DNA from: Sinorhizobium glycinis
GTDB taxonomy: Bacteria; Pseudomonadota; Alphaproteobacteria; Rhizobiales; Rhizobiaceae
Direction: 5' to 3'
Assembly: GCF_001651865.1 (NCBI RefSeq)
Contig: NZ_LPUX01000061.1
Span: 434,001-498,000, forward strand
Length of the DNA: 64,000 bases
The position numbers and the translations under genes are program-made. This document shows positions 1 to 64,000 of this stretch, piece after piece. How positions within the stretch are numbered: the stretch's first letter is position 1; each line of letters starts with the position of its first letter. The notes under the pieces are model-generated. The model was not told the origin of the DNA. It saw only the letters and a list, made by a program, of their open reading frames with translations, and ran no database searches.

Positions 1-406
1 CCTCGTCGGCGGGGAAATAATCCGGCTTGATGGTGTATGGGATCCCAAGCAGGGTCTCGCTAGAGGCCCAGACCACGTTCTTGATGCCGAGAAGTCTGCA
101 CGACTCGAAGACGTTATAGGTCGACATTGTGTTGATCCGGAAGACGTCGGCCGGTGGCACCCGGCCAGGCATCGGAATCGCCGCGAGATGCACCACGGCT
201 TCGGTCTTGCGGTTGTGATCCCAATCGTAGCCAGTGATCGCTTCAAGCGTCGCCTTCATATCCTCGAAATCGACTTTCACGAACGGGCAGAGGGCGTCCG
301 TAGGCTCGACAGTATCGGCATTGATGACGTCATGTCCGTTTTCGAGAAGGTCCTTTATCGTAGCGCGACCCAACTTGCCGCTTCCACCAGTGACCAGAAC
401 TCTCAT
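1..406 (-). CDS. NAD-dependent epimerase/dehydratase, partial (3' end beyond window)
   Basis: The frame starts at an ATG on the minus strand (complement of 404-406) behind an AGGAGA ribosome site and is open to base 1, so only about 135 N-terminal residues are visible. It begins MRVLVTGGSGKLGRA, the glycine-rich TGxxGxxG nucleotide-binding motif of extended short-chain dehydrogenases, and has the later VVHLAAIP motif typical of sugar-nucleotide epimerases and uronate dehydrogenases. It follows the permease gene by 30 bases in the same direction and is probably the last visible gene of the sugar-uptake operon. The exact substrate cannot be read from the fragment; a sugar or sugar-acid oxidoreductase role is inferred from context. 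Confidence 0.8.
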   Translation of the reverse strand, partial: MRVLVTGGSGKLGRATIKDLLENGHDVINADTVEPTDALCPFVKVDFEDMKATLEAITGYDWDHNRKTEAVVHLAAIPMPGRVPPADVFRINTMSTYNVFESCRLLGIKNVVWASSETLLGIPYTIKPDYFPADE

Positions 407-436
407 GTGCATTCTCCTTGCCAATTGCTTTAAATC

Positions 437-1417
437 TCAGCGTCCGCGCCCGATGGCGACGGCGAGTATGATGAGCATCCCGCGGGCTATCAGCTGCTGG
501 CTGTATTCCAGGCCGCCGAGGATGAGTCCGTTGTTAATGATGCCGATGAGGAGCGCGCCCACGATTGAGCCGACGACCGTCCCCCGTCCTCCGAAGAGGC
601 TGGTGCCGCCCAGCACGACGGCCGCGATCACCGAGAGCTCATCGCCTTCGCCGAGCTGGAAGCGGCCGGACTGCAGTCGGCCAGCGTAGAGCATCCCCGC
701 GATGGCCGCAGCCACGCCCGTGATCATCAGCACCTGGAACTTCACGCGCCTCACATTGACGCCGCTGTAAAGTGCGGCGACGGGATTGCCGCCCGCGGCC
801 ATGACCTTGCGGCCGAAGGGGGTCTTGCGGATCGCGAGATGCGCGACGGTGCCGAGAACGATGACCCAGATCACGAGGACCGGGATGGGTCCGATGTTCC
901 CGGAGCCAAAAGCGTAGGTGAAGGTGTCGTCGATCACGGGGACGGGGGAGGTGCCGCTCACCCACATGCCGACACCTCTGGCGATGCCCATCATTCCGAG
1001 CGTGACCAGGAACGAGGGTATGTTTAGGTAGGCCGTCAGCGCTCCGTTGAAGGCTCCAACGACAAGTCCGAGGCAGAGTCCCGCGACGATGCCGAACACA
1101 AGGCCATATTGCATCAGGACCATGCCCGCGACCACCGAGGTGAGGCCCGCGATCGCGCCGACCGAAAGATCGATTTCGCCCGCCGAGAGCACGAAGGACA
1201 TGGCCATAGCCATGATGGCGATGATCGCCGTCTGGCGCAGGACATTCAGCAGGTTGTTCGGAGACAGGAACCCGCGATCATGGAGCAGGATGGCGAAGAC
1301 AATGAAAATCGCCACGAAGCCAATATAGACGACGTAGTCGCGCCAGTTGCCGTACCAAGGCTTCGATGAAGTGGCCATGAGCGGCTCCGCTTTCACGATG
1401 GTTGTTTCAATGGACAT
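437..1417 (-). CDS. Ribose-type ABC transporter permease (RbsC family)
   Basis: This 326-residue, highly hydrophobic protein has the layout of RbsC/BPD_transp_2 permeases: a short cytoplasmic N-terminus, then about eight to ten membrane segments. The family signature GEIDLSVGAIAGL near residue 80 and the cytoplasmic-loop motif AAVVLGGTSLFGGRGT near residue 265 are present. It would form the membrane channel for a monosaccharide imported by the binding protein and ATPase encoded just upstream. Its start overlaps the end of the ATPase gene by 11 bases, which suggests translational coupling. The substrate is not evident; neighbours suggest a pentose, polyol or sugar acid. Confidence 0.93.
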   Translation of the reverse strand: MSIETTIVKAEPLMATSSKPWYGNWRDYVVYIGFVAIFIVFAILLHDRGFLSPNNLLNVLRQTAIIAIMAMAMSFVLSAGEIDLSVGAIAGLTSVVAGMVLMQYGLVFGIVAGLCLGLVVGAFNGALTAYLNIPSFLVTLGMMGIARGVGMWVSGTSPVPVIDDTFTYAFGSGNIGPIPVLVIWVIVLGTVAHLAIRKTPFGRKVMAAGGNPVAALYSGVNVRRVKFQVLMITGVAAAIAGMLYAGRLQSGRFQLGEGDELSVIAAVVLGGTSLFGGRGTVVGSIVGALLIGIINNGLILGGLEYSQQLIARGMLIILAVAIGRGR

Positions 1418-3005
1418 TTTGGCTAGCCTTCTGGATGGCGACCTGAAGGCCGAGTTCCACGCGGATCATGCTCGACTGCGATTCGTCGCCCTCCGTGGTT
1501 GCCCAGGCGTCGATCTCCGATCGGCTGATCTCCCGCGCGAGGCGACCGTTGCTGAGCACCAGTATCCGGTCGCTGGTCGCCAACAGCTCGGCGGGCTCCG
1601 ACGAGATCACGATCACGGATTTTCCGCCGCTCGCGATGCTCCTGATCAACTCGACGATCTCCGCTTTGGAGCCGATGTCGACGCCCGCAGTCGGCTCGTC
1701 GAGGATGACGACGGATGGGTCGGTCGCAAGCCACTTGGCGATGACGATCTTCTGTTGGTTTCCGCCCGAAAGGTTACGGACCTTGTTATCGGCGTCCGGG
1801 GTCTTGATGCGCAAGCGCGAGATCAATTCCGAGGAGAGATCATGCTCCCTCCGCCGATCGAGGAACGGGCCGCTGGCGAGTTGGGCCAATTGCGGAAGGC
1901 TGAGGTTGTGTCCGACGGTATGTTCGATGACAAGACCCTGGTCATGACGGCTTTCCGGCACGAGCACGATACCGGCTTCGATGGCTTCGGCGGGCGACCG
2001 AAACTCGAGAACCTTGCCGTCGAGTTCGACCGTGCCGTCGGCCTTGGCATCGACTCCGAACAGCACCCGCGCCAGTTCGGTCCGTCCGGCCCCCATGAGC
2101 CCGGCGATACCGAGAACCTCGCCTCTGTAGAGATCGAATGAGACGTCATTCGGCTTCCCGTGCTTGCCCGAGAGGGAACGCACCTTCAGCGCGGGCTGGG
2201 TGCCGCGGTCGATCTCGTGGGGTTTGTACTCGAATCCCGTCACCCGCTTTCCGACCATGTTCTGGACGATGGTATCGAGCGTGAAATCCGCGATGTTGCC
2301 CGACGTGACGTTCTGTCCGTCGCGCAGGATGGTGATCTCGTCCGCGATCGTCATGATCTCGGTCATGCGGTGGGAGACGTAGACGATCGCAGTGCCGTCC
2401 GCGGTCAATTTGCGCAGCATCTTGAAAAGGATGTCGACCTCCTGCGCGCTCAATGCCGACGTCGGCTCGTCGAGGATGAGGACGCGCGCCTTCTGGGAGA
2501 TGGCTTTCGCGATCTCGGTAAGCTGCGCCTGCCCGGGGCTCAACTCCAAGACGCGCGTCCTCGGATCGACGTTCAGGTTCAGTTCGCCGATGATCTTGGC
2601 CGCGTCCTCGACTTCCCGCCGCTCATCGACTAACAGGGACATGCGGCGGGGTTCGCGGTTCAGGAAGATGTTCTGCGCGATCGTCAGCGTGGGGATGAGG
2701 CTCAGGTCCTGGAAGATCATCCCGATTCCAAGCCTGCGGGAGTTCTCCGGAGAGACTGCCGTCAGATGCTCGCCGAAGACCTCTATCGAACCTTCCGTGG
2801 GAATTACCACCCCCTGCAAGATTTTGAGCAGCGTGGATTTGCCCGCGCCATTTTCACCAATCAGGGCGTGGATCGTGCCAGGGCGGATCGTCAGGCTCAC
2901 GCCCTTGAGTGCGTGGACGCCGCCGTAGGATTTCTTGATGTCGGTCATTTTCACCGCGGCGACATCTCGCGGGTCCGTGATCGGCGTTTGCATGGGCTGT
3001 GTCAT
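1407..3005 (-). CDS. Ribose-type ABC transporter ATPase with two nucleotide-binding domains (RbsA family)
   Basis: About 532 residues with two ABC cassettes in tandem, as in RbsA/XylG/MglA. The first half has the Walker A GENGAGKST, an LSPGQ signature and a Walker B ending ILDEPTSAL. The second half has a degenerate Walker A (GLMGAGRTE), LSGGNQQK and a Walker B ending ILDEPTAGVD, which is usual for this family. The start at complement 3003-3005 (MTQPMQ) is preferred over an earlier ATG 39 bases upstream because GGAGGCGAGCCC directly precedes it. It powers import together with the permease it overlaps and the binding protein upstream. Confidence 0.94.
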   Translation of the reverse strand: MTQPMQTPITDPRDVAAVKMTDIKKSYGGVHALKGVSLTIRPGTIHALIGENGAGKSTLLKILQGVVIPTEGSIEVFGEHLTAVSPENSRRLGIGMIFQDLSLIPTLTIAQNIFLNREPRRMSLLVDERREVEDAAKIIGELNLNVDPRTRVLELSPGQAQLTEIAKAISQKARVLILDEPTSALSAQEVDILFKMLRKLTADGTAIVYVSHRMTEIMTIADEITILRDGQNVTSGNIADFTLDTIVQNMVGKRVTGFEYKPHEIDRGTQPALKVRSLSGKHGKPNDVSFDLYRGEVLGIAGLMGAGRTELARVLFGVDAKADGTVELDGKVLEFRSPAEAIEAGIVLVPESRHDQGLVIEHTVGHNLSLPQLAQLASGPFLDRRREHDLSSELISRLRIKTPDADNKVRNLSGGNQQKIVIAKWLATDPSVVILDEPTAGVDIGSKAEIVELIRSIASGGKSVIVISSEPAELLATSDRILVLSNGRLAREISRSEIDAWATTEGDESQSSMIRVELGLQVAIQKASQNVH

Positions 3006-3019
3006 GGGCTCGCCTCCAA

Positions 3020-3045
3020 AGTGGACGGCCGAACGGCCGTCCACT
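3020..3045 (-). terminator. Intercistronic hairpin between binding-protein and ATPase genes
   Basis: An 11-base perfect inverted repeat (AGTGGACGGCC / GGCCGTCCACT) with a 4-base loop lies directly after the stop of the binding-protein gene. No clear T-run follows, so it is more likely an mRNA stabiliser or partial terminator that raises binding-protein levels over the membrane parts than a full terminator. Confidence 0.7.
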
Positions 3046-3054
3046 CCTTTTGGA

Positions 3055-4185
3055 TCAGTTCATCGCCTTCACAAGGATGTCGGGAGCCTGGTCGCCGTTC
3101 GACTGGGGCCAAGCGTCGATGAGATTGTCGCGCGTCACCGCGAGCGCGGGGAGGACGACATAGGGAGGCGCTTCCTTCCCAAGCAGGGCGTAGCCCGCCA
3201 GGATGCCTTCTGCATAGCCCGCGCCGAACGGCCGCTGCGAACCCGTCCCCTTGACGTAGCCGTTCTTGGCCATGTCGAGGGAGATGTTGACGCCGAGGTC
3301 GCAGGTGGTGATCACGAGATCTGTGGATGCTCCGGCGGCGCGCGCCGCGGCGAGCACGCCCTCGGTTGGGACGTCCCACACAGCCCATAGGCCGTTGAGG
3401 GTGGGATGGCCCGTCAGCATCGCGGAGGCGATGCGCTCGGATTCGCCAGCGAAGTCGGGGCCGCCGACGCCGCTTTCGTCCACCACCTTGATGTCGGGGA
3501 ACGCGGCGATTGCTTCCTTGAAGCCCACCACGCGCTCTTTGGTCGCGAACAGGTCGGAAGCGTGCGGGATAAGAGCGATCTCACCCTTGCCGTTGAGGGC
3601 TTTGGCCATGAGGAGCGCCGCGACCTTGCCCATGCCCCGGTTGTCGGAGGACACGAGACTCACATAGTCGGTACCCGGTTTCATTCCGGCGGCCGCCTGG
3701 TCGAGGAACACTATCTTGATCCCCGCGGCGGCGGCTTTCTTGTAGGCCGCGGCCGTCGCAGACTGCTCCGCGGGGACAGAGATGATGATGTCGGGTTTTA
3801 GCGCCATCACGCTCTCGATGTCGGCCACCTGCTGTTCGGCCTTGTAGCCGGCGTCGGTGGTCGCGATGATCTTGATGCCGAGTTCGTCGAGAGCCTTCTT
3901 CTGACCCGCCATCTGGGCTTTGGCCCAATCCGACGCCGTATAGTGCATGACGATCGCGGCCGTCGCGTTCTTGGCCTTGATCTGCTCGATCTCTTCGGGC
4001 GTCAGCTTGAGGTCGCTCGCCAGGACCGCCTTCTCGCCGTTCGGGCCATCCGCGGGACTATTCTCGATTTCCTTGATCTGCTGGGTGACGTCGATTGCGT
4101 AGGCGTTCGGCGCGAAAGGCGCGCTCAGCGCCACAGCGGCGACCATCATGAGACTGCGAATCGACGTTGAAATTTCAATGCTCAT
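3055..4185 (-). CDS. Sugar ABC transporter periplasmic binding protein (RbsB-like, Peripla_BP_4)
   Basis: 376 residues starting with a signal peptide (MSIEISTSIRSLMMVAAVAL, cleavage probably near ANAYA/IDV at about residue 30). The mature part has the two-lobe fold of type I sugar-binding proteins: an IVMHYTASDW strand near the start, LDQAAAG, and GLWAVWDVP in the second lobe. It would capture the sugar in the periplasm for the ATPase and permease encoded downstream. The ATG follows GGGAGGATTGAT. It is the first gene of the leftward operon, and the promoter must lie in 4186-4391, shared with the divergent HAD gene. The ligand cannot be told from sequence. Confidence 0.92.
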   Translation of the reverse strand: MSIEISTSIRSLMMVAAVALSAPFAPNAYAIDVTQQIKEIENSPADGPNGEKAVLASDLKLTPEEIEQIKAKNATAAIVMHYTASDWAKAQMAGQKKALDELGIKIIATTDAGYKAEQQVADIESVMALKPDIIISVPAEQSATAAAYKKAAAAGIKIVFLDQAAAGMKPGTDYVSLVSSDNRGMGKVAALLMAKALNGKGEIALIPHASDLFATKERVVGFKEAIAAFPDIKVVDESGVGGPDFAGESERIASAMLTGHPTLNGLWAVWDVPTEGVLAAARAAGASTDLVITTCDLGVNISLDMAKNGYVKGTGSQRPFGAGYAEGILAGYALLGKEAPPYVVLPALAVTRDNLIDAWPQSNGDQAPDILVKAMN

Positions 4186-4231
4186 ATCAATCCTCCCGAA
4201 ATCGAAATGCGTGATGTTGCATTCGATAATG

Positions 4232-4247
4232 AATACGTTAATGTATT
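4232..4247. promoter_or_regulatory. Possible operator between divergent sugar operons
   Basis: AATACGTTAATGTATT is a near-perfect 16-base palindrome (one mismatched pair) in the AT-rich gap between the divergently transcribed binding-protein and HAD genes. Its position suggests a repressor site for both. The sequence differs from the GGTAT-type operator used from 16 kb onward, so a different regulator is expected. No LacI or GntR gene is adjacent; a LysR gene lies at 14.8 kb and a LacI remnant at 15.9 kb. Confidence 0.4.
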
Positions 4248-4391
4248 GCTTGTCGATGTCAACAGAATTTGTGGGAGGGCGTTTTGGCGGGTGAGTGAAC
4301 GGCGGTCGTCGTTCAACGGAGGGGAACTCAACAATGCTCGCTGTTTCTCCGGCTACGGAGGCGGGATAGCGACGAACGAGGGTGTGAAGCC

Positions 4392-5117
4392 ATGGAGCGA
4401 GATTTCAGCGAAGTGAAAATGTTGGGCTTCGACGTGTTCGGCACAGTGGTCGACTGGAGGTCCGGTGTCGCGCGGGCGGTCGCGCCTTTTCTCGAGGCCC
4501 GCCACATCGTAATTCCTCCGGCGGAATTCGCCGACCGATGGCGAGCACTTTACGAGCCAGCAATGGAATCGGTGAGGTCGGGAAAGCGGCCTTGGGTGCC
4601 TTTGAACGAGTTGAACCTTGAGAACCTTGTGGCCGCCCTCGCGGAGGTCGGGCTCGACGTCGCGGCTCTCCCCATGGAGGAACTTGAAGAAATCAACAAG
4701 GCTTGGGAGCGGCTCGATCCCTGGCCGGATTCAATCGAGGGTCTGACGAGACTGAAGTCGAAATACAAGCTGGCCCCAATCTCCAACGGCGACATCGGCG
4801 GCATGACAAACCTGGCCAGGTTCGCCGGGCTGCCGTGGGACATGATGCTCGGGGCTGAGGTGACGCGGACCTACAAGCCCCAGCTCGCGACTTACATCGG
4901 CTCGGCACGCAAGGCGGGTCTCGAGCCGGGGCAGGTGGCGATGGTGGCGGCCCACAACTACGACCTCGCCGCCGCCCGGCGCGCGGGGCTCAAGACAGTC
5001 TTCATCACGCGGGCCACGGAACACGGACCGGGTCAGAAAACCGACTTGCAGGCGGATAGCGACTGGGATGTTGTCGGCAATGACCTCGTCGCGGTCGCCC
5101 AGGCGCTCGGCTGCTGA
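4392..5117 (+). CDS. HAD-superfamily hydrolase, haloacid dehalogenase type II family
   Basis: 241 residues with the HAD motifs in order: nucleophile Asp in LGFDVFGTVVDW (residues about 11-22), motif II Ser/Asn in APISNGD, motif III Lys in TYKPQ, and the motif IV region in VAAHNYDLAAARRAG. Overall it matches (S)-2-haloacid dehalogenase-like proteins in length and spacing. In a sugar locus it more probably removes phosphate from a sugar phosphate or 2-phosphoglycolate than halide, but this is inference. It is the first gene of the rightward unit and lies 30 bases before the SDR gene. The ribosome site (GAGGGTG) is weak. Confidence 0.85.
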   Translation: MERDFSEVKMLGFDVFGTVVDWRSGVARAVAPFLEARHIVIPPAEFADRWRALYEPAMESVRSGKRPWVPLNELNLENLVAALAEVGLDVAALPMEELEEINKAWERLDPWPDSIEGLTRLKSKYKLAPISNGDIGGMTNLARFAGLPWDMMLGAEVTRTYKPQLATYIGSARKAGLEPGQVAMVAAHNYDLAAARRAGLKTVFITRATEHGPGQKTDLQADSDWDVVGNDLVAVAQALGC

Positions 5118-5147
5118 GCGAACAACGCAAGAACGAAAGGATCATTG

Positions 5148-5996
5148 ATGAACGATACAGCCAACGAGATCATCGCCGCCGGACGGGTCGCCGTCATAAC
5201 GGGTGCGGCCAAGGGACTCGGGGCGGCGATGGCCCGTCGTGTCGCCGCGGAGGGGATGCGTCTGGCGCTCTTCGACAACGACGAAGACGCCTTGAAGGCC
5301 TTTGCGTCAACCTTGAGTGCCGATCACGTGGTCGTCGTAGGCGACGTTTCGAACGCCTCGGACCTGCAGCGGCTAAGGGATGAGACGCGGGACCGTTTTG
5401 AAGACGTCGCGCTTCTGGTCAATAACGCGGGGATCACGAAGGGTGCAGGGCCGTGGGACGATCCGGCGCTCTGGAGGCGGCAGCTCGAAGTCAACTTTTT
5501 TGCCGTGGTGACCGCGCAGCATCTGTTCGTGCCGGGCATGATCGAGCAGTCGCTTCCCTCGGCAGTCGTGAACCTTGGGTCGAAGGAAGGAATCACGACA
5601 CCTCCTGGCAACGCGGCCTACTCGGTCAGCAAGGCGGGTATCAAAGTACTCACCGAGCAGCTGTCCCACGAGCTTCGCAAGGTGACGCTCGGCCGGGTCT
5701 CGGCGCACCTTCTGGTGCCTGGCTATACTTGGACTCCCATGAACTTCCCCGGTTCGGATTTCGCGCCCGGCAGCAAGCCCGACGAACCATGGACCGCCGA
5801 GCAAGTGATCGAGCTTTTCATCGAGCGCTTCCGAAACGGCGACTTCTACATCATCTGCCCGGACAACGCCGTGACCCCGGCCTTGGACGCCAAACGCATC
5901 CGTTGGGCGGCGGAAGACATGGTGCGCAACAGGCCCGCGCTCTCGCGCTGGCACCCCGACTACAAGGACGACTTCGCCCGCTGGCTGGCGGAGTGA
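5148..5996 (+). CDS. Short-chain dehydrogenase/reductase (SDR family)
   Basis: 282 residues. The classical SDR features are all visible: VITGAAKGLGAAM cofactor loop, NNAG at about residue 90, Ser in VNLGSKEG, and the YSVSK catalytic Tyr and Lys. It should catalyse NAD(P)-dependent oxidation of a sugar alcohol or keto-sugar. The ATG at 5148 is chosen over the in-frame TTG at 5145 because GAAAGGA lies 6 bases upstream. It follows the HAD gene in the same direction. Given the AraB/AraD-type enzymes further on, it could oxidise a pentitol to a ribulose or xylulose, which would supply the missing entry step of this locus. Confidence 0.85.
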   Translation: MNDTANEIIAAGRVAVITGAAKGLGAAMARRVAAEGMRLALFDNDEDALKAFASTLSADHVVVVGDVSNASDLQRLRDETRDRFEDVALLVNNAGITKGAGPWDDPALWRRQLEVNFFAVVTAQHLFVPGMIEQSLPSAVVNLGSKEGITTPPGNAAYSVSKAGIKVLTEQLSHELRKVTLGRVSAHLLVPGYTWTPMNFPGSDFAPGSKPDEPWTAEQVIELFIERFRNGDFYIICPDNAVTPALDAKRIRWAAEDMVRNRPALSRWHPDYKDDFARWLAE

Positions 5997-6345
5997 TTGA
6001 GGATCGGAAGACGGAGGAGTCCGACAAGGCGACGGTCACGAGCGTGCCCCAAGGGTCGGGCGCTTCAATCGGCCCACGGCGCAAGTGGTATTGGTGTGGG
6101 TTCTAGTCAAACGGGACGTCGCGTCACGGTGACGAAATTGAGATGAATTTTTCTCACCTATTTCGACAAATAATGCGTTTGAAATGTCGCACGGAAGGTA
6201 AGATGTTTCATCGTGCCGAGGGTCGCGATGGAGTTGCCCCGAGGCGATTATAGAGTAAAGAGCACTACATCCAAGTATTGTTGTCGCGGGCTGGCTTCCG
6301 CGGACGAGGAGGTATTGCCGTTTGACATCATGGGAGGAGAAGTAG
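5997..6345. other. Intergenic region, probable promoter of the M20-cupin-ABC-araDB operon
   Basis: About 350 bases with no convincing gene. The second half (from 6130) is AT-richer and probably carries the promoter. A strong ribosome site (GGGAGGAGAAGTAG) precedes the next ATG at 6346. No clear operator palindrome was found. Confidence 0.5.
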
Positions 6346-7848
6346 ATGAGCGTGTCTGCCAACAAAGTTTCGCACCCTCAAAGTAGTTCTGTTCTGGCTG
6401 GGCTGGAGCCTGCCATCTTCTTCGGTTTCTTCGAAGAGCTGAGCGCCATCCCGAGAGGTTCCTACAACGAGAAGCAGGTCAGCGATCACATCGCAGCCTT
6501 CGCTCGCGCCAGGGGCTTCGAAGTCTACCAGGACGATATCTGGAACCTGCTCATCAAAAAACCCGGCACGCCTGGTTATGAAAACGCGCCGACCCTGATC
6601 CTCCACGGCCACACAGACATCGTCTGCGAGAGCGACGAGGGCGTCGAGCATGACTTCGTCAACGAGGGGATCAAGCTGCGCATCGACGGCGACTTCATCC
6701 ACGGAACCGGAACGACCCTCGGCGCGGACAACACTGTGGGCGTGGCGCTCGCAATGTCGCTGCTCGCCTCCGATGACATCCCGCATCCGCCGCTCGAGGT
6801 CGTCCTGACGGTGCAGGAAGAAGTTGGGAAAGGCGGTGCCCAGCATTTTGACGGTTCCAAGCTGACTGGCAAGCGCCTGCTCGACATGAACTGGCACGAT
6901 CCCAAGTCGCTGTTCGCCGGATGCGCGGGAGACATTTCCGCCAAATTCCAGATTCCGCTCAAGTGGACCGACCGCGCGGCCGGACAGAAGGCGGCGCTGC
7001 TCCGCATTTCCGGACTCAGCAGCGGTCACTCTGAGTTCGACATCCACCTCGAGCGCGGCAACGCGGTCGTGCTGCTCGGCCGTCTGCTCCGCTTGGCGTC
7101 GAAGGAAACCGACATCGGCGTGATCGGTGTGAATGGCGGCGTAAACCGCTACGTCATTCCCGGCGAAGCCGAAGCTGTGATTTCTTTCGATCCGTCGCGG
7201 TTCGACGCGTTGAAGGCCGCCATCGAGAACGAAGGCAAGGCAATCGCCGCGGAGTACTCCGTGAGCGACCCGGGTCTGAAAGTCACCCTGACCGAAACCG
7301 ACAGCCACGCCCGCTCGGTGTTCGCGCCCCCGGTCGCGAAGGCAATGGTCTCCGCTTTGAACCTTCTGCCGAACGGCGTGCAGAGCCGGAGTCTTGCCGT
7401 CGACAATCTGGTCGAGAGCTCGAACACCGTCGCGCTGATCTCTAACGATCAGGAACGCATCGAAATCGTGTCCACAGTGCCGAGCGCCGTCAGCTCACGT
7501 CGCTACAACATCGTCGACAAAATCCGCGAGCTCGCCGAAGTGGTCGGCAACGACGCGACCGTCGAGACTTTCGCCGATTGCCCGGAATGGCCCTACAATC
7601 CAAACTCGCGGATGCTGAATGCCGGCCGCGCCGCCTACGAAAAGGAATTCGGCGAGCAGCCACATGTGGAGGTCTCGCATTCGAGCCTCGAGCTCGGCCT
7701 TTTCCGCAAGAAGGTACCGGACATCGACATGCTTTCGATCGGACCGGAGGCCTTCGACGTCCACACTACGCGCGAGCGTTTGAACCACACCACCGTCGAC
7801 TCCACTTGGCGTCTGCTCAAGGCGCTTCTTTCGGAACTCAGGACCTGA
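6346..7848 (+). CDS. M20-family metallohydrolase, PepD-like (beta-alanyl/aminoacyl-histidine dipeptidase family)
   Basis: 500 residues, the usual length of PepD dipeptidases. Metal-site motifs are visible: LHGHTDIV near residue 85, LGADNTVG near 125, VQEEVGKGGA near 158, and a C-terminal His in FDVHTTRERLNHTTVDS. The segment that is usually LDSE in PepD reads LDMNWHDP here, so a metal ligand may differ. Dipeptidases of this family cleave Xaa-His peptides; finding it first in a sugar operon suggests another amide substrate, for example a glycosyl-amino acid conjugate, but that is speculation. The next gene starts 10 bases downstream. Confidence 0.8.
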   Translation: MSVSANKVSHPQSSSVLAGLEPAIFFGFFEELSAIPRGSYNEKQVSDHIAAFARARGFEVYQDDIWNLLIKKPGTPGYENAPTLILHGHTDIVCESDEGVEHDFVNEGIKLRIDGDFIHGTGTTLGADNTVGVALAMSLLASDDIPHPPLEVVLTVQEEVGKGGAQHFDGSKLTGKRLLDMNWHDPKSLFAGCAGDISAKFQIPLKWTDRAAGQKAALLRISGLSSGHSEFDIHLERGNAVVLLGRLLRLASKETDIGVIGVNGGVNRYVIPGEAEAVISFDPSRFDALKAAIENEGKAIAAEYSVSDPGLKVTLTETDSHARSVFAPPVAKAMVSALNLLPNGVQSRSLAVDNLVESSNTVALISNDQERIEIVSTVPSAVSSRRYNIVDKIRELAEVVGNDATVETFADCPEWPYNPNSRMLNAGRAAYEKEFGEQPHVEVSHSSLELGLFRKKVPDIDMLSIGPEAFDVHTTRERLNHTTVDSTWRLLKALLSELRT

Positions 7849-7858
7849 GGCTCTCCCG

Positions 7859-8329
7859 ATGACCATACCTGCATACTTCGGCAACTTCCCGTTCCCGCCA
7901 GGGGAAAAGAAGCCGCACCACCTGACGGCGGACAAGTTCAAGATGTTCATCTATACCGGCAACAAGCCGTACTCGAGCGACTTGAACTACCTGCTGGCAA
8001 GCACGGACAAGATGACGACGGGCATCTATCAGCTCGCTCCAGGCAGCAACTTCGATCCCGCCGACATCCACGCCGGAGACGAGGTTTACTACGTCCTCGA
8101 GGGCGAGGTGCATCTTCTCAATCCGGAGACGGGCCATACCGAGCGAATGGGGCCTGGGGACTCGATCCTGATCCCCATGGGCGTCCCGCACCGCGGATAC
8201 AATTTCACCGACAAGGCGGCCGTGATCCTGTTCTGCATCGCGCCGCGCATCTGGGACGAGAAGGGGCCGCCGACTGGATATTTCGGCGTGACGCGTCTCT
8301 TCAAATCCGAAAGGAGGGTCTCGGAATGA
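7859..8329 (+). CDS. Cupin-domain protein (first of a pair)
   Basis: 156 residues with one cupin_2 barrel. Motif 1 is visible as DIHAGDEVYYVLEGEVHL (residues about 69-86) and motif 2 as GDSILIPMGVPHRGYN (about 100-115), including metal-type His and Glu positions. Small stand-alone cupins in sugar operons often act as sugar isomerases or binding proteins. It sits between the M20 hydrolase and a second cupin whose start overlaps its stop (ATGA). Because no AraA-type isomerase is found in this locus, an isomerase role for one or both cupins is a reasonable hypothesis. Confidence 0.8.
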   Translation: MTIPAYFGNFPFPPGEKKPHHLTADKFKMFIYTGNKPYSSDLNYLLASTDKMTTGIYQLAPGSNFDPADIHAGDEVYYVLEGEVHLLNPETGHTERMGPGDSILIPMGVPHRGYNFTDKAAVILFCIAPRIWDEKGPPTGYFGVTRLFKSERRVSE

Positions 8330-8730
8330 GCCTGGAGAAACTCGGCAAGTACCCCGTTGTCGGCGCTGAGGCGCGTTCGAAGGGCGACCTGGTGAAGGTT
8401 GCGAAGGAAAACCGTTTGAACCTGATCTTCGGCCAGGACCATCCGGTCCTCATGGAGCTCTGCATCTCCAACGACTACATGCATGTCGGCGAGATCGTCA
8501 TCCCCGTGGGCGGTGTCGGTCCAAGGGCGAGCGAGCCCAACAGTCACGATGGCGACGCTGTCTTCTACGTGTTGAAAGGCCCGGCAACTTTTTATGTCGC
8601 GGACGGCGACGAGACGTTCCACATCCGGGACGGGGAGGTGTTCTTCCTGCCCGCGGGCGTCAGCTACCAGTGCCTGAACTACGGCTCCAGTCCCATCCGC
8701 ATGGTTTTCACCATAGCGCCTGGCCTCTGA
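8326..8730 (+). CDS. Cupin-domain protein (second of a pair)
   Basis: 134 residues with a single cupin barrel: SHDGDAVFYVLKGPATFYV forms motif 1 and GEVFFLPAGVSYQCLN motif 2. Motif 2 lacks the usual His (VSYQ where VPHR occurs in its neighbour), so metal binding may be weakened and the pair could function as a hetero-oligomer. Its ATG overlaps the stop of the first cupin by 4 bases, with an AAAGGAGGG ribosome site inside the end of the first cupin gene. Confidence 0.78.
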   Translation: MSLEKLGKYPVVGAEARSKGDLVKVAKENRLNLIFGQDHPVLMELCISNDYMHVGEIVIPVGGVGPRASEPNSHDGDAVFYVLKGPATFYVADGDETFHIRDGEVFFLPAGVSYQCLNYGSSPIRMVFTIAPGL

Positions 8731-8816
8731 GCCTTCGATCAAACTTCGAAGAATTCCTCCTCGGGGCGATCCTGGGGACGGGAGGAGTGTGTCTTGTCAC
8801 AACAAGGGAGGACCTC

Positions 8817-9893
8817 GTGACGACTTTCAAACGACGTACATTGCTCTGCGCAGCGGTCGCGTTCGCCGCTTCTGTCGGCTTCCAGCCCGCGCTCGCCGCT
8901 GAGCCGGACTACAACGCCGTGTTTCCCGGCATTCTGATGAACAAGGACATAGAGCAGACCGGGCAAGAGATGAAGCCAGTAAAGAAGGACAACCGTCCTC
9001 TCAAGCTCGGCTTCCTGCCAACGGCGATGGACACCTACTATCAGCGCGTCCTGGCTGGTGTGAAGGAAGAGATCGACAAGCGCGGCGGTGCGGAAGCCAT
9101 CGAACTTCTCGTCCAGGCCCCAAGCAGCCAGTCGGCTACCGACGACCAGATCAGGGCCATGGAAGCCTGGATCAACGACGGCGTCGACGCGATCGCGGTC
9201 GCTCTCTACAACGAAGGCGCTCTGTTGCCGTCGATCCGTCGCGCCACGGAAGCCGGCATTCCGGTGTTTCTGTTCAACTCTCCGGTCGCGGACAACCCGT
9301 ACTACGTCAGCGACATCGGCTACGACCAGTCGGACGGCGGCCGCGCGCAGGCCCAGTGGCTCGTGGACACTTATGGCGACAAGGACGTCAAGATCGGCAT
9401 CCTCGAAGGCCTGCCGGGTCCGCACACCAGCCAGCGTATGAAGGGCTTCAACGAGATCATCTCGAAGCATCCGAACTTCAAGATCGTTGCTCAGCAGCCC
9501 GCCGGCTGGGTCCGCGCACAAGGTCTCTCGGTGACCGAGAACATGTTCACCGCGAACCCGGACATCGAAGTCCTTGTCGCGCTCTATGACGAGATGGCTC
9601 TCGGTGGACTGCAGGCCCTTAAGGCCAAGGGTCTGAACGGGAAGGTCGCCATCGTCGGCTATGAGAACATGAAGGAGGCGAACGCCGCCATCCTGACGGG
9701 CGACTTCTCCGCGACGGTCGACACCGGAGCCAAGGAAGAGGGGCGCAACGTCGTGCGCGCCGTCGACGAGTTCCTGATGAAGGGAAATCCCCTTCCGAAG
9801 AAGATCTTCGTCGCCCCCAAGGTCTACGACGCCAAGAACATCAAGACGTTCGACCAGACCGACTACGACTACGTCCCCCAGCAGAAGATGTGA
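8817..9893 (+). CDS. Sugar ABC transporter periplasmic binding protein (second system)
   Basis: 358 residues. The GTG at 8817 is chosen because it follows AAGGGAGGACCTC and gives a proper signal peptide (KRRTLLCAAVAFAASVGF, cleavage near ALAA/EPD). An in-frame upstream extension to 8670 overlaps the cupin gene and would bury the signal peptide. The mature protein is an RbsB-like type I binding protein with LGFLPTAMDTYYQ, VDAIAVALYNEGAL and VLVALYDEMALGG motifs. It feeds the ATPase and permease encoded next. Its sequence differs clearly from the binding protein at 3.1 kb, so the two systems probably have different ligands. Confidence 0.9.
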   Translation: MTTFKRRTLLCAAVAFAASVGFQPALAAEPDYNAVFPGILMNKDIEQTGQEMKPVKKDNRPLKLGFLPTAMDTYYQRVLAGVKEEIDKRGGAEAIELLVQAPSSQSATDDQIRAMEAWINDGVDAIAVALYNEGALLPSIRRATEAGIPVFLFNSPVADNPYYVSDIGYDQSDGGRAQAQWLVDTYGDKDVKIGILEGLPGPHTSQRMKGFNEIISKHPNFKIVAQQPAGWVRAQGLSVTENMFTANPDIEVLVALYDEMALGGLQALKAKGLNGKVAIVGYENMKEANAAILTGDFSATVDTGAKEEGRNVVRAVDEFLMKGNPLPKKIFVAPKVYDAKNIKTFDQTDYDYVPQQKM

Positions 9894-9900
9894 GGACGTT

Positions 9901-9922
9901 GCGGCCCTCTCCGGAGGGCCGC
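9901..9922 (+). terminator. Intercistronic hairpin after binding-protein gene
   Basis: Nine-base perfect stem (GCGGCCCTC / GAGGGCCGC) with a TCCG loop, starting 8 bases after the binding-protein stop and ending 19 bases before the ATPase start. It has no T-run. It probably stabilises the upstream message. Confidence 0.65.
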
Positions 9923-9941
9923 GCACCCGGAGGAGATTTAA

Positions 9942-11477
9942 ATGGCCAACAGTCCGCTTCTCGAAATGAAGGGCATAGGCAAGCGCTTCGGCAACATGGT
10001 CGCTCTGCAGGGAATCGACCTGGCGCTCAACGGCGGCGAAGTCTTGGGCTTGGTCGGTGAAAACGGCGCCGGCAAATCCACGCTGATGAAAATTCTCGCG
10101 GGCGCTTATTCACGCGACGGCGGCACGATCGCCGTCCGAGGAAAGGAAATTGAGCTCGACAGCCCGAAGGCCGGAGCCGACGCCGGCATTGCGATCATCT
10201 ACCAGGAACTCAGCCTGTTCCCCGACTTCGACTCGGCCGAGAACATTTTCGCGGGACGCGAGTTGCGGCGCAGCGGCTTCTCGCTCGCCCCGCTGAGCCA
10301 CGGGCAGATGCGCAGGGAAGCGCGCCGGCTTCTTTCCAAAGAGCTTGGCGTGGAGGTCGCCATCGACCGTCCGGTCCGGGAACTGAGCCTTTCCGACCGC
10401 CAGATGATCGAGATCGCCAAGGCGCTGAACAGCAACGCCGACATCATCATCATGGACGAGCCGACCGAGGCGCTCGAGGAGGTCGAACGCAGACAGCTTT
10501 TCGCCATCATCAAGCGTCTGCAGGCTGCCGGAAAGGCCATCATCTACGTTTCGCACCGGATCAAGGAACTGCTCGGCATCTGCAGCCGCGTAATGGTGCT
10601 TCGCGACGGCCGCACGGTGGCCGACCTTCCGGTCGCCGACCTCGACGTCGACAAAGTCGTCGCCGCGATGATCGGCGGTGCCCTTTCCAAACAGTTTCCT
10701 CCCCGCGTCCCTCCGAGGTCCGATCCCTCGGTGGAAGTGCGCGGCCTGTCGAGAGCGGGAGCTTTCGACGACATCTCCTTTTCGCTTGCGAAGGGAGAGA
10801 TTTTTGGGATCGCTGGCCTGGAGGGCTCGGGCAAGAGCGCGCTTCTCCGAGCCCTGTTCGGCCAGCGGGCTTATGAACGCGGTACCGTGAAGGTCGACGG
10901 CAAGGATGTCCAGCTGACGGACATCACCGACGCCATCAGAGAGCGCTTCGCATTTCTGCCCGCCGAACGGAAGGTCGAGGGCATCTTCCCCGAGCATTCA
11001 GTCGGATGGAATCTATCGATCGCCAACTTGGGCGTCCTCGGGAAGATCACCCTGCGGCCCTCCAAGGAGAAGGAAGTCGCGGCGAGCTACATCTCGAAAC
11101 TCGGCGTGAAGTGCGACGGGCCGCAGGCGGAGATCAGCTCTCTCAGCGGTGGCAACCAACAGAAGGTCATGCTGGCTCGTTGGCTGCTCACCCAACCCAA
11201 GGTGCTCCTGCTCGAGGAGCCGACGCGAGGCGTCGACGTCCGCGCCAAATCCGAGGTCTACGCCTTGGTTCAGGCCGCCGCCCAGGACGGGTGCACCGTC
11301 ATCGTGGTGTCGGCCGACAATGCCGAGTTGCTCGGCCTTTGCCACCGCGTCGCGGTGATGTTCGAAGGCAAAATCACAACGGTGGTCGATGCCGCCACAT
11401 CCAAGGAAGAGACGTTGGCGCTCCATTCGGTGAGGCCTCCGGAAACCCTTCATCCAGTGGGAGGAATCAATGGCTGA
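9942..11477 (+). CDS. Sugar ABC transporter ATPase, two cassettes (RbsA family, second system)
   Basis: 511 residues, with the RbsA-like double cassette. The first domain has GENGAGKST, LSLSDRQ and IMDEPTEAL; the second has a degenerate Walker A (GLEGSGKSA), LSGGNQQK and LLEEPTRGVD. Asp to Glu in the second Walker B (LLEEP) is compatible with the usual inactive second site. A strong ribosome site (CCCGGAGGAGATTTAA) precedes the ATG. The gene overlaps the permease gene by 8 bases. Confidence 0.94.
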   Translation: MANSPLLEMKGIGKRFGNMVALQGIDLALNGGEVLGLVGENGAGKSTLMKILAGAYSRDGGTIAVRGKEIELDSPKAGADAGIAIIYQELSLFPDFDSAENIFAGRELRRSGFSLAPLSHGQMRREARRLLSKELGVEVAIDRPVRELSLSDRQMIEIAKALNSNADIIIMDEPTEALEEVERRQLFAIIKRLQAAGKAIIYVSHRIKELLGICSRVMVLRDGRTVADLPVADLDVDKVVAAMIGGALSKQFPPRVPPRSDPSVEVRGLSRAGAFDDISFSLAKGEIFGIAGLEGSGKSALLRALFGQRAYERGTVKVDGKDVQLTDITDAIRERFAFLPAERKVEGIFPEHSVGWNLSIANLGVLGKITLRPSKEKEVAASYISKLGVKCDGPQAEISSLSGGNQQKVMLARWLLTQPKVLLLEEPTRGVDVRAKSEVYALVQAAAQDGCTVIVVSADNAELLGLCHRVAVMFEGKITTVVDAATSKEETLALHSVRPPETLHPVGGING

Positions 11478-12444
11478 AGTTGCAGTCACGCGTCCACGGC
11501 ACGCCTTCAAGTTTGGCCTCGCCAGCGGCAACGCGGGTGTCTATATAGCATTCGTCGTGTTGCTCATCGCGCTTGGCTTGGCGGCCCCGCGGTTCTTCAC
11601 GGTCGGGAACCTGACGGACGTGTTGAGGCAGGCGGTGCCGATCGCCGTCATCGCGTTCGGCGCGACGTTCGTCATCGGGATGCGCGGCATCGACCTGTCG
11701 GTCGGCTCCACGCTTGCGCTTACCGGACTCGTTACCGCGAACCTCCTGGTTCTCGGATATTCGGTGCCCGTAGCCTGCCTCGCGGGTCTCGCTCTGGGCG
11801 CGTTCATAGGAGTCATCAACGGACTTCTTATCACGAAAATCGGTATCACGGACTTCATAGCCACGATGGCCATAATGGTGGTCAGCCGCGGCGTCGTGAT
11901 GGTTTACACGCAAGGCATACCGATCACTGGCGCATCCGATCCGGCGTTCCGAATGATCGGCCAGAGTTATTTGGCCGGGGTCCCGGTTCCGGTGGTCCTA
12001 ACCGTCATCGTGTTCGCAGCCGCCTTCTATCTTCTTTACTACACCCGTTTCGGCCGCTTCGTGCTGTCCATCGGTAGCAATCCCGACGCCGCCCGTCTCG
12101 TCGGTATCCCGACCGACAAGGTCAAGATCGCGGTCTATGTGTTGGCCGGAGTGTTGTCCGCCTTCGCCGGGATCATGCTGACCTCGCGACTTGAGTCCGC
12201 GATGCCGGAAGCCGGGCAAGGCTATGAGCTGGACGTCATCGCCGCGGTGGTGATCGGTGGAACCGGACTGTCGGGCGGCAGGGCCACGCTGTTCGGAACC
12301 GTTGTAGGCGCGGTGCTTATGGCGGTGGTTCGCAACGGGCTCAATCTGCTCAATGTGAACACGTTCTGGCACCAGGTCGTCATCGGCACCATCATTCTTG
12401 TCGCCGTCACCGCCGACCGCTTCAACCGCAGCCGCAAGACGTGA
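11470..12444 (+). CDS. Sugar ABC transporter permease (RbsC family, second system)
   Basis: 324 residues with repeated long hydrophobic segments. The RbsC signature GMRGIDLSVGSTLAL near residue 75 and the late AAVVIGGTGLSGGRATL loop are present. Together with the two upstream genes it completes a ribose-type importer. It is followed 10 bases later by the AraD-type epimerase, so uptake and catabolism are co-transcribed. Confidence 0.93.
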   Translation: MAEVAVTRPRHAFKFGLASGNAGVYIAFVVLLIALGLAAPRFFTVGNLTDVLRQAVPIAVIAFGATFVIGMRGIDLSVGSTLALTGLVTANLLVLGYSVPVACLAGLALGAFIGVINGLLITKIGITDFIATMAIMVVSRGVVMVYTQGIPITGASDPAFRMIGQSYLAGVPVPVVLTVIVFAAAFYLLYYTRFGRFVLSIGSNPDAARLVGIPTDKVKIAVYVLAGVLSAFAGIMLTSRLESAMPEAGQGYELDVIAAVVIGGTGLSGGRATLFGTVVGAVLMAVVRNGLNLLNVNTFWHQVVIGTIILVAVTADRFNRSRKT

Positions 12445-12454
12445 GGGGGCGACC

Positions 12455-13165
12455 GTGAAGCACTCAGCACTGCGTCAAGCCGTCCTGGACGCGAACTTCA
12501 AACTCTACGAGAGCGGCCTCGTCATCTCGACCTTCGGCAACGTGAGCGCCATCGATCGCGCCAATGGAGTGGTCGCCATCAAACCCAGCGGCGTCTCATA
12601 CAAGGCCATGGAAACGGGCGACATCGTCATCACCGATCTCGACGGCCGCGTTGTAGACGGTGACTTGCGCCCTTCTAGCGACCTCGACACGCACATCGAG
12701 CTCTACAAGAGCTTCCCGACGATCGGCGCGGTAGTCCATACGCACTCGTACTTCGCGACAGCTTGGGCGCAGTCCGGTCAGCCGATCCCGGTGATGGGCA
12801 CGACTCACGCCGACTACTTCAACGGAACCATCCCGGTGACGCGTCAGCTGACTGACTGCGAAATCCGAGACGACTACGTGCGAAACACTGGCAGGGTGAT
12901 CGCCGAGGCGCTCGGGAACCGCGACCCGCTGTCGATTCCTGCCGCTCTCGTCAACGACCATGGCCCCTTCTGCTGGGGCAAGGACGCGGCCGACGCGGTC
13001 CACAACGCCGAGATGCTCGAGGCGGTGGCCAAGATCGCGCTCCATTCGCGCCAGATCAGCTTGGAGAGCCCCGAAATTTCGACGGCTCTGCTCGATCGGC
13101 ACTTTCAACGAAAGCACGGTAGCTCGGCGACCTACGGACAGACCGAGCGATCAAAACAGGTATGA
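12455..13165 (+). CDS. araD: L-ribulose-5-phosphate 4-epimerase (AraD family, class II aldolase fold)
   Basis: 236 residues. The zinc-site and substrate motifs of AraD are clear: GNVSAID, VVHTHSYFATAWAQ, GTTHADYF, PVTRQ, NDHGPFCWGKDA and the C-terminal LLDRHFQRKHG. AraD interconverts L-ribulose 5-phosphate and D-xylulose 5-phosphate. The GTG at 12455 is preferred because GAGGGGGC lies just upstream; the in-frame extension to 12398 would overlap the permease. Its stop overlaps the kinase start (ATGA). Other class II aldolases such as FucA are less similar in these motifs. Confidence 0.88.
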   Translation: MKHSALRQAVLDANFKLYESGLVISTFGNVSAIDRANGVVAIKPSGVSYKAMETGDIVITDLDGRVVDGDLRPSSDLDTHIELYKSFPTIGAVVHTHSYFATAWAQSGQPIPVMGTTHADYFNGTIPVTRQLTDCEIRDDYVRNTGRVIAEALGNRDPLSIPAALVNDHGPFCWGKDAADAVHNAEMLEAVAKIALHSRQISLESPEISTALLDRHFQRKHGSSATYGQTERSKQV

Positions 13166-14784
13166 CGATGTCGATAGTAGCTGGCGTTGATTTCGGAACT
13201 TTGAGCGTTCGGGTGACCTTGGCGGACACTCTGACCGGGCCGCTTGGCACGGCGATAGCCGAATACCCTCTTCGACGGACGCGGTCCGACCCCGATCTGG
13301 CGACACAGGCGCACGCCGACCACATGGACGGCCTCGTGCTCGCCATGGAGCGGGCGATCAAGGAGTGCGGCGTCGATCCAAAGGCCGTACGGGCCATAGC
13401 AGTGGATACGACAGGTTCTTCCGTGATCCCGGTCGACAGGAACCTCAATCCTTTGAGCGACTATTACCTCTGGTGTGACCACCGGGCGAAGTCCGAGGCG
13501 GAGGAGATCACCGCCATGGCGCACGAGACCCATCTCGAGGCGATCGAGTGGTGTGGCGGCACCTATTCCCACGAGTGGGGTTTCGCCAAGCTCCTTCATT
13601 GGCTCCGGCACAATCCAAACCTCCGGGGCCGCTTCGGCACCGCGCTCGAGCATTGCGACATGGCGGCGGCAGTGCTCACCGGGGTGACCGACAGCTCCGC
13701 GGTCGTCCGCAGCGTCTGCGCGATGGGGCACAAGTGGATGTGGAACCCGAAGTGGGGCGGTTTGCCCTCGCAAGCTTTCCTCTCGCGTGTCGATCCGCTC
13801 TTCGATGGCGTCAGGGAGAAAATCGGAGGCACGTACCAGACCTCCGCCAAGGTTGCTGGGGGTCTCAGCTCAGAGTGGGCCGCGAAGCTCGGTTTGCAGG
13901 AGGGCATCCCGGTCCCGGTGGGAGCCTTCGACGCGCACTGGGACGCAATCGGAGCGGGTTGTCGACTGGGCGATGTGGTGAACGTTATCGGCACGTCCAC
14001 ATGCATCATCGCGGTGAGCGAGCGCGTCAAGTTAATTCCGGGCGTCTGCGGCGTTGTGCCGGGGAGTGCCCATCCCGGTCTCGTGGGAGTCGAGGCGGGT
14101 CTCTCGGCGACCGGCGACATTTTCGACGCGATCGCCCGCCGGGCCTCCACCACGGTCTCGAAATTGTCCGAAGGCCTGGAGACGATCGAGGGCGGCAAGA
14201 CAGGGCTGATGCGCTTCTCGTGGGACAACGGGGATCGAACCGTGCTGGTGCGTTCCGATCTTGGCGGCATGACCATTGGTTGGCACCTCGGCCACACCGC
14301 ACAGGACGAACTTTATGCGGCGATCGAGGGAACGGCGTTTCACACGCGAATCATATTGGAGCGTATGGAACAGCATGGCGTCCCTGTGAACAGAGTGATT
14401 AATGGCGGCGGCGTTCCCCAGAAGAACCCCGTGCTCAATCAGATTTATGCGAACGTCCTGGGGAAGCCAATCTTAGTTCCTGACGGCCTTCCCACCGGCC
14501 TTGGGTCGGGCATCTTCGCTAGCCTCGCGTCGAAGGACCACGCCACCATAGAGGCCGCGCAGGCGGCGATGTGCGTGGGTTTCAAGAAATTCGACCCCGA
14601 TCCGTCGACGCGTTCCCGGTATGAGATGCTCTACCAGCTCTACAAACAGGTCTACATGGGCTTCGGCACGTCGAGTCTGGGCGATTTCTCACAGGTTCTC
14701 GGAGACATCAAGCGCATCGCGGCCGGAGAGGCCGTACGGTCCGACGTCGGCCACCGCGTGCCTCGGAAAGTCGCTTCGCTATGA
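13162..14784 (+). CDS. araB: Ribulokinase (AraB type, FGGY kinase family)
   Basis: 540 residues, close to the AraB length. It opens with GVDFGTLSVRV (phosphate-binding loop), then VDTTGSS and LWCDHRA, a GAFDAHWDAIGAG motif, NVIGTSTC, and the C-terminal ATP-site segment INGGGVPQKNPVLNQ. Ribulokinases phosphorylate L- or D-ribulose at O5. Translation is coupled to araD by a 4-base overlap. With araD it takes ribulose to D-xylulose 5-phosphate. There is no araA in the window, so ribulose must be imported directly or made from a polyol. Confidence 0.88.
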   Translation: MTMSIVAGVDFGTLSVRVTLADTLTGPLGTAIAEYPLRRTRSDPDLATQAHADHMDGLVLAMERAIKECGVDPKAVRAIAVDTTGSSVIPVDRNLNPLSDYYLWCDHRAKSEAEEITAMAHETHLEAIEWCGGTYSHEWGFAKLLHWLRHNPNLRGRFGTALEHCDMAAAVLTGVTDSSAVVRSVCAMGHKWMWNPKWGGLPSQAFLSRVDPLFDGVREKIGGTYQTSAKVAGGLSSEWAAKLGLQEGIPVPVGAFDAHWDAIGAGCRLGDVVNVIGTSTCIIAVSERVKLIPGVCGVVPGSAHPGLVGVEAGLSATGDIFDAIARRASTTVSKLSEGLETIEGGKTGLMRFSWDNGDRTVLVRSDLGGMTIGWHLGHTAQDELYAAIEGTAFHTRIILERMEQHGVPVNRVINGGGVPQKNPVLNQIYANVLGKPILVPDGLPTGLGSGIFASLASKDHATIEAAQAAMCVGFKKFDPDPSTRSRYEMLYQLYKQVYMGFGTSSLGDFSQVLGDIKRIAAGEAVRSDVGHRVPRKVASL

Positions 14785-14830
14785 ACCGGCCGCGTTTCGA
14801 CAAGGCCCGCTTTAAGGGATCGCAGGCGCC

Positions 14831-15784
14831 ATGACGTCGATTCCGTCCATCCGGGCCATCCTGTCCTTCGTTGCGGCGGGGAGGAGGGGTTCTTTCCTGG
14901 AGGCCGCGGCCCAGCTGCAGCTTACGCCGTCGGCCGTCAGCCATCAGATCAGGCTGATGGAAGAGGACCTCGGAGAAAAGCTCTTTCACCGCATCGGGCG
15001 GAACGTCACCCTCACCGAGATCGGCGAACGGTATCACCGTGACTTGTCCGAAGCGCTGTCGTTGATCGAGCGCGCCACCGACGAAGTTTCCAGGCGAAAC
15101 AGCGTCGACGTCCTGAGCGTCGGCTGCGCTCCGAGCCTGGCGTCGCTATGGCTGATGCCCCGACTTCCGCAATTCGAGTCGCTCCATCCCTCGCTCGAAA
15201 TCCGGCTGATTTCCTCATCGGAGCCAACCAAACTGAGCGACGGTTCCGTGGACGTCGACATTTGCTACGGCAGCGTGCCCCGTCTCGGCTCCATCGCGAC
15301 CGAGGAGTTTCCCCTCGAGACGATCGTGGTCGCGTGCGCTCCCGAGGTCGCGAACGGGGAGAGGCCGATACGGCGGCCTTCGGACCTCGTCGGCCATACG
15401 CTCATCAAGTCGGAGCAAACCCTCTATAGCTGGCGTCAATGGGCGAAGGATCACGGTCTCGAGATCGATCTGAACCGGGGATCGCGTTTCCGCGACGCGT
15501 TCATGTCGATCGCCACAGCGGTCGAGGGTCGCGGCGTCTGCTTGGAAAGCTATCGGTTGCTGCAGCGCGACGTCGAGAGGGGGAACCTCGTCCTTCCGTT
15601 CGGAATGACCGGACCCAATCTGCGTTGCCACACGCTCACTTATGTCAGGTCGCGGCTGAGGTCGCAAAAGGTGAGCGCCTTCAAGCAGTGGCTCGAGAGG
15701 GCTTGGCTCGAGGACGCCGCGGCTCTCGAGATGGGTTCACGAGCAGTTGGTGATCGTCACCAAGAGCGTCCCTTCGGGCTTTGA
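14831..15784 (+). CDS. LysR-family transcriptional regulator (GcvA-like)
   Basis: 317 residues. An N-terminal winged helix-turn-helix is seen in residues 5-65 (SFLEAAAQLQLTPSAVSHQI, then EEDLGEKLFHRIGRNVTLTE), followed by a periplasmic-binding-like effector domain. The C-terminal part resembles GcvA-type activators (WRQWAKDHGLE, GRGVCLESYRLL). It lies 46 bases after the kinase gene on the same strand and is the most likely regulator of the region 1 operons. Confidence 0.85.
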   Translation: MTSIPSIRAILSFVAAGRRGSFLEAAAQLQLTPSAVSHQIRLMEEDLGEKLFHRIGRNVTLTEIGERYHRDLSEALSLIERATDEVSRRNSVDVLSVGCAPSLASLWLMPRLPQFESLHPSLEIRLISSSEPTKLSDGSVDVDICYGSVPRLGSIATEEFPLETIVVACAPEVANGERPIRRPSDLVGHTLIKSEQTLYSWRQWAKDHGLEIDLNRGSRFRDAFMSIATAVEGRGVCLESYRLLQRDVERGNLVLPFGMTGPNLRCHTLTYVRSRLRSQKVSAFKQWLERAWLEDAAALEMGSRAVGDRHQERPFGL

Positions 15785-15819
15785 CATCCGAATCTCCGCC
15801 TGTCGCCGCCCTCGCGTTC

Positions 15820-15975
15820 TAGCTGGCAGTTTTCGGCCGCGCCGCGCTGTTTCTTATGATGAACTTGTGCGGCAGGATTTCGTTGCGCAGGGGGGTTCTA
15901 CCCTCGAGCTGGTCCACAATCATCTGCATTCTGGTTTGAATTCGCTCGATTAACGTTCCGGGGCGAAGCCATATT
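15820..15975 (-). pseudogene. LacI-family regulator remnant (C-terminal end only)
   Basis: On the minus strand a short frame ending at complement 15820-15822 reads ...GTLIERIQTRM, VDQLEGRTPLRNEILP and FIIRNSAARP. This matches the last 45 or so residues of LacI-type effector domains, where the dimer helix is followed by the LP..LvvR.St ending. An in-frame stop lies just upstream and no helix-turn-helix is nearby, so only a fragment survives. The rest of 15785-16100 has no convincing gene. Confidence 0.5.
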
Positions 15976-16100
15976 CAGATCAAAGCCTATTCAGATCGTC
16001 GAGAAAATCCACGCGGAGCGAGTGCTCCTGCGCAAGGGCCTTGGCGGCTCCTCTCAACGAAGTTCTTGACAGCCGTGAGGCTACCTGTTTCTTTGGATAA

Positions 16101-16118
16101 TGGTATGAGGTCATACCA
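16101..16118. promoter_or_regulatory. GntR-type operator upstream of the TRAP transporter
   Basis: TGGTATGAGGTCATACCA is a perfect palindrome with 8-base arms and a GG centre, 53 bases before the dctP start. It is the best-formed member of a motif found upstream of at least seven other units in this window. Confidence 0.8.
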
Positions 16119-16170
16119 TCAAAGCTCAAGAAGCCGAGGAGGGCGGAAGGAGCGCTAGAGGGAGGATTCT

Positions 16171-17268
16171 ATGAGAATTGGATCGCTTATTTGCGGTGGC
16201 ATTGCCGCGTTGATCGTCGCAATGACCACTTCGGCTCAGGCCGAGACGAGAACGCTACGCTTTCAATCGGCATATCCGGCATCCAGCACGATCTACATGT
16301 CCGCGGAGACGTGGGCGAAGCGCGTCGAAGAACTCTCGGGCGGCAGGCTGAAAATCGAATTCATGCCCGCGGGCACGATCGTCCCTGCATTCGAGGTGCT
16401 GGACGCGGTCAACAAAAACGTGATCGATGGCGGCCATTCCACTGTCGCTTATTGGGTCGGCAAACATAGGGCAGGAACACTCTTCGGCGACGCTGCCGGG
16501 GGGCCGTTCGGCATGGACATCCTCGACTACGTCGGCTGGCTTTACGAAGGAGGCGGTATTGAGCTTTACCGCGACTACTATCGCGTAGAGCTGAAGACCA
16601 ACATCGAAGTAATTCCGTCCGTCACGAGCGCAAATCAGGCGCTGGGATGGTTTGCACGCCCGGTTGAGAGTTGGGCGGACCTTAAAGGCCGCAAATGCCG
16701 CCAGACTGGCGTGACAGCTGAAGTTTTCGCCTCCTCGGGTATGTCTACGGTGAACATGCCCGGCGGCGAGATCGTCCCGGCAGGTGAGCGAGGTGTAATT
16801 GAATGCGCTGAATTCGTCGGCCCGGCAGAAGATATGGGCATCGGGTTCCAGACGATCTGGAAACATTTCTATCCGATGTCGACACACAATCCCGCGACGA
16901 TCGTCGATTTCCTTGTGAATGGTGACATCTGGAACTCGCTGGCTCCGGATCTCCAGGCTATCATGCAGGCTGCCGCGAGCGAAGCGACCCTGAGGTCGCA
17001 TATCCGGAAAGGCAAGCTCGACGCCGATGCGCTTGACAAGATGCGCAACGAAGACGGCGTGACCGTTCACCGTACGCCAGACGACGTTCTACAGAACATT
17101 CTCGCCTCTTGGGACGAAATCGCGAAGAAGGAAAGCGAGAACAACGCCTTCTTCAAGAAGGTATATGACTCCCAACGCGACTACGCGTCGAAAGTCGTCC
17201 CCGCAAAGCGGCTAATCCAGGCTCCCTACAACCTCGGTGCGGACCATTACTGGCCCGAAGCTAAGTAG
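16171..17268 (+). CDS. TRAP transporter solute-binding protein (DctP family)
   Basis: 365 residues with a signal peptide (MRIGSLICGGIAALIVAMTT, cleavage near AQA/ETR). DctP features include FQSAYPASS at the mature N-terminus, GGRLKIEFMPAG, the ligand-carboxylate region around GRKCRQTG, and GVIECAEFVGPAEDMG. TRAP binding proteins usually bind organic acids through a conserved Arg, so an acid sugar such as an aldonate is a sensible ligand; in this region apionate would fit. It is preceded by a palindromic GntR-type operator. Confidence 0.92.
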   Translation: MRIGSLICGGIAALIVAMTTSAQAETRTLRFQSAYPASSTIYMSAETWAKRVEELSGGRLKIEFMPAGTIVPAFEVLDAVNKNVIDGGHSTVAYWVGKHRAGTLFGDAAGGPFGMDILDYVGWLYEGGGIELYRDYYRVELKTNIEVIPSVTSANQALGWFARPVESWADLKGRKCRQTGVTAEVFASSGMSTVNMPGGEIVPAGERGVIECAEFVGPAEDMGIGFQTIWKHFYPMSTHNPATIVDFLVNGDIWNSLAPDLQAIMQAAASEATLRSHIRKGKLDADALDKMRNEDGVTVHRTPDDVLQNILASWDEIAKKESENNAFFKKVYDSQRDYASKVVPAKRLIQAPYNLGADHYWPEAK

Positions 17269-17275
17269 GATTTAC

Positions 17276-17298
17276 AAGGCGCGGCTAAGCCGCGCCTT
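17276..17298 (+). terminator. Intercistronic hairpin between dctP and dctQ
   Basis: AAGGCGCGGC / GCCGCGCCTT form a 10-base perfect stem with a TAA loop 8 bases after the dctP stop, followed by TCTTCTC. Partial termination here would make the binding protein in excess of the membrane subunits. Confidence 0.75.
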
Positions 17299-17323
17299 CT
17301 TCTCGATTGCCTGGAGATAATTC

Positions 17324-17887
17324 GTGAGCAAACCTGCACCCCCATTCTCGCCCGCGGCACTCAGGGCGATCAAAATCATCGATGGCTTCACCGAGAAGTT
17401 CGTGCTTCTCGTCGCTGTCCTCACTATGCCGTTGGTCCTGTCCAACACAGTGGAAGTCGTCTCGCGCTATCTATTTTCGTCTCCGACGATCTGGGCAGCT
17501 GACGCGACAGTGATGTCATATGGCGCGATGTTCATGCTCGGGTCATCATACGCCCTGCTGAAGGGCGCACATGTGAGAACCGACATATTCTGGGAAAGCT
17601 TCAGCGATAGAAAGAAGGGCGCGATCGACGCCGTCTGCTATGTCGCCCTGTTTCTTCCGGTGATGGCCATCATCTTCTATATGTCGCTGGACGACTTCCT
17701 CTACTCATACGAAATCAACGAGAAATCCACCCTGAGTCTATGGATGCCAGTTATCTGGCCGCTGCGAGGCGTCATCCCACTGACCGCGGTTCTTCTCTTT
17801 TTCCAGGGAATTTCGGAACTGCTCAAGTCACTGTTCGCAGTGACCACCGGGCGGGCGTTCGAGACTCACGAAAAGATCGAGATCTGA
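17324..17887 (+). CDS. TRAP transporter small membrane subunit (DctQ family)
   Basis: 187 residues with four predicted membrane segments (around residues 25-48, 62-85, 103-125 and 148-170). The DctQ-typical VVSRYLF motif follows the first segment, and KGAHVRTDIFW follows the second. It starts with GTG behind CTGGAGATAA and ends 12 bases before dctM. It pairs with DctM to form the transport channel. Confidence 0.9.
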   Translation: MSKPAPPFSPAALRAIKIIDGFTEKFVLLVAVLTMPLVLSNTVEVVSRYLFSSPTIWAADATVMSYGAMFMLGSSYALLKGAHVRTDIFWESFSDRKKGAIDAVCYVALFLPVMAIIFYMSLDDFLYSYEINEKSTLSLWMPVIWPLRGVIPLTAVLLFFQGISELLKSLFAVTTGRAFETHEKIEI

Positions 17888-17899
17888 GGGGTCAACACA

Positions 17900-19237
17900 A
17901 TGAGTTTCAACGACATTCTCAGCGTCGCCATGCTCGGCGGCATGCTCGCTTTCATTTTCGTCGGCTTTCCGATCGCGTTCACGCTTCTCTTTATCGCACT
18001 TGTCTTCGGCTCGACCGGGATCGGTGTGAACATAACCTTCAGCCTCGCCTATCTACAGATTTTCGGGACGATGAAGGACGACATTCTTCCGGCGGTCCCA
18101 CTCTTCATATTCATGGGTTACATGACCGAGCAGGCGGGCCTGATGAACCGACTGTTCGGCTCCATGCGGCAAATCATGGCTCCCTTGAGCGGTTCCCTAT
18201 TTCTTGCCGTGCTTGTCACGGCGACGATCTTCGCGATGGCCACGGGTATCGTGGGAGCCGCGGTGACCGTCCTCGGCATCATGGCCGGGCCGATGATGAT
18301 AAAGGCGGGCTATGATGCGAAGTTGTCAGCGGGCGCCATCGCAGCCGGTGGCACGCTCGGGATCCTCATTCCGCCGAGCGTGATGCTCGTTGTAATGGGA
18401 CCGACTCTCGGAGTGCCCGTGAACCAGCTGTACGGAGCCGCGATGGCACCCGGCTTCATGCTTGCTGTTTGCTATGCGATCTACTGCGTCGCACGAAGCT
18501 ATATAAATCCCCGCGTTGGTCCGATTCTACCAATCGAGGAGCGGGTAGGTAGCGCGATCGAGATCACGCGCGAGTTTGTTGTCGGCGTTCTACCGCTGTG
18601 CCTGCTTATCGTCGCAACTCTCGGCTCCATTCTGTCCGGATTGGCCACCCCTACGGAGGCCGCGTCTTGCGGAGCGGTGGGGGCAACAATCTTGGCACTC
18701 GCTTACCGCAAGCTTAGTTTTTGGACGCTGAAGAATGCCGCAGTGGCCACGGTAGTTACCTCGAGCATGGTTCTCCTCCTCGCGGTAGCGTCGAATGTAT
18801 TCGGCGCTGTCTTCACTCAACTAGGTGGAGCGGCGATCATCACGGACGTCGTTACGAGCATTCCTGTCTCGGACATGTGGAAGCTCGTCATCATTATGGT
18901 CATCATATTCGCTCTTGGTTGGCCCTTTGAGTGGCCCGCCATTGTTCTGGTGTTTCTCCCGATCTTCACGCCGATCGTCCTCCAGCTCGACTTGGGAATG
19001 ACCAAGCCGGAACTCCTGCTTTGGTTCGGTGTACTTGTCGCGGTTAATCTACAGACCGCATATTTGAGTCCGCCCGTGGCGATGTCGGCATATTTCTTGA
19101 GGAACGTCGTCCCCCAGTGGAGCTTGAAATTGATCTACAGGGGGATGGGGCAGTTCATGGTGATCCAGATTGTGTTCTTAATCGCCCTTCTGATGTGGCC
19201 GTCACTAGTACTTTGGCTTCCGTCCGTCCTTAAGTAA
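17900..19237 (+). CDS. TRAP transporter large membrane subunit (DctM family)
   Basis: 445 residues, almost entirely hydrophobic, matching the 11-12 helix DctM transporters. Visible motifs include FVGFPIAFTLLF near the start, PLFIFMGYMTEQAG, GGTLGILIPPSVMLV near residue 150 and GLATPTEAASCGAVGA near residue 250. It is the sodium-dependent transport subunit working with DctP and DctQ. A hairpin follows at 19261. Confidence 0.93.
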   Translation: MSFNDILSVAMLGGMLAFIFVGFPIAFTLLFIALVFGSTGIGVNITFSLAYLQIFGTMKDDILPAVPLFIFMGYMTEQAGLMNRLFGSMRQIMAPLSGSLFLAVLVTATIFAMATGIVGAAVTVLGIMAGPMMIKAGYDAKLSAGAIAAGGTLGILIPPSVMLVVMGPTLGVPVNQLYGAAMAPGFMLAVCYAIYCVARSYINPRVGPILPIEERVGSAIEITREFVVGVLPLCLLIVATLGSILSGLATPTEAASCGAVGATILALAYRKLSFWTLKNAAVATVVTSSMVLLLAVASNVFGAVFTQLGGAAIITDVVTSIPVSDMWKLVIIMVIIFALGWPFEWPAIVLVFLPIFTPIVLQLDLGMTKPELLLWFGVLVAVNLQTAYLSPPVAMSAYFLRNVVPQWSLKLIYRGMGQFMVIQIVFLIALLMWPSLVLWLPSVLK

Positions 19238-19260
19238 ACCCAGCGAGTCTACTATTGCTC

Positions 19261-19287
19261 CACCCCGCCTTGGCCAGCGGCGGGGTG
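19261..19287 (+). terminator. Probable terminator after the TRAP operon
   Basis: CACCCCGCC / GGCGGGGTG form a 9-base perfect stem with a 9-base loop, starting 24 bases after the dctM stop. It lacks a T-run, so efficiency is uncertain. Confidence 0.55.
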
Positions 19288-19558
19288 AGTTCGCGAAAGC
19301 GGAGTTCGCTACCTAAGCGCGTTGGAAGAAACAGTATCTTTGGCGCGCGGCCGATCGATCAATTCGGCGCGTCTTTGACGTGAAAGTCAGCTTCTAAGTG
19401 GCAGGTCAGCGAGGCCGTATTGGTTTCATGCCCAGGAGAGACGGTAGCTGCCAGCCAGGATGGGGTGCTTGTGGAGCTGTGAAAGTTTCATGCAATTCAT
19501 CCAAGGCTGGCTCATCAGTTCCCCACCCGGGAAGGATCTAGGTTGCGAGCTTGGTTAG
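19288..19558. other. Intergenic region before the AraC gene
   Basis: About 270 bases after the dctM hairpin. No open frame of interest and no copy of the GGTAT operator was found. The AraC promoter is presumably here. Confidence 0.4.
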
Positions 19559-20572
19559 ATGGAGCCTCAAATGCGTCGAGGAAATCTTGCAGGTAAAGAA
19601 GACTACGTCGTCGTCGAGTGCACCGATCCGGCTGAACTCTCATCAATCCTTTCCGGCTCTGAAACGAGAGTTACTGTGAAGCCCACTGCAAGATCTGGAA
19701 TACAATTCAGGTGTGAGTACGCGGCCGCTGAGCTCTTAGGTCTGGCCCTCTGTCGCTACCAAGGAAGTGCTGTTTTCGAGCACGAGAGTGCAAATGAAAA
19801 ATATCTGATTTTTCTCCCACGATATGGTTTCGCCGCAATCGATGTAAACGGCGCAAGGGTTCTGACCTCGCCGAGGCAAGGCGCAATAGTCGCCTGCCGG
19901 CAGGCCAAGAGCCTCACCTTGTCCGGCCCAATGGAGCATCTCGTTGTAGTGGTCGACCGGGCGACGCTCTCCAGCCGTTTGATGGACATGCTGGAGGTGC
20001 CGGTGTCGGGAGGATTTGATTTCTTTCCGGAGATCGACTTAACGGCTGGACCTGGTTTGATAATCGCCCAGACGGCCGCCGCGCTCCACTCTGGGCTGGC
20101 CGCAAGCGCGGCGTTGCGCAACGCGCCGGTCGCTCGTACCAGCTTCGCCAACGCCCTGGTTGAACTGCTGCTGGAGAGTTTGCCACACCGTCATACAGCG
20201 GAACTAAATCGGCGGACGTCGCCCATGCCTCGTCACGTCAAGCGGGCGGTTGAGTTTATGAGAGCGAACCTTTCGAAACCCCTGACCATTCAAGAGATCG
20301 CGCTGGTATCGGGATCCGGAATAAGAAGCCTTCAAGATGGCTTTCGACGTTTCAAACAAACAACTCCGAGTTCTTATCTGCAGTATTTGAGGCTTGACGC
20401 CGTTCACCAAGAACTCTTGCAGGCTAAGTCCTCGCAAACGGTATGCGACATCGCTCGAAAATGGGGTTTCTCGCATTCCGGCCGCTTCGCCGCTGACTAC
20501 CGAAAGCGTTTCGGGCAAGCACCTTCACAGACTTTGCAGTCGTCAAGTTTTCGCATCCGACCACCGGGTTAG
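19559..20572 (+). CDS. AraC-family transcriptional regulator
   Basis: 337 residues. The last 100 or so form the AraC double helix-turn-helix domain: VKRAVEFMRANLSKPLTIQE, then GSGIRSLQDGFRRF, and WGFSHSGRFAADYRKRFGQ as the second recognition motif. The N-terminal part resembles AraC-binding-like ligand domains. Another possible start is ATG 19571. It stands between the TRAP operon and the GntR module; its targets are unknown. Confidence 0.88.
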   Translation: MEPQMRRGNLAGKEDYVVVECTDPAELSSILSGSETRVTVKPTARSGIQFRCEYAAAELLGLALCRYQGSAVFEHESANEKYLIFLPRYGFAAIDVNGARVLTSPRQGAIVACRQAKSLTLSGPMEHLVVVVDRATLSSRLMDMLEVPVSGGFDFFPEIDLTAGPGLIIAQTAAALHSGLAASAALRNAPVARTSFANALVELLLESLPHRHTAELNRRTSPMPRHVKRAVEFMRANLSKPLTIQEIALVSGSGIRSLQDGFRRFKQTTPSSYLQYLRLDAVHQELLQAKSSQTVCDIARKWGFSHSGRFAADYRKRFGQAPSQTLQSSSFRIRPPG

Positions 20573-20621
20573 ATCTGAGGTCTGCGGTAGGACCGCGTAG
20601 GACATTGGGAAGCCCCGCCGA

Positions 20622-20865
20622 AACGTAGCGCCCCGTCCCATTTTGGCGGAGGTATCCGCGACAAGCATACAGCGGAAGGAGCGAGGCGTGCCACCGACTG
20701 GTGCAGAAGCGCCGTCATGCGCGGGAGGAAATAGCCGATGCAGCCGTCTCTCGAGTCAGCGGCGCGGCCCTGCTGCAGACCGGGAACACGTTAAATGTCG
20801 ACGGTAGGTTTTGCTGCCGGGCTGCTGTCCCCCTTTCAGGCAAGGCGCGAAAACGAAAAATGGGT
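20622..20865 (+). pseudogene. SDR dehydrogenase remnant, frameshifted (homologous to the SDR at 23.7-24.5 kb)
   Basis: Three short stretches in different frames align in order with the C-terminal third of the intact SDR at 23702-24493: APRPILAEVSATSIQRKE (versus APGPILTEVSRTMHTIE), then CHRLVQKRRHAREEIADAAV and LLQTGNTLNVDG (versus YHRLVPQRRYGEPEEIADAAV and YITGHTLNVDGG), then AGLLSPFQAR (versus AGLLFPFDPK). At least two frameshifts separate them, and the first two thirds of the gene are missing. It precedes a GntR gene just as the intact SDR precedes the second GntR gene. Confidence 0.75.
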
Positions 20866-20934
20866 ACCGGCTCGCCAACTCTGCCGCGTTTGTTTGATCG
20901 TTTATGCGACTTCCGGTTCCAGTATCTTTCCTTA

Positions 20935-20952
20935 TGGTATAACGTAATACCA
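20935..20952. promoter_or_regulatory. GntR-type operator upstream of the first GntR gene
   Basis: TGGTATAACGTAATACCA is a palindrome with one mismatched pair and a CG centre, about 43 bases before the GntR start. It suggests autoregulation. Confidence 0.75.
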
Positions 20953-20995
20953 TCAGTACCACACCGGCTGATGTGAAAGATTGGAAGGGATGAGA

Positions 20996-21712
20996 GTGTT
21001 GGACGAGCCGAAGAAGACTCAGACGCGCCTCGAACTGGCCTTGGAATACATCACCGGGGAGATTGCCCGGGGCAATCTGAAGGCGGGCGACAAGCTTCCA
21101 AACGAGAAGGAGCTGGCCGAGCAGCTAGGCATAAGCCGTACCCCCATTCGCGAGGCGATGAAGACCCTTTCGGTGGCGGGACTCATAGACATACGGCATG
21201 GACACGGAAGCTATGTGCGAGAAGGGCCGGGCCTGCCCTCCACACCGCTCACCCTGTTTCAGCTCTACCTTCAGGATTCCACCCCCGAAATGCTGATGGA
21301 GCTTCGGGATATCTTCGATCGCAATTGCACCGAAATCGCAGCACAACGAAGAACGGAAAGCGATCTGGCAAAGATGCGGGAATGCATCGATCGCCTGAAG
21401 GCGCTAACGCAACAGCCCGGCGCCTCCTTGGACGACATGTTGAAAGCTGACCTCGATTTTCACCGTGCTGTCTACGAGGCCAGCGGCAACATACTGATCG
21501 TCACCATTGCCGAGTTCGTTCTGAACATGGTCGCGCCTTGGGTGAAGAAATCGCTGGATGTAAGCGGGCGCGTCCGCGCCGTCGAGCTGCACGAACAGAT
21601 GTATGGCTCGATACGCGATCGTACGGTCGGCCAGAAAAACCGAGTGAGCGTCGAAGCAAACATGCAGCACTTCAAGCAATCGTTGGACACAGCAACTTCT
21701 AAAGCGGGATAA
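20996..21712 (+). CDS. GntR-family transcriptional regulator, FadR/FCD subfamily (copy 1)
   Basis: 238 residues. Residues about 10-75 form the GntR winged helix (ALEYITGEIARGNLKAGDKL, ELAEQLGISRTPIREAM, GLIDIRHGHGSYV). The rest is an all-helical FCD ligand domain with the metal-binding pattern RDIFDRN, DLDFHRAVYEASGN and ELHEQMY. It is very similar over its whole length to the GntR at 22852-23553. The GTG at 20996 is chosen because it follows GGAAGGGATGAGA and aligns with the GTG start of the paralog; ATG 20990 is an alternative. It likely binds the GGTAT-type operators in this window in response to a sugar acid or phosphate. Confidence 0.92.
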   Translation: MLDEPKKTQTRLELALEYITGEIARGNLKAGDKLPNEKELAEQLGISRTPIREAMKTLSVAGLIDIRHGHGSYVREGPGLPSTPLTLFQLYLQDSTPEMLMELRDIFDRNCTEIAAQRRTESDLAKMRECIDRLKALTQQPGASLDDMLKADLDFHRAVYEASGNILIVTIAEFVLNMVAPWVKKSLDVSGRVRAVELHEQMYGSIRDRTVGQKNRVSVEANMQHFKQSLDTATSKAG

Positions 21713-21875
21713 GAATACGCTTATATGTAAGCCCTTCTAAGGCAACCAAGGAGTGGCGGCGAATGGTGAAGTCCAAGGCGGCTGTTCATTCGCCGCTGCA
21801 AAGGGCGATCTTTTCACACGAGTCACTCCGCACGCTCACGAGTAGCGGGGCCGAGAAGGGGGCCAGGTAAGAAAG

Positions 21876-22757
21876 ATGTCAGCGAAGCGAAAACTGATCA
21901 TCGAAGCGCGCTTGAACGAGTACATGCCGCGCTCCGCGAACCCGAACGTGCCTTTCACAGCGGAAGAGATTGCATTGGAAGCCGCGAAAGCGCGGGAGGC
22001 CGGCGCGAGCATCGTTCATTTTCATGCGAGAGACGCGGAGGGTGCGCCGGCCCACGGCGCAGAAGATTATGCGAAAGCGATCAGGGCGATCCGAGACGCG
22101 TGTGATTGCCTGGTCTACCCGACGCTCGGTCAGATCACGAAGGATGGTCGGGAAAGCCGCCTTGCTCATCTCGAGGTGCTTGCCAAGGATCCGGCCACGC
22201 GCCCTGACATCGCTCCGATCGACACCGGGAGTACGAATATCGACCGTTTTGATCCAGAAGCCCGCAAATTCCTTTCCGACACGATGACCTATCGAAACGA
22301 CGTCGCGACCTTGAAGCTGTTTGCCAAGAGGCTGCCAGAGCTCGGCGTCAAGCCGCAATTTGTGAGCTGGACGGTGGCCTTTACGCGAACCTTCGAGGCT
22401 CTCAGAGAGATGGGCCTCGTCGTTGATCCTGCGTACTTGATGTTCGAGCTGACTGATCAGGGCATCCTTGGAGGCCATCCTGGGACCGTCAAGGGATTGC
22501 TTGCTCACCTCGATTTCCTACCGGCGCAACCGCTCGAATGGAGCGTCTGCAACAAGATCGGCAACATCACCGCCCCGGCAGCGGCGGCTATAGAAATGGG
22601 TGGGCACGTATCCGTCGGCCTCGGCGACTATGGCTGGCCGGAGCTGGGCACCGCCAACAACGGCGATGTTGTCCGCCACATCGCAAATCTCGCGCGGGCC
22701 ATGGGCCGCGAGATTGCCGCCCCGGATGAGGCGCGGGAGATGCTTGGATTGCGGTAA
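21876..22757 (+). CDS. BKACE-family protein (DUF849, beta-keto acid cleavage enzyme), copy 1
   Basis: 293 residues. The TIM-barrel BKACE features include NPNVPFTAEEIALEA, the zinc-binding HxH in IVHFHARD (residues about 48-55), IAPIDTGSTN, and a C-terminal ANNGDVVRHI segment. Canonical members have a Glu zinc ligand in a VGLEDN motif; here it reads VGLGDYGWPELG, so that ligand is Gly. Known BKACE enzymes condense a beta-keto acid with acetyl-CoA to give acetoacetate and a CoA ester. The substrate here is unknown; 3-oxo-isoapionate, a beta-keto acid expected in this pathway, is one candidate. It lies 163 bases after the GntR gene on the same strand. Confidence 0.85.
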   Translation: MSAKRKLIIEARLNEYMPRSANPNVPFTAEEIALEAAKAREAGASIVHFHARDAEGAPAHGAEDYAKAIRAIRDACDCLVYPTLGQITKDGRESRLAHLEVLAKDPATRPDIAPIDTGSTNIDRFDPEARKFLSDTMTYRNDVATLKLFAKRLPELGVKPQFVSWTVAFTRTFEALREMGLVVDPAYLMFELTDQGILGGHPGTVKGLLAHLDFLPAQPLEWSVCNKIGNITAPAAAAIEMGGHVSVGLGDYGWPELGTANNGDVVRHIANLARAMGREIAAPDEAREMLGLR

Positions 22758-22851
22758 GCTGCCTCAGCCGCACTCACGGCTGCAGGTGTCGCGCAGTCGG
22801 TGCCGCCCCCGAGGCCAAGCAGATCACGAGTTCAGTGAACCGCGCCCACTC

Positions 22852-23553
22852 TCATTCTTGATCGAGCGATTGCATGAAGTGCTGCATGTTGGCGTCGACG
22901 CTCATGCGGTTCTGCGGGCCTATCTCTTGCTTGAGAATGGCATCGTAGATCTGTTCATGGAGATCGACCGCTCTCACACGGCCGCTGACATCAAGCGATT
23001 TTCGGACCCATGGCGCGACCATGTTCAAGACGAACTCGGCTACCGTCATAATGAGTTTATTTCCTGTGGCCTCATAGATCGCTCGATGAAAATCGAGATC
23101 AGCCTTCAACATGTCGTCCAGCGACGCGTCGGGCTGCTCCGTGAGCGCCTTCAGCCTGTCGATGCATTCACGCATCCTCGCGAGATCTTCGTCGGTGCGG
23201 CGCTGCGCGGCGAGTTCTGAGCAATTGCGGTCGAAGATGTCCCGCAGTTCCATCAGCATTTCGGGCGTCGAATCCTGAAGATACAACTGGAAAAGATTGA
23301 GGGGCAGCGCGGGAGCGCCCTTTTCCTCGCGAACATAGCTTCCGTGGCCGTGCCGAATATCGATCAAGCCTGCGACGGCGAGCGTCTTCATCGCTTCGCG
23401 AATGGGGGTACGACTAATTCCCAGCTGCTCGGCCAGGTCCTTTTCGTTTGGAAGTTTGTCGCCGGCTCTTAGATTGCCTTGGGCGATCTCCTTGGTAATG
23501 TAATCCAACGCGAACTCAACCCGCGTCTGCGGTTTCTTCTGACTGTTCAACAC
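22852..23553 (-). CDS. GntR-family transcriptional regulator, FadR/FCD subfamily (copy 2)
   Basis: 233 residues, GTG start behind AAAGGAAAACT. It has the same domain layout as copy 1: winged helix in residues 5-70 (LAEQLGISRTPIREAMKTLA identical but for one residue) and an FCD domain with RDIFDRNCSE, DLDFHRAIYEATGN and DLHEQIYD. It lies about 150 bases downstream of the SDR gene in the same direction, a layout repeated at copy 1 with a decayed SDR. The helix-turn-helix recognition region is identical in the two copies, so they probably bind the same operator and may differ in ligand response. Confidence 0.92.
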   Translation of the reverse strand: MLNSQKKPQTRVEFALDYITKEIAQGNLRAGDKLPNEKDLAEQLGISRTPIREAMKTLAVAGLIDIRHGHGSYVREEKGAPALPLNLFQLYLQDSTPEMLMELRDIFDRNCSELAAQRRTDEDLARMRECIDRLKALTEQPDASLDDMLKADLDFHRAIYEATGNKLIMTVAEFVLNMVAPWVRKSLDVSGRVRAVDLHEQIYDAILKQEIGPQNRMSVDANMQHFMQSLDQE

Positions 23554-23603
23554 ACAGTTTTCCTTTCAGCATCCAATCTGCACCCCCGCAGAGTCGGGGT
23601 GGT

Positions 23604-23619
23604 CGTGAGACCTTATACC
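23604..23619. promoter_or_regulatory. Degenerate GntR-type operator upstream of the second GntR gene
   Basis: Read on the minus strand it is GGTATAAGGTCTCACG: the left half matches the operator consensus exactly and the right half is poor. It lies inside a larger GGGGTGG / CCACCCC inverted repeat between the SDR stop and the GntR start, at the place where copy 1 has a good operator. Confidence 0.4.
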
Positions 23620-23701
23620 ACCCCGGCCGGATACTCGTAAAACAAATGTCGCACGGCAGAAGAAGACCAACGCCAAAACGCCCTGGCCAGCTTTGCGAAT
23701 G

Positions 23702-24493
23702 TCACCTTTCGTCGCCGAGCTTTTTGGATGTCTTGGGATCAAACGGGAACAACAGTCCTGCGGCCAGGAAGCCGCCATCGACATTCAAAGTATGGCCCGT
23801 AATGTAGCGCGCTTCCTCGCTAGCGAGAAATACAGCGGCATCGGCAATCTCCTCCGGCTCGCCATAGCGACGCTGTGGAACCAGACGGTGGTAGGCTTCC
23901 CTGGTCTCAATGGTGTGCATAGTACGCGAAACTTCCGTCAGAATCGGTCCTGGAGCGATTGCGTTCACATTGATGCCGTGGTCGGCCAGTTCAACGGCCA
24001 TGACCTTGTTGAGCAGCTCAACGCCGGCCTTTGACGCGCCGTAAGCGGACCGACCGACGCCACCCTTTTGTCCAGACAGCGAAGCGATATTCACGATCGA
24101 ACCGCTCTTGTGTTCAGCCATAGTCCGCGCGACCGCCTGGGACACCAAGAACGTGCCGGTGAGATTGATGCGAACGACCCGCTCAAACTCTTCCCTCGAA
24201 CTTTCCAAAAACAGGGTTGTCGCGCCAATTCCAGCATTATTCACCAAGATGTCGATCTTGCCGAAGCGCGCGAGCGCTTGATTGACCAGACCGCTCACGT
24301 CTTCATCGACGGAGATGTCCGCACGGACGGCCAGCGCCGCGGAACCGATTTCCTCCGCAGTGAGCTTGGCCGCTTCTTCGTCGCGGTCGCAGACCACGAC
24401 TTGAGCCCCTTCGCGGGCAAAAGCAATAGCGATGGCTCTGCCGATGCCACGGGCGGCGCCCGTTACAATGGCTGTTTTCCCGTTCAAACGCAT
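23702..24493 (-). CDS. Short-chain dehydrogenase/reductase (FabG-like SDR)
   Basis: 263 residues with all classical SDR motifs: VTGAARGIGRAIA at residue 10, LVNNAGIGA near 85, catalytic Ser in NIASLSGQKG, YGASK for the catalytic Tyr and Lys, and a C-terminal NVDGGFLAAG. It probably oxidises or reduces a sugar or keto acid with NAD(P). Its start is 34 bases from the shared operator at 24528-24543, and it is divergent from the DUF1537 kinase. A broken copy exists at 20.6-20.9 kb. Confidence 0.88.
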   Translation of the reverse strand: MRLNGKTAIVTGAARGIGRAIAIAFAREGAQVVVCDRDEEAAKLTAEEIGSAALAVRADISVDEDVSGLVNQALARFGKIDILVNNAGIGATTLFLESSREEFERVVRINLTGTFLVSQAVARTMAEHKSGSIVNIASLSGQKGGVGRSAYGASKAGVELLNKVMAVELADHGINVNAIAPGPILTEVSRTMHTIETREAYHRLVPQRRYGEPEEIADAAVFLASEEARYITGHTLNVDGGFLAAGLLFPFDPKTSKKLGDER

Positions 24494-24527
24494 AGTTGAC
24501 CTCCCAAACGGTTCTAGTTGCGCTAAA

Positions 24528-24543
24528 GGTATGAGGTATGATC
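24528..24543. promoter_or_regulatory. GntR-type operator, tandem-half-site form, in the SDR/kinase divergent promoter
   Basis: GGTATGAGGTATGATC carries two direct GGTATGA half-sites. The identical 16 bases occur twice more, flanking the AKR/transketolase divergent promoter at 40281 and 40439. The site lies between the SDR start (24493) and the kinase start (24631). Confidence 0.75.
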
Positions 24544-24630
24544 TTGACCATGTTATGATCCTTCCTTATTACTGCTGTCAAGTGGTTGTGGATGCGCGTT
24601 CATGCGGCGCGCCGCCAGGGAGGTAGAGAA

Positions 24631-25977
24631 ATGGAAGGGAAGAGGCCACTCGTTGGCTTTTACGGTGACGATTTCACCGGTTCGTCGGAAAACCTTGCGC
24701 AGTTTCACCGCAACGGCCTGAAAACCAGGCTTTATCTGCGGGTTCCATCGCAGGAGACGCTGGCGGAAGCAACTCGCGACCTGGATGTCGTGGGATTTGC
24801 GGGAACGGCGCGAGCACTGGATAACTCGCACATCACAGCCGAAGTATTTCCGGCCTTCAAAGCGCTCCGAGCGTTAGGCTGCACGTTCCTGCAGTACAAG
24901 ATCTGCTCGACCTTCGATTCCGCCCCGCAGGTCGGCAACTTCGGGTTAGCCGCGGAACAGCTCGCGGGGGGCGGAGGCGAATACGACCTGGTTGTCTTGG
25001 CTGCAACGCCCGACTTCGGCCGCTACACGGCGTTTGGCAACCACTATGCGAAATTCGGTTCCGAGATCGTGCGACTGGATCGGCATCCGAGCATGTCGAA
25101 CCATCCACGTACTCCGATGAAGGAATCTGATCTCCGGCGGCACCTGGCCGACCTGTGCTCCCTCGATTTCGCCAACATATTCTTGCCGGAGATCCGGGAC
25201 GAAGCGACACTGTCGAGACGCCTCGAAAATTTGCTTGCCGACAGGAAGGGCGTTGTTTTCGACGGCGTGGACAATCGCGATCTCGACAATATTTCCAGCG
25301 CGCTTTGGGAGTATCACAAAAAACGGCCGGTTTTCGCGATAGCGGCCCAGGGTCTTGCTCAGGCGCTCGGCAAGCAATTGGCGAAACACAAGAATCCGCT
25401 CGATCTTCTGGACGTCGGAACGACCATCGCACCCGCGTCCAACCTGCTGGTGCTGTCGGGCAGCTGCGCCATTCAGACGGGCCGCCAGATCGACGCTGCG
25501 GTTCAGGCGGGCTGGGCGGCGCTTGAGCTCAATCCGCTCGAGCTTACCGACAGTCGGGCGGTCGCACACAAAATCGAACTCGTCAAACCGCAGATCATGG
25601 CCCACCTCGCCAATGAGCGGCCGACGATCGTCTACACCGCACGGGGTCACGCAATGGACCGCGAGAGGTTCGAGGACATTCCGCCCCAGCTCATTGGCGA
25701 AGCCTATGCCAATCTCATGGTCGCGGCCAGAAGGGAGACGGATGTCCAACGTGTGGTCCTAGCCGGCGGCGATAGTTCGAGCTACGCGGTCCGGCAGAGC
25801 GCGGCGGAGTCGCTGACCATCAAGGTCTTCGATCGGGTTCAGCACGGTCATCTTTGCGAGCTGATGGGCGGGGGATTGGACGGGCTCGAGGTTCTCCTCA
25901 AAGGAGGCCAGGTCGGCGACGACGACTATTTCATGCGCGTGCTTCGCGGCACCGAGAAGCAGCACGTGGAGGCTTAG
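24631..25977 (+). CDS. DUF1537-family acid-sugar kinase, candidate 3-oxo-isoapionate kinase (OiaK type)
   Basis: 448 residues, ATG behind AGGGAGGTAGAGAA; an in-frame upstream extension to 24586 has no ribosome site. The N-terminal sugar-binding domain opens with FYGDDFTGSSENLAQF and has YKICSTFDSAPQVGNFG near residue 95. The C-terminal nucleotide domain has LLVLSGSCAIQTGRQI and VLAGGDSSSYAVRQSA, followed by the GLDGLEVLLKGGQVGDDDYF ending usual in the family. DUF1537 kinases phosphorylate four-carbon acid sugars and 3-oxo acid sugars. With the RuBisCO-like protein and ApnO-like protein in the same operator regulon, 3-oxo-isoapionate is the favoured substrate (inference). BKACE copy 2 follows after one base. 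Confidence 0.85.
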   Translation: MEGKRPLVGFYGDDFTGSSENLAQFHRNGLKTRLYLRVPSQETLAEATRDLDVVGFAGTARALDNSHITAEVFPAFKALRALGCTFLQYKICSTFDSAPQVGNFGLAAEQLAGGGGEYDLVVLAATPDFGRYTAFGNHYAKFGSEIVRLDRHPSMSNHPRTPMKESDLRRHLADLCSLDFANIFLPEIRDEATLSRRLENLLADRKGVVFDGVDNRDLDNISSALWEYHKKRPVFAIAAQGLAQALGKQLAKHKNPLDLLDVGTTIAPASNLLVLSGSCAIQTGRQIDAAVQAGWAALELNPLELTDSRAVAHKIELVKPQIMAHLANERPTIVYTARGHAMDRERFEDIPPQLIGEAYANLMVAARRETDVQRVVLAGGDSSSYAVRQSAAESLTIKVFDRVQHGHLCELMGGGLDGLEVLLKGGQVGDDDYFMRVLRGTEKQHVEA

Positions 25978-25978
25978 G

Positions 25979-26860
25979 ATGAAGAAGCTTATCCTTGAGG
26001 CGCGCATCAACGAGTATGCAATGCGCGACCACAATAGGAACGTTCCTTGGACATCCGACGAGATTGCGGAGACCGCAGCCAGGGTGCGTGAAGAAGGCGC
26101 GTCGATCCTGCACTTCCACGCGCGAACGGTCGACGGCCAGCCATTGAATACGTTCGAAGCTTACGATGATATCATTCGCAAGGTGAAGGCTAAGTCGGAC
26201 ATTCTCATCCTCCCCACGCTCGGCTTCATCTCGAACGATGCCGATGCCCGTAACCGGATCGATAATGTGGTTCGGCTTGCGCAAGACCCGATAACGAAGC
26301 CGGATATCGCACCCATCGATACCGGAAGCGCCAATCTCGAGACCTTCGACCGCGAAAGCGGCAACGTTTCCTTTGCCGAGCGTATCTACGTCAACACAAC
26401 CGACTCGCTCGTGCATTATGCTCGCGAACTAAAGCAGGCAGGCGTGAAGCCCAAGATGGTAAGCTGGTCCGTCGGTTTTACCAGGCGGGCGCTCATGCTG
26501 ATGGACATGGGATTAATCGATGAACCGGGCTACATGCTGTTTCACATGACGGACGGCAAGACGATTACCGGTCATCCCGGAACCCGGCAGGGGCTCGAGG
26601 CACATTTGATGTTCTTGCCGCCAGACCGACGGATTGAATGGACGGCAAACGTGCTGGGCGGCAACCTGCTCGCACTCGCAGATACCATTGCCAAACGGGG
26701 CGGCCACCTAGCCATGGGAATCGGCGACTATCCTTATCCGGAGCTCGACTATCCTTCAAACGAAGTTTTGATCCGCGAGACTGTTCGGGTCATTCGGGCA
26801 GCGGGAAGGGAGCCAGCTACTCCAGAGGAGGTCCGTCAAATGCTTGATCTGAGTAACTAA
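25979..26860 (+). CDS. BKACE-family protein (DUF849), copy 2
   Basis: 293 residues, the same length as copy 1 and clearly paralogous. It shows RINEYAMRDHNRNVPWTSDE, the HxH zinc motif in ILHFHARTV, IAPIDTGSAN, and MGIGDYPYPELD where canonical BKACEs have VGLEDN. The Glu-to-Gly change is therefore shared by both copies. It starts one base after the kinase stop, with GTGGAGGC as ribosome site inside the end of the kinase gene, so it is co-translated with the kinase. Function unknown; action on the kinase substrate or a downstream keto acid is possible. Confidence 0.85.
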   Translation: MKKLILEARINEYAMRDHNRNVPWTSDEIAETAARVREEGASILHFHARTVDGQPLNTFEAYDDIIRKVKAKSDILILPTLGFISNDADARNRIDNVVRLAQDPITKPDIAPIDTGSANLETFDRESGNVSFAERIYVNTTDSLVHYARELKQAGVKPKMVSWSVGFTRRALMLMDMGLIDEPGYMLFHMTDGKTITGHPGTRQGLEAHLMFLPPDRRIEWTANVLGGNLLALADTIAKRGGHLAMGIGDYPYPELDYPSNEVLIRETVRVIRAAGREPATPEEVRQMLDLSN

Positions 26861-27005
26861 CTCGGTGTTGGCGGGACCTACACCGCGCCGCTTTTGAAAA
26901 AAAGCAAGCGCGAGTAACTACGGCGGATAAACGGTCGCGCGCTCGACTGGCGGGCGCCATTGAATGGCTGACGGGAAAGAGCGGACGCTAGGAAGGAGAT
27001 TTAAA

Positions 27006-27791
27006 ATGAATAGCGGTCGGCCTTTGGCAATGGTGACGGGCGCTTCGTCCGGTATAGGTTTCGAGCTCGCTAGGCAATTTGCGCAAAAGGGGTTTGATAT
27101 CGCGCTGTCTGGCTCCAGCGAAAAGATCTTCGAGGCAGCTGAAAAACTTCGGAGTGACGGCACAGAAACATTCGCGTTACGGGCCGACGCAGGAACATAC
27201 GAAGGAGTCGAAGCTTTCTGGCGCTTCGTGATGCATCTAAAGCGTCCGGTCGATGCGTGCGCGCTGAATGTGGGCATTGCAGTAGGCGGAGCGTTTGCCG
27301 AGACTGCATTGGAGGATGATCTGCGTGTTATAGCAGTCAACGTCACCGGAACGGTTCACATGGCGAAACACGTGGTCCGGCATATGGTTGCGAACGGCAA
27401 TGGCCGCATTCTGATTGTATCGTCGGTTTCCGCCACATCCCCCACGCCCTTCGAAACAACCTACGGTCCTTCGAAAGCGTTTGGTTTTTCGTTCGCCGAG
27501 TCGCTGCGCGAAGAACTGAGGGGAACGGGTGTTACGGTAACGGCCCTCCTTCCAGGCGCGACGAACACAGAATTCCATGCCAATGCTGGCATGGCCGACA
27601 CGCCGATCGGAAAAGCGATGAAAAACGATCGGGAACTCGTCGCGAAGCAGGGGTTCGATGCTCTGATGAACGACATTGACCATGTCGTGGGTGGAGACGA
27701 GGCGACGAAACAGGTGGTGATCGAAAATCGCAAGCTGACAGAGACCGTCAAAGCGGCTCGCCATGCCGCGATAGCGCGAATAGGAAGATAA
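27006..27791 (+). CDS. Short-chain dehydrogenase/reductase (divergent SDR)
   Basis: 261 residues. ATG 27006 follows a very strong site (GGAAGGAGATTTAAA); an upstream in-frame start at 26964 lacks one. The cofactor loop VTGASSGIGFELA and the catalytic YGPSK are present, with Ser in VSSVSATSP, but the usual NNAG is LNVGIAVG, an unusual variant. It resembles the DltE/YqjQ-like SDR group. It lies 145 bases after BKACE copy 2 on the same strand and may belong to that operon. Substrate unknown. Confidence 0.85.
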   Translation: MNSGRPLAMVTGASSGIGFELARQFAQKGFDIALSGSSEKIFEAAEKLRSDGTETFALRADAGTYEGVEAFWRFVMHLKRPVDACALNVGIAVGGAFAETALEDDLRVIAVNVTGTVHMAKHVVRHMVANGNGRILIVSSVSATSPTPFETTYGPSKAFGFSFAESLREELRGTGVTVTALLPGATNTEFHANAGMADTPIGKAMKNDRELVAKQGFDALMNDIDHVVGGDEATKQVVIENRKLTETVKAARHAAIARIGR

Positions 27792-27869
27792 CCAAGCTAG
27801 CCATCGTGCGGCCTACCGGAGCGCTTGCCCGCGATCGGACGCCCTATCGGCGTTTAGCAAATAGGTCAC

Positions 27870-29495
27870 TCAGCCCTGAGCCTTCAGCAGTGCCGCAACG
27901 AGGCCCGCGGTCGAAGAATCATGTCCCTCGGCGCTCTCCTTCCCCTCGACGACCGGCAGCAGCCCGGTCGCCAGTTCCTTGCCGAGCTCGACGCCCCACT
28001 GGTCGAAGGAGTTGATGTTGAAGAGCGCGCCTTCGACGAAAACGCGATGCTCGTAAAGCGCGATCAGGCGGCCGAGCGCGAAGGGGTCGAGCTGCTCGTA
28101 GACGAAGGTCAGCGACGGCCGGTTGCCGGTGAAGACGCGGTGCGGCGCGATCTTGTCGGCCTTTGCCTCTTCCATGCCGTTTGAGGTGAGTTGCGCCTTG
28201 GCCTCGGCCAGTGTCCGGCCCTTCATCAGGGCCTCCGACTGCGCCAGGCAGTTGGCGATCACCAGCTGGTGCTGGTGGCGCAGGTCCTTCTCGTGACCGT
28301 TGGCGGCGATCATGAACTCGGCCGGGATGATGTCAGTGCCCTGGTGGATGAGCTGGTAGAAGGCGTGCTGGCCGTTGGTGCCGGGCTCGCCCCAGACGAC
28401 CGGCCCGGTCTGAAATTCGACCGGCTTGCTGTCGAGCGTGACCGCCTTGCCGTTCGATTCCATGTCGAGCTGCTGCAGATAGGCGGGAAAGCGCGACAGG
28501 CGCTGGTCGTAGGGCAGGATCGCCCGCGACGGATAACCGAGCACGTTGCGGTGATAGAAGCCGATGAGGCCGAGAAGCATCGGGATGTTTTCCCGCACCG
28601 GGGCGGTACGAAAATGTTCGTCGATCGCGTGGCCACCGTCGAGGAAGCGGCCGAAACTCTCGCTTCCGATGGCGATCATCAAAGGCAGGCCGATTGCCGA
28701 CCAGATCGAATAACGTCCGCCGACCCAGTCCCAGAAGCCGAAGACGCGCGAGGCGTCGATGCCGAAGGCGGCGACCTTGTCGAGCGCAGTCGAGACGGCC
28801 GCGAAGTGATGGCCGACCGCCGCCTCGCTGAGCTTGCCGGCGATGAAGGCGCGGGCGGTCGCGGCATTGGTCATCGTCTCGATCGTCGTGAAGGTCTTGG
28901 AGGCGACGATGAAGAGCGAGGTCTCCGGATCGAGCAGCTTCAGCGTGTCGGCGATGTGGGCGCCGTCGACATTGGAAACGAAATGGAGCCGTGGACCGTC
29001 ATGGAAAGGCGCGAGCGCCAGCGTCGCCATCACCGGGCCGAGATCGGAGCCGCCGATGCCGATGTTAACGACGTCGGTGATCTTCTTGCCGGTGGCACCC
29101 TTGAGTGCGCCGGCGCGGACGTCGTCGGCAAAGGCGCCCATGGCCTCCAGCACCGCGTTCACATCGGGCATGACGTCCTTGCCGCCGACGAGGATCGGCC
29201 GGTTCGACCGGTTTCGCAGGGCCGTATGCAGCACCGCGCGTTCCTCGGTGATGTTGATGACGTCGCCGCGGAACATCGCGTCGCGCTTCTCCTCGACCTT
29301 CGCCGCCTTGGCGAGCGCCTCGAGACCATCGAGAATCCTGTCGTTCACCGCGCATTTCGAATAGTCGAAAAGCAGGTCGCCGAGGCTCAGGCTGAAGCGC
29401 GAGAAGCGGTTCGGATCGGCCGCAAAGGCGGCGCGGATGTAGGTTGCATTAGTGGCCGAAACGGCGGACTTGAGCTGTTCGACGATGGTCTTCAT
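27870..29495 (-). CDS. pgi: Glucose-6-phosphate isomerase
   Basis: 541 residues, full length for Pgi. The family signatures are present: [16 protein letters not shown] near residue 145, VASKTFTT near 200, [18 protein letters not shown] with the catalytic region near 340, [14 protein letters not shown] near 380, and [12 protein letters not shown] with the catalytic Lys near 508. It interconverts fructose 6-phosphate and glucose 6-phosphate. Its codon and base use is visibly more GC-rich than most of region 2, as in a core rhizobial gene. It lies 59 bases downstream of the RuBisCO-like gene on the same strand, so it may be read by the same transcript and carry fructose 6-phosphate from the transketolase steps into the Entner-Doudoroff pathway. 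Confidence 0.96.
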
Positions 29496-29554
29496 GGGGA
29501 TACCTGCGATCCAAGGCGCGAGTTAAGACGCTGTCATTTTCCGCCAGGGAAGGT

Positions 29555-30817
29555 TCAATCGCGCTTGCCGAATTTGGCCAGCGCCTGTTTGAGCTCGGGA
29601 TGGTTCTGCGCGTACGAATCTAGGTCAACACCCTCGCGCGCGGCTTCCCATGCTTGTCGAACGGCTTTGACGCCCGCACCTGGACCGTCTGGATGACTGA
29701 CGACGCCTCCGCCGCAGAGGTACAGGAGATCGAGCGTCCTTCCGGTTCGACGATATGTCTCAGGCGCCTGTCCACCCCATTGCCCCGAGCAAACGACCGG
29801 CATGGGCTTTTCCCCTGCGGACGTAAAGGGGGCGACGAGGTCGTGGAAAGACTGGACGAACGAATCGTCGGGCTCCCAATACTTAGATCCAATGCCGTTG
29901 ATCTGGAACTGGTCGACGCCGAGCAGCCGCCAGTACTGCTGGTAAACAGAAAAATTCATCCCAAGGCCGGGGTGGCGGGTGAGGATGTCCCATCCGTTAC
30001 GGTGGGCATGCAGCGCCAGTCTTGAACGCCTCCTCAAGAACAGGAAAGCGCCTTGCCCGATAGAGTTTATGTTGATCACGGCCGCGTTTCCGCCGGCATC
30101 GGCGACGACGTCATGGTTTCTCATCATGACGTCGGGATCGACATGGGAGATGTTGAAGGCATACATTACCTTCTTTCCGGTCCGTTGCTCATGGTCCTTG
30201 ATAAGAGGCATGATCGCTCTCACCCGCTCCTCGAGCGGCGAATAGGGCGGACCGCAGAGCTTCTCGTCATCCTTGATGAAATCAACGCCCGAGGCGATAA
30301 GCTCGCTCACCATCTCGGCCGTTTCGTTGGGACGCAGCCCTAGCGCCGGCTTTATGATCGTGCCGATCAGGGGGCGGTCGAAGACGCCTGTCAGCCGCCG
30401 CGTCCCCGCTATGCCGAACTGAGGCCCTGGGTAGGAAGCCCCGAACGCATGCGGCAATTGCATGCGCAAGACACGTATGCCGGTGAAGCCTCGGATCGAG
30501 AAGACTCCGCCGATCGTGATCGTCATCAAAGCCGAAAGATCATCGCCGATCGCTTCAATCGGAAAGGCGATGTCGGCTTCCGCCCGCCGATACGAAGGTC
30601 CCGACGCGTTTTGGGGGATCGAGGGCACGGAGATCGGGGGAAGCTCGCGGACGTCAAGCACGCGGGCGGCGACCCGCGCCTTCAACTCCGGCGTCTCCCC
30701 CGGGAGGTCGACGAACGTGCCCGTCGACTGATCGCTGGCGATCTTGCTTGCAAATGATCGAGGATCCCCGTCGCATTCGATCAGATACGTCATGACGACG
30801 CAGTCGTTTCTATTCAT
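29555..30817 (-). CDS. RuBisCO-like protein (form IV), candidate 3-oxo-isoapionate-4-phosphate decarboxylase
   Basis: 420 residues from ATG (complement 30815-30817); an in-frame TTG at 30839-30841 would add 8 residues, and neither start has a good ribosome site. RuBisCO large-subunit motifs are visible: GTIIKPALGLR (K175 kept, K177 replaced by Ala), DFIKDDEKL (carbamylated K201, D203, E204 kept), HAHRNG (H294, R295), a loop-6 GSKYWE (K334) and CGGGVVSHPDGPGAG. H327 is Gln (DQFQINGIG). These changes and the absence of phosphoribulokinase argue against carbon fixation. Known D-apionate pathways use RuBisCO-like proteins to decarboxylate or transcarboxylate/hydrolyse 3-oxo-isoapionate 4-phosphate. 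The erythrulose-phosphate isomerase genes nearby favour the decarboxylase (product L-erythrulose 1-phosphate). It follows the lactonase gene by 34 bases. Confidence 0.85.
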   Translation of the reverse strand: MNRNDCVVMTYLIECDGDPRSFASKIASDQSTGTFVDLPGETPELKARVAARVLDVRELPPISVPSIPQNASGPSYRRAEADIAFPIEAIGDDLSALMTITIGGVFSIRGFTGIRVLRMQLPHAFGASYPGPQFGIAGTRRLTGVFDRPLIGTIIKPALGLRPNETAEMVSELIASGVDFIKDDEKLCGPPYSPLEERVRAIMPLIKDHEQRTGKKVMYAFNISHVDPDVMMRNHDVVADAGGNAAVININSIGQGAFLFLRRRSRLALHAHRNGWDILTRHPGLGMNFSVYQQYWRLLGVDQFQINGIGSKYWEPDDSFVQSFHDLVAPFTSAGEKPMPVVCSGQWGGQAPETYRRTGRTLDLLYLCGGGVVSHPDGPGAGVKAVRQAWEAAREGVDLDSYAQNHPELKQALAKFGKRD

Positions 30818-30851
30818 GTCGTGCACACCGTTCGTAATCAAAACAGAAGGA

Positions 30852-31718
30852 TCAAACCCTCGATCGCTCTCCGTCCGCGACGCAGATCTCGACTATCCGC
30901 AGCCCGTGATCGCTCAGGCGGGAGGGATAGAATTGGGCCAATTTTTCCTCATGCACCGGAATGATCCGACGCTCGTCATTTCCCACGATGCCCAGCATCT
31001 CTTCGGCTGCCTGGATCAGCTTCGTCTGGCTGCCATTCGCAAGCCCTGGGGGGACGAAACAAGGATCGAGTTGATCGTCGCCAGTGAGGTTCCGGTAGGT
31101 GTAGACGACATCTCCGGACAACACCAGCCTGTCATCGCTGCCTCCGTTTTGCACCACAACATATTGGGAGCCTGCGGTATGAGTGTCGTGGGCGGGATAC
31201 AGGTGAATGCCCGGAAGGACATCTTCCCGCGTCCCTTCGAGAAGTTCCAGTCTGCCCTCGATGTTCGCCTGGGTAAGATAAAGTATATCGGCGGGGTTCA
31301 GCCCAGCCAATAGCGATCGAAACCGGCGGCCCTTGGCAAGGATCCACATCCAGGATTCAAGCTCCTTCTTCTGGATGAAGATCTTTGCATTGGGAAAGAA
31401 CTTCAGGCCGCCAATGTGATCGAAATGGGCGTGCGTTATGAATATGTGAGTCACGTCCTCAGGCCGGACGCCACATTCACCCAAGACTATGTCCGGCGAC
31501 GTCCATCCGGTTACTCCGATCGAGTTCGCTATCTCTCCCCCGAAATCGTTTGCATCGTGGCCGACGTCGACTAACGCGACCGCATCGGCCGTCCTGATCA
31601 GAATGTATGCGAATGGCAGATTCATCGTTCCCTGGTTATGGGCGCCGTAATAGACACCGCTCACCGGGTGAACAGGGCTTTGGGCATACTCAAGCACCCA
31701 AACGGAATGCGCTCCCAT
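30852..31718 (-). CDS. MBL-fold metallohydrolase, probable sugar lactonase (AHL-lactonase-like)
   Basis: 288 residues, ATG behind CGGAGGAAACAC. The metallo-beta-lactamase metal motifs are complete: THAHFDHIGG (residues about 94-103), a His in YPAHDTHTAGS, Asp in LSGDVVY, and a late His in IIPVHEEK. The overall layout resembles quorum-quenching N-acyl homoserine lactonases. Next to two aldose 1-dehydrogenase-like AKRs, hydrolysis of the aldonolactone they would form is the most likely role; D-apionolactone fits the pathway proposed here. The start overlaps the preceding small ORF by 29 bases. Confidence 0.87.
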   Translation of the reverse strand: MGAHSVWVLEYAQSPVHPVSGVYYGAHNQGTMNLPFAYILIRTADAVALVDVGHDANDFGGEIANSIGVTGWTSPDIVLGECGVRPEDVTHIFITHAHFDHIGGLKFFPNAKIFIQKKELESWMWILAKGRRFRSLLAGLNPADILYLTQANIEGRLELLEGTREDVLPGIHLYPAHDTHTAGSQYVVVQNGGSDDRLVLSGDVVYTYRNLTGDDQLDPCFVPPGLANGSQTKLIQAAEEMLGIVGNDERRIIPVHEEKLAQFYPSRLSDHGLRIVEICVADGERSRV

Positions 31719-32199
31719 GTGTTTCCTCCGCGTTTGCGAACAACGGCCCTGCGCAACATCCGCTCGCGTCGAATGTCATGGTGCCCAATAGCGCAGATGC
31801 CCGTTTCAATTCCAACGAAGCTCTCGTCAGCAACCTCAAGAGTTCGGTACTCTGTCTTCCCAGCCGCCCTTCGAATGCCCTCTGGGCCTGTAAAAGGTCA
31901 GAGCGGGCCCGGCCAAGATGCCGAGCTGCATGTTCGGTTGCCGCCAAGCGCCTCCTTCTGTCGCCCCCCTGTCCGACGGACTCCAATATATCGGCGGCAC
32001 GGCACGACAGCTGGGCGAAGAGCAGATTCATGCCGGGCTCTCTCAAGCCGAGGTGCATGAAGGAGAACAGTGCGAGCACCTCGCCGTAAGCCCGGACCAG
32101 GGTCTCCAGTTCAGACCGCTGCTCCTGCAATTCAACGGCGTTTGTGACTTCGTTGCAGGAGAACGGAACAAGGCCCCGCTGATACCCCATAACCGTCAC
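31690..32199 (-). CDS. Unknown 169-residue helical protein in the sugar operon
   Basis: The start ATG overlaps the stop of the upstream AKR gene (ATGA) and the end overlaps the lactonase start by 29 bases, so the operon leaves no untranslated gap here; this is the main argument that the gene is real. The product is charged and helix-rich (for example VELQEQRSELETLVRAYGEV and LLRLLTRASLELKRASALL), with no signal peptide or clear membrane segment. I recognise no family. It may be a small accessory or regulatory protein for the dehydrogenases or lactonase. Competing frames on the plus strand are less well positioned. Confidence 0.55.
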   Translation of the reverse strand: MTVMGYQRGLVPFSCNEVTNAVELQEQRSELETLVRAYGEVLALFSFMHLGLREPGMNLLFAQLSCRAADILESVGQGGDRRRRLAATEHAARHLGRARSDLLQAQRAFEGRLGRQSTELLRLLTRASLELKRASALLGTMTFDASGCCAGPLFANAEETHGSAFRLGA

Positions 32200-33239
32200 G
32201 CCACCGCGGGGAGTGGCGCTGTTGCGGGCAGCAGATCGGCCGATTGCAGGGCGGTCCAGAATGCGGGCGGAATGCGCTCGTTGATCGCCGCCACGTTCTG
32301 ATCGACTTCAGCACTGCTTTTCGCGCCCATGACTAATGTGGCCACGGCCGGGTGGGCATATACGAACTGCATTGCGGCAGCCGGCAAGCTGACCCGGTAT
32401 TCCTCGCACACCGCTTCGATCGATTTGACCCGGTCGAGGACGGCGGCCGGGACTTTCCCGTAGTCGTATGTCGCCGTTGCGCCAGAGGTTCCGCTGGCCA
32501 AAATACCCGAATTGAAGATGCCGCCTGCGATGATTGAGACATTTCTCGACAAAAGCTCGTCGAAGGCGGAGTGCAGGGGTTCGTGGTTGAGCAATGTATA
32601 GCGTCCGGCCACCAGGGCGCACTCGATAGGGAACTCCCGGGAGACGCCTACGACGGAATCCGTTTCATTGACTCCGAGGCCAATCGCCGAGACGCAGCCG
32701 GTGGACCGCAGCTCGTCCAATGCCTTGTACCCGGAGGCTCTCAACTGATCCCAGTAGAACTCGCTTCGATCGCCGTGCCAGGCGCGCCCGACATCATGTA
32801 CGAGCAGGACATCGATGTAATCGAGACCAAGACGCTGCTGGCTGTCCTCGAACGACCTCATGATACCGTCGTAGGTGTAGTCGTAAGTGTCCAGGAAGGG
32901 CAGGGGATCGATCCACTCGATTCCATAGACGGTGTCGAGCTTTTTCGTGCGGCTGGCTGGCTTGAGGACACGGCCCACCTTGGTGCTCACGACGACGTCG
33001 TCTCGCAGCTTATTCACTCTAAGGGCGTGGCCCAGGAAATGCTCGGACTTCCCGAAGCCGTACATGGGAGCGCAGTCGAAGTATCGAATGCCCGCAGCGT
33101 AACCCGACAGAATCGTCTGCTCGAACTCGTCGTATGATACGTCCGCGTTGAAGCCCGAAATGGGAACCGTTCCAAGCCCCAGTGACGTTACCCGTACATT
33201 CGATTTGCCGAGCGGGCGCTTTGCCAGGTCCGACATCAT
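32196..33239 (-). CDS. Aldo/keto reductase, D-threo-aldose 1-dehydrogenase/L-fucose dehydrogenase type (copy 1)
   Basis: 347 residues (345-346 if the second ATG at 33236 is used, which has better spacing to AAGGA). The AKR barrel residues are visible: LGLGTVPISG, catalytic Asp and Tyr in RYFDCAPMYGFGKSE, Lys in VVSTKVGR, and His in VLLVHDVGR. The group also includes pyridoxal 4-dehydrogenase and L-galactose dehydrogenase and typically oxidises aldoses to lactones with NAD(P). It is a tandem paralog of the gene 27 bases upstream. In the proposed pathway one of the pair would oxidise D-apiose or a related aldose. Confidence 0.9.
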   Translation of the reverse strand: MMSDLAKRPLGKSNVRVTSLGLGTVPISGFNADVSYDEFEQTILSGYAAGIRYFDCAPMYGFGKSEHFLGHALRVNKLRDDVVVSTKVGRVLKPASRTKKLDTVYGIEWIDPLPFLDTYDYTYDGIMRSFEDSQQRLGLDYIDVLLVHDVGRAWHGDRSEFYWDQLRASGYKALDELRSTGCVSAIGLGVNETDSVVGVSREFPIECALVAGRYTLLNHEPLHSAFDELLSRNVSIIAGGIFNSGILASGTSGATATYDYGKVPAAVLDRVKSIEAVCEEYRVSLPAAAMQFVYAHPAVATLVMGAKSSAEVDQNVAAINERIPPAFWTALQSADLLPATAPLPAVA

Positions 33240-33266
33240 ATATTCCTTTTCTTGACTACGAAGTAT

Positions 33267-34316
33267 TCAGGCGGCCGATGTCATGATCGGAGCCGCTTCC
33301 GGGATGAGGCTCTTTGCCTTGAGCGCGGACCAGAACCCTGGCGGGATCTTCTCGGAAATCGCCTTGACGTTCGCCTCGACGTGGGCAGTGCTAAGGGCGC
33401 CTTGGACCACCGCAGTGACGGCCGGGTGCGAGTAGACGAACTGCGTCGCCGCCGTCGCAAGCGAAATGCCAAATTCGCCGCAAACTGCCTCGAGAGCTTC
33501 AACGCGCTTCAGGATTTCGGGGCTGGCTGTCTGATAGTCGTACGTCCGGACCGCAGCCGCACCTTTGCTTCCCTCTGCCAGGACGCCGGAATTGTAGACG
33601 CCGCCTGCGATGATTGAGATCCCGCGGCGCTGAGCCTCGGGGAAGAAGTCTTCAAGAGGCTGATGGTTAAGCAGCGTGTAGCGGCCCGCGACCAACGAGC
33701 AATCAAGATTAAATTCGCCAGCGACTTGTAGAACGGACGCGGTCTCGTTGACGCCGAGCCCTATCGCCTTGACTGCTCCGCTGCTCCGAAGCTCATCGCA
33801 GGCCCGATACCCGCTCTGGCGTAGCTGTGAGAGGTAGAGGTCGTAGCTGTCGCGATGCCAGACGCCGCTGACGTCGTGGAGATAGAGAATGTCGACGCCA
33901 TCAACGCCCATGCGCTGCTGGCTGTCCTCGAATGAACGCATTATCCCGTCGTACGTGTAGTCGTATTCGTCGACGTAAGGCAGCGGGTCGATCCAGTTGA
34001 TGCCGTAAAGGCTCTCCGCCCGCTTCGAGCGGCTCGCGGGCTTGAGGATACGTCCCGCTTTAGTGCTGATGACCACGTCCTCGATGATGCCGTTCACGCG
34101 CAGCACATGACCCAGGCTGTGCTCGGACTTGCCGAGGCCATAGAGCGGTGCCGTATCAAAATACCGCACGCCCAGCTCGTAGGCCTTCATGACCACGGCT
34201 TCGAAATCGGTGAACGGGACCCTCACGCCGCAACCGCCCAATGGCGAGGTACCAAGACCCAGTGAAGTCAGTTCGACTCCGGTGTTACCGATCTTTCTCT
34301 TCTCTAGCACAGTCAT
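33267..34316 (-). CDS. Aldo/keto reductase, D-threo-aldose 1-dehydrogenase type (copy 2)
   Basis: 349 residues, ATG behind AAGGTGAAAT. It shows RYFDTAPLYGLGKSE (Asp, Tyr), VISTKAGR (Lys) and LYLHDVSG (His), the AKR tetrad, and shares long blocks with copy 1, such as YDYTYDGIMRSFEDSQQRMG. Tandem duplication followed by divergence suggests different anomers, epimers or cofactors. It is the first enzyme gene after the transporter genes and is separated from the binding-protein gene by an 11-base-stem hairpin. Confidence 0.9.
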   Translation of the reverse strand: MTVLEKRKIGNTGVELTSLGLGTSPLGGCGVRVPFTDFEAVVMKAYELGVRYFDTAPLYGLGKSEHSLGHVLRVNGIIEDVVISTKAGRILKPASRSKRAESLYGINWIDPLPYVDEYDYTYDGIMRSFEDSQQRMGVDGVDILYLHDVSGVWHRDSYDLYLSQLRQSGYRACDELRSSGAVKAIGLGVNETASVLQVAGEFNLDCSLVAGRYTLLNHQPLEDFFPEAQRRGISIIAGGVYNSGVLAEGSKGAAAVRTYDYQTASPEILKRVEALEAVCGEFGISLATAATQFVYSHPAVTAVVQGALSTAHVEANVKAISEKIPPGFWSALKAKSLIPEAAPIMTSAA

Positions 34317-34336
34317 ATTTCACCTTGATCTGACAG

Positions 34337-34362
34337 TGGCGAGCCCGTTGACGGGCTCGCCA
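34337..34362 (-). terminator. Intercistronic hairpin after third binding-protein gene
   Basis: TGGCGAGCCCG / CGGGCTCGCCA form an 11-base perfect stem with a 4-base loop, 7 bases after the binding-protein stop. Without a T-run it is probably an mRNA stabiliser or partial terminator. Confidence 0.7.
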
Positions 34363-34369
34363 ACAATAA

Positions 34370-35353
34370 TCACATGTACTTTTTGACGTTATCTTTGTCC
34401 AAGATCAGCCATGGAACGACGTAGTCCTTCTGTGTGCCGTCCTTCCACTCCATCAGGCCGTTCCATACCTCCGACTGCGGCTTGTATTCCGTGCCGATTA
34501 CCTGACGCAAAGCAAGATCTACTGCACCTTGCCCTTCCGCCCTCGCATACTTGTACAGGGTGACCGCCATTTCGCCGTTCTCCACGGCGCGCTTTGCGTC
34601 CGGGATGCCGTCGATCGCAATGACCGGCACCTTGCTGAGGTCAACGTTGGCTGCCTTCATGGCTTCAATGGCGCCGAGCGCCATCTCGTCGTTCTCAGCG
34701 AGGACGCCATTGATCTGGTCGGGATAGGCGGAGAGCCAGTTCTCCATGAGAGCCTGGCCCTCGGCGCGGCTCCAATTGCCGCTCTTGTCGGCGAGCAGCT
34801 TGAGGTTCGAATGCGCTTCGAGCCCGGCGTCGACGCCGGCGCGACGTTCAATCTGGGCCGACTGGCCGATTGGCCCTTCCATGAGGACCAGATTGCCGCC
34901 GCTCGGGAGGCGCTTCGCCATTTCCTCGGCGATGATCCTGCCGCCTTCGCGATCGTCGACGATAATCGACGCGGTATAGTTTTTCGACGAGGTTTTGAGC
35001 GCCGAGACGATCACCGGGACCTTTGCCTCGGCCGCCTTGTCGATGGCCGGCGCGGAAGCTTCGAGATCGAACGGGGCCATGATGATCGCATTGAACTGCT
35101 GGGTCAGCGCCGTATCGATCTGGTTGGCCTGGATAAGCGGATCGTATTTTCCATCAAAAACCGTGATCTCGACCTTGCCCTCCTTTACGGCAGGGTGGTT
35201 CTGGATCTCTGTGGACCAGGCCTTCATGTATTCGCCTGCCTCGCCGAAAGAAAGTGCAGCAATACGGATCTTCTCTTGGGCTGCGGCGAGGTCCGCACCG
35301 AGCAGCATCGTCGAGGCTGCGATCGCGGCAATGAACGTACGTCTGTTAATCAT
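34370..35353 (-). CDS. Sugar ABC transporter periplasmic binding protein (third system, RbsB-like)
   Basis: 327 residues from ATG (complement 35351-35353), behind GGAGGAGAAT; a TTG 33 bases upstream is less likely. The signal peptide is MINRRTFIAAIAASTMLLGA, with cleavage near AAAQ/EKI. The mature chain has the type I sugar-binding fold: IRIAALSFGEAGEYM, FNAIIMAPFDLEAS, GNLVLMEGPIGQS, GVLAENDEMALGAIEAM. It is the third gene of the operon that continues into the AKRs, lactonase and RuBisCO-like protein, so its ligand should be the pathway sugar. D-apiose-binding proteins of this type are known; the ligand here is inferred. Confidence 0.92.
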   Translation of the reverse strand: MINRRTFIAAIAASTMLLGADLAAAQEKIRIAALSFGEAGEYMKAWSTEIQNHPAVKEGKVEITVFDGKYDPLIQANQIDTALTQQFNAIIMAPFDLEASAPAIDKAAEAKVPVIVSALKTSSKNYTASIIVDDREGGRIIAEEMAKRLPSGGNLVLMEGPIGQSAQIERRAGVDAGLEAHSNLKLLADKSGNWSRAEGQALMENWLSAYPDQINGVLAENDEMALGAIEAMKAANVDLSKVPVIAIDGIPDAKRAVENGEMAVTLYKYARAEGQGAVDLALRQVIGTEYKPQSEVWNGLMEWKDGTQKDYVVPWLILDKDNVKKYM

Positions 35354-35389
35354 ATTCTCCTCCGATTTTTTTGTTGCAATTGGCAACGG

Positions 35390-36376
35390 TTACTTGCGTA
35401 TCTGGTCTGCGATCACGGCTAAGACTATGATGGCTCCTTTCAATAGTTGCTGGTAATATGACGACACGCCCATCAGATCCATCCCGTTGTTGATGGTGCC
35501 GATGATCAATGCGCCGAAGAGGGTCCCTACGAGTGAGCCGCGTCCGCCGGAGAGGCTCGTGCCGCCGATCACGACTGCCGCGATGGCGTCGAGTTCGTAG
35601 CCGATGCCCGCCTGCGGCAGTGCCGCTGTCGTGCGGGCCGTCAGCACAAGTCCGGCAAGCCCGGCGAGCAGACCGCAGATCACGTACGTGGCAGCGATGA
35701 TGGTACGGGTCGAGATGCCGCTGGTCCTGGCCGCTTTTTCATTGCCGCCAACGGCGTAGACGTAGCGTCCAAAAGTCGTCCTCGAGAGCGTGAGCCAGCC
35801 AATCAGGAACACGGCGAAGAAAATGAGGACGGGGACAGGGAGGCCAAGGATGTTTCCGCTGCCGATCCACCGCAGGGAAGCGGTAAGGTTAGCGATCGGC
35901 CTGCCGTCGGAATAGATTAGAGTGAGGCCCCTGGCCATGCTCAGCATTCCGAGCGTCGCAACAAAAGGCGGCACGTTGATCCGGGCGATGAGAACCCCGT
36001 TCGCGAGGCCGACGACGGCTCCGGTACCGAGCGCTGCAAGAATACTCCAGATCACAAGGTGCTCGTTCCCGGTGGTGACCAGGTTGGCTGCCAGCATTCC
36101 GGCGAGTGCCATGACCGATCCGACCGACAGGTCGATGCCCTTTGTCAGGATGACGAACGTGACGCCGATGGCGAGAATGCCGTTGATGCTCGACTGGCGA
36201 AGAAGGTTGAGCCAGTTGTTCCAGGTGAGGAAGTACTGGTTCAGCGAGGTGAAAAGCACGCAGATTGCGAGAAACACCAGAATGATGCTGAAGGACTTTA
36301 TGAAGTCCTTGGTGATCTCGGCTTTCCTGCGCTCCGACGGAGTGCCGGTGGCGATCTTGGTGATGTTAGCGTTCAT
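35390..36376 (-). CDS. Sugar ABC transporter permease (third system, RbsC family)
   Basis: 328 residues with multiple membrane helices. The RbsC markers LTKGIDLSVGSVMALAG near residue 80 and AAVVIGGTSLSGGRGSLVG near residue 270 are present. It follows the ATPase gene by about 70 bases and precedes the binding protein by 36 bases. It is clearly related to, but distinct from, the permeases at 0.4 and 11.5 kb. Confidence 0.93.
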   Translation of the reverse strand: MNANITKIATGTPSERRKAEITKDFIKSFSIILVFLAICVLFTSLNQYFLTWNNWLNLLRQSSINGILAIGVTFVILTKGIDLSVGSVMALAGMLAANLVTTGNEHLVIWSILAALGTGAVVGLANGVLIARINVPPFVATLGMLSMARGLTLIYSDGRPIANLTASLRWIGSGNILGLPVPVLIFFAVFLIGWLTLSRTTFGRYVYAVGGNEKAARTSGISTRTIIAATYVICGLLAGLAGLVLTARTTAALPQAGIGYELDAIAAVVIGGTSLSGGRGSLVGTLFGALIIGTINNGMDLMGVSSYYQQLLKGAIIVLAVIADQIRK

Positions 36377-36446
36377 TTGACTCGTCCTAAATCCTGCCGC
36401 GACACCGGCAGCAGTAGCTTGCCGAACCTGAGGGAGCGCAGACTCC

Positions 36447-37976
36447 TCAACTTGCGAGCTCCATGATCATTTGCTGGGTGGCGCCATGGCCGTCGATGAC
36501 GTCGACCAACGTGCCTGCCTTGAAAATCGCGATCCTGTCGCTGACCTGGAGGATCTCCGGAGCCTCGGACGACACGACGAGAACACCGTGACCCTTGGCG
36601 GCGAAGTCCCGCAGGAAGGCGTAGATCTCCTGCTTGGAGCCTTCGTCGATGCCGCGGGTGGGCTCATCGCAGATCAGAAGTCGGGGATTGGTCGTCAGGC
36701 ATCGCGCGAAGACGACCTTTTGCTGGTTTCCGCCGCTCAGATTCTCGACCGCAAGCTCGGAGGAGCTGGTCTTGATCCGCTGGGAGCGGATCATCTCCTC
36801 GACGACTTCGCGTTCCTTCTGCTGCTTCACGAAGCCGCTGACCGCCATCAGGGAAAGGGCGGAAAGCGTGATGTTGTGGGCGATCGAAGACGACAGGACC
36901 AAGCCGCTGTCCTTGCGGTCCTCGGACACCATCGCCATGCCCATCTTGATCGATTCACGCGGCTTGCCGCGCGGAACCGGCCTTCCTGCAAGCATCACCT
37001 CGCCGGATGTCGGCGTCTCCATCCCATAGACCGCCTCCAGGAACTCGGTCCGGCCGGAGCCGAGGAGACCGTAGATTCCGAAAACTTCGCCGGCGGCGAC
37101 GGAGATCGAAATGTCCTTGAATTCGCTCTCGCGGGACAGGTTGCGGACTTCAAGCAAGATGGGAGCACCTGCGTTCGGACGCTCTTTCTCGACGACCTTG
37201 ACCTCACGCCCGACAATATGAGTGACAAGCTCCTTGCGGGTGGTCTCCTTCATGGAGCCGCTTACGATGTAGTTGCCGTCGCGGAAGACCGTGAACTCGT
37301 CCGCAATCTCGAAGATTTCTGAGAGCTTGTGTGAAACGTAGATAATGCCCGAGCCACGATGCTTCAGACGATCGATCGCCGCGAACAGGATGTGGGCTTC
37401 GTGCTCGCCGATCGCGGAAGTCGGCTCGTCCATGATGACGATATCCGCATCGAAGCTCAGCGCCTTGGCGATCTCGACCAACTGGGTTTCGGCGAGGCTG
37501 AGATTTGACATACGGGCATTGGCACGGATCGGGAAGCCGATGTCGTCCAGGAGCTTCTGCGCTTGCGTCTCTAATAGGGCAAAATCGATGAAGGCCCCAA
37601 GACGTTTTGGCTCCCTTCCGAGATAGATGTTCTCGGCGACAGTCATTTCCAGAACCGGAGAAAGCTCCTGGGTGATGATGGCGATGCCGTGATCGAGCGC
37701 CTCGCTGGCGGAGCGGAAATCGACCACTTCACCCTTAATCTTGATGCTGCCCTCGTCCCTGCGCAGAAGACCCATAACGATGTTTAGGAAGGTGGACTTC
37801 CCAGCCCCATTTCCCCCGCACAAGGCGTGGACGGTCCCCGGACGAAGCTTCAGGTGCCCGTTACGCAGTGCCGGAACGCCATGAAACGCCTTCGCAACAC
37901 CATCCGCCTCCAGCAGAAGACCGTGTCCGGTCGTCGAGTGTAGTGTGGTGTCGAATGTGACACTTCCCGTCGTCAT
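36447..37976 (-). CDS. Sugar ABC transporter ATPase, two cassettes (third system, RbsA family)
   Basis: 509 residues from ATG (complement 37974-37976), directly behind TTGGGAGGTTTT; a longer in-frame extension to 38132 would run through the operator and is rejected. The first cassette has GGNGAGKST, LSLAETQ and IMDEPTSAI; the second has GLLGSGRTE, LSGGNQQK and ICDEPTRGID. It is the first gene of the operon ATPase-permease-binding protein-AKR-AKR-unknown-lactonase-RuBisCO-like protein, whose operator lies 41 bases upstream. Confidence 0.94.
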   Translation of the reverse strand: MTTGSVTFDTTLHSTTGHGLLLEADGVAKAFHGVPALRNGHLKLRPGTVHALCGGNGAGKSTFLNIVMGLLRRDEGSIKIKGEVVDFRSASEALDHGIAIITQELSPVLEMTVAENIYLGREPKRLGAFIDFALLETQAQKLLDDIGFPIRANARMSNLSLAETQLVEIAKALSFDADIVIMDEPTSAIGEHEAHILFAAIDRLKHRGSGIIYVSHKLSEIFEIADEFTVFRDGNYIVSGSMKETTRKELVTHIVGREVKVVEKERPNAGAPILLEVRNLSRESEFKDISISVAAGEVFGIYGLLGSGRTEFLEAVYGMETPTSGEVMLAGRPVPRGKPRESIKMGMAMVSEDRKDSGLVLSSSIAHNITLSALSLMAVSGFVKQQKEREVVEEMIRSQRIKTSSSELAVENLSGGNQQKVVFARCLTTNPRLLICDEPTRGIDEGSKQEIYAFLRDFAAKGHGVLVVSSEAPEILQVSDRIAIFKAGTLVDVIDGHGATQQMIMELAS

Positions 37977-38016
37977 AAAACCTCCCAAGGCCAACTCCTC
38001 ATCAGCCTCGGAAGAA

Positions 38017-38032
38017 GGTATAAGGTCATACC
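38017..38032. promoter_or_regulatory. GntR-type operator of the main ABC-AKR-RLP operon
   Basis: GGTATAAGGTCATACC, a palindrome with one mismatched pair around a GG centre, lies between the divergent ATPase (start 37976) and Sua5-like (start 38092) genes. It could control both. Confidence 0.78.
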
Positions 38033-38091
38033 TATTTTGACAAGCGGTTTTTTTCCCTTTATTCAAACAGCGAGACGGAAGGGGTTTTTCA

Positions 38092-39105
38092 ATGATCATT
38101 GATGTCGCAGCCGATCCCGCAGCGGGGATCACTTCAGCTGTCGAGGCGCTCGGGAGGGGCGCTGTGATCGCGGTGCCGACCGAGACCGTTTACGGGTTGG
38201 CCGCCGACGCGACTAATGAATCCTCGGTATCCAAAATCTTCGATATCAAGCAGCGACCGAGCTTCAACCCGCTTATCTGCCACTGCTCCGATCTTGAGAT
38301 GGTCAGCGAATTCGCGACCCTGGATCCGGTCAGTCTCCGTCTTGCGGAAAGGTTCTGGCCGGGGCCGATGACGTTGGTGCTCAACTCGAACCCCGGTAGG
38401 CTTCCATCCGTGACTACGGCCGGCCTGACCACCGTCGCCATCAGAATTCCCATGGGATTCAGCAATGGCTTGATCAGGTCCTATGGAAGGCCGCTGGCCG
38501 CCCCGAGCGCCAATATCTCGGGAAGAGTGAGTGCGACGACAGCAGCGCACGTCGAGAGCGAATTCGGCGATGGAGTACCGTTGATACTCGATGGTGGCCC
38601 GACGAAGATCGGCGTCGAGTCCACTATCCTGAGGGTCTGCGAAAATGGCATCGAGTTGCTTCGTCCTGGCGGCCTCCCGATCGAGCTCGTCGAGCATGCG
38701 GCAGGTCTTCAAGTCAGCGCCCCAAACCTTTCCCGCAAAGTGCTCGCACCGGGAATGCTGACATCGCACTATGCTCCGCGCGCGATGGTCAGGCTGAACG
38801 CCACGCGCGTCGGACCAGGCGAGACGCTCCTCAAGTTCGGCAATGCCATTGTTCCGGGCGAAGGGGCCTGCGCACGCGTTTTCAACCTGAGTCCGGAGGG
38901 CGGTCTCGAGGAGTTTGCGGCGAAATTGTATGCGACCCTCAAAGAGGCCGACGATGCCGGCGCGGAATCCATAGCAATCGTTCCCATACCGGACGAGGGC
39001 TTGGGGCTGGCGATCAACGACCGACTCCGGCGAGCTGCGGCGCCGCGAACCCTGACACTCGGCGAACTCGAGCAGGCGGCGGTTCGAAACAAGGAAGCCA
39101 GGTGA
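38092..39105 (+). CDS. L-threonylcarbamoyladenylate synthase, Sua5/YrdC family with C-terminal Sua5 domain
   Basis: 337 residues, ATG behind GGAAGGGG. The N-terminal YrdC domain has VPTETVYGLAADAT, KQRPSFNPLICH, WPGPMTLVL, VAIRIPMG and APSANISG, and the C-terminal third (from about residue 215, with LAPGMLTSHYAP) is the Sua5 linker and domain. The enzyme makes threonylcarbamoyl-AMP for the t6A37 modification of tRNA. This housekeeping function is out of place in a sugar regulon; it may be a second copy carried with the island. Its promoter region contains the GGTAT-type operator, so its expression may follow the regulon. Confidence 0.92.
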   Translation: MIIDVAADPAAGITSAVEALGRGAVIAVPTETVYGLAADATNESSVSKIFDIKQRPSFNPLICHCSDLEMVSEFATLDPVSLRLAERFWPGPMTLVLNSNPGRLPSVTTAGLTTVAIRIPMGFSNGLIRSYGRPLAAPSANISGRVSATTAAHVESEFGDGVPLILDGGPTKIGVESTILRVCENGIELLRPGGLPIELVEHAAGLQVSAPNLSRKVLAPGMLTSHYAPRAMVRLNATRVGPGETLLKFGNAIVPGEGACARVFNLSPEGGLEEFAAKLYATLKEADDAGAESIAIVPIPDEGLGLAINDRLRRAAAPRTLTLGELEQAAVRNKEAR

Positions 39106-39284
39106 TGCGAAGTTTCGGCGACGAGGCCATGGATTGTCCCCGGCGCCCGGTCACCGAGCAGCTTTTTGACGTGACGCACGTCCTTCCCGCTTCAAGGCAG
39201 CGTTCAGGCGGAATGGCGACCCGACGCGTCGCAGACGCCCGGCAGTTGCCAAGCGTCTTGAACTTCAAACTGCGGCCATAGCCG

Positions 39285-40265
39285 TCACATCAGGCCGACT
39301 ACATCGTGGGGTACGTAGGGAGCTTCAAGCCGCTGGATTTCGTCGTCGGTCAATTTGACGGCCAGAGATCCCACCGCATCCTGCAGATGGCTTGGCTTGG
39401 TAGCTCCGATGATAGGGCAGGTCACGCCCTGCTTTTGCAGCACCCACGCCAACGCTATTTGCGCTTGAGGCAGGCCGCGTTCCACGGCGATCTTGGCAAC
39501 TTCGTCCACCACGACCCGATCTGCGGCCGCGGCCTTCTCGTAGAACCTGCCGGTGACGTTGTCCGTTTCCGCGCGCTTGGACTGGGATCCGCTTCCCTTC
39601 GTGAGAATACCGCGTGCCAGCGGGCTGAACGTCATCACGCCGATGCCTTCGGCACGGCACAGCGGCAGCATCTCGCGTTCCTCCTCGCGATAGATAAGAT
39701 TAAGATGAAGCTGCATTGATGCGAACGCAGCCCAGTTGTTGCGCTTTGAGATCTGGATCGCCGTTGCGAACTGCCACGCGTACATGTTGCTCGCGCCGAT
39801 GTAGCGAACTTTGCCCGCCTTCACCACGTCATTGAGCGCCTCGAGCGTCTCCTCGATGGGCGTTTCGCTGTCCCAGAAATGCGTCTGGTACAGATCGATG
39901 TAGTCCGTTCCCAGGCGACGGAGACTGTTGTCGACCTCGGACAGGATTGCTTTGCGCGACAGGCCGGCGCCGTTGGGGCTGGCGTTCATCCGCCCGAAAA
40001 CCTTGGTTGCCAAAACAATTTCGTCACGCCGGCCGTGTTCCTTCAACAGCTTGCCGACGATCTCCTCGCTGGTGCCGTCGGAATAAACGTTCGCCGTGTC
40101 GAGGAAATTGATCCCGGCATCCAGCGCTTGGTGGAAAAGCGGCCGCGCCTCGGCTTCGGCAAGCGTCCACTGGTGATTCCCCCTTTCAGGTTCTCCAAAG
40201 CTCATACAGCCCAACGCCAAACGCGAGACCTTAAGTCCAGTCGCTCCTAAGCGAACATATTGCAT
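39285..40265 (-). CDS. Aldo/keto reductase (YajO/Tas-type, NADP-dependent)
   Basis: 326 residues from ATG (complement 40263-40265), behind GGGAGTGAAAAC; an upstream in-frame start at 40313 would read through the operator. AKR residues: FLDTANVYSDGTSEE (Asp, Tyr), VLATKVFG (Lys) and YQTHFWDSETPIEE (His). It is of the YajO/general-stress AKR type, different from the tandem pair at 32-34 kb. The operator begins 16 bases upstream of the start. A role in reducing a keto or aldehyde intermediate is plausible but unproven. Confidence 0.9.
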   Translation of the reverse strand: MQYVRLGATGLKVSRLALGCMSFGEPERGNHQWTLAEAEARPLFHQALDAGINFLDTANVYSDGTSEEIVGKLLKEHGRRDEIVLATKVFGRMNASPNGAGLSRKAILSEVDNSLRRLGTDYIDLYQTHFWDSETPIEETLEALNDVVKAGKVRYIGASNMYAWQFATAIQISKRNNWAAFASMQLHLNLIYREEEREMLPLCRAEGIGVMTFSPLARGILTKGSGSQSKRAETDNVTGRFYEKAAAADRVVVDEVAKIAVERGLPQAQIALAWVLQKQGVTCPIIGATKPSHLQDAVGSLAVKLTDDEIQRLEAPYVPHDVVGLM

Positions 40266-40280
40266 GTTTTCACTCCCTAA

Positions 40281-40296
40281 GGTATGAGGTATGATC
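40281..40296. promoter_or_regulatory. GntR-type operator, tandem form, before the AKR gene
   Basis: GGTATGAGGTATGATC, identical to the site at 24528-24543, lies 16 bases upstream of the leftward AKR start. With the inverted copy at 40439 it brackets the divergent promoter region. Confidence 0.75.
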
Positions 40297-40438
40297 ATCT
40301 CTAGCAGAGACATGGCTGGGCGTCATTAAAAATTTTTGCGGAATGTTACTGATCTTCTCAAAATAACAAAAATTATGTGAGTTTGTAATTTCCGCTTGTG
40401 ATTTTCAACAAAGCGCGCAACATAGCGTCCATCGAATT

Positions 40439-40454
40439 GATCATACCTCATACC
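40439..40454. promoter_or_regulatory. GntR-type operator, tandem form inverted, before the transketolase gene
   Basis: GATCATACCTCATACC is the exact reverse complement of the site at 40281-40296, 158 bases away (start to start), and ends 16 bases before the transketolase start. Each divergent gene therefore has its own site in the same relative orientation and distance (15-16 bases from the start codon). Confidence 0.75.
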
Positions 40455-40469
40455 TTTTGGGAGGAAGAG

Positions 40470-42461
40470 TTGACAGCAGTTTCGGTCCGCGATCTGGCAA
40501 ACGCTATCCGCGTCCTATCAATCGATGGCGTGGAGGCGGCCAACTCCGGTCACCCCGGAATGCCGATGGGCATGGCCGATGCGGCGGCCGTTCTGTTCGG
40601 CAAGCACCTCAAATTCGATGCGAGCGAACCCGGCTGGCCGGATCGCGACCGGTTCGTCCTGTCGAACGGCCATGGCTCGATGCTGCTGTACAGCCTTCTC
40701 CACCTAACCGGTTACAAGGAGATGACCATTGAGGAGATCCGCAATTTCCGCCAGTGGGATTCGAAAACGCCAGGCCACCCGGAATACGGCCACACCGCCG
40801 GCGTCGAGACAACGACGGGGCCGCTAGGGCAGGGCATTGCGTCCGCGGTCGGCATGGCTATCGCCGAGCGGCGCCTGGGCGCGGAATTCGGCACTGCGCT
40901 CGTTGATCACCACACCTATGTCTTCTGTGGAGACGGATGCCTCATGGAAGGCGTAGGCCAGGAAGCTGCCTCGCTGGCGGGCCATCTTCAACTCGGCAAG
41001 CTGATCGTCCTCTACGACGACAATTCCATCACGATCGACGGTTCGACTGCGATAGCGTTTTCGGAAGACGTGCTTGCGAGGTTCGATGCATACGGATGGC
41101 ACACGCAACGCGTAGATGGCCATGACGCTGAAGCGATCGACGCGGCGATCTTGAACGCGAAAGCGGAAACATCGAGACCGTCCCTCGTCGCGCTGAAAAC
41201 CATCATTGGGTTCGGTTCTCCGTCAAAGGCAGGAAAGAGCTCGGTGCACGGCGCGCCGCTGGGCGCGAGCGAAGCCGCTGCGACAAAGACGGCCTATGGC
41301 TGGACGGCAGATCCTTTCGAGATTCCAACACCGATCCTGGAAACATGGCGCGCGATCGGCGCGAAGGGCGCGAAGTCCCGCAGAGAGTGGCAAGCGCGGC
41401 TCGAAGCAGCGGAACCGGACGTCAAAAGCGAGTTCGAGCGTCGCACCGCGGGATCGTTGCCGCCGCATTACGAGGAGACGGTGAACGCCGCCAAGGCGAA
41501 GCTGCTCGATAAGCCGCAATCAGTGGCCACGCGCAAGGCAAGCCAGATCGCCCTGGAGGCGCTGACGGAGTTGCTTCCCGAAATGATTGGCGGCTCTGCG
41601 GACCTTACCCACTCGAACTTGACGCGTGTTCCGGCCGTCGACAGCGATTTCACCGCCGTTAGAACCGGGCGTTATGTCAGCTATGGCGTGAGGGAGTTCG
41701 CAATGGCCGCCGCAATGAACGGCATGGCGGTTCATGGCGGCTTCATACCGTATGGCGGCACGTTCCTCGTATTCTCGGACTATTGCCGCAACGCCATTCG
41801 CGTGGCGGCTTTGATGGGAGCGCGCTCCATCTTCGTGATGACGCATGATTCCATCGGTCTCGGAGAAGACGGCCCGACCCACCAGCCCGTCGAGCATCTT
41901 GCCAGCCTCAGGGCGATGCCGAACTTGCATGTGTTCCGGCCCGCGGACACGATCGAAACGCTCGAATGCTGGGACATCGCGATAACCAGCAAGAACACGC
42001 CGTCCGTCCTGGCGCTATCGCGGCAGAATGTTCCCCAGCTCCGCTCGGAACGCGACGGCTCCAATCGCAGCGCGCGAGGAGCCTACGTGCTGCGGGAAGC
42101 CAGCAGGGAACGCGCGGTCACGCTCATCGCGACTGGAACGGAGGTAGCGCTTGCGATCCAGGCCGCCGAACAGCTCGAAACGAGACATATTCCAGCCGCG
42201 GTCGTCTCGATGCCGAGCTGGGATCTCTTCGAAAAACAGGCCAAGGACTACCGGCACGCGGTGCTGGGGGACGCGCCACGCATAGCGGTGGAAGCGCTCT
42301 CGAAGTTCGGCTGGACCAGGTATGTGGACAGCGAAGACGACGTGATTGGAATGTCCGGCTTTGGCGCGTCCGCGCCGGCGGAGACGTTGTACGAAAAATT
42401 CGGAATCACCCGCGACGCGATAGTCGCGCGCGCCGTTGCAAGGGTGAGGGGCGAAGAATGA
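40470..42461 (+). CDS. tkt: Transketolase
   Basis: 663 residues from a TTG start directly behind GGGAGGAAGAG; upstream in-frame codons run through the operator. Thiamine-diphosphate motifs are clear: [57 protein letters not shown] with DDNSITIDG, then [24 protein letters not shown] and [17 protein letters not shown]. Transketolase moves two-carbon units between sugar phosphates. Here it is first in an operon with FBPase, aldolase, DeoR, TPI-like, RpiB-like and PntAB genes, and could use erythrose 4-phosphate and sedoheptulose 7-phosphate. Confidence 0.95.
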
Positions 42462-43480
42462 GCACTCCGGCAACTCTCGCGAGCGACGAAGCCTCTTTCC
42501 GGCACGAGTCGGTCGATGAGTACCTCTCGACATGGGCGGGTGAGGACCGGTCGCGACAGCGCGTGACGGCACTTATCAACGGGGTCTTGGACGCAGCATG
42601 TCTTCTGTCGGAGCGTATTGCGACCGGTTCGCTGGAAGGCGATCCGGCGCGACTTGTCGGTTCCAATTCCGACGGAGATGCGCAAAAGGCCATCGACGTT
42701 GCTTCGCATGCGTTGTTCGTCGAGATTCTGGAACAGGCAGGGGCCGGACGGATCCTCTCCGAAGAGGCTGACGAGCCTGTTGTGTTCAAGGGTTCGGGGT
42801 TCGGTGTGGCTATCGATCCGATCGATGGTTCAGGCAACCTCGGACTGGGCGCCCCGGTGGGCACGCTCTTCTCGATCATTCCATTCACCGAGACTGAAGA
42901 CCCGTTCTTGACTTCTGGCAGGCGGCAGGTCGCCGCCGGATATGTCTCCTTCGGCAACACGATCGACCTCGGCTTCTCCGTCGGAGACGGCATGCTGCTT
43001 GCAACGATGCATCCGCAGACCGGCGAGTTTTTGATTGTGAGAAGGCAGGTCCGGATACCGCCGGACACGTCGGAACTCGCTTTCAACGCTTCCGTTCACC
43101 GCCACCTTCCATCGGGTCTCAGCCTGTATGTCCAGGACTGCCTGGGGGGCAGGGAGGGACCGCGTGGCCGCGATTTCAATATGCGCTGGCTGGGGTCGGC
43201 AGTCGGAGAGCTCCACCGGATAGTGCTCAGGGGCGGTGTTTTCTTCTACGCCGCCGACAAACGACCGGGGTACCAAAATGGACGGCTTCGCCTGGTGTAC
43301 GAGGCAAACCCGATCGCGTTTCTGATGGAGCAGGCCGGGGGGCGGGCGACGGACGGCATTTCAGCGATTCTGGACAGGGTCCCGACCTCCCACCATTGCC
43401 GCACGCCGCTCGTCTTCGGTTCGGCGACCGAGGTCGAACTTATCGCGAGCTATCTCAATTCCAATCCAACCAGCGAGTGA
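42458..43480 (+). CDS. Class I fructose-1,6-bisphosphatase / sedoheptulose-1,7-bisphosphatase (CbbF-like)
   Basis: 340 residues. The ATG overlaps the transketolase stop (ATGA); an open frame continues upstream inside transketolase but is not used. The FBPase metal-binding motifs are [20 protein letters not shown], and [12 protein letters not shown] (residues about 118-129); the sugar-phosphate region [21 protein letters not shown] is near the C-terminus. The enzyme removes the C1 phosphate from fructose or sedoheptulose bisphosphate. In this operon the sedoheptulose activity would consume erythrose 4-phosphate together with the aldolase. Confidence 0.92.
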
Positions 43481-43486
43481 GATTTC

Positions 43487-44536
43487 ATGGCCAGGATCAC
43501 TCTCCGCCAACTGTTGGACGACGCCGCCGAGCACGGATACGGCGTCCCGGCGTTTAACATCAACAACATGGAGCAGGCGCTCGCCATCATGGAAGCGGCC
43601 GATGACACGGATTCGCCTGTCATTCTGCAGGCGAGCCGCGGCGCGCGGGCATATGTGAACGACATCATGCTCAAGCACATGATGGATGCGGTGACGGAGA
43701 TCTATCCGCATATTCCCGTTTGCGTCCATCTTGACCACGGAAACGAACCGAGCACCTGCGTCACCGCGATTCAACACGGCTTCACTTCGGTGATGATGGA
43801 CGGGTCGATCCGTGCTGACGGGAAGACGCCGGCGGACTGGGACTACAACGTAAGGGTCACAAAAAATGTCAGCGAGACGGCCCATTGGGCAGGCGTTTCG
43901 GTGGAGGGGGAACTTGGGGTTCTGGGCTCGCTCGAGACTGGCATGGGCGAAGCCGAAGACGGGCACGGTGTCGAAGGTAAGCTCGATCTGCATCAGCTTT
44001 TGACCGATCCCGACGAGGCCGCGAAATTCGTCGAGGAGACGAAGGTGGACGCGCTCGCCGTCGCAATGGGCACCAGCCATGGAGCCTACAAGTTCTCGCG
44101 CCGCCCGGACGGGGACGTCCTAGCGATGGATGTTATCGAGGCGATCCACCGAAAGCTGCCGAACACGCATCTTGTAATGCATGGTTCCTCGAGCGTCCCG
44201 GAGGAATTGCAGGAAATCTTCAATACCTTCGGTGGCCGGATGAAGCCGACTTGGGGCGTGCCGCTCGATGAAATCCAGCGGGGCATCCGGCATGGCGTTC
44301 GAAAGGTCAACATCGACACCGACTGCCGCATGGCCATGACGGGGCAGGTACGCAGAGTGCTTGCAGAAGACCCGACGGAATTCGACCCCCGCAAGTACTT
44401 GAAGCCCGCAATGACGGCGCTTTCGAAGCTCTGTCGCGAAAGATTCGAGGCCTTCGGAACGGCCGGACGCGCGAGCTCGATCAACGTCATCCCACTTGCA
44501 GAAATGGCGAAGCGGTATCGGGCAGGCTCGATATAG
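43487..44536 (+). CDS. fba: Class II fructose/sedoheptulose-bisphosphate aldolase (CbbA type)
   Basis: 349 residues, 6 bases after the FBPase stop. Class II aldolase features: [12 protein letters not shown], zinc ligand and catalytic segment [58 protein letters not shown] and [14 protein letters not shown]. It condenses dihydroxyacetone phosphate with glyceraldehyde 3-phosphate, or with erythrose 4-phosphate to give sedoheptulose 1,7-bisphosphate. This is the long CbbA form found in Calvin-cycle operons, but no phosphoribulokinase or true RuBisCO is present here. Confidence 0.95.
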
Positions 44537-44570
44537 GCCGAGGCAACGGCGATTTAGAACGGAGATGTTT

Positions 44571-45347
44571 GTGAAGCGGGACGAGCGCAGGCAGCGAATC
44601 ATCGACATGCTGGTCGAAAACAAGGCCGTCGGTCTCGACGAGCTTGCCGATCATTTTGCGGTCTCGAAGATGACGATCCATCGTGACCTCGACGACCTCG
44701 ACCAGGAAGGAGTCTTACGGAAGGTCCGCGGTGGAGCGACGATCGACGCTGGGACGCGGTTCGAAAGCGACTTCCGAATTCGCGCGCGCCAAGATAACGC
44801 GGCCAAGATTGGAATGGCGCAGGCGGCTTTGGAACTGGTCGAGCCGGGTATGACGGTGATGGTCAACGACGGCTCGATGGCAGCGGTGCTCGGCGGGATG
44901 CTGCCGCAGAAGCGGCCGCTCACCCTAATCACCAACAATGCGGAGATCATGGAACGGCTGAAAGGCGAGTTCGGCATAACGCTGATAGCTCTCGGTGGCA
45001 TGTATTCGGCGAAATTCAACGCTTATCTCGGCATCGTCACCGAGGATGCGCTTTCTCGGTTGAGGGCGGACATCGCCTTCATTTCAACCCCCGCCATGAG
45101 CGGCAGGATCGCCTATCACATGGACGACAATGTCGTGCGTGCGAAGCGCGCGATGATTTCGTCGTCGGTCAGGGCCTGCCTCTTGGTCAACCATCAGCGG
45201 TTCGGCCACACCGCCTTGAACGTGCTGGCAGACGTAGCTGAGTTCGATGCGGTTATCACCGATCGCGCGCCTGGAACTGCTGTTCTGGACGAATTTGAAC
45301 GGGCGGGCATCAAGCTCACCATCGCATCGACGCAGGATCCGACATGA
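44571..45347 (+). CDS. DeoR-family transcriptional regulator
   Basis: 258 residues from GTG 44571, which has proper spacing to GGAG; ATG 44565 is an alternative. An N-terminal DeoR helix-turn-helix (RRQRIIDMLVENKAVGLDEL, then FAVSKMTIHRDLDDL) is followed by a DeoRC phosphosugar-sensing domain (MVNDGSMAAVLG, LTLITNNAEIM, ALGGMYSAKFNAYLG). Such regulators respond to sugar phosphates. It overlaps the TPI-like gene by 4 bases. Rhizobial erythritol loci have the same kind of regulator beside tpiB and rpiB, so an erythrulose- or erythrose-phosphate ligand is likely. Confidence 0.88.
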   Translation: MKRDERRQRIIDMLVENKAVGLDELADHFAVSKMTIHRDLDDLDQEGVLRKVRGGATIDAGTRFESDFRIRARQDNAAKIGMAQAALELVEPGMTVMVNDGSMAAVLGGMLPQKRPLTLITNNAEIMERLKGEFGITLIALGGMYSAKFNAYLGIVTEDALSRLRADIAFISTPAMSGRIAYHMDDNVVRAKRAMISSSVRACLLVNHQRFGHTALNVLADVAEFDAVITDRAPGTAVLDEFERAGIKLTIASTQDPT

Positions 45348-46114
45348 CCGGCACATCGCGCTTCTGGATTGGCACCAGCTGGAAGATGAACAAGACGCTT
45401 GCGGAGGCCGAGCACTTTGCGCGGGGCCTCAAGGCCGCAGATGCGACGCGTGATCCGCGCATCCAGCGTTTCGTCATTCCGGCTTTCACCGTCCTTCGCG
45501 AGGTCAAGGCAATGCTCGCCCAAACCTCCGTAAAGGTTGGCGCGCAGAACATGCACTGGGCCGACCAGGGCGCTTGGACGGGCGAAGTCTCGCCGCTGAT
45601 GCTGAAGGACTGCAATCTCGATCTGGTCGAACTCGGCCACTCTGAGCGGCGTGAACACTTCGGGGAGACCGACGAAACGGTGGGCCTGAAGACCGAAGCC
45701 GCCGTCCGGCACGGTCTTATTCCGCTTATCTGCATTGGTGAGACGCTGAGAGACCGCGACAGCGGTAACGCACCGGAAATCCTAGCCGCCCAGGTGCGCG
45801 GCGCGCTTTCGAAATTGGCCCCCGCGCAGAAGGAGGCCGAGGTCCTCCTTGCCTATGAGCCCGTCTGGGCCATCGGCGAGAAGGGCATCCCGGCAACCGC
45901 CGAGTACGCCGATGCGCGTCAGGCCGCAATTATCGCCGTGGCCGAAGAGGTGATCGGCCGAAAGATCCCCTGCCTCTATGGCGGGTCGGTCAATCCGCAG
46001 AACTGCGAAGAACTGATTTCGAGCCCGCACGTAGACGGGCTGTTCATCGGCCGTTCGGCATGGAGCGTCGAGGGGTACCTCGACATCCTTGCGAAATGCG
46101 CCGCCAAACTCTGA
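45344..46114 (+). CDS. Triosephosphate isomerase family, probable L-erythrulose-1-phosphate isomerase (EryH/LerI type)
   Basis: 256 residues with the TIM catalytic residues: Lys in [11 protein letters not shown] (about residue 14), His in [12 protein letters not shown], and Glu in [14 protein letters not shown], plus phosphate loop CLYGGSVN. Canonical TPIs read GNWKMN; the GTSWKMNK variant is what I associate with erythritol-locus TpiB/EryH proteins, which isomerise L-erythrulose 1-phosphate to D-erythrulose 4-phosphate. The RpiB-like gene follows after 13 bases, as in erythritol loci. Ordinary triose phosphate activity cannot be excluded. Confidence 0.88.
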
Positions 46115-46127
46115 GGAGAAACAACAA

Positions 46128-46601
46128 ATGAAAGTTGCCATTGCAGGAGACAGCGCAGGCGAAGGTCTCGCCAAGGTTTTGGCCGAACACCTGAAAGGTC
46201 GCTTTGACGTGTATGAAGTCTCGCGAACCGAGGCCGGTCCCGATCGGTTTTATGCCAATCTGTCGGAGCGCGTCGCCTCTGGCGTGCTCGACGGCATATA
46301 CGACAAGGCCATTCTCGTTTGTGGAACCGGAATTGGCGTCTGCATCGCAGCGAACAAGGTTCCGGGCATCCGCGCCGCACTGACGCACGACACCTATTCC
46401 GCCGAGCGTGCTGCCCTTTCGAACAACGCGCAGATCATCACGTTGGGTGCACGTGTGATTGGACCGGAGCACGCTAAGTCGATCGCCGACACGTTTCTAG
46501 GCAAGACGTTCGACGAAGGCGGCCAGTCGGCGGGCAACGTCAGGGCGATCAACGACCTGGACAGCAAGTATCATCCCGGCGCGCCAAGTTCGAGCAGATA
46601 G
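46128..46601 (+). CDS. rpiB: RpiB/LacAB-family isomerase, probable D-erythrulose-4-phosphate isomerase (EryI/DerI type)
   Basis: 157 residues, ATG behind GAGGAGAAACAACA. It has the RpiB features [15 protein letters not shown], the catalytic Cys in [17 protein letters not shown] (about residue 66), [12 protein letters not shown] and [14 protein letters not shown]. RpiB interconverts ribose 5-phosphate and ribulose 5-phosphate, and the EryI/DerI group converts D-erythrulose 4-phosphate to D-erythrose 4-phosphate. Pairing with the EryH-like gene supports the latter. Confidence 0.9.
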
Positions 46602-46745
46602 ACGTCGAACTGGGGGGACGGCGGCGAGCGCCTCGGGCAATTGGTAAGCACAAGGCAAACCTTGGGTCAGTATCGGGCGAGCACATTTGCTCCGAGTCGA
46701 TGCCGTCGAGCAGGTAACAGAGATATCTCATGTAGGGAGGCGGCA

Positions 46746-48317
46746 GTGCGTATTGGGGCATTAAGAGAACGGTATCCAGAGGAAGCGAGAGTAGCGCTGA
46801 CTCCCGAATCTGCCGTCCAATTAAGAAAATTGGGCCATAATTGCGTGGTCGAGGCGGGAGCTGGGAGCAGGTCGGGTATTTCAGATGATGCATATCGCTC
46901 CGTGGGCGTAGAGGTCGTGCCTGACGCGAGGGCTCTCATCGCAGCTTCCGACGTCGTCGTGAAAGTTCGCAGTCCCGAAGGGGATGAAGCGAAGAGCCTG
47001 AAAGATGGTCAAACGCTGATTTCCTTCCTGTGGCCGGCCCAGAACCCGGATCTTCTCGAGACCTTTCGGGACAAGAACATCACGGCCGTTGCCATGGACA
47101 TGGTGCCACGCATCTCCCGTGCACAGAAAATGGACGCGCTGTCCTCCATGGCCAACATCGCCGGGTATCGCGCCATCATTGAGGCGGGCAACCAGTTCGG
47201 CCGCTTCTTCACTGGCCAAGTGACGGCTGCCGGCAAAGTGCAGCCGGCAAAGGTTCTCGTAGTTGGTGCCGGCGTAGCTGGGCTTGCAGCGATTGGTACG
47301 GCTGTCAGCCTCGGTGCCATAGTACACGCCTTCGATGTTCGTCCCGAAGTGGCCGAACAAATCGAAAGCATGGGTGCGAACTTTGTCTTCCTTGAATTCG
47401 AAGCAAACCAGGATGGCGCTGCAACGGGTGGCTATGCGGCGCCTTCCTCGCCGGAATTCCGCGAGAAGCAGCTTACGAAGTTCCGAGCCCTTGCGCCAGA
47501 AATAGATATTGTCATCACCACGGCGCTGATACCTGGTCGCCCAGCTCCCAAGCTCTGGCTGGAAGACATGGTTGCCATGATGAAGCCCGGCTCTGTCATC
47601 GTCGACCTGGCCGCCGAGCGCGGCGGCAACTGCGATCTAACCGTTCCCGATCAGCGTATCGTCTCGCCGAACGGTGTGGTCATCATCGGCTATACCGATT
47701 TCCCGAGCCGCATGGCGGCTCAGGCCTCCATCCTCTATTCGACGAACATCCGCCACATGCTGGCCGATCTCACGCCTAACAAGGATGGCGTGATCAACCA
47801 CAACATGGAAGACGACGTTATTCGCGGCGCGACCGTGACCAAGGGCGGCGAGATCACCTATCCGCCACCGCCGCCGAGGATCCAGGCCATTGCCCCCGCC
47901 AAACCAAAGGAGAAGGTGAGGGAGCCGACAGCGGAAGAAATGCGGGCCGCGGAAGCCGCCGCCTTTCGCAAGCAAACGACCAGTCAGGTGGGGCTGCTCG
48001 TTATTGGTGCTCTGCTCCTAGCCTTGATCGGGTCCTATGTGCCGTCTGAGTTCATGGCGCACATTGTGGTCTTCGCTCTCGCTTGCTTCATCGGATTCTC
48101 GGTGATCTGGAACGTAAGCCATTCGCTGCACACCCCGCTGATGGCCGTTACCAACGCGATCTCTGGCATCGTGGTTATCGGGGCCCTTTTGCAGATCGGT
48201 TCGGGAAATTGGCTGGTCGTGATCCTCGCTGCACTGTCGGTTCTGGTCGCCACTATCAATATCGTAGGCGGCTTCATGGTCACCCGCCGCATGCTTGCCA
48301 TGTTCCAAAGGTCGTGA
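46746..48317 (+). CDS. pntA: NAD(P) transhydrogenase subunit alpha (PntA, full-length fused form)
   Basis: 523 residues from GTG 46746, behind GGGAGGCGGCA. The soluble NAD(H)-binding part has [26 protein letters not shown]-like [36 protein letters not shown] and [11 protein letters not shown]. After a Pro/Glu-rich linker, the last 110 residues contain four membrane segments (from [15 protein letters not shown]). This is the E. coli-like arrangement with both alpha parts in one chain; many alphaproteobacteria split it into two genes. With PntB it couples proton flow to hydride transfer from NADH to NADP+. Confidence 0.94.
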
Positions 48318-48330
48318 GGGAGCGGCACCA

Positions 48331-49776
48331 ATGAATCTTGGACTTGTATCAGCAACCTACCTTTTCGCTGCCGTTCTGTTCATCCTGTCGCTTGGGGGGT
48401 TATCAGGCCAAGAGAGCGCCAAGCGAGCTGTTTGGTATGGCGTGGTCGGGATGGTCCTGGCTGGCGGTGCCACCATCCTCTCGCCCGACGTCAGCTCTCT
48501 ATCGCTGATTCTTCCTGTCATTCTCGTCGGCGCTGCGCTCGGTGCGATTGTTGCCAGGCGTGTGCAGATGACCGAAATGCCCCAGCTCGTCGCAGCATTG
48601 CATTCATTCGTTGGTCTCGCTGCCGTATTCGTCGGTTTCAACGCACATCTCCAGCTAGCGGATGTAGCAGGAATGAACGAAACGACTCGCGCAGGTCTGA
48701 CGGGCTTTGCGAAAGTTTTGGCACAGAAGCTTGCGGACCCATCTGGTGTCTTAGTATCGATCATGAAGGTCGAGGTGTTCCTCGGCGTGTTCATCGGTGC
48801 GGTCACCTTCACGGGTTCGGTCATCGCATTCGCCAAACTCGCAGGCAAGGTTGATGGCAAGGCTATGAAGTTGCCGGGGGGCCATGTTCTCAATGCCGGC
48901 TGCGCGATCGCTTCGGTTATCCTCTTGGGGTTCTATTTTCAAAGTAATGATTTGTGGCCGCTCGCTGCCATGACCATTTTGGCTCTATTCATCGGTTATC
49001 ACCTGATCATGGGCATTGGCGGAGCCGACATGCCAGTCGTGGTTTCCATGTTGAATAGTTACTCGGGCTGGGCAGCTGCGGCCATCGGTTTCACCCTCGG
49101 CAACGACCTCCTTATCGTCACTGGCGCTCTGGTTGGCTCATCGGGTGCAATCCTTTCCTACATCATGTGCCAGGCGATGAACCGGTCCTTCATCTCCGTC
49201 ATCCTCGGTGGCTTCGGGAGTACGACGGCTCCGGCAACGGAAATAATCGGTGAACAGGTGGCCATCGATGCAGACGGAGTTGCAGCTGCGCTCAATGATG
49301 CTGACTCTGTCGTCATCATTCCGGGCTACGGCATGGCGGTGGCACAGGCTCAAGGTGCGGTTTCGGAAGTGACCCGCAAGCTGCGCAGTAAGGGCAAGAA
49401 CGTACGCTTTGCAATCCACCCAGTAGCTGGCCGTCTCCCCGGTCACATGAACGTGCTGCTTGCGGAAGCGAAGGTGCCTTACGACATCGTTCTTGAAATG
49501 GACGAAATCAATGATGACTTCCCGGAAACGGACGTGGCGATCGTCATAGGCTCGAACGACATCGTCAACCCTGCAGCACAGGAAGACCCGAACTCTCCAA
49601 TCTCCGGAATGCCGGTGCTCGAATGCTGGAAGGCAAAGCAGGTATTTGTGTCCAAGCGAGGCCAAGGCACTGGTTACTCGGGCATCGAAAATCCGCTGTT
49701 CTACAGGGACAACACGCGCATGTTTTATGGCGACGCCAAGTCCTCGCTCGAAAAGCTGCTTAGATTGATAGATTAA
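48331..49776 (+). CDS. pntB: NAD(P) transhydrogenase subunit beta (PntB)
   Basis: 481 residues, starting 13 bases after pntA. The first 260 residues are membrane segments ([20 protein letters not shown] at the start, [20 protein letters not shown] near 230). The C-terminal NADP(H)-binding domain has [46 protein letters not shown] and [15 protein letters not shown]. It is the last gene of the transketolase operon and is followed by a strong terminator. Confidence 0.95.
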
Positions 49777-49843
49777 GTTCTTGGCATTCCCTCGCTCTGT
49801 GAACGTGAGCCGGGTCTCCCTCCGGTCTCATACAGAGCGTTTG

Positions 49844-49874
49844 CCCCGCAGGCATTGCCTGCGGGGTCTTTTTT
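49844..49874 (+). terminator. Strong intrinsic terminator after pntB
   Basis: CCCCGCAGGC / GCCTGCGGGG, a 10-base perfect stem with an ATT loop, is followed by TCTTTTTT. It closes the transketolase-pntB unit. Confidence 0.9.
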
Positions 49875-50226
49875 ACGGGCTGTATGCCAGTTGCTGGACC
49901 GTATTCTCTTTTGTGCCTGAGACACCAATCCATCATAGACAAGTAAATCTAAACTCAGGATTATTTGAACTGCGTCAGGTTAGCCTCGACACTCTTTCGG
50001 TTCTGGACCCCAACTTCGCAATTAAGAATGGACGAGGCAAACCAGATTGCCATGTTAGCCGAGCAGGCAATGCGGACTGGCTATCGGCGGCATCGCGTCC
50101 TTCGGGAACTGTAAACACAGCTCTTTTGGGTCGGCCCGTTGGCCGCGGAGATCGCCGAACACTGCTGTCCAATACCAATTGTGAGGCGTTCGTTGTCTGA
50201 ATAGGACCACTTTAACTCGAATTAAA
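49875..50226. other. Intergenic region before the chemoreceptor
   Basis: About 350 bases without a convincing gene. It contains a 28-codon frame at 50028 with no ribosome site. The AT-rich part around 50200 leads into the operator at 50227. Confidence 0.4.
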
Positions 50227-50249
50227 GGTATCAGGTATAAGGTTATACC
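50227..50249. promoter_or_regulatory. GntR-type operator with three half-sites, upstream of the chemoreceptor
   Basis: GGTATCA, GGTATAA, GG, TTATACC in a row: positions 50234-50249 are a perfect palindrome of the regulon type, and 50227-50233 adds a direct half-site on its left. The single site thus combines the tandem and palindromic forms seen elsewhere. Confidence 0.75.
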
Positions 50250-50382
50250 ACTTCTCAAGTGGAACTTCGATACTGCTGCATGACGCAGCACGGTTTGCCT
50301 GATAAGCGTCCACAGCCCGGAAAGATGGACTCGACGCTAACTCACCTCGTTCAATAAATTTGCTTCCAGCGGCGGAGGAATG

Positions 50383-52257
50383 ATGCGCGATATTCGGGAA
50401 TTTGGCGTGGCACTACGTTTGTCGATCGCTTTCGGGTTGCTGTTGTTCGCAATGGGAGTTCTGTCCCTTTCGTCAATCAGGCAGGTGAATGAGATAAACG
50501 CTAAGCTCAGCCTCATAAATGGGAGTAACAGCCAAAAATACCGGAACGGCATTGATATGCTCGGAACGGTCCGTGATCGAGCAATGGCATTGCGCGACAT
50601 CGTTTTGACCGACTCAGATACGGATAAAGCGACGACAATCGCGATGATGAAAAAGCTGCAGGCGTCCTATGCCTCAAACTCCGCGAAATTGCAGAAGGCC
50701 GTAAATGCTGATGTCTTCAGCACTGCCGCTGAGCATCGTCTTGTTGATGGTCTGAAGGCATTTCAGAATGAAGCGGAACCACTAATCGCCGAAGTTATCA
50801 AACTGACACTGGATAGAAAAAAAGACCAGGCAAAGCCACTCCTCTTAAATCAACTTCGACCCAAGTTGACGGCATGGATTGGCGCTTTGAACAAATTAAT
50901 CGATTACGAGCAAGCATTGAACCAGGGCGTAGGCGGCAAAGTCAAAGCGGCTTCTGACGAGTTTAAATCCCTGACCCTCACTGCGCTAAGTGTGGCTGCT
51001 TTGTTCGGGATATTTGCGGCAGCGCTCACTACCCGCTCAATCATAGCGCCTCTGGCGAAGCTGCAGCAGTCAGTCCGTCAAATGATAGCCGGCGACATGC
51101 AGATTGACCGAGTAATTGAGCGACGAATGGATGAAATCGGCCAGCTAGCTAGGCAGATATCCAGCCTTAAGACCCATCTCTCAGAAAAAGCTGAGCGCGA
51201 TGCGACTGCCGAACATCATCGACAGGATGCTGAGCGGCAGCGTTTGGAGAAGGAAGCGGAAGAGCGCCAGCGGGCTGCCGAACAGACTAGTTCAGCCGTT
51301 GAGCAAGTTGCCGAAGCGTTGAAACAATTGTCGAAAGGCAATCTTCACATCCAGCTCGATCGGCCTTTCACGGAAGCTCTTGAGCCGCTCAGATTGGACT
51401 TCAATTCAGCGATCAGCCAGCTTCGTGATGCGATGTCCGAGGTGAACTATAATGCGCAGGCGATTGCTGCAGGTGCTGAGGAGATCCGTACGTCCTCGAG
51501 CGAACTCGCGACCAGGACGGAGCAACAAGCTTTAGTTGTTGAGCAAACGGCGTCGGTCCTCGCAGATATGACAAGGCAGGTGGTGGACGCAAGTCATAGA
51601 GCACACGAAGCAGGGGTCCTGGTCGGTGAAACCAAAGAGAATGTCGAGAGGTCAGGCACTATAATGCGCGATGCTGTTGAGGCTATGACGAAAATTCGGG
51701 CCTCTTCGGTTGAAATAGGCGATATCATCGGCGTTATCGATGAAATCGCGTCTCAGACAAACCTCTTGGCGTTGAACGCAGGCATTGAGGCGGCACGTGC
51801 TGGTGAGACTGGCCGTGGGTTTGCGGTGGTTGCGCAGGAGGTCAGAGACCTAGCGCAAAGGTCTGCGGCGGCCGCGAAAGAAATCAAGTCCTTGGTGGAG
51901 GTATCTAACCTACATATAAATGATGGGGTCCAGCGCGTGCATCAGGCCGGCAATGCGTTGGGACAAGTCGTTGTTCAGGTGCAGAGTGTTAATCAAAACG
52001 TCGACGCCATTGCTCAAGTTTCTCGCGTTCAAGCCGACGGGCTCAAGGACATCAATTTCTCAGTAGAAAAAATTGAATCAGCGACACAACAAAACGCAGC
52101 AATGGTGGAAGAGTCGACCGCTGCCGTCCACAATCTCGCGAAAGAGGCAGCCTCGCTTTTCGAGATGTTATCCAGGTTCCAGATGGACGACGGGCCAGGA
52201 AACACCAAGCGCATAGAAGGGCCCGCGTTCTCTTTGGCGGTAGCATCGTCGGCGTGA
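50383..52257 (+). CDS. Methyl-accepting chemotaxis protein
   Basis: 624 residues from the second of two ATGs (50383), which has better spacing to GGCGGAGGA. A first membrane helix lies at about residues 10-30, a helical periplasmic sensor of about 165 residues follows, then a second membrane helix near 198-218 ([15 protein letters not shown]), a HAMP domain ([17 protein letters not shown]), and a second HAMP-like segment ([20 protein letters not shown]). The signalling domain has the conserved hairpin [20 protein letters not shown]. The gene stands alone behind a regulon-type operator about 130 bases upstream, so the receptor is probably made when the pathway sugar is present and may sense it or its binding protein. 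Confidence 0.94.
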
Positions 52258-52603
52258 TCTTGCAAAGCGGGTTTCCAAGTTCGCGACGTGACCTGCCACT
52301 GAGAATCTCCTCCAGACTGCCCTGTAATTCGAAAGATTGGACCAGGCGCCTCCTGATCCTCCGGCAGCCTCGATCGCCTTCGCCGCTGCCGTCCGCCTTC
52401 CAAACCTGGCCCGATCGGACGTGTCCTCCCAACGCGAAAACGTCCGCCAGCCCTGCTGCACACAATTGTCTCAAGAGGATTTCCATCCGCGGCGACAGGA
52501 ATCTTGGGCTGACGCTTACGGGCCTATGGTCCGTTCAAAGCGACCTCTATGGTGGGTGCGCTCATAGGTCCTGCGACTCCGACTTCGAAGGAAAGGGAGG
52601 TCG
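52258..52603. other. Gap between chemoreceptor and ApnO-like gene
   Basis: About 345 bases between two convergent genes. Several overlapping short frames exist on both strands, but none has a ribosome site with recognisable protein similarity. Confidence 0.4.
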
Positions 52604-53431
52604 TCAGGTGATGCGCCGGATGCTGGCCGCGATTTCCTTGGGCTCGAATACTTTCTTCCAGTCGTCCTTCATCAGAGCAGGGATCCCGAATTCGATCGCC
52701 TTGTTGCATGCGTCTGAGAAGACGCCAGGCGTTTCCTCGAAAATCACCGCGCCTAAGACGTTCAGGTGGCCGAGCAGGAAATCCCGAGCCGCTTCCTTCG
52801 GGACTCCCCGCGCGACGCATTCGTCCATGGCCTGGCGCATGACGACAAGGAGCGAGGCGCAGACCGTTTCCGACAGGCCGGGTTCGAGCAAGGCAATTTG
52901 TTCGACCGTGACTCGGTGCGATCGCATGACAGGTGACCAGATCACTTTGGCCACTTCTTCCCCAAGAGCATAGTGCTCTTCGGGGCCTTGCATCAGCGCG
53001 GAGACTATGTGCTGCTTGGCCGCCACCCCTCCGAAGAAATCGCGCTTTGCCTGCGGATCCGTCTCATCGTTGAAGATCGGAGGATGGCATGGATGGGTGA
53101 CGAAGTACGTGAGGTCCGGACGATCCGGCAGGTGTCCGGCCGCCGGAGCCGCGGCGTCGAGCGCGATCACCATCGTGCCCGGCCGGAGTTTCGCCTCAAT
53201 GCTCGAGGCCACTTTGCCTATCGCCGTGTCCGGGACGGCCAATATGACCACGTCCACGCCGTCGAGTGCCTGGTCGACGTCAACAGTGGCGATGCCAAGC
53301 TCTCTCTCAAGGCGAGCCTTACCGTCAGCGCTCACTTCGACGTGGCGCACATCGAACCGAGAGCCCTTGAGATTCTTCGTCAGGCGGCATCCCATTTTTC
53401 CACCAGCCCCGAACAGCGCAACCGAAGTCAT
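52604..53431 (-). CDS. Phosphogluconate dehydrogenase-like protein, candidate D-apionate oxidoisomerase (ApnO type)
   Basis: 275 residues, ATG behind CCAGGAGGAGTTC. An N-terminal Rossmann domain (VALFGAGGKMGCRLTKNL) contains VVILAVPDTAIGKVA and then a THPCHPP motif near residue 128. The C-terminal helical domain resembles the phosphogluconate dehydrogenase C-terminal (PGDH_C) family, with DECVARGVPKEAARDFLLGH and the IFEETPGVFSDACNKAI segment. D-apionate oxidoisomerase belongs to this kind of protein and oxidises apionate with hydroxymethyl migration to 3-oxo-isoapionate. Co-regulation with the DUF1537 kinase and RuBisCO-like genes supports the assignment, but it rests on family memory and context. 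Confidence 0.82.
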   Translation of the reverse strand: MTSVALFGAGGKMGCRLTKNLKGSRFDVRHVEVSADGKARLERELGIATVDVDQALDGVDVVILAVPDTAIGKVASSIEAKLRPGTMVIALDAAAPAAGHLPDRPDLTYFVTHPCHPPIFNDETDPQAKRDFFGGVAAKQHIVSALMQGPEEHYALGEEVAKVIWSPVMRSHRVTVEQIALLEPGLSETVCASLLVVMRQAMDECVARGVPKEAARDFLLGHLNVLGAVIFEETPGVFSDACNKAIEFGIPALMKDDWKKVFEPKEIAASIRRIT

Positions 53432-53450
53432 GAACTCCTCCTGGATTTTA

Positions 53451-53466
53451 GGTATGAGGTAATACC
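53451..53466. promoter_or_regulatory. GntR-type operator before the ApnO-like gene
   Basis: GGTATGAGGTAATACC, a palindrome with one mismatched pair, begins 20 bases upstream of the ApnO-like start. It is the rightmost copy of the regulon motif in the window. Confidence 0.78.
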
Positions 53467-53508
53467 TTCCACGTGAAGCTCTTAACCCGAGCTGGCAGGA
53501 TCAGTCAA

Positions 53509-53660
53509 TCACGCGAGCCCGATAGATGCGACGAAGAGCAGCGCCCAGACCATGTCAGGCACTGTTCGGAAGAGTGAGATGAGCATCTTGAAAGCATGCC
53601 GCAACGGGCCGAAATTGATCCTATCACGGTGGTTGCGCCGGAATGCGTTCGACAAGCGGG
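53509..53660 (-). pseudogene. PhnE-like phosphonate ABC permease fragment
   Basis: On the minus strand a short frame reads INFGPLRHAFKMLISLFRTV and then PDMVWALLFVASIGLA before a stop at 53509. This matches an internal stretch of phosphonate transporter permeases (the region with RAVPElvWALlFV..GLGP), but everything before and after is missing. It sits just outside the last regulon operator and may mark a recombination edge of the sugar island. Confidence 0.5.
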
Positions 53661-53764
53661 ACCTTTGCACTTCGACGGGGCGGGCGGCGTGAGAGACGTA
53701 CCGCCTGCCATCGAGCACTGGCCAGGCACTATTTGGTCGCGATTGATGGCGGAACAATACCGCG

Positions 53765-54553
53765 TCAACTGAGCGATATAGGTGAGGCATCTGTTTCAAG
53801 TAATCTTAAGCTTTCGCCAGAGTTCGTGCGGCACTCACCCTGAAAGCCTTCCACCTTCTCAATGAAACTATAGTCTGGATCGTCTCGACGAGCATAAAAA
53901 TAGAACAAATGACTTACCAGCGAAGCTCTGTAGGTTAGCGTATCTGCTATAAGGTTGTCGACAGTATATCCATGCGCGAAGGGAGCATATGAGTACCCGT
54001 GATTGAAATCACATTGTTCCTCAGCCAGGATTTCAACCCCGCTTTCGGACAGATGAACGCCGTAACCATCGAGATCAAAATCACGATGCATATTCAGCCA
54101 TGATAGCCAATCGTCAACTTCAGTTTCCGCCTTCAGCATGTCCTGCGCTCGCCATTTCTCTTCGTGCGGCATGCGACGCTGTCGTGCCATTTCCATAGAG
54201 ATGTTCGTCAATTCCAGGCAACGTTCGAGAAGGGCGGCATCAATGTCGGGACAATTGCCATGATGAACGAAATCAATCAAATACGCTGTCCAGTCGGGAA
54301 TACGGCCACTCCGATGGCCGAAGATAGCAAGCCACACATCGTCCCAATGCAGGCCCGCGGGAACTTTTATCTCGATGGGGCATTCGTCGTCAGCTTCCGA
54401 CTTTACTCGCGATGTAATAACACCTGGCGCAAAGCGTATGACCGAATCTTCATCCGTATAACCACGTTTGGCTATTAAAACACTTACGTGTAGGCCATTG
54501 ATCTCGAGTGCGGAGGGCTCGAAACCATAGAAATCAATTTTTTTTACTTGCAT
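53765..54553 (-). CDS. Hypothetical protein, 262 residues
   Basis: An open frame with normal amino-acid composition, many aromatic and acidic residues, no signal peptide and no membrane helix. Segments such as GLHWDDVWLAIFGHRSGRIP and SLVSHLFYFYARRDDPDYSF look like a folded soluble protein. No family was recognised. The start ATG at complement 54551-54553 has no strong ribosome site. Base composition is lower in GC than region 2, like the genes that follow. Confidence 0.65.
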   Translation of the reverse strand: MQVKKIDFYGFEPSALEINGLHVSVLIAKRGYTDEDSVIRFAPGVITSRVKSEADDECPIEIKVPAGLHWDDVWLAIFGHRSGRIPDWTAYLIDFVHHGNCPDIDAALLERCLELTNISMEMARQRRMPHEEKWRAQDMLKAETEVDDWLSWLNMHRDFDLDGYGVHLSESGVEILAEEQCDFNHGYSYAPFAHGYTVDNLIADTLTYRASLVSHLFYFYARRDDPDYSFIEKVEGFQGECRTNSGESLRLLETDASPISLS

Positions 54554-55095
54554 ACGTGCTTTTCCATGATCTGAAAGTGTTTCAATTGTGGAGGGGATCG
54601 TTGAAGAGATCGACCGACAGCATTTGATGAGGTCGCCATCGGCAGGGTTCTGGTGCGATACTCGCGGATTGGCCTTGAACAGGCATATGAACTTCCGTGT
54701 GAGATGCGTTAATCGATATGGTGGGTCACGGAAGCTGTTTTTGCAACCCCTCTGCGCGAGAATAGACTAGGCTAAGCCATTGAGTAATGTTGACATTTTT
54801 CAGAAGTGCCGGATTTTAGTGGCTATTCTCGGATCCGCACTTGGAAGAATTTTTGCCCTGTTAGACTCGGCAGCTCGGATCCGGACTGCTCTTTAGCAGA
54901 AGCCGAAACAATTAAGAGACCCGGAAGCCCTAAAAGCCGCCGGAGCGAAGCCGGATCCTGTGGCAATAGTCAATGACGTCAAGTTGAGTCCGCCTTGTCA
55001 CGTGCGAAAAGCACCTCATTCGCTTCTTCCTATCCGGCGGCCGTGAATATTGCCGTGACGCGTGCATGTTTGCTGTTGACATTGGTTGATCTCGA
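54554..55095. other. Gene-poor gap
   Basis: About 540 bases with only very short frames on either strand. No recognisable remnant, operator or terminator was seen. Confidence 0.4.
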
Positions 55096-55266
55096 TTACT
55101 GTCGCAGGCGGTTCTGTGCAGCTTCTCTGCAACCCTGCACCCGGCCTCGCAGTGGCAACGGACGAGAAACTGGCAGCGAGAAGGATGGCTCTCGTGGAGG
55201 GGGTACCTGTCGCGCCACGATAATCCGCCCAGGCGATTTAAGTTTGTAAGAGGCCTGGCTCAGCAT
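55096..55266 (-). CDS. Possible small Pro/Arg-rich ORF, 56 residues
   Basis: The frame starts at an ATG (complement 55264-55266) behind an excellent ribosome site (AGAAGGAGAAAACC) and ends at TAA 55096. The product begins MLSQASYKLKSPGR and is rich in Pro and Arg, without known similarity. The ribosome site is the only real support; it could also be a leader peptide. Two perfect hairpins (55317-55335 and 55377-55398) lie upstream of it on the minus strand. Confidence 0.25.
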   Translation of the reverse strand: MLSQASYKLKSPGRIIVARQVPPPREPSFSLPVSRPLPLRGRVQGCREAAQNRLRQ

Positions 55267-55316
55267 GGTTTTCTCCTTCTGATGCCACTGCTGGTGGTGA
55301 GCTGCCTCTAAGGGAA

Positions 55317-55398
55317 GCCGCCGTCAAGCGGCGGCAATTGGAAGGGAGGGCTGGCGGACGGGGGCGTCAGGCCAATGTCGCAGGCGACTACCTGCGAC
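55317..55398. other. Two adjacent hairpins in a non-coding stretch
   Basis: GCCGCCG / CGGCGGC (7-base stem, 5-base loop, 55317-55335) and GTCGCAGG / CCTGCGAC (8-base stem, 6-base loop, 55377-55398) occur within 80 bases in a gap. No T-runs follow. They could be part of a small structured RNA or a 5' leader for the small ORF at 55096-55266. Confidence 0.35.
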
Positions 55399-55483
55399 AG
55401 TGGCAACTGTTGAGTTAGAGAGCTAACAGCAGAGTAGAAATACGCGCAGTGCTGAAAGCCTTTCGCGCGTAGCCTTCGCGATC

Positions 55484-55834
55484 TTACAGTTCTTGGAATC
55501 GGTGAGTTCCATGAAACCCCGCCGACTCATTTGAAACCCATAGCCAAGTGAGAACATACGCGCCGCTGGGCGTCCGCTCTGTCGGTCCATTGCAAGGTAC
55601 ATGGGTATAGTCGTCATGTGCGTTGGCTGCCTGTCGAAATCTTTCGCCGTCGGGGTGCGGTTTTTCCGTTAACTTATCCCGGATAATTCCGGGGCCAATT
55701 AGATCAATAATCCGGCTGACTTCATGTTCGTCCAGTTCCACCCACATACCATCGCCCACAACTCGATACCTGATAGGCTCGGTTGAATTTTTGTTGGCGG
55801 CAATAAAAAAGTTGGATGACGGCGAATCCGGCAA
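55484..55834 (-). CDS. Hypothetical protein, 116 residues
   Basis: A short soluble protein starting MPDSPSSNFFIAANKNS, with DGMWVELDEHEVSRIIDLIG in the middle and a Trp/Tyr-containing C-terminus. No family is recognised and the ribosome site is weak. Amino-acid composition looks like a real protein and competing frames are poorer. Confidence 0.5.
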   Translation of the reverse strand: MPDSPSSNFFIAANKNSTEPIRYRVVGDGMWVELDEHEVSRIIDLIGPGIIRDKLTEKPHPDGERFRQAANAHDDYTHVPCNGPTERTPSGAYVLTWLWVSNESAGFHGTHRFQEL

Positions 55835-56036
55835 GGTAGCGGGATAGATTTTTGACTTTGAGTACGAAGCGTGCTAGTCGCGATGGACCATCTGAAAGGA
55901 TGGCGAGCGTGATTGAGGTGCCCCGCTCGATAATGATCAGAAGCATCCCGCGTAGCGCTTCACGGCCGGATCGTAAAGATCAAGTAGTGGACGACTAGGC
56001 AGCGGCTAGTCCTTCGACCTTGCGTCGTCGCATTAG
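55835..56036. other. Gap before bidirectional terminator
   Basis: About 200 bases without a supported gene. Confidence 0.35.
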
Positions 56037-56063
56037 AAAGCAGGCCTACAGGCCTGCTTTTTT
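56037..56063. terminator. Intrinsic terminator, probably bidirectional
   Basis: AAAGCAGGCC / GGCCTGCTTT form a 10-base perfect stem with a TACA loop, followed by TTT. The A-run on one side and T-run on the other allow termination in both directions, including after the leftward gene at 56132-56938. Confidence 0.75.
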
Positions 56064-56131
56064 GTTTTCCCGGGCGACAGAGCAAGAGCGATGTGCAATT
56101 CGAGGGGCGCAGAAGAAGGGCGGTACAGCAG

Positions 56132-56938
56132 CTAATCACTTTCGCACGGTCGGTGGACGGCGGCTGGATGACCATCCTTGCGCAAAACCAGAGTTGCTAC
56201 CTCTGGATAGCGCCAAGGTAGCTCCGTCACAAAATCCTGCAGTTGCTCCAAGAGTGATTCATCCAGCTCTCTGTAGCCTCCAGACGCGACCTGTAAAAAG
56301 GGCCTCGCTGATCCCCCGAATCCGTCCATTCGCCAGTTTTCTATGTCCGCCGAATAGCCCCCAAGGAGGGAGAGTGGCCTCTCGTCATGATCCACGAGCC
56401 ATTGGTTGACGATTTGCATCAGGTAGGGCGGATGAAACGGTTCGGACCGATCGTGAATGGTATCGGCCGAGACCTCATAGTTTGACATCATCAGAGCGAT
56501 AGTGGTTGTAGAAGATTGGTCTTGCTGCACTTCAGTGCCCGGCGATCCGCGCGAATCCATCGGCGATGGGCGGAATACCTGAGCTGGATCGCCATCGTGG
56601 CAGGTTATCAGGACAACTGCCTTCGATTCAACCCAAGGTAGAGAGCAGATGAATCTGTGCAGCTTTGGCAACAGGTCTAGGCCAAGGTTCCGGTAGCCGC
56701 CGGAAGCGATCAAAAGGTTCGATGGTAAGGAGCCTGCGAAACCTGAGATGTCGATAGTAGTCGTGTCGAAACTTTTCCCGGTGAGGAGAGCCAGCGGTTT
56801 CAACGCCCGGCAAGCTAGCCATTCGTTAATGCGCTTGAATAGGTCAGGAGTTGGCTTTTCCCCGTCCGGGGTGGTGCTATATCCGGTCGTCAACTCGCGT
56901 GTCGACATGAAAAGTGTGATGGAGGTGTTGGAACTCAT
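56132..56938 (-). CDS. Hypothetical protein built of two tandem repeats, 268 residues
   Basis: Residues about 28-123 and 168-263 are repeats of one domain. Aligned landmarks are INEWLACRALKPLALLTG with VNQWLVDHDERPLSLLGG, ISGFAGSLPSNLLIASGGYR with MDGFGGSARPFLQVASGGYR, and LHRFICSLPWVESKAVVLI with LQDFVTELPWRYPEVATLVL. A Ser/Gln-rich linker joins them. No signal peptide or membrane helix is present and no family is recognised. Its fold and role are unknown; paired small domains of this kind occur in immunity or adaptor proteins, but nothing here shows that. Confidence 0.65.
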   Translation of the reverse strand: MSSNTSITLFMSTRELTTGYSTTPDGEKPTPDLFKRINEWLACRALKPLALLTGKSFDTTTIDISGFAGSLPSNLLIASGGYRNLGLDLLPKLHRFICSLPWVESKAVVLITCHDGDPAQVFRPSPMDSRGSPGTEVQQDQSSTTTIALMMSNYEVSADTIHDRSEPFHPPYLMQIVNQWLVDHDERPLSLLGGYSADIENWRMDGFGGSARPFLQVASGGYRELDESLLEQLQDFVTELPWRYPEVATLVLRKDGHPAAVHRPCESD

Positions 56939-57455
56939 TGAACGTCTCTATGGTAATCACTACTAAAAAGTATTTCTCTGATATTGTTCGGCCGCAACTG
57001 GTTGGCCGATTGGAACAGCGGCAATGCTAAGGATACGTCTCAACTTACTACTTGGCCTTGTCGATTGTCTCAGCTTCTCGCTGGAAAGTGCTCAGTCGTC
57101 GATGATCTCGCCATCTTCTCGGACTTCCACGCATTCAGGATGGTCTGTCCGAGAAAGCTGGAAAAGGACGACAGACTTCGCTCTCGATCCCAGATCGAGG
57201 CTGAGATCAATGCACTTTGTTTCCACGGCCACGGTCTGAAGCGCTTCCTCTTCTCCGAGCTCGAAACGGCTCGATCAAAGAGAGAACCAATCGTGCAGTC
57301 GGAATTTATCGGCGGCAAGTTTCTCAGACCACAACTTCATGGGCGTTGTCACGACATCCGCCAAAGATCCCACAGATCTTGAATTCCCTTGCGGCCGCTT
57401 GTTTTCCGGGCGACGATTCGTGTATCGCAATTGGATACCGGTTTCCGGTCTCAGG
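56939..57455. other. Gap with weak overlapping frames
   Basis: About 500 bases. Frames on both strands (56984-57382 plus, 57070-57318 minus) overlap and neither has a ribosome site or recognisable similarity, so no gene is called. Confidence 0.35.
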
Positions 57456-58064
57456 ATGAGCCAAGCAAACTCCGTCTATACGCTGAACTTCGAAAGCATT
57501 TCGCAACTCAAAGCAACATCAGGGCTCCAAACCTCGACCTACACAGGAACGCTTCTGGCAAGTGGGCTCGATGCGTCCTTCGAGATCCTTCACGGTAAGA
57601 TCCGATTCTTCCTGGATGGAGTGGAGGACAGCCCCGACGGCGCGTTCGGCGGCCAAATACGTCGATATGAGCGAGCGATTATGAATGCGGTAAGCGTGCG
57701 GAGCAGCACGCACCGCTCCGTGATTTGCGGGAAATGGCACGTTCCGGGACGAGACTATAGTCCGCTTTTCATACCGTACGTGACCCGCGAGTTCCTTCCG
57801 AGCGGGGAGGTCGCCTCCCGGCGCTATAGCCTTGAAATCTTTGATTATGATGAGCTCGATAATGGGGGCACGATTGGATGCACTTTACATGACTGTAGCG
57901 AGATCTATCGCCCGCTTCATGTGGTAGCGAAAAATACTCTTAATCGTGCAGAAGAATATCTTCTGGCAGGTGAAGCGTGCCCAATAGAAGGAGTGATTTG
58001 GTATCCAGACACAGCCACTGCTGACCTGCCGATTGTGGTAAGCCGACCGTCCTCCTGGAGATAG
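57456..58064 (+). CDS. Hypothetical protein, 202 residues
   Basis: Starting at ATG 57456 (MSQANSVYTLNFESISQ), a soluble protein with beta-rich character: SVICGKWHVPGRDYSPLFIP and YSLEIFDYDELDNGGTIGC. The frame extends upstream to 57339, but that part is low in complexity and the ATG is preferred. No family recognised. Confidence 0.55.
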   Translation: MSQANSVYTLNFESISQLKATSGLQTSTYTGTLLASGLDASFEILHGKIRFFLDGVEDSPDGAFGGQIRRYERAIMNAVSVRSSTHRSVICGKWHVPGRDYSPLFIPYVTREFLPSGEVASRRYSLEIFDYDELDNGGTIGCTLHDCSEIYRPLHVVAKNTLNRAEEYLLAGEACPIEGVIWYPDTATADLPIVVSRPSSWR

Positions 58065-58239
58065 TCACGCTAAGGACGAAAGCTCCCGGACTAGCAAATC
58101 AAAGGTTTTTTAAGGTCGGCTCCGACGCGCTCAGCGAGATGACGGTGAAGTACCTGCTCACAGCTCCGCCCGACATGTGGCCATTCGTTGGTGGCCCGTA
58201 TGGATCTGATGGTCCCTCAATTCCAAGCGGTTGGTTTGC

Positions 58240-58629
58240 TTACGCGTTGCGGGTCGGAACCTCCGCCACTGACCTACTTTTTCGATTTTTCGAGATCGGC
58301 ATCACATCGAAATACTTGGACCGCTGATGAGACGGCATTAGCCGGATCAGATTCCAGAAAAATTCACTGACTGCGGCCTCCTTGGTGGGGAGCGTTGAGG
58401 TGGCCGTCCAAGTTTTCCGTCCACCCCGCCGCCGGGCGAGTACGACCCATTTGTCAGCCTCGGTTTCGTGCGGCTCGAACTGGAGCCCTACGCGAAACAG
58501 AAACAGCTCAACCAGATGAGGAAGCTCTCCCTTTCGTGTCCCTTTCCCCCCGAACGGCTCCATGTTGAGTTTGAACACCCGCCCGTTGGAAAGATCGGAG
58601 GGCGTAATTTCCGGATAGTGAAGTGGCAT
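58240..58629 (-). CDS. Hypothetical protein, 129 residues
   Basis: The frame begins MPLHYPEITPSDLSNGRVFK after a fair ribosome site (AAGGACACCTT). It is basic and Trp-rich in the middle (DKWVVLARRRGGRKTW) and ends with a positively charged tail. No known domain is visible. It stands alone between gaps. Confidence 0.5.
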   Translation of the reverse strand: MPLHYPEITPSDLSNGRVFKLNMEPFGGKGTRKGELPHLVELFLFRVGLQFEPHETEADKWVVLARRRGGRKTWTATSTLPTKEAAVSEFFWNLIRLMPSHQRSKYFDVMPISKNRKSRSVAEVPTRNA

Positions 58630-59513
58630 AAGGTGTCCTTAGATGATCGTGAAAAGTTGGAAGAGTCTTGAGGAAGCGTGTCAAAATGGCTGCTTCCGTG
58701 GTGATGGAGACGAGACAGACGCTAAGTCAAATCGAGGCGTCTGGGGGACTCGCGTATAGTCGAAATCTCCAGACACCAACTGGTCGAAGGTCCACTCTTG
58801 TCCGTCCTCGCACAGAAAGAGCATATTCCCTTCGCGTTCTAAAGTCCGCTGAGTATCCCAGTGGATCTCGCTTTCACCAGAGTATTCAGGGTCGTGGCTT
58901 TCTGGTCTATGCCCAGTATCAGCGCCGTCGCGAGAAACGGTTTCAGCAGTGCCGACAATGCGAGTCCGTTAGGGGACAGGTATACCTTCGATGAGCTCAT
59001 GTCTGGATCAGCCCGTTGCTTCATCATCATTGTCGGCTGATTTTTCGATCGGCGGCAAGCGAATGTTGCAAGTGAGACGCGCTTGGTAGACGGCGTCTAT
59101 GTTTCGTCGGTCGATCAGGGACCGGCAGCCCATGCGGTGAAAATGAGGAAGTGATCGGAGCGAAGCGACTTTTGGTGCGGCAAACAACGCAGCTTGGGCG
59201 GCCGGAACAGTAATGTGGTCAATCACCTTGTCCGCGAAATCGGTGTTCTTATAGGTCCGGCTAAGGTCTTTCGTCAGCACCGTCACTTTTGGCTGCCCGC
59301 TAGCGGCACCGTCACCACCGCAAAGGTGTCGTCGAACCCATCACCTGTGCAGGCGCTGGTAGGAAAGTGAGCGCTTTCGCGCAGGTGAAGGCATCCAGTC
59401 GGCAATCGCCGAAAGACTGGCCAGGTTTGCCCTGCTCGACGGACGTGTTCCAGTCCCCGCGCAGGTGGCCGATGCCTTTCTCCGGATCAATCGCGTGTCT
59501 GCGGGGGTCCAGG
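58630..59513. other. Gene-poor stretch
   Basis: Nearly 900 bases. Minus-strand frames at 58839-59030 and 59008-59286 overlap each other and plus-strand frames overlap them; none shows a motif or good ribosome site. They may be decayed genes. Confidence 0.35.
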
Positions 59514-59702
59514 TCAATACTGCGGGCGTGCCTCATCGCTCGATTCCCATTCCGGGCGATGCTCGTAGCAAAACCATTTCGGTTCGCTTCGCCCCACTGC
59601 GAAGCCGAAGCTGCCCCACTTCTTGCAGTCCGGTTGCTCGCACCAATGAACCCAAAGAACCGTATCGCTTCGCGTGTTTCCCGATATCCGTTCGTCACTC
59701 AT
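59514..59702 (-). CDS. Small cysteine-containing protein, 62 residues
   Basis: The start is ATG at complement 59700-59702, behind AAGGAACCTGCG. The core WCEQPDCKKWGSFGF and WFCYEHRPEW has three Cys and one His in a C-x4-C...C-x2-H pattern, suggesting one zinc site. Small proteins of this pattern are common in rhizobia. Function unknown. Confidence 0.6.
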   Translation of the reverse strand: MSDERISGNTRSDTVLWVHWCEQPDCKKWGSFGFAVGRSEPKWFCYEHRPEWESSDEARPQY

Positions 59703-59816
59703 CGCAGGTTCCTTCGCCAAGCCGACCAGCGGGCGCCTATCTTGCCAGCCGAAAATCTGTGGAACTCGCACGCGGCTGTCATTGTTCTCTGTTTGTTCTT
59801 GTACTATTTGGCGATC

Positions 59817-60083
59817 ATGGTCGAGACAATCGGTGAAGCTTTCAGTCTGGGATGGCAGCTAAAGGCGCGGTGCGCGTATGGCCATCGTGACGGAATGAAG
59901 TCCGTTCGCAGGTGCACGTGGAACTACGATCTCGACATGCTGACGCTGGTGGCCACGCGTGGCAGAGACTTCCCACTGTCGTTGGTCGCCAGCCGTCTTC
60001 GTTGCCCACGATGCGGCTCCAGGACGGTGACCGTCTTGTTCATGCCTCCGACGGAGGGCGACCGGCGGCGCGGGGCGGCATAG
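59817..60083 (+). CDS. Small conserved protein with CPRCGSR zinc-finger-like motif, 88 residues
   Basis: The frame from ATG 59817 reads MVETIGEAFSLGWQLKARCA near the start, has GMKSVRRCTWNYDLDMLTLV in the middle and ends with LRCPRCGSRTVTVLF. Similar proteins with this beginning and CxxCGSR end are widespread in rhizobia, without known function. No clear ribosome site; the frame is open upstream to 59367, but that part overlaps the minus-strand gene and is rejected. Confidence 0.65.
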   Translation: MVETIGEAFSLGWQLKARCAYGHRDGMKSVRRCTWNYDLDMLTLVATRGRDFPLSLVASRLRCPRCGSRTVTVLFMPPTEGDRRRGAA

Positions 60084-60416
60084 CTGATGGGTTTTGTGCT
60101 CCTGAAGAAGGCGACGGGCAGCGCTCCCTCGGGGAGGAGACGGGAGCGCTGCCTGCTCGGTCGACTCAGGGCATTGTGGAGGGTAAAAGCCGACCTCCTG
60201 TGTCGCTTTCGAGGCGACGGCAGCTAACGTCTTCCTATTCGGATGGTTCCCAAGAGGCATCAGTTCCGTTCCGGCAGTCTTGATCGGTTGGGTTGGCGGC
60301 CGCCCACGCATGGGCTTTGGAGCCGCTCGTGCGGTGATGCGCTTGAGCAAGATTCCGCGAGGGCTTGCCGCCCCTAGAACCGCTCCTATCCTATTTGATC
60401 ATCGAAGGAGGAAAGC
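60084..60416. other. Gap before the DUF3606-like gene
   Basis: About 330 bases without a supported gene; the last 50 probably contain the promoter of the next small gene. Confidence 0.35.
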
Positions 60417-60590
60417 ATGGCAGACGATCCGAAGAAGCAGGGCCGCGACCGCAAGTTTGCATCCACACAGGAGCATGAGGTCGCCTACATCGTGAAGACG
60501 GCCAAGGTCACGCGGCAGAAGGCGCTAAAGGCGATCCGGGAGGCTGGGCCGAGCCGTGTCAAGGTGATGGAGTATCTCGGAAAGAAATAG
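60417..60590 (+). CDS. DUF3606-like small protein, 57 residues
   Basis: ATG 60417 follows ATCGAAGGAGGAAAGC, an ideal ribosome site. The product starts MADDPKKQGRDRKFASTQEH and contains EVAYIVKTAKVTRQKAL and AIREAGPSRVKVMEYL. This resembles DUF3606, small basic proteins with a helix-turn-helix-like core that are common and often multi-copy in rhizobia. Function unknown; some are stress-induced. Confidence 0.8.
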   Translation: MADDPKKQGRDRKFASTQEHEVAYIVKTAKVTRQKALKAIREAGPSRVKVMEYLGKK

Positions 60591-60703
60591 CGCCCTCAGC
60601 TGCCTCGCGGCAGCCTTATCGTAAGGGGGCGATGGTTCACTCAATGAGGCTAATGGACTCAACCGCTAATATACGTAATCGTGCCCGGCTGAGGGGGTGC
60701 GAC

Positions 60704-61066
60704 ATGGGAACGGTTGTCGACTTTGATCCGCGCAAGCATCGCAAGCGGAAGGGGAAACATAATGGTCCATCTCCGCCGCGCTATGCTCGCAAGGTGTCAG
60801 TGAAGGCTCAGTTTCGCGAGTGGATTCCCGGTGTCGCTCTTGCGACGGGCGTTACCATCCTGGTCGCAGCAATGCTCACATCCCCAATGGCGTCCGGCAT
60901 CGGATGCGATATCAAAGGAAATGTCAGCACCACGGGCGAGCGGATATTTCACGTTCCCGGCCAAGAATATTATCGCGAGACGGTCGTTAATCCCCTGCTC
61001 GGGGAACGTTGGTTCTGCTCTGAAGAAGCGGCGCGTGAAGCCGGATGGCGGAAGGCTTATCGGTGA
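60704..61066 (+). CDS. Small membrane-anchored protein with sunset-like C-terminal domain, 120 residues
   Basis: The start is ATG 60704 (MGTVVDFDPRKHRKRKG), behind GAGGGGGTGC; upstream in-frame codons to 60632 are not needed. A basic N-terminus is followed by one membrane helix near residues 45-63 (WIPGVALATGVTILVAAMLT). The C-terminal region CDIKGNVSTTGERIFHVPGQ, then ERWFCSEEAAREAGWRKA, is a short domain seen at the ends of many envelope proteins. Role unknown. Confidence 0.75.
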   Translation: MGTVVDFDPRKHRKRKGKHNGPSPPRYARKVSVKAQFREWIPGVALATGVTILVAAMLTSPMASGIGCDIKGNVSTTGERIFHVPGQEYYRETVVNPLLGERWFCSEEAAREAGWRKAYR

Positions 61067-61099
61067 GGCGATTTCTCTAGTCTGCGCGTTAATTCGCGA

Positions 61100-62071
61100 A
61101 TGGTCAGAACATCCTCGAAAAAACCCACAGGCAGGCCGCCGCCCGACCCAATGCCGAGCCGCATCGATCCATGCTTGGCGATGCTCGTGGACAGGCCGCC
61201 CAAAGGGCCGCAGTGGTCCTTCGAAGTGAAATGGGACGGTTATCGGCTAGCAGCCCACATCGAGCCGGGCCAGGTCAGAATCATCACCCGGGGCGGCTAC
61301 GATTGGACTCCTCGATTTCCGGCCATTGCGGACGAGGCGCGTCTGATTCCGCTCCAAACCGCCATCCTTGACGGCGAAGCGGTCGTGCTCGATGAGCAGG
61401 GGCGCTCCGATTTCGGAATGCTTCAACGTGCGCTCGGCCGAAGGCCTGCATTGCACGAGCCCGGCGAAATCATCCTCTTCGCCTTTGATGTTCTTTATCT
61501 CGACGGCTGCGACCTGCGCCGTCTGCCGCAGCGAGAACGGCGGCGGCTACTTGAACAAGTTCTCTCCGGTCAAACAGGTGCCGTCCGTCTTTCGGAAGAG
61601 GTGCAGGCGGATGGGGACGAATTCTACCGCGTTGCCTGCGAGCACGGTCTCGAAGGGATCATCGCCAAACATCGCGAGAAGCCTTATAGGTCCGGGCGCA
61701 CCGGAGACTGGCTGAAGATAACCTGCACACGCCGAGACACATTTGTGATCGTCGGCTACGAGCCATCTGTGTTGCCAGGCGCGATCGGTCGCCTGTTGCT
61801 CGCGGCCAAAAAAGATGAAAGCCTGGTTTATGTCGGCGGGTGCGGCACGGGTTGGAGCCAGCGCGAGTCGGTCGCGCTGCGCGAGTTGCTCGATGGGATC
61901 GTGACTGACGAGCCTCAGGTATCACTCAGGCGCAAGCGCGCTGTCTTCACGCAGCCGTTGCTCGTGGCGGAAGTCGAATATCGCGCTTGGACGGAAGACG
62001 GAAAGCTTAGGCATCCTTCGTTCAAGGGGATCAGGGAGAGGGCGGATGAAGCGGCGGTCTTCAACCTCTAG
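61100..62071 (+). CDS. ligD: ATP-dependent DNA ligase, LigD-type ligase domain alone
   Basis: 323 residues. The nucleotidyltransferase motif I with the adenylated Lys is FEVKWDGYRL (residues about 35-44). Later motifs include AILDGEAVV, FAFDVLYLDG, LEGIIAKH and DWLKITC, followed by an OB-fold domain (FVIVGYEPS, LVYVGGCGTGWS, YRAWTEDGKLRHPSFKGIRE). The polymerase and phosphoesterase domains of full LigD are absent, as in several rhizobial paralogs. With a Ku protein it could act in non-homologous end joining; no Ku gene is in the window. Confidence 0.9.
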   Translation: MVRTSSKKPTGRPPPDPMPSRIDPCLAMLVDRPPKGPQWSFEVKWDGYRLAAHIEPGQVRIITRGGYDWTPRFPAIADEARLIPLQTAILDGEAVVLDEQGRSDFGMLQRALGRRPALHEPGEIILFAFDVLYLDGCDLRRLPQRERRRLLEQVLSGQTGAVRLSEEVQADGDEFYRVACEHGLEGIIAKHREKPYRSGRTGDWLKITCTRRDTFVIVGYEPSVLPGAIGRLLLAAKKDESLVYVGGCGTGWSQRESVALRELLDGIVTDEPQVSLRRKRAVFTQPLLVAEVEYRAWTEDGKLRHPSFKGIRERADEAAVFNL

Positions 62072-62441
62072 CCTCCCCAACATGTACCGCGCCGATGCTT
62101 AGTACTAGGTCACCCAGCCTGGTTTATCTCTCCGCATTACTTGAAACTCCTTATGTTGACCGGAAATAGGCCTAAGAACTCGGCAATAATGCAGCAGAGT
62201 CGACTGATCAGCAAGACGGGCGACGACGATGCCTCAAAGAACCGCCTGGTTTCAGGCCGGGCCCCGCACGTGCTTGCCGTCTCCTGGTGCGATCGGCGCT
62301 TGACAGCCGGTAAAAACCAACCGAGCCTTTACACTGTCGCGATGGGGCGGCAAATTTGCGGTCATGACGGATGAAGACGCTCGCGCCATTGTAGCCTTTG
62401 CCAGCACTCGACTCGATCACTAGTTCGCCGATCACGCGGAG
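62072..62441. other. Intergenic region between convergent genes
   Basis: About 370 bases between the ligase and the AAA protease gene; only short frames on either strand, none supported. No clear terminator hairpin was identified. Confidence 0.35.
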
Positions 62442-64000
62442 TCAGTCGGCGGGTCCATTTCCGGAGAGTAGTCCTTCGAGCTCACGACCTTCGAGCCGCT
62501 TTTTCCTTTGCAAGGTAGTTGCGAACTCCATCAGTTCGGCCTTGCGTGCTGACAAGAGGTCCTTCGCTCGCTGGAACTCTCTGTTCAAGACAGCGTCGAT
62601 TTCCTTCCGGAGGAACGGGTCCTGCCACAGCGCTAATGCGTCGCCAGGATCGACGGCCTTCGGAGCAAAGACCAAGGAATTCCCTAGACCGTACTCGCTG
62701 ACCATTTCGATCGCCATCGCGGTTGCGAGCGCCAAGTCGCTTTCCTTCGTGCCGCCGGAAGAAGTAGACCGGTCCTCGTAGGCGATCTCTTCAGCGGCCA
62801 AACCGCCCAGTGTCATGGCGATATGATTGAGAATGCTACTCCTCGTGCGAAAAGTGCGCTTGGGAGTCTCGACGAGCGCCATCCCGTTCCCGGTTGTTTG
62901 CGTAGGATGAATGTCACGATGATCATAAATCTCCACCAGTTGAACGGTGCCGACCGTTAAATGGTGAGCAAGGAGAGCATGGCCTGCTTCGTGAATCGCG
63001 ACGCGCAGCAGTGCTTGGTCGTCTAGCGCTTGGCGCTCGGGCATATATTCTTCTACATCGGTTAAAGTCACCGCTCGATTGTTCTCACGAGCCCGCCGCC
63101 TTGCCTGCCGCGCAAGATTTTCGATGTCGGCTCCGGAATAGCCGACAAGTCTCGCGGCCAGATTTCGAAGCTGAGGCTCATCGACGAGAGAGGGAAGATA
63201 GAAACTGAGTATGTCGCCTCTTGCCTTGATGTCGGGAAGAGGAAAATAAATGTGTCGTTCGAGCCGACCGCTTCTGAGCACCGCGGGATCAATTTGGTCG
63301 GGACGATTGCATGCGCCCATAACAATGACGCCTTCGCGGCCATCTACTCCGTCCAGCGCTTCCAGCAAACCGTTCACGACTTGTGTGGAATAGTTTCGGT
63401 GCCTCGCAGGAAAGCGGTTCCTGTCGCCGACGCTGTCGATCTCATCAATGAACAAAAGTGATGGCGCGTCCGCTTTCGCTTCGGCGAAGCTTGCATACAT
63501 CGCCCGCAACAGGTCGCCTAGCGCTCCGTCCTTTGAGCTTTGCCATCGCGACAAAGAGGTTGCAACCAAATGCATACCGCATTCTTGAGCGAGCACCCGA
63601 GCAAACCTGGTTTTTCCCGTTCCAGGTGGCCCGTAGATGAGCACACCACGGTCTACCTCCGACCACGGCAGTGTTCCCTGCCGCCATGCCGCAATGTCCT
63701 TCTTCAGATTCTGTGCCCACTCACCTGCCGGGCCGAAACCGGTAGTTGTAGATTGCGGAACAACCTCTGATAAAATCTTCTCAGGTGCCGCAAAGGACTT
63801 CAGCTTGGAAATTGCGACTTCGGCGGAATGACCGAGTCGGAACACGGCATCGATACGTTCGCTCGGCTCCTTAGAGATCATGGCGATTGCTTCGTCGGTG
63901 AGGTCTTCGCACTTCAAAAGCGATGACAAAGCTCGGAAATGCCGCTCTAAGCCAAGGTCTATCTTGGCGCGGAACGTTGCTGCAATCTCAAAATCCGGGT
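62442..64000 (-). CDS. AAA+ ATPase with M41 peptidase domain (FtsH-like), 5' end beyond window
   Basis: The frame stays open to the right edge (in-frame residues such as FEIAATFRAK precede the first internal start at 63929), so the gene is partial and at least 518 residues are visible. The AAA domain has Walker A GPPGTGKTRFA, Walker B LLFIDEIDS, LLEALDGVDG and the arginine-finger region VLRSGRLERHIYFPLPD. The C-terminal M41 protease has the zinc motif HEAGHALLAHH and later AAEEIAYED. No membrane helix is visible in the part present, unlike classical FtsH. It may be a soluble or differently anchored AAA protease. Confidence 0.88.
   Translation of the reverse strand, partial: PDFEIAATFRAKIDLGLERHFRALSSLLKCEDLTDEAIAMISKEPSERIDAVFRLGHSAEVAISKLKSFAAPEKILSEVVPQSTTTGFGPAGEWAQNLKKDIAAWRQGTLPWSEVDRGVLIYGPPGTGKTRFARVLAQECGMHLVATSLSRWQSSKDGALGDLLRAMYASFAEAKADAPSLLFIDEIDSVGDRNRFPARHRNYSTQVVNGLLEALDGVDGREGVIVMGACNRPDQIDPAVLRSGRLERHIYFPLPDIKARGDILSFYLPSLVDEPQLRNLAARLVGYSGADIENLARQARRRARENNRAVTLTDVEEYMPERQALDDQALLRVAIHEAGHALLAHHLTVGTVQLVEIYDHRDIHPTQTTGNGMALVETPKRTFRTRSSILNHIAMTLGGLAAEEIAYEDRSTSSGGTKESDLALATAMAIEMVSEYGLGNSLVFAPKAVDPGDALALWQDPFLRKEIDAVLNREFQRAKDLLSARKAELMEFATTLQRKKRLEGRELEGLLSGNGPAD

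Follow-up and report, generated by a model that had tools for sequence, protein, structure and literature searches.

The 64,000-nucleotide stretch of Sinorhizobium glycinis DNA analyzed here (the window) carries a regulon that encodes a RuBisCO-like protein (RLP) of the OiaX type and is separate from the canonical D-apiose cluster of the same genome. We propose, with slightly less than even confidence, that it specifies a catabolic route with its own front end, which joins the known apionate pathway at 3-oxo-isoapionate. That pathway, the RLP-decarboxylase route for D-apiose and D-apionate, is described in the available portions of PMC6302742. All families named in a preliminary description of this DNA are encoded in the window according to Pfam and NCBIfam profile searches; the substrate suggested there, D-apiose, is not supported.

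The genes under shared operators form a real regulon. The 16-bp palindrome GGTATNANNTNATACC has five exact copies in the 6.04-Mb genome, all inside the window, versus 0.45 expected from dinucleotide shuffles (0 of 100 shuffles reached five). Allowing one mismatch, it occurs at four places elsewhere in the genome, and a reversed control pattern gave one match. The single operator-defined regulon claimed earlier, from 16101 to 53466, is thus confirmed, and its limits are the bounds of the outermost two palindromes. A second operator form, the direct repeat GGTATGAGGTATGATC, was absent from the earlier list; it occurs three times genome-wide (24528, 40281, and 40439), only in the window, and is the only form at the tkt-to-pnt operon. 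Downstream of the operators lie the genes for the TRAP transporter, GntR, SDR and kinase, ABC system and Sua5 paralog, AKR and transketolase, a chemotaxis protein (MCP), and the ApnO-like enzyme. GntR1 is a likely operator-binding regulator.

16102..16117, palindromic operator GGTATGAGGTCATACC, 54 bp before TRAP dctP; place conserved in the near relative G257 and in Pararhizobium arenae (G298)
20936..20951, palindromic operator before GntR1, exact match
24528..24543, + strand, direct-repeat operator GGTATGAGGTATGATC between SDRb and the kinase gene
38017..38032, palindromic operator between the ABC operon and the Sua5 paralog; of 12 related loci scanned, 10 have an operator site next to Sua5
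40281..40296, + strand, direct-repeat operator before AKR1
40439..40454, - strand, direct-repeat operator (mirror), immediately 5' of the probable tkt start
50234..50249, palindromic operator before the MCP gene
53451..53466, palindromic operator, 20 bp upstream of the ApnO-like gene; the site is also present in G257 and, apart from 1 mismatch, in R. leucaenae
20981..21712, + strand, GntR1, FadR/FCD-type regulator (Pfam), 69% to the GntR of the B. elkanii module
22852..23553, - strand, GntR2, paralogous regulator (sequence comparison)
44496..45347, + strand, DeoR-type regulator
50380..52257, + strand, MCP, regulon member with an operator upstream

The end of the route is its best-supported part and comprises the following genes.

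29555..30841, - strand, RLP of the OiaX family, predicted 3-oxo-isoapionate-4-phosphate decarboxylase (NCBIfam score, active site, tree)
24586..25977, + strand, DUF1537 kinase (Pfam), divergent from OiaK (33% by sequence comparison)
45344..46114, + strand, TIM-fold isomerase, LerI-like
46089..46601, + strand, RpiB-fold isomerase, DerI (model score)

The RLP scored 761.2 bits with the NCBIfam OiaX model NF042437 (cut-off, 700), and all 26 RuBisCO-equivalent active-site columns are identical across 66 type A (canonical D-apiose cluster) and 21 type B (the window's cluster type) RLPs. At the equivalents of E60, N123, K177, and H327, both types have D, G, A, and Q, residues unseen in 11 RLPs of other clades. 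In the tree, the RLPs of type B group as a single clade (100/98) nested in the OiaX clade. None of the 16 positions separating type A from type B falls on the 26 columns; two of them, 163 and 380, adjoin active-site columns, and this counts against our explanation. Given the model score and the active-site match, the predicted conversion of 3-oxo-isoapionate-4-phosphate to L-erythrulose-1-phosphate is well supported, as is the subsequent formation of erythrose-4-phosphate by the LerI-like and DerI isomerases. The RpiB-fold protein reached 245.1 bits with the DerI model NF051858 (cut-off, 240), and the TIM-fold protein, which matched no LerI model, is 69% identical to the R. etli oiaX-cluster copy and 72% to a copy on contig C64 of its own genome. 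The kinase scored 241.3 bits with the OiaK model NF042436, below its cut-off of 700, which also counts against our explanation.

Which compound, then, enters this route? D-apiose is a doubtful answer, because the genome holds a canonical apiose cluster on C64 (with ApnO, SBP, ABC, ApsD, ApnL, OiaK, and OiaX), whereas ApsD, ApnL, OiaK, and the apiose-type binding protein have no close match in the window. The same division holds among relatives: 85 loci separate into 65 of type A and 20 of type B, none with both marker sets, and ApsD, ApnL, or OiaK was the best match in 0 of the 20 type B loci, which sets these apart from type A. The window instead has its own uptake and oxidation genes.

34370..35386, - strand, SBPC, tetritol-type binding protein for sugars or polyols (sequence relatives)
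35390..38132, - strand, ABC permease and ATPase (sequence comparison); whole ABC system with SBPC, 34370-38132
32196..33239, - strand, AKR3, of the aldose dehydrogenase type; among solved structures, only L-galactose dehydrogenase 8scc is related at E<=1e-20
33267..34316, - strand, AKR2, paralog of AKR3 (58%)
39285..40313, - strand, AKR1, true start probably about 40265
30852..31718, - strand, predicted MBL-fold lactonase
23702..24493, - strand, SDRb dehydrogenase (Pfam), candidate isoapionate 3-dehydrogenase

Five related ATPases are annotated with 1527-1539 nt, from which the window's ATPase probably starts at about 37976, below the operator. The two aldo-keto reductases noted before are both present, but AKR1 makes the number three. 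SBPC shares 30% identity with the R. etli apiose-cluster binding protein, and its 21 next relatives are 43-47% identical; all three that were inspected lie beside an SDR and DhaK/DhaL, and one of these SDRs is annotated as D-threitol dehydrogenase. SDRb was matched in all but one of the 20 type B loci, the exception (P. arenae) carrying it further out, and is 53-57% identical to SDRs of RLP-kinase clusters in C. pinatubonensis and B. elkanii; the C. pinatubonensis cluster (53%) is annotated without an AKR or MBL protein. An order-wide search with AKR3 (E<=1e-110) gave hits in 2 of 397 genomes, and the second of these lacks the module within 20 kb.

We suggest that the ABC system imports a tetritol-type branched polyol or aldose with the iso-apio skeleton (2-C-hydroxymethyl-tetrose), for which apiitol would be the simplest candidate. 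The AKRs would convert it to a lactone and the MBL protein the lactone to isoapionate, which SDRb could oxidize at C3 to 3-oxo-isoapionate, bypassing the ApnO rearrangement. The DUF1537 kinase would then form the 4-phosphate, the RLP would decarboxylate it to L-erythrulose-1-phosphate, and the TIM- and RpiB-type isomerases would yield D-erythrose-4-phosphate, these last conversions being well supported by homology. The substrate and all enzymatic steps are predictions from protein family and gene context. A natural source of apiitol is unproven, because the papers found to name it are, judged by their titles, a pair of cell-wall studies and a database paper, and this counts against the proposal.

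In this strain a TRAP transporter, which may take up the acid, and a co-regulated ApnO-like enzyme could provide a second entry, from apionate to 3-oxo-isoapionate.

16171..19237, + strand, TRAP transporter DctP, DctQ, and DctM (Pfam), operator upstream
52604..53431, - strand, ApnO-like oxidoisomerase (PF16896, 253.6 bits), 82% to the R. etli apiose-cluster copy, matching no NCBIfam ApnO model

The place of this ApnO-like gene in the regulon, with its operator kept in relatives, counts against a front end independent of ApnO and favors the model of the preliminary description, an alternative pathway for D-apiose (or apionolactone), in which the AKRs stand in for ApsD and the MBL protein for ApnL, the ApnO-like enzyme performs the oxidoisomerization, and relatives are supplied in trans by a type A cluster. 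No ApnO was found near the front end in the 10- to 20-kb flanks of 20 type B loci, and yet it could act in trans, because 14 of 15 type B genomes carry a PF16896 gene somewhere; dependence on type A enzymes is also possible, because 13 of 15 encode a second OiaX that shares its contig with a PF16896 gene. The identity of the RLP active site to that of canonical OiaX fits D-apiose as well. Against it stand the complete canonical cluster already present, which weakens D-apiose as the sole substrate, the closer relationship of SBPC to tetritol-type proteins than to the apiose-cluster protein, and the conserved SDRb, which would be left without a role. Moreover, PF16896 was unmatched on four complete type B plasmids, on one B. 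elkanii plasmid, and in the single draft genome of Rhizobium sp. R711 (G301). We regard this pathway as rather unlikely, though a serious competitor.

Two further readings seem improbable. D-hamamelose or hamamelonate (2-carboxy-D-arabinitol) could pass through an AKR, a lactonase, a 3-dehydrogenase, and the kinase to the RLP, with a pentulose phosphate, or else 3-phosphoglycerate and glycolate, as products. The available part of PMC8914248 refers to an RLP-containing hamamelose pathway in Ochrobactrum anthropi, the acid is present in Phaseolus leaves according to the accessible text of PMC9833046, and Phaseolus is the stated source of 10 of the 13 type B plasmid records, although there are near-duplicates among the 13. 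The active site identical to that of OiaX, whose substrate is one carbon shorter, weakens hamamelose as the substrate, DerI and LerI-type isomerases indicate tetrulose phosphates, and the Phaseolus bias may reflect the rhizobia chosen for sequencing; we consider hamamelose a distant prospect. Scarcely more probable is a mixed plasmid region in which unrelated sugar operons share one operator family and the RLP, TRAP/ApnO, and tkt/fbp/fba serve different substrates. The TRAP, MCP, ApnO, PGI, and PntAB genes do lie outside the conserved module (in the limited flanks), and an M20-cupins-ABC-AraD-AraB block co-travels with the region, but the core from GntR to the RLP recurs jointly with TIM/RpiB in several gene orders, and the exact operators are exclusive to the window region.

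For the route through isoapionate, D-erythrose-4-phosphate would be fed into central metabolism by transketolase, class II aldolase, and FBPase; such cbb-type enzymes constitute the sedoheptulose-bisphosphate route. Several further genes belong to the region.

40398..44536, + strand, transketolase, class I FBPase (probable start near 42458), and class II FBP aldolase (TIGR01521 type)
21876..22757, + strand, BKACE1, a beta-keto acid cleavage family member with a match in 1 of 20 type B loci
25979..26860, + strand, BKACE2, present in all 20 type B loci and nearest among solved structures to cis-epoxysuccinate hydrolase 5zmu
31690..32199, - strand, hyp169, conserved four-helix protein (predicted), recognized from its sequence in 19 of the 20 type B loci
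38092..39105, + strand, Sua5/TsaC paralog, second copy in the genome, in 20 of 20 type B loci
27870-29495, - strand, PGI

A Claisen-type function for BKACE2 was rejected and we claim no role for it, because its nearest solved relative is a hydrolase. The predicted fold of hyp169 (AF2 mean pLDDT, 70.8) had a best PDB match with an E value of 0.081. The proposed chemistry leaves BKACE2, Sua5, hyp169, and the third AKR without a clear job, which counts against it. PGI and PntA were matched in 1 and 2 of 20 related loci, respectively (limited flanks), and G257 has gaps of 1.2 and 0.7 kb at the expected places of PGI and PntAB, so that these look like local additions.

In B. elkanii an equivalent front end, with 57-77% identity, is coupled to a different kinase (45% to OiaK, 31% to the window kinase) and an RLP of another clade, which scored 481 bits on the OiaX model, below the cut-off, and shares all 26 active-site residues with the RLP of an ApsD/ApnL/ApnO-like cluster in Microvirga. 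Most type B plasmids, from common-bean and soybean rhizobia, have been typed as conjugative. We advance, with some reserve, a broader view: plasmids of these rhizobia may carry a new RLP pathway that takes a branched tetritol-type plant compound directly to 3-oxo-isoapionate, without ApnO, with an exchangeable RLP/kinase cassette (OiaX type or OiaT type) and with a Sua5 paralog as a regulon member.

One type B plasmid, pPRF81b (L060), also carries the teu bean-exudate uptake locus, according to the available text of PMC3557214. This locus is given as teuBAC1C2 in the accessible parts of PMC8416774 and PMC5968715, which we read as two permeases, and is placed on the R. etli CFN42 symbiotic plasmid in those of PMC4125696. 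An identity of the window's ABC systems with teu is not supported: the stretch just left of the window has no second permease matching the queries, and none of the plasmid records that match the three sugar-binding proteins of the window (38, 11, and 28 records) is from CFN42.

If correct, the proposed route would be a second plant-sugar role for RuBisCO-like decarboxylases, with a testable substrate class, tied to plasmids of bean- and soybean-nodulating bacteria. The exchange of RLP types behind one conserved front end would offer a clean natural experiment on how RLPs set pathway ends, and the NCBIfam OiaX label spans a cluster type without D-apiose genes. No description of this cluster was recognized in the portions of the literature available. 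The earlier claim of novelty needs shifting: the OiaX/LerI/DerI end is not new, since oiaX, the kinase, both isomerases, and an ApnO-like gene lie together on R. etli p42f, and novelty may lie in the distinct front end, which has no adjacent ApnO in those relatives that were examined, and in the presence of a cbb-like tkt/fbp/fba set within one regulon with it.

Comparison with known systems places the window among several RLP and polyol clusters. Kim et al. are said to have described in 2018 the D-hamamelose pathway of Ochrobactrum anthropi, in which, as in our route, an RLP ends a branched-sugar pathway; that RLP is reported as an oxygenase. The D-threitol/tetritol ABC clusters L116 and L117 resemble the window's or B. 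elkanii's in the binding protein (45-46%), the permease and ATPase (52-60%), and the SDR neighbor, but they and L118 end in DhaK/DhaL kinases and have no RLP. Clusters with OiaT-type (transcarboxylase/hydrolase) RLPs, such as Microvirga ossetica L106 (an inferred OiaT assignment), probably share the upstream node, and their active-site residues recur in the RLP that accompanies the B. elkanii front end; the window's RLP is of the OiaX type, and its product would leave by erythrose-4-phosphate and not by 3-phosphoglycerate. Closest is the D-apiose/D-apionate RLP-decarboxylase pathway, reportedly described by Carter et al. in 2018. Like the R. etli CFN42 p42f cluster, the window has an OiaX-type RLP, LerI/DerI-type isomerases, a DUF1537 kinase, an ApnO-like enzyme, and an rbs-type ABC system. 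Unlike it, the window lacks ApsD, ApnL, and OiaK and has another binding protein, together with AKRs, an MBL lactonase, an SDR, BKACE2, a Sua5 paralog, hyp169, its own operator and regulators, and tkt/fbp/fba in the regulon.

The preliminary description placed a D-apiose-like pathway around the RuBisCO-like protein (RLP) in one operator-defined regulon. The window spans 434001-498000 of contig C61. In the source genome (6.04 Mb, completeness 99.97%), Pfam and NCBIfam scans bore out the genes it named, and the regulon with its RuBisCO-like core was confirmed by exact palindromic operators exclusive to the region and by an RLP that passes the OiaX model. The RLP of Ensifer sp. MPMI2T is 98% identical to it. 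The D-apiose label holds in part only, as the canonical apiose cluster sits elsewhere in the same genome, on contig C64.

Features of the window and of contig C64
16102, 20936, 38017, 50234 and 53451: palindromic operators, from the pattern search
24528: direct-repeat operator GGTATGAGGTATGATC, between the dehydrogenase SDRb and the kinase
25979-26860: BKACE2
31690-32199: hyp169, a conserved 169-residue protein with four predicted helices, between AKR3 and MBL
38092-39105: Sua5/TsaC paralog with the usual motifs, in the regulon
40281 and 40439: direct-repeat operator, mirrored pair, between AKR1 and tkt
52604-53431, minus strand: ApnO-like gene
C64:646000-685999: canonical cluster (ApnO, SBP, ABC, ApsD, ApnL, OiaK, OiaX)
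C64, 225 kb: LerI/DerI pair with DeoR

We sorted 85 RLP loci, of which 80 are the highest-scoring among 407 relatives in genome contigs and 5 are plasmid regions, by their neighbors into 65 of type A (NanR, OiaX, OiaK, ApnO, SBP, ABC, ApsD, ApnL) and 20 of type B, the script assigning to type A any locus that failed the type B rule; the listing shows type A markers there. Both marker sets occurred together in none of the 85, and most type B genomes hold type A too. The kinase, BKACE2, ABC genes, the binding protein SBPC, three AKRs, MBL, RLP and Sua5 are present at all 20 type B loci, and SDRb, hyp169 and a GntR at 19. With flanks of mostly just 10 kb, TIM and RpiB were found at 15 of the 20, PntA at 2, PGI at 1, and ApnO and DctP at none; annotation of the four long type B plasmid regions gives TIM, RpiB, fbp and fba in all and tkt in three.

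When intergenic DNA was searched for palindromes, a single family with four members emerged (the largest in 20 shuffles had three), and the pattern search returned five sites, a number reached in 0 of 100 shuffles. Genome-wide, these five are the only exact matches, with four 1-mismatch places elsewhere and one match to the reversed control pattern. They stand before dctP and GntR1, at the divergent promoters of ABC and Sua5, before MCP and, at a distance of 20 bp, before the ApnO-like gene. The direct-repeat form surfaced with a weight matrix partly trained on the window's own sites; GGTATGAGGTATGATC occurs three times in the genome, every time inside the window. The looser core GGTATN6ATACC (≤1 mismatch) has 40 sites in 0.39 Mb of 15 type B-kind loci, which include Bradyrhizobium elkanii and several close relatives, and 10 sites in 1.30 Mb of 65 type A loci, none of which has the direct-repeat form at ≤2 mismatches. 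By inference, the palindrome is the site for GntR and the direct repeat the one for DeoR.

At 26 positions that, mapped by known motifs, are equivalent to or adjoin RuBisCO active-site residues, the 66 type A sequences and the 21 of type B are all identical; at four of these positions, D, G, A and Q replace the E, N, S/N and H of 11 RLPs from other clades. Sixteen positions separate the two types, two of which (163 and 380) adjoin active-site columns. In a tree of 66 rows, which took in 34 of the 66 type A rows, type B forms one clade (100/98) inside the OiaX clade, its exact position among type A rows being weakly held. Active-site agreement and tree placement thus favor the same reaction for type B RLP as for type A OiaX. 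A Calvin cycle is probably not what the tkt/fbp/fba set serves here, since the OiaX model, which detects true RuBisCO in control genomes, gave no further hit of the RuBisCO family in this one. A further RLP clade (L092, L093, L094, L105 and L107) has different active-site residues (N177, F/Y298, H329) and a DUF1537 kinase, with TRAP and VOC-family genes at L105 and L107; ApnO was neither annotated nor matched beside these RLPs.

AKR3 matched 18 plasmid records at E ≤ 1e-100: 13 shared with the top 13 RLP matches, 4 from B. elkanii and one (L101) with the AKR only. Seventeen are typed conjugative, a typing that covers plasmid records, genome-contig loci being mostly without replicon assignment. 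Phaseolus is named as source in 10 of the 13, some of which are near-duplicates. In the one B. elkanii record of four compared (41 kb), the front end is 57 to 77% identical to the window's, hyp169 being matched by place and not by sequence, whereas the RLP is 46% identical and of another clade, and the kinase is closer to OiaK (45%) than to the window kinase (31%). A pyruvate kinase gene is present there, and tkt, fbp, fba, TIM or RpiB are not annotated. Elsewhere this RLP clade adjoins an SDR and a kinase, with TRAP genes at two of three loci and an MFS gene at one. The Cupriavidus pinatubonensis RLP cluster additionally has ApnO-like, enolase and pyruvate kinase genes and, like type B, a YrdC-family gene; the second Sua5/TsaC copy of our genome is on contig C53. 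SDRb shares 53 to 57% identity with the C. pinatubonensis and B. elkanii SDRs, 42 to 43% with the SDRs from Caballeronia and Chimaeribacter, and ~31% with two other window SDRs; given this likeness to SDRs of RLP clusters, it is probably SDRb that forms the 3-oxo acid.

The nearest solved relative of BKACE2 is cis-epoxysuccinate hydrolase (5zmu, 302 bits), with the 3-keto-5-aminohexanoate cleavage enzyme 3c6c (62 bits) far behind. In hyp169, CC and a C-terminal LGA are invariant across 10 aligned sequences; a family search gave no match and a fold search no clear one. Among solved structures, SBPC is closest to 4rsm, 4rs3 and 5hko (125 to 131 bits), presumably polyol complexes. Among its 21 next plasmid relatives (<60% identity), the three inspected sit with ABC, SDR and DhaK/DhaL genes, one SDR being annotated D-threitol dehydrogenase. 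Apiitol is a hydroxymethyl-tetritol, and on chemical reasoning its C1 oxidation would yield isoapionate without rearrangement.

At 6346-14784, the window holds a block of an M20 peptidase, two cupins, ABC, AraD-like and AraB-like genes. Searched at E ≤ 1e-90, the binding protein of this block hit 11 plasmid records, each of them a type B record. The stretch just left of the window (C61:428000-434600) gave a further hit to a DUF1537-type kinase and one to a HAD-like protein. The plasmid pPRF81b, which reportedly harbors teu, a locus for uptake of bean exudate (PMC3557214), likewise bears type B, and the teu substrate might be approachable by this route.

Across 297 genomes of the family, OiaX exceeded the cut-off in 59 and PF16896 in 80; close AKR3 (≥97%) occurred only in G000 and the near relative G257. 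PF16896 occurs in 14 of the 15 genomes from which the type B loci come, and 13 of the 15 hold another OiaX copy on a contig that also carries PF16896 (G305 has a partial one); Rhizobium sp. R711 has neither, and PF16896 was absent from the five plasmid records searched. Copies lie within 50 kb of type B RLP in this genome (22 kb), G257, G297 (23 kb), Pararhizobium arenae (15 kb, with TRAP and NanR-like genes nearby) and Rhizobium leucaenae (47 kb, with 97% identity to the ApnO-like protein of the window). Given this patchy occurrence, some lineages have ApnO as an accessory to the type B regulon, in keeping with a shared intermediate.

The reference canonical cluster is that of Rhizobium etli CFN42 p42f, to which the C64 cluster is 82% (ApnO), 86% (SBP), 70% (ApsD), 55% (ApnL), 60% (OiaK) and 79% (OiaX) identical; the 40 kb on C64 gave no LerI/DerI match at E ≤ 1e-20. 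The R. etli SBP matches deposited structures 5ibq, which we take to be apiose-bound, and 4ry0. The R. etli oiaX, RHE_RS26630, is treated as a biotin-independent carboxylase in PMC8914248. By its neighbors and annotated name, RHE_RS26630 is the OiaX of a canonical apiose-type cluster. Because TIM and RpiB family isomerases adjoin oiaX there, the link of RLP to isomerases, which the preliminary description had called new, is already known. What is new is a second front end, in many cases carried on plasmids, that reaches the same intermediate as the canonical pathway.
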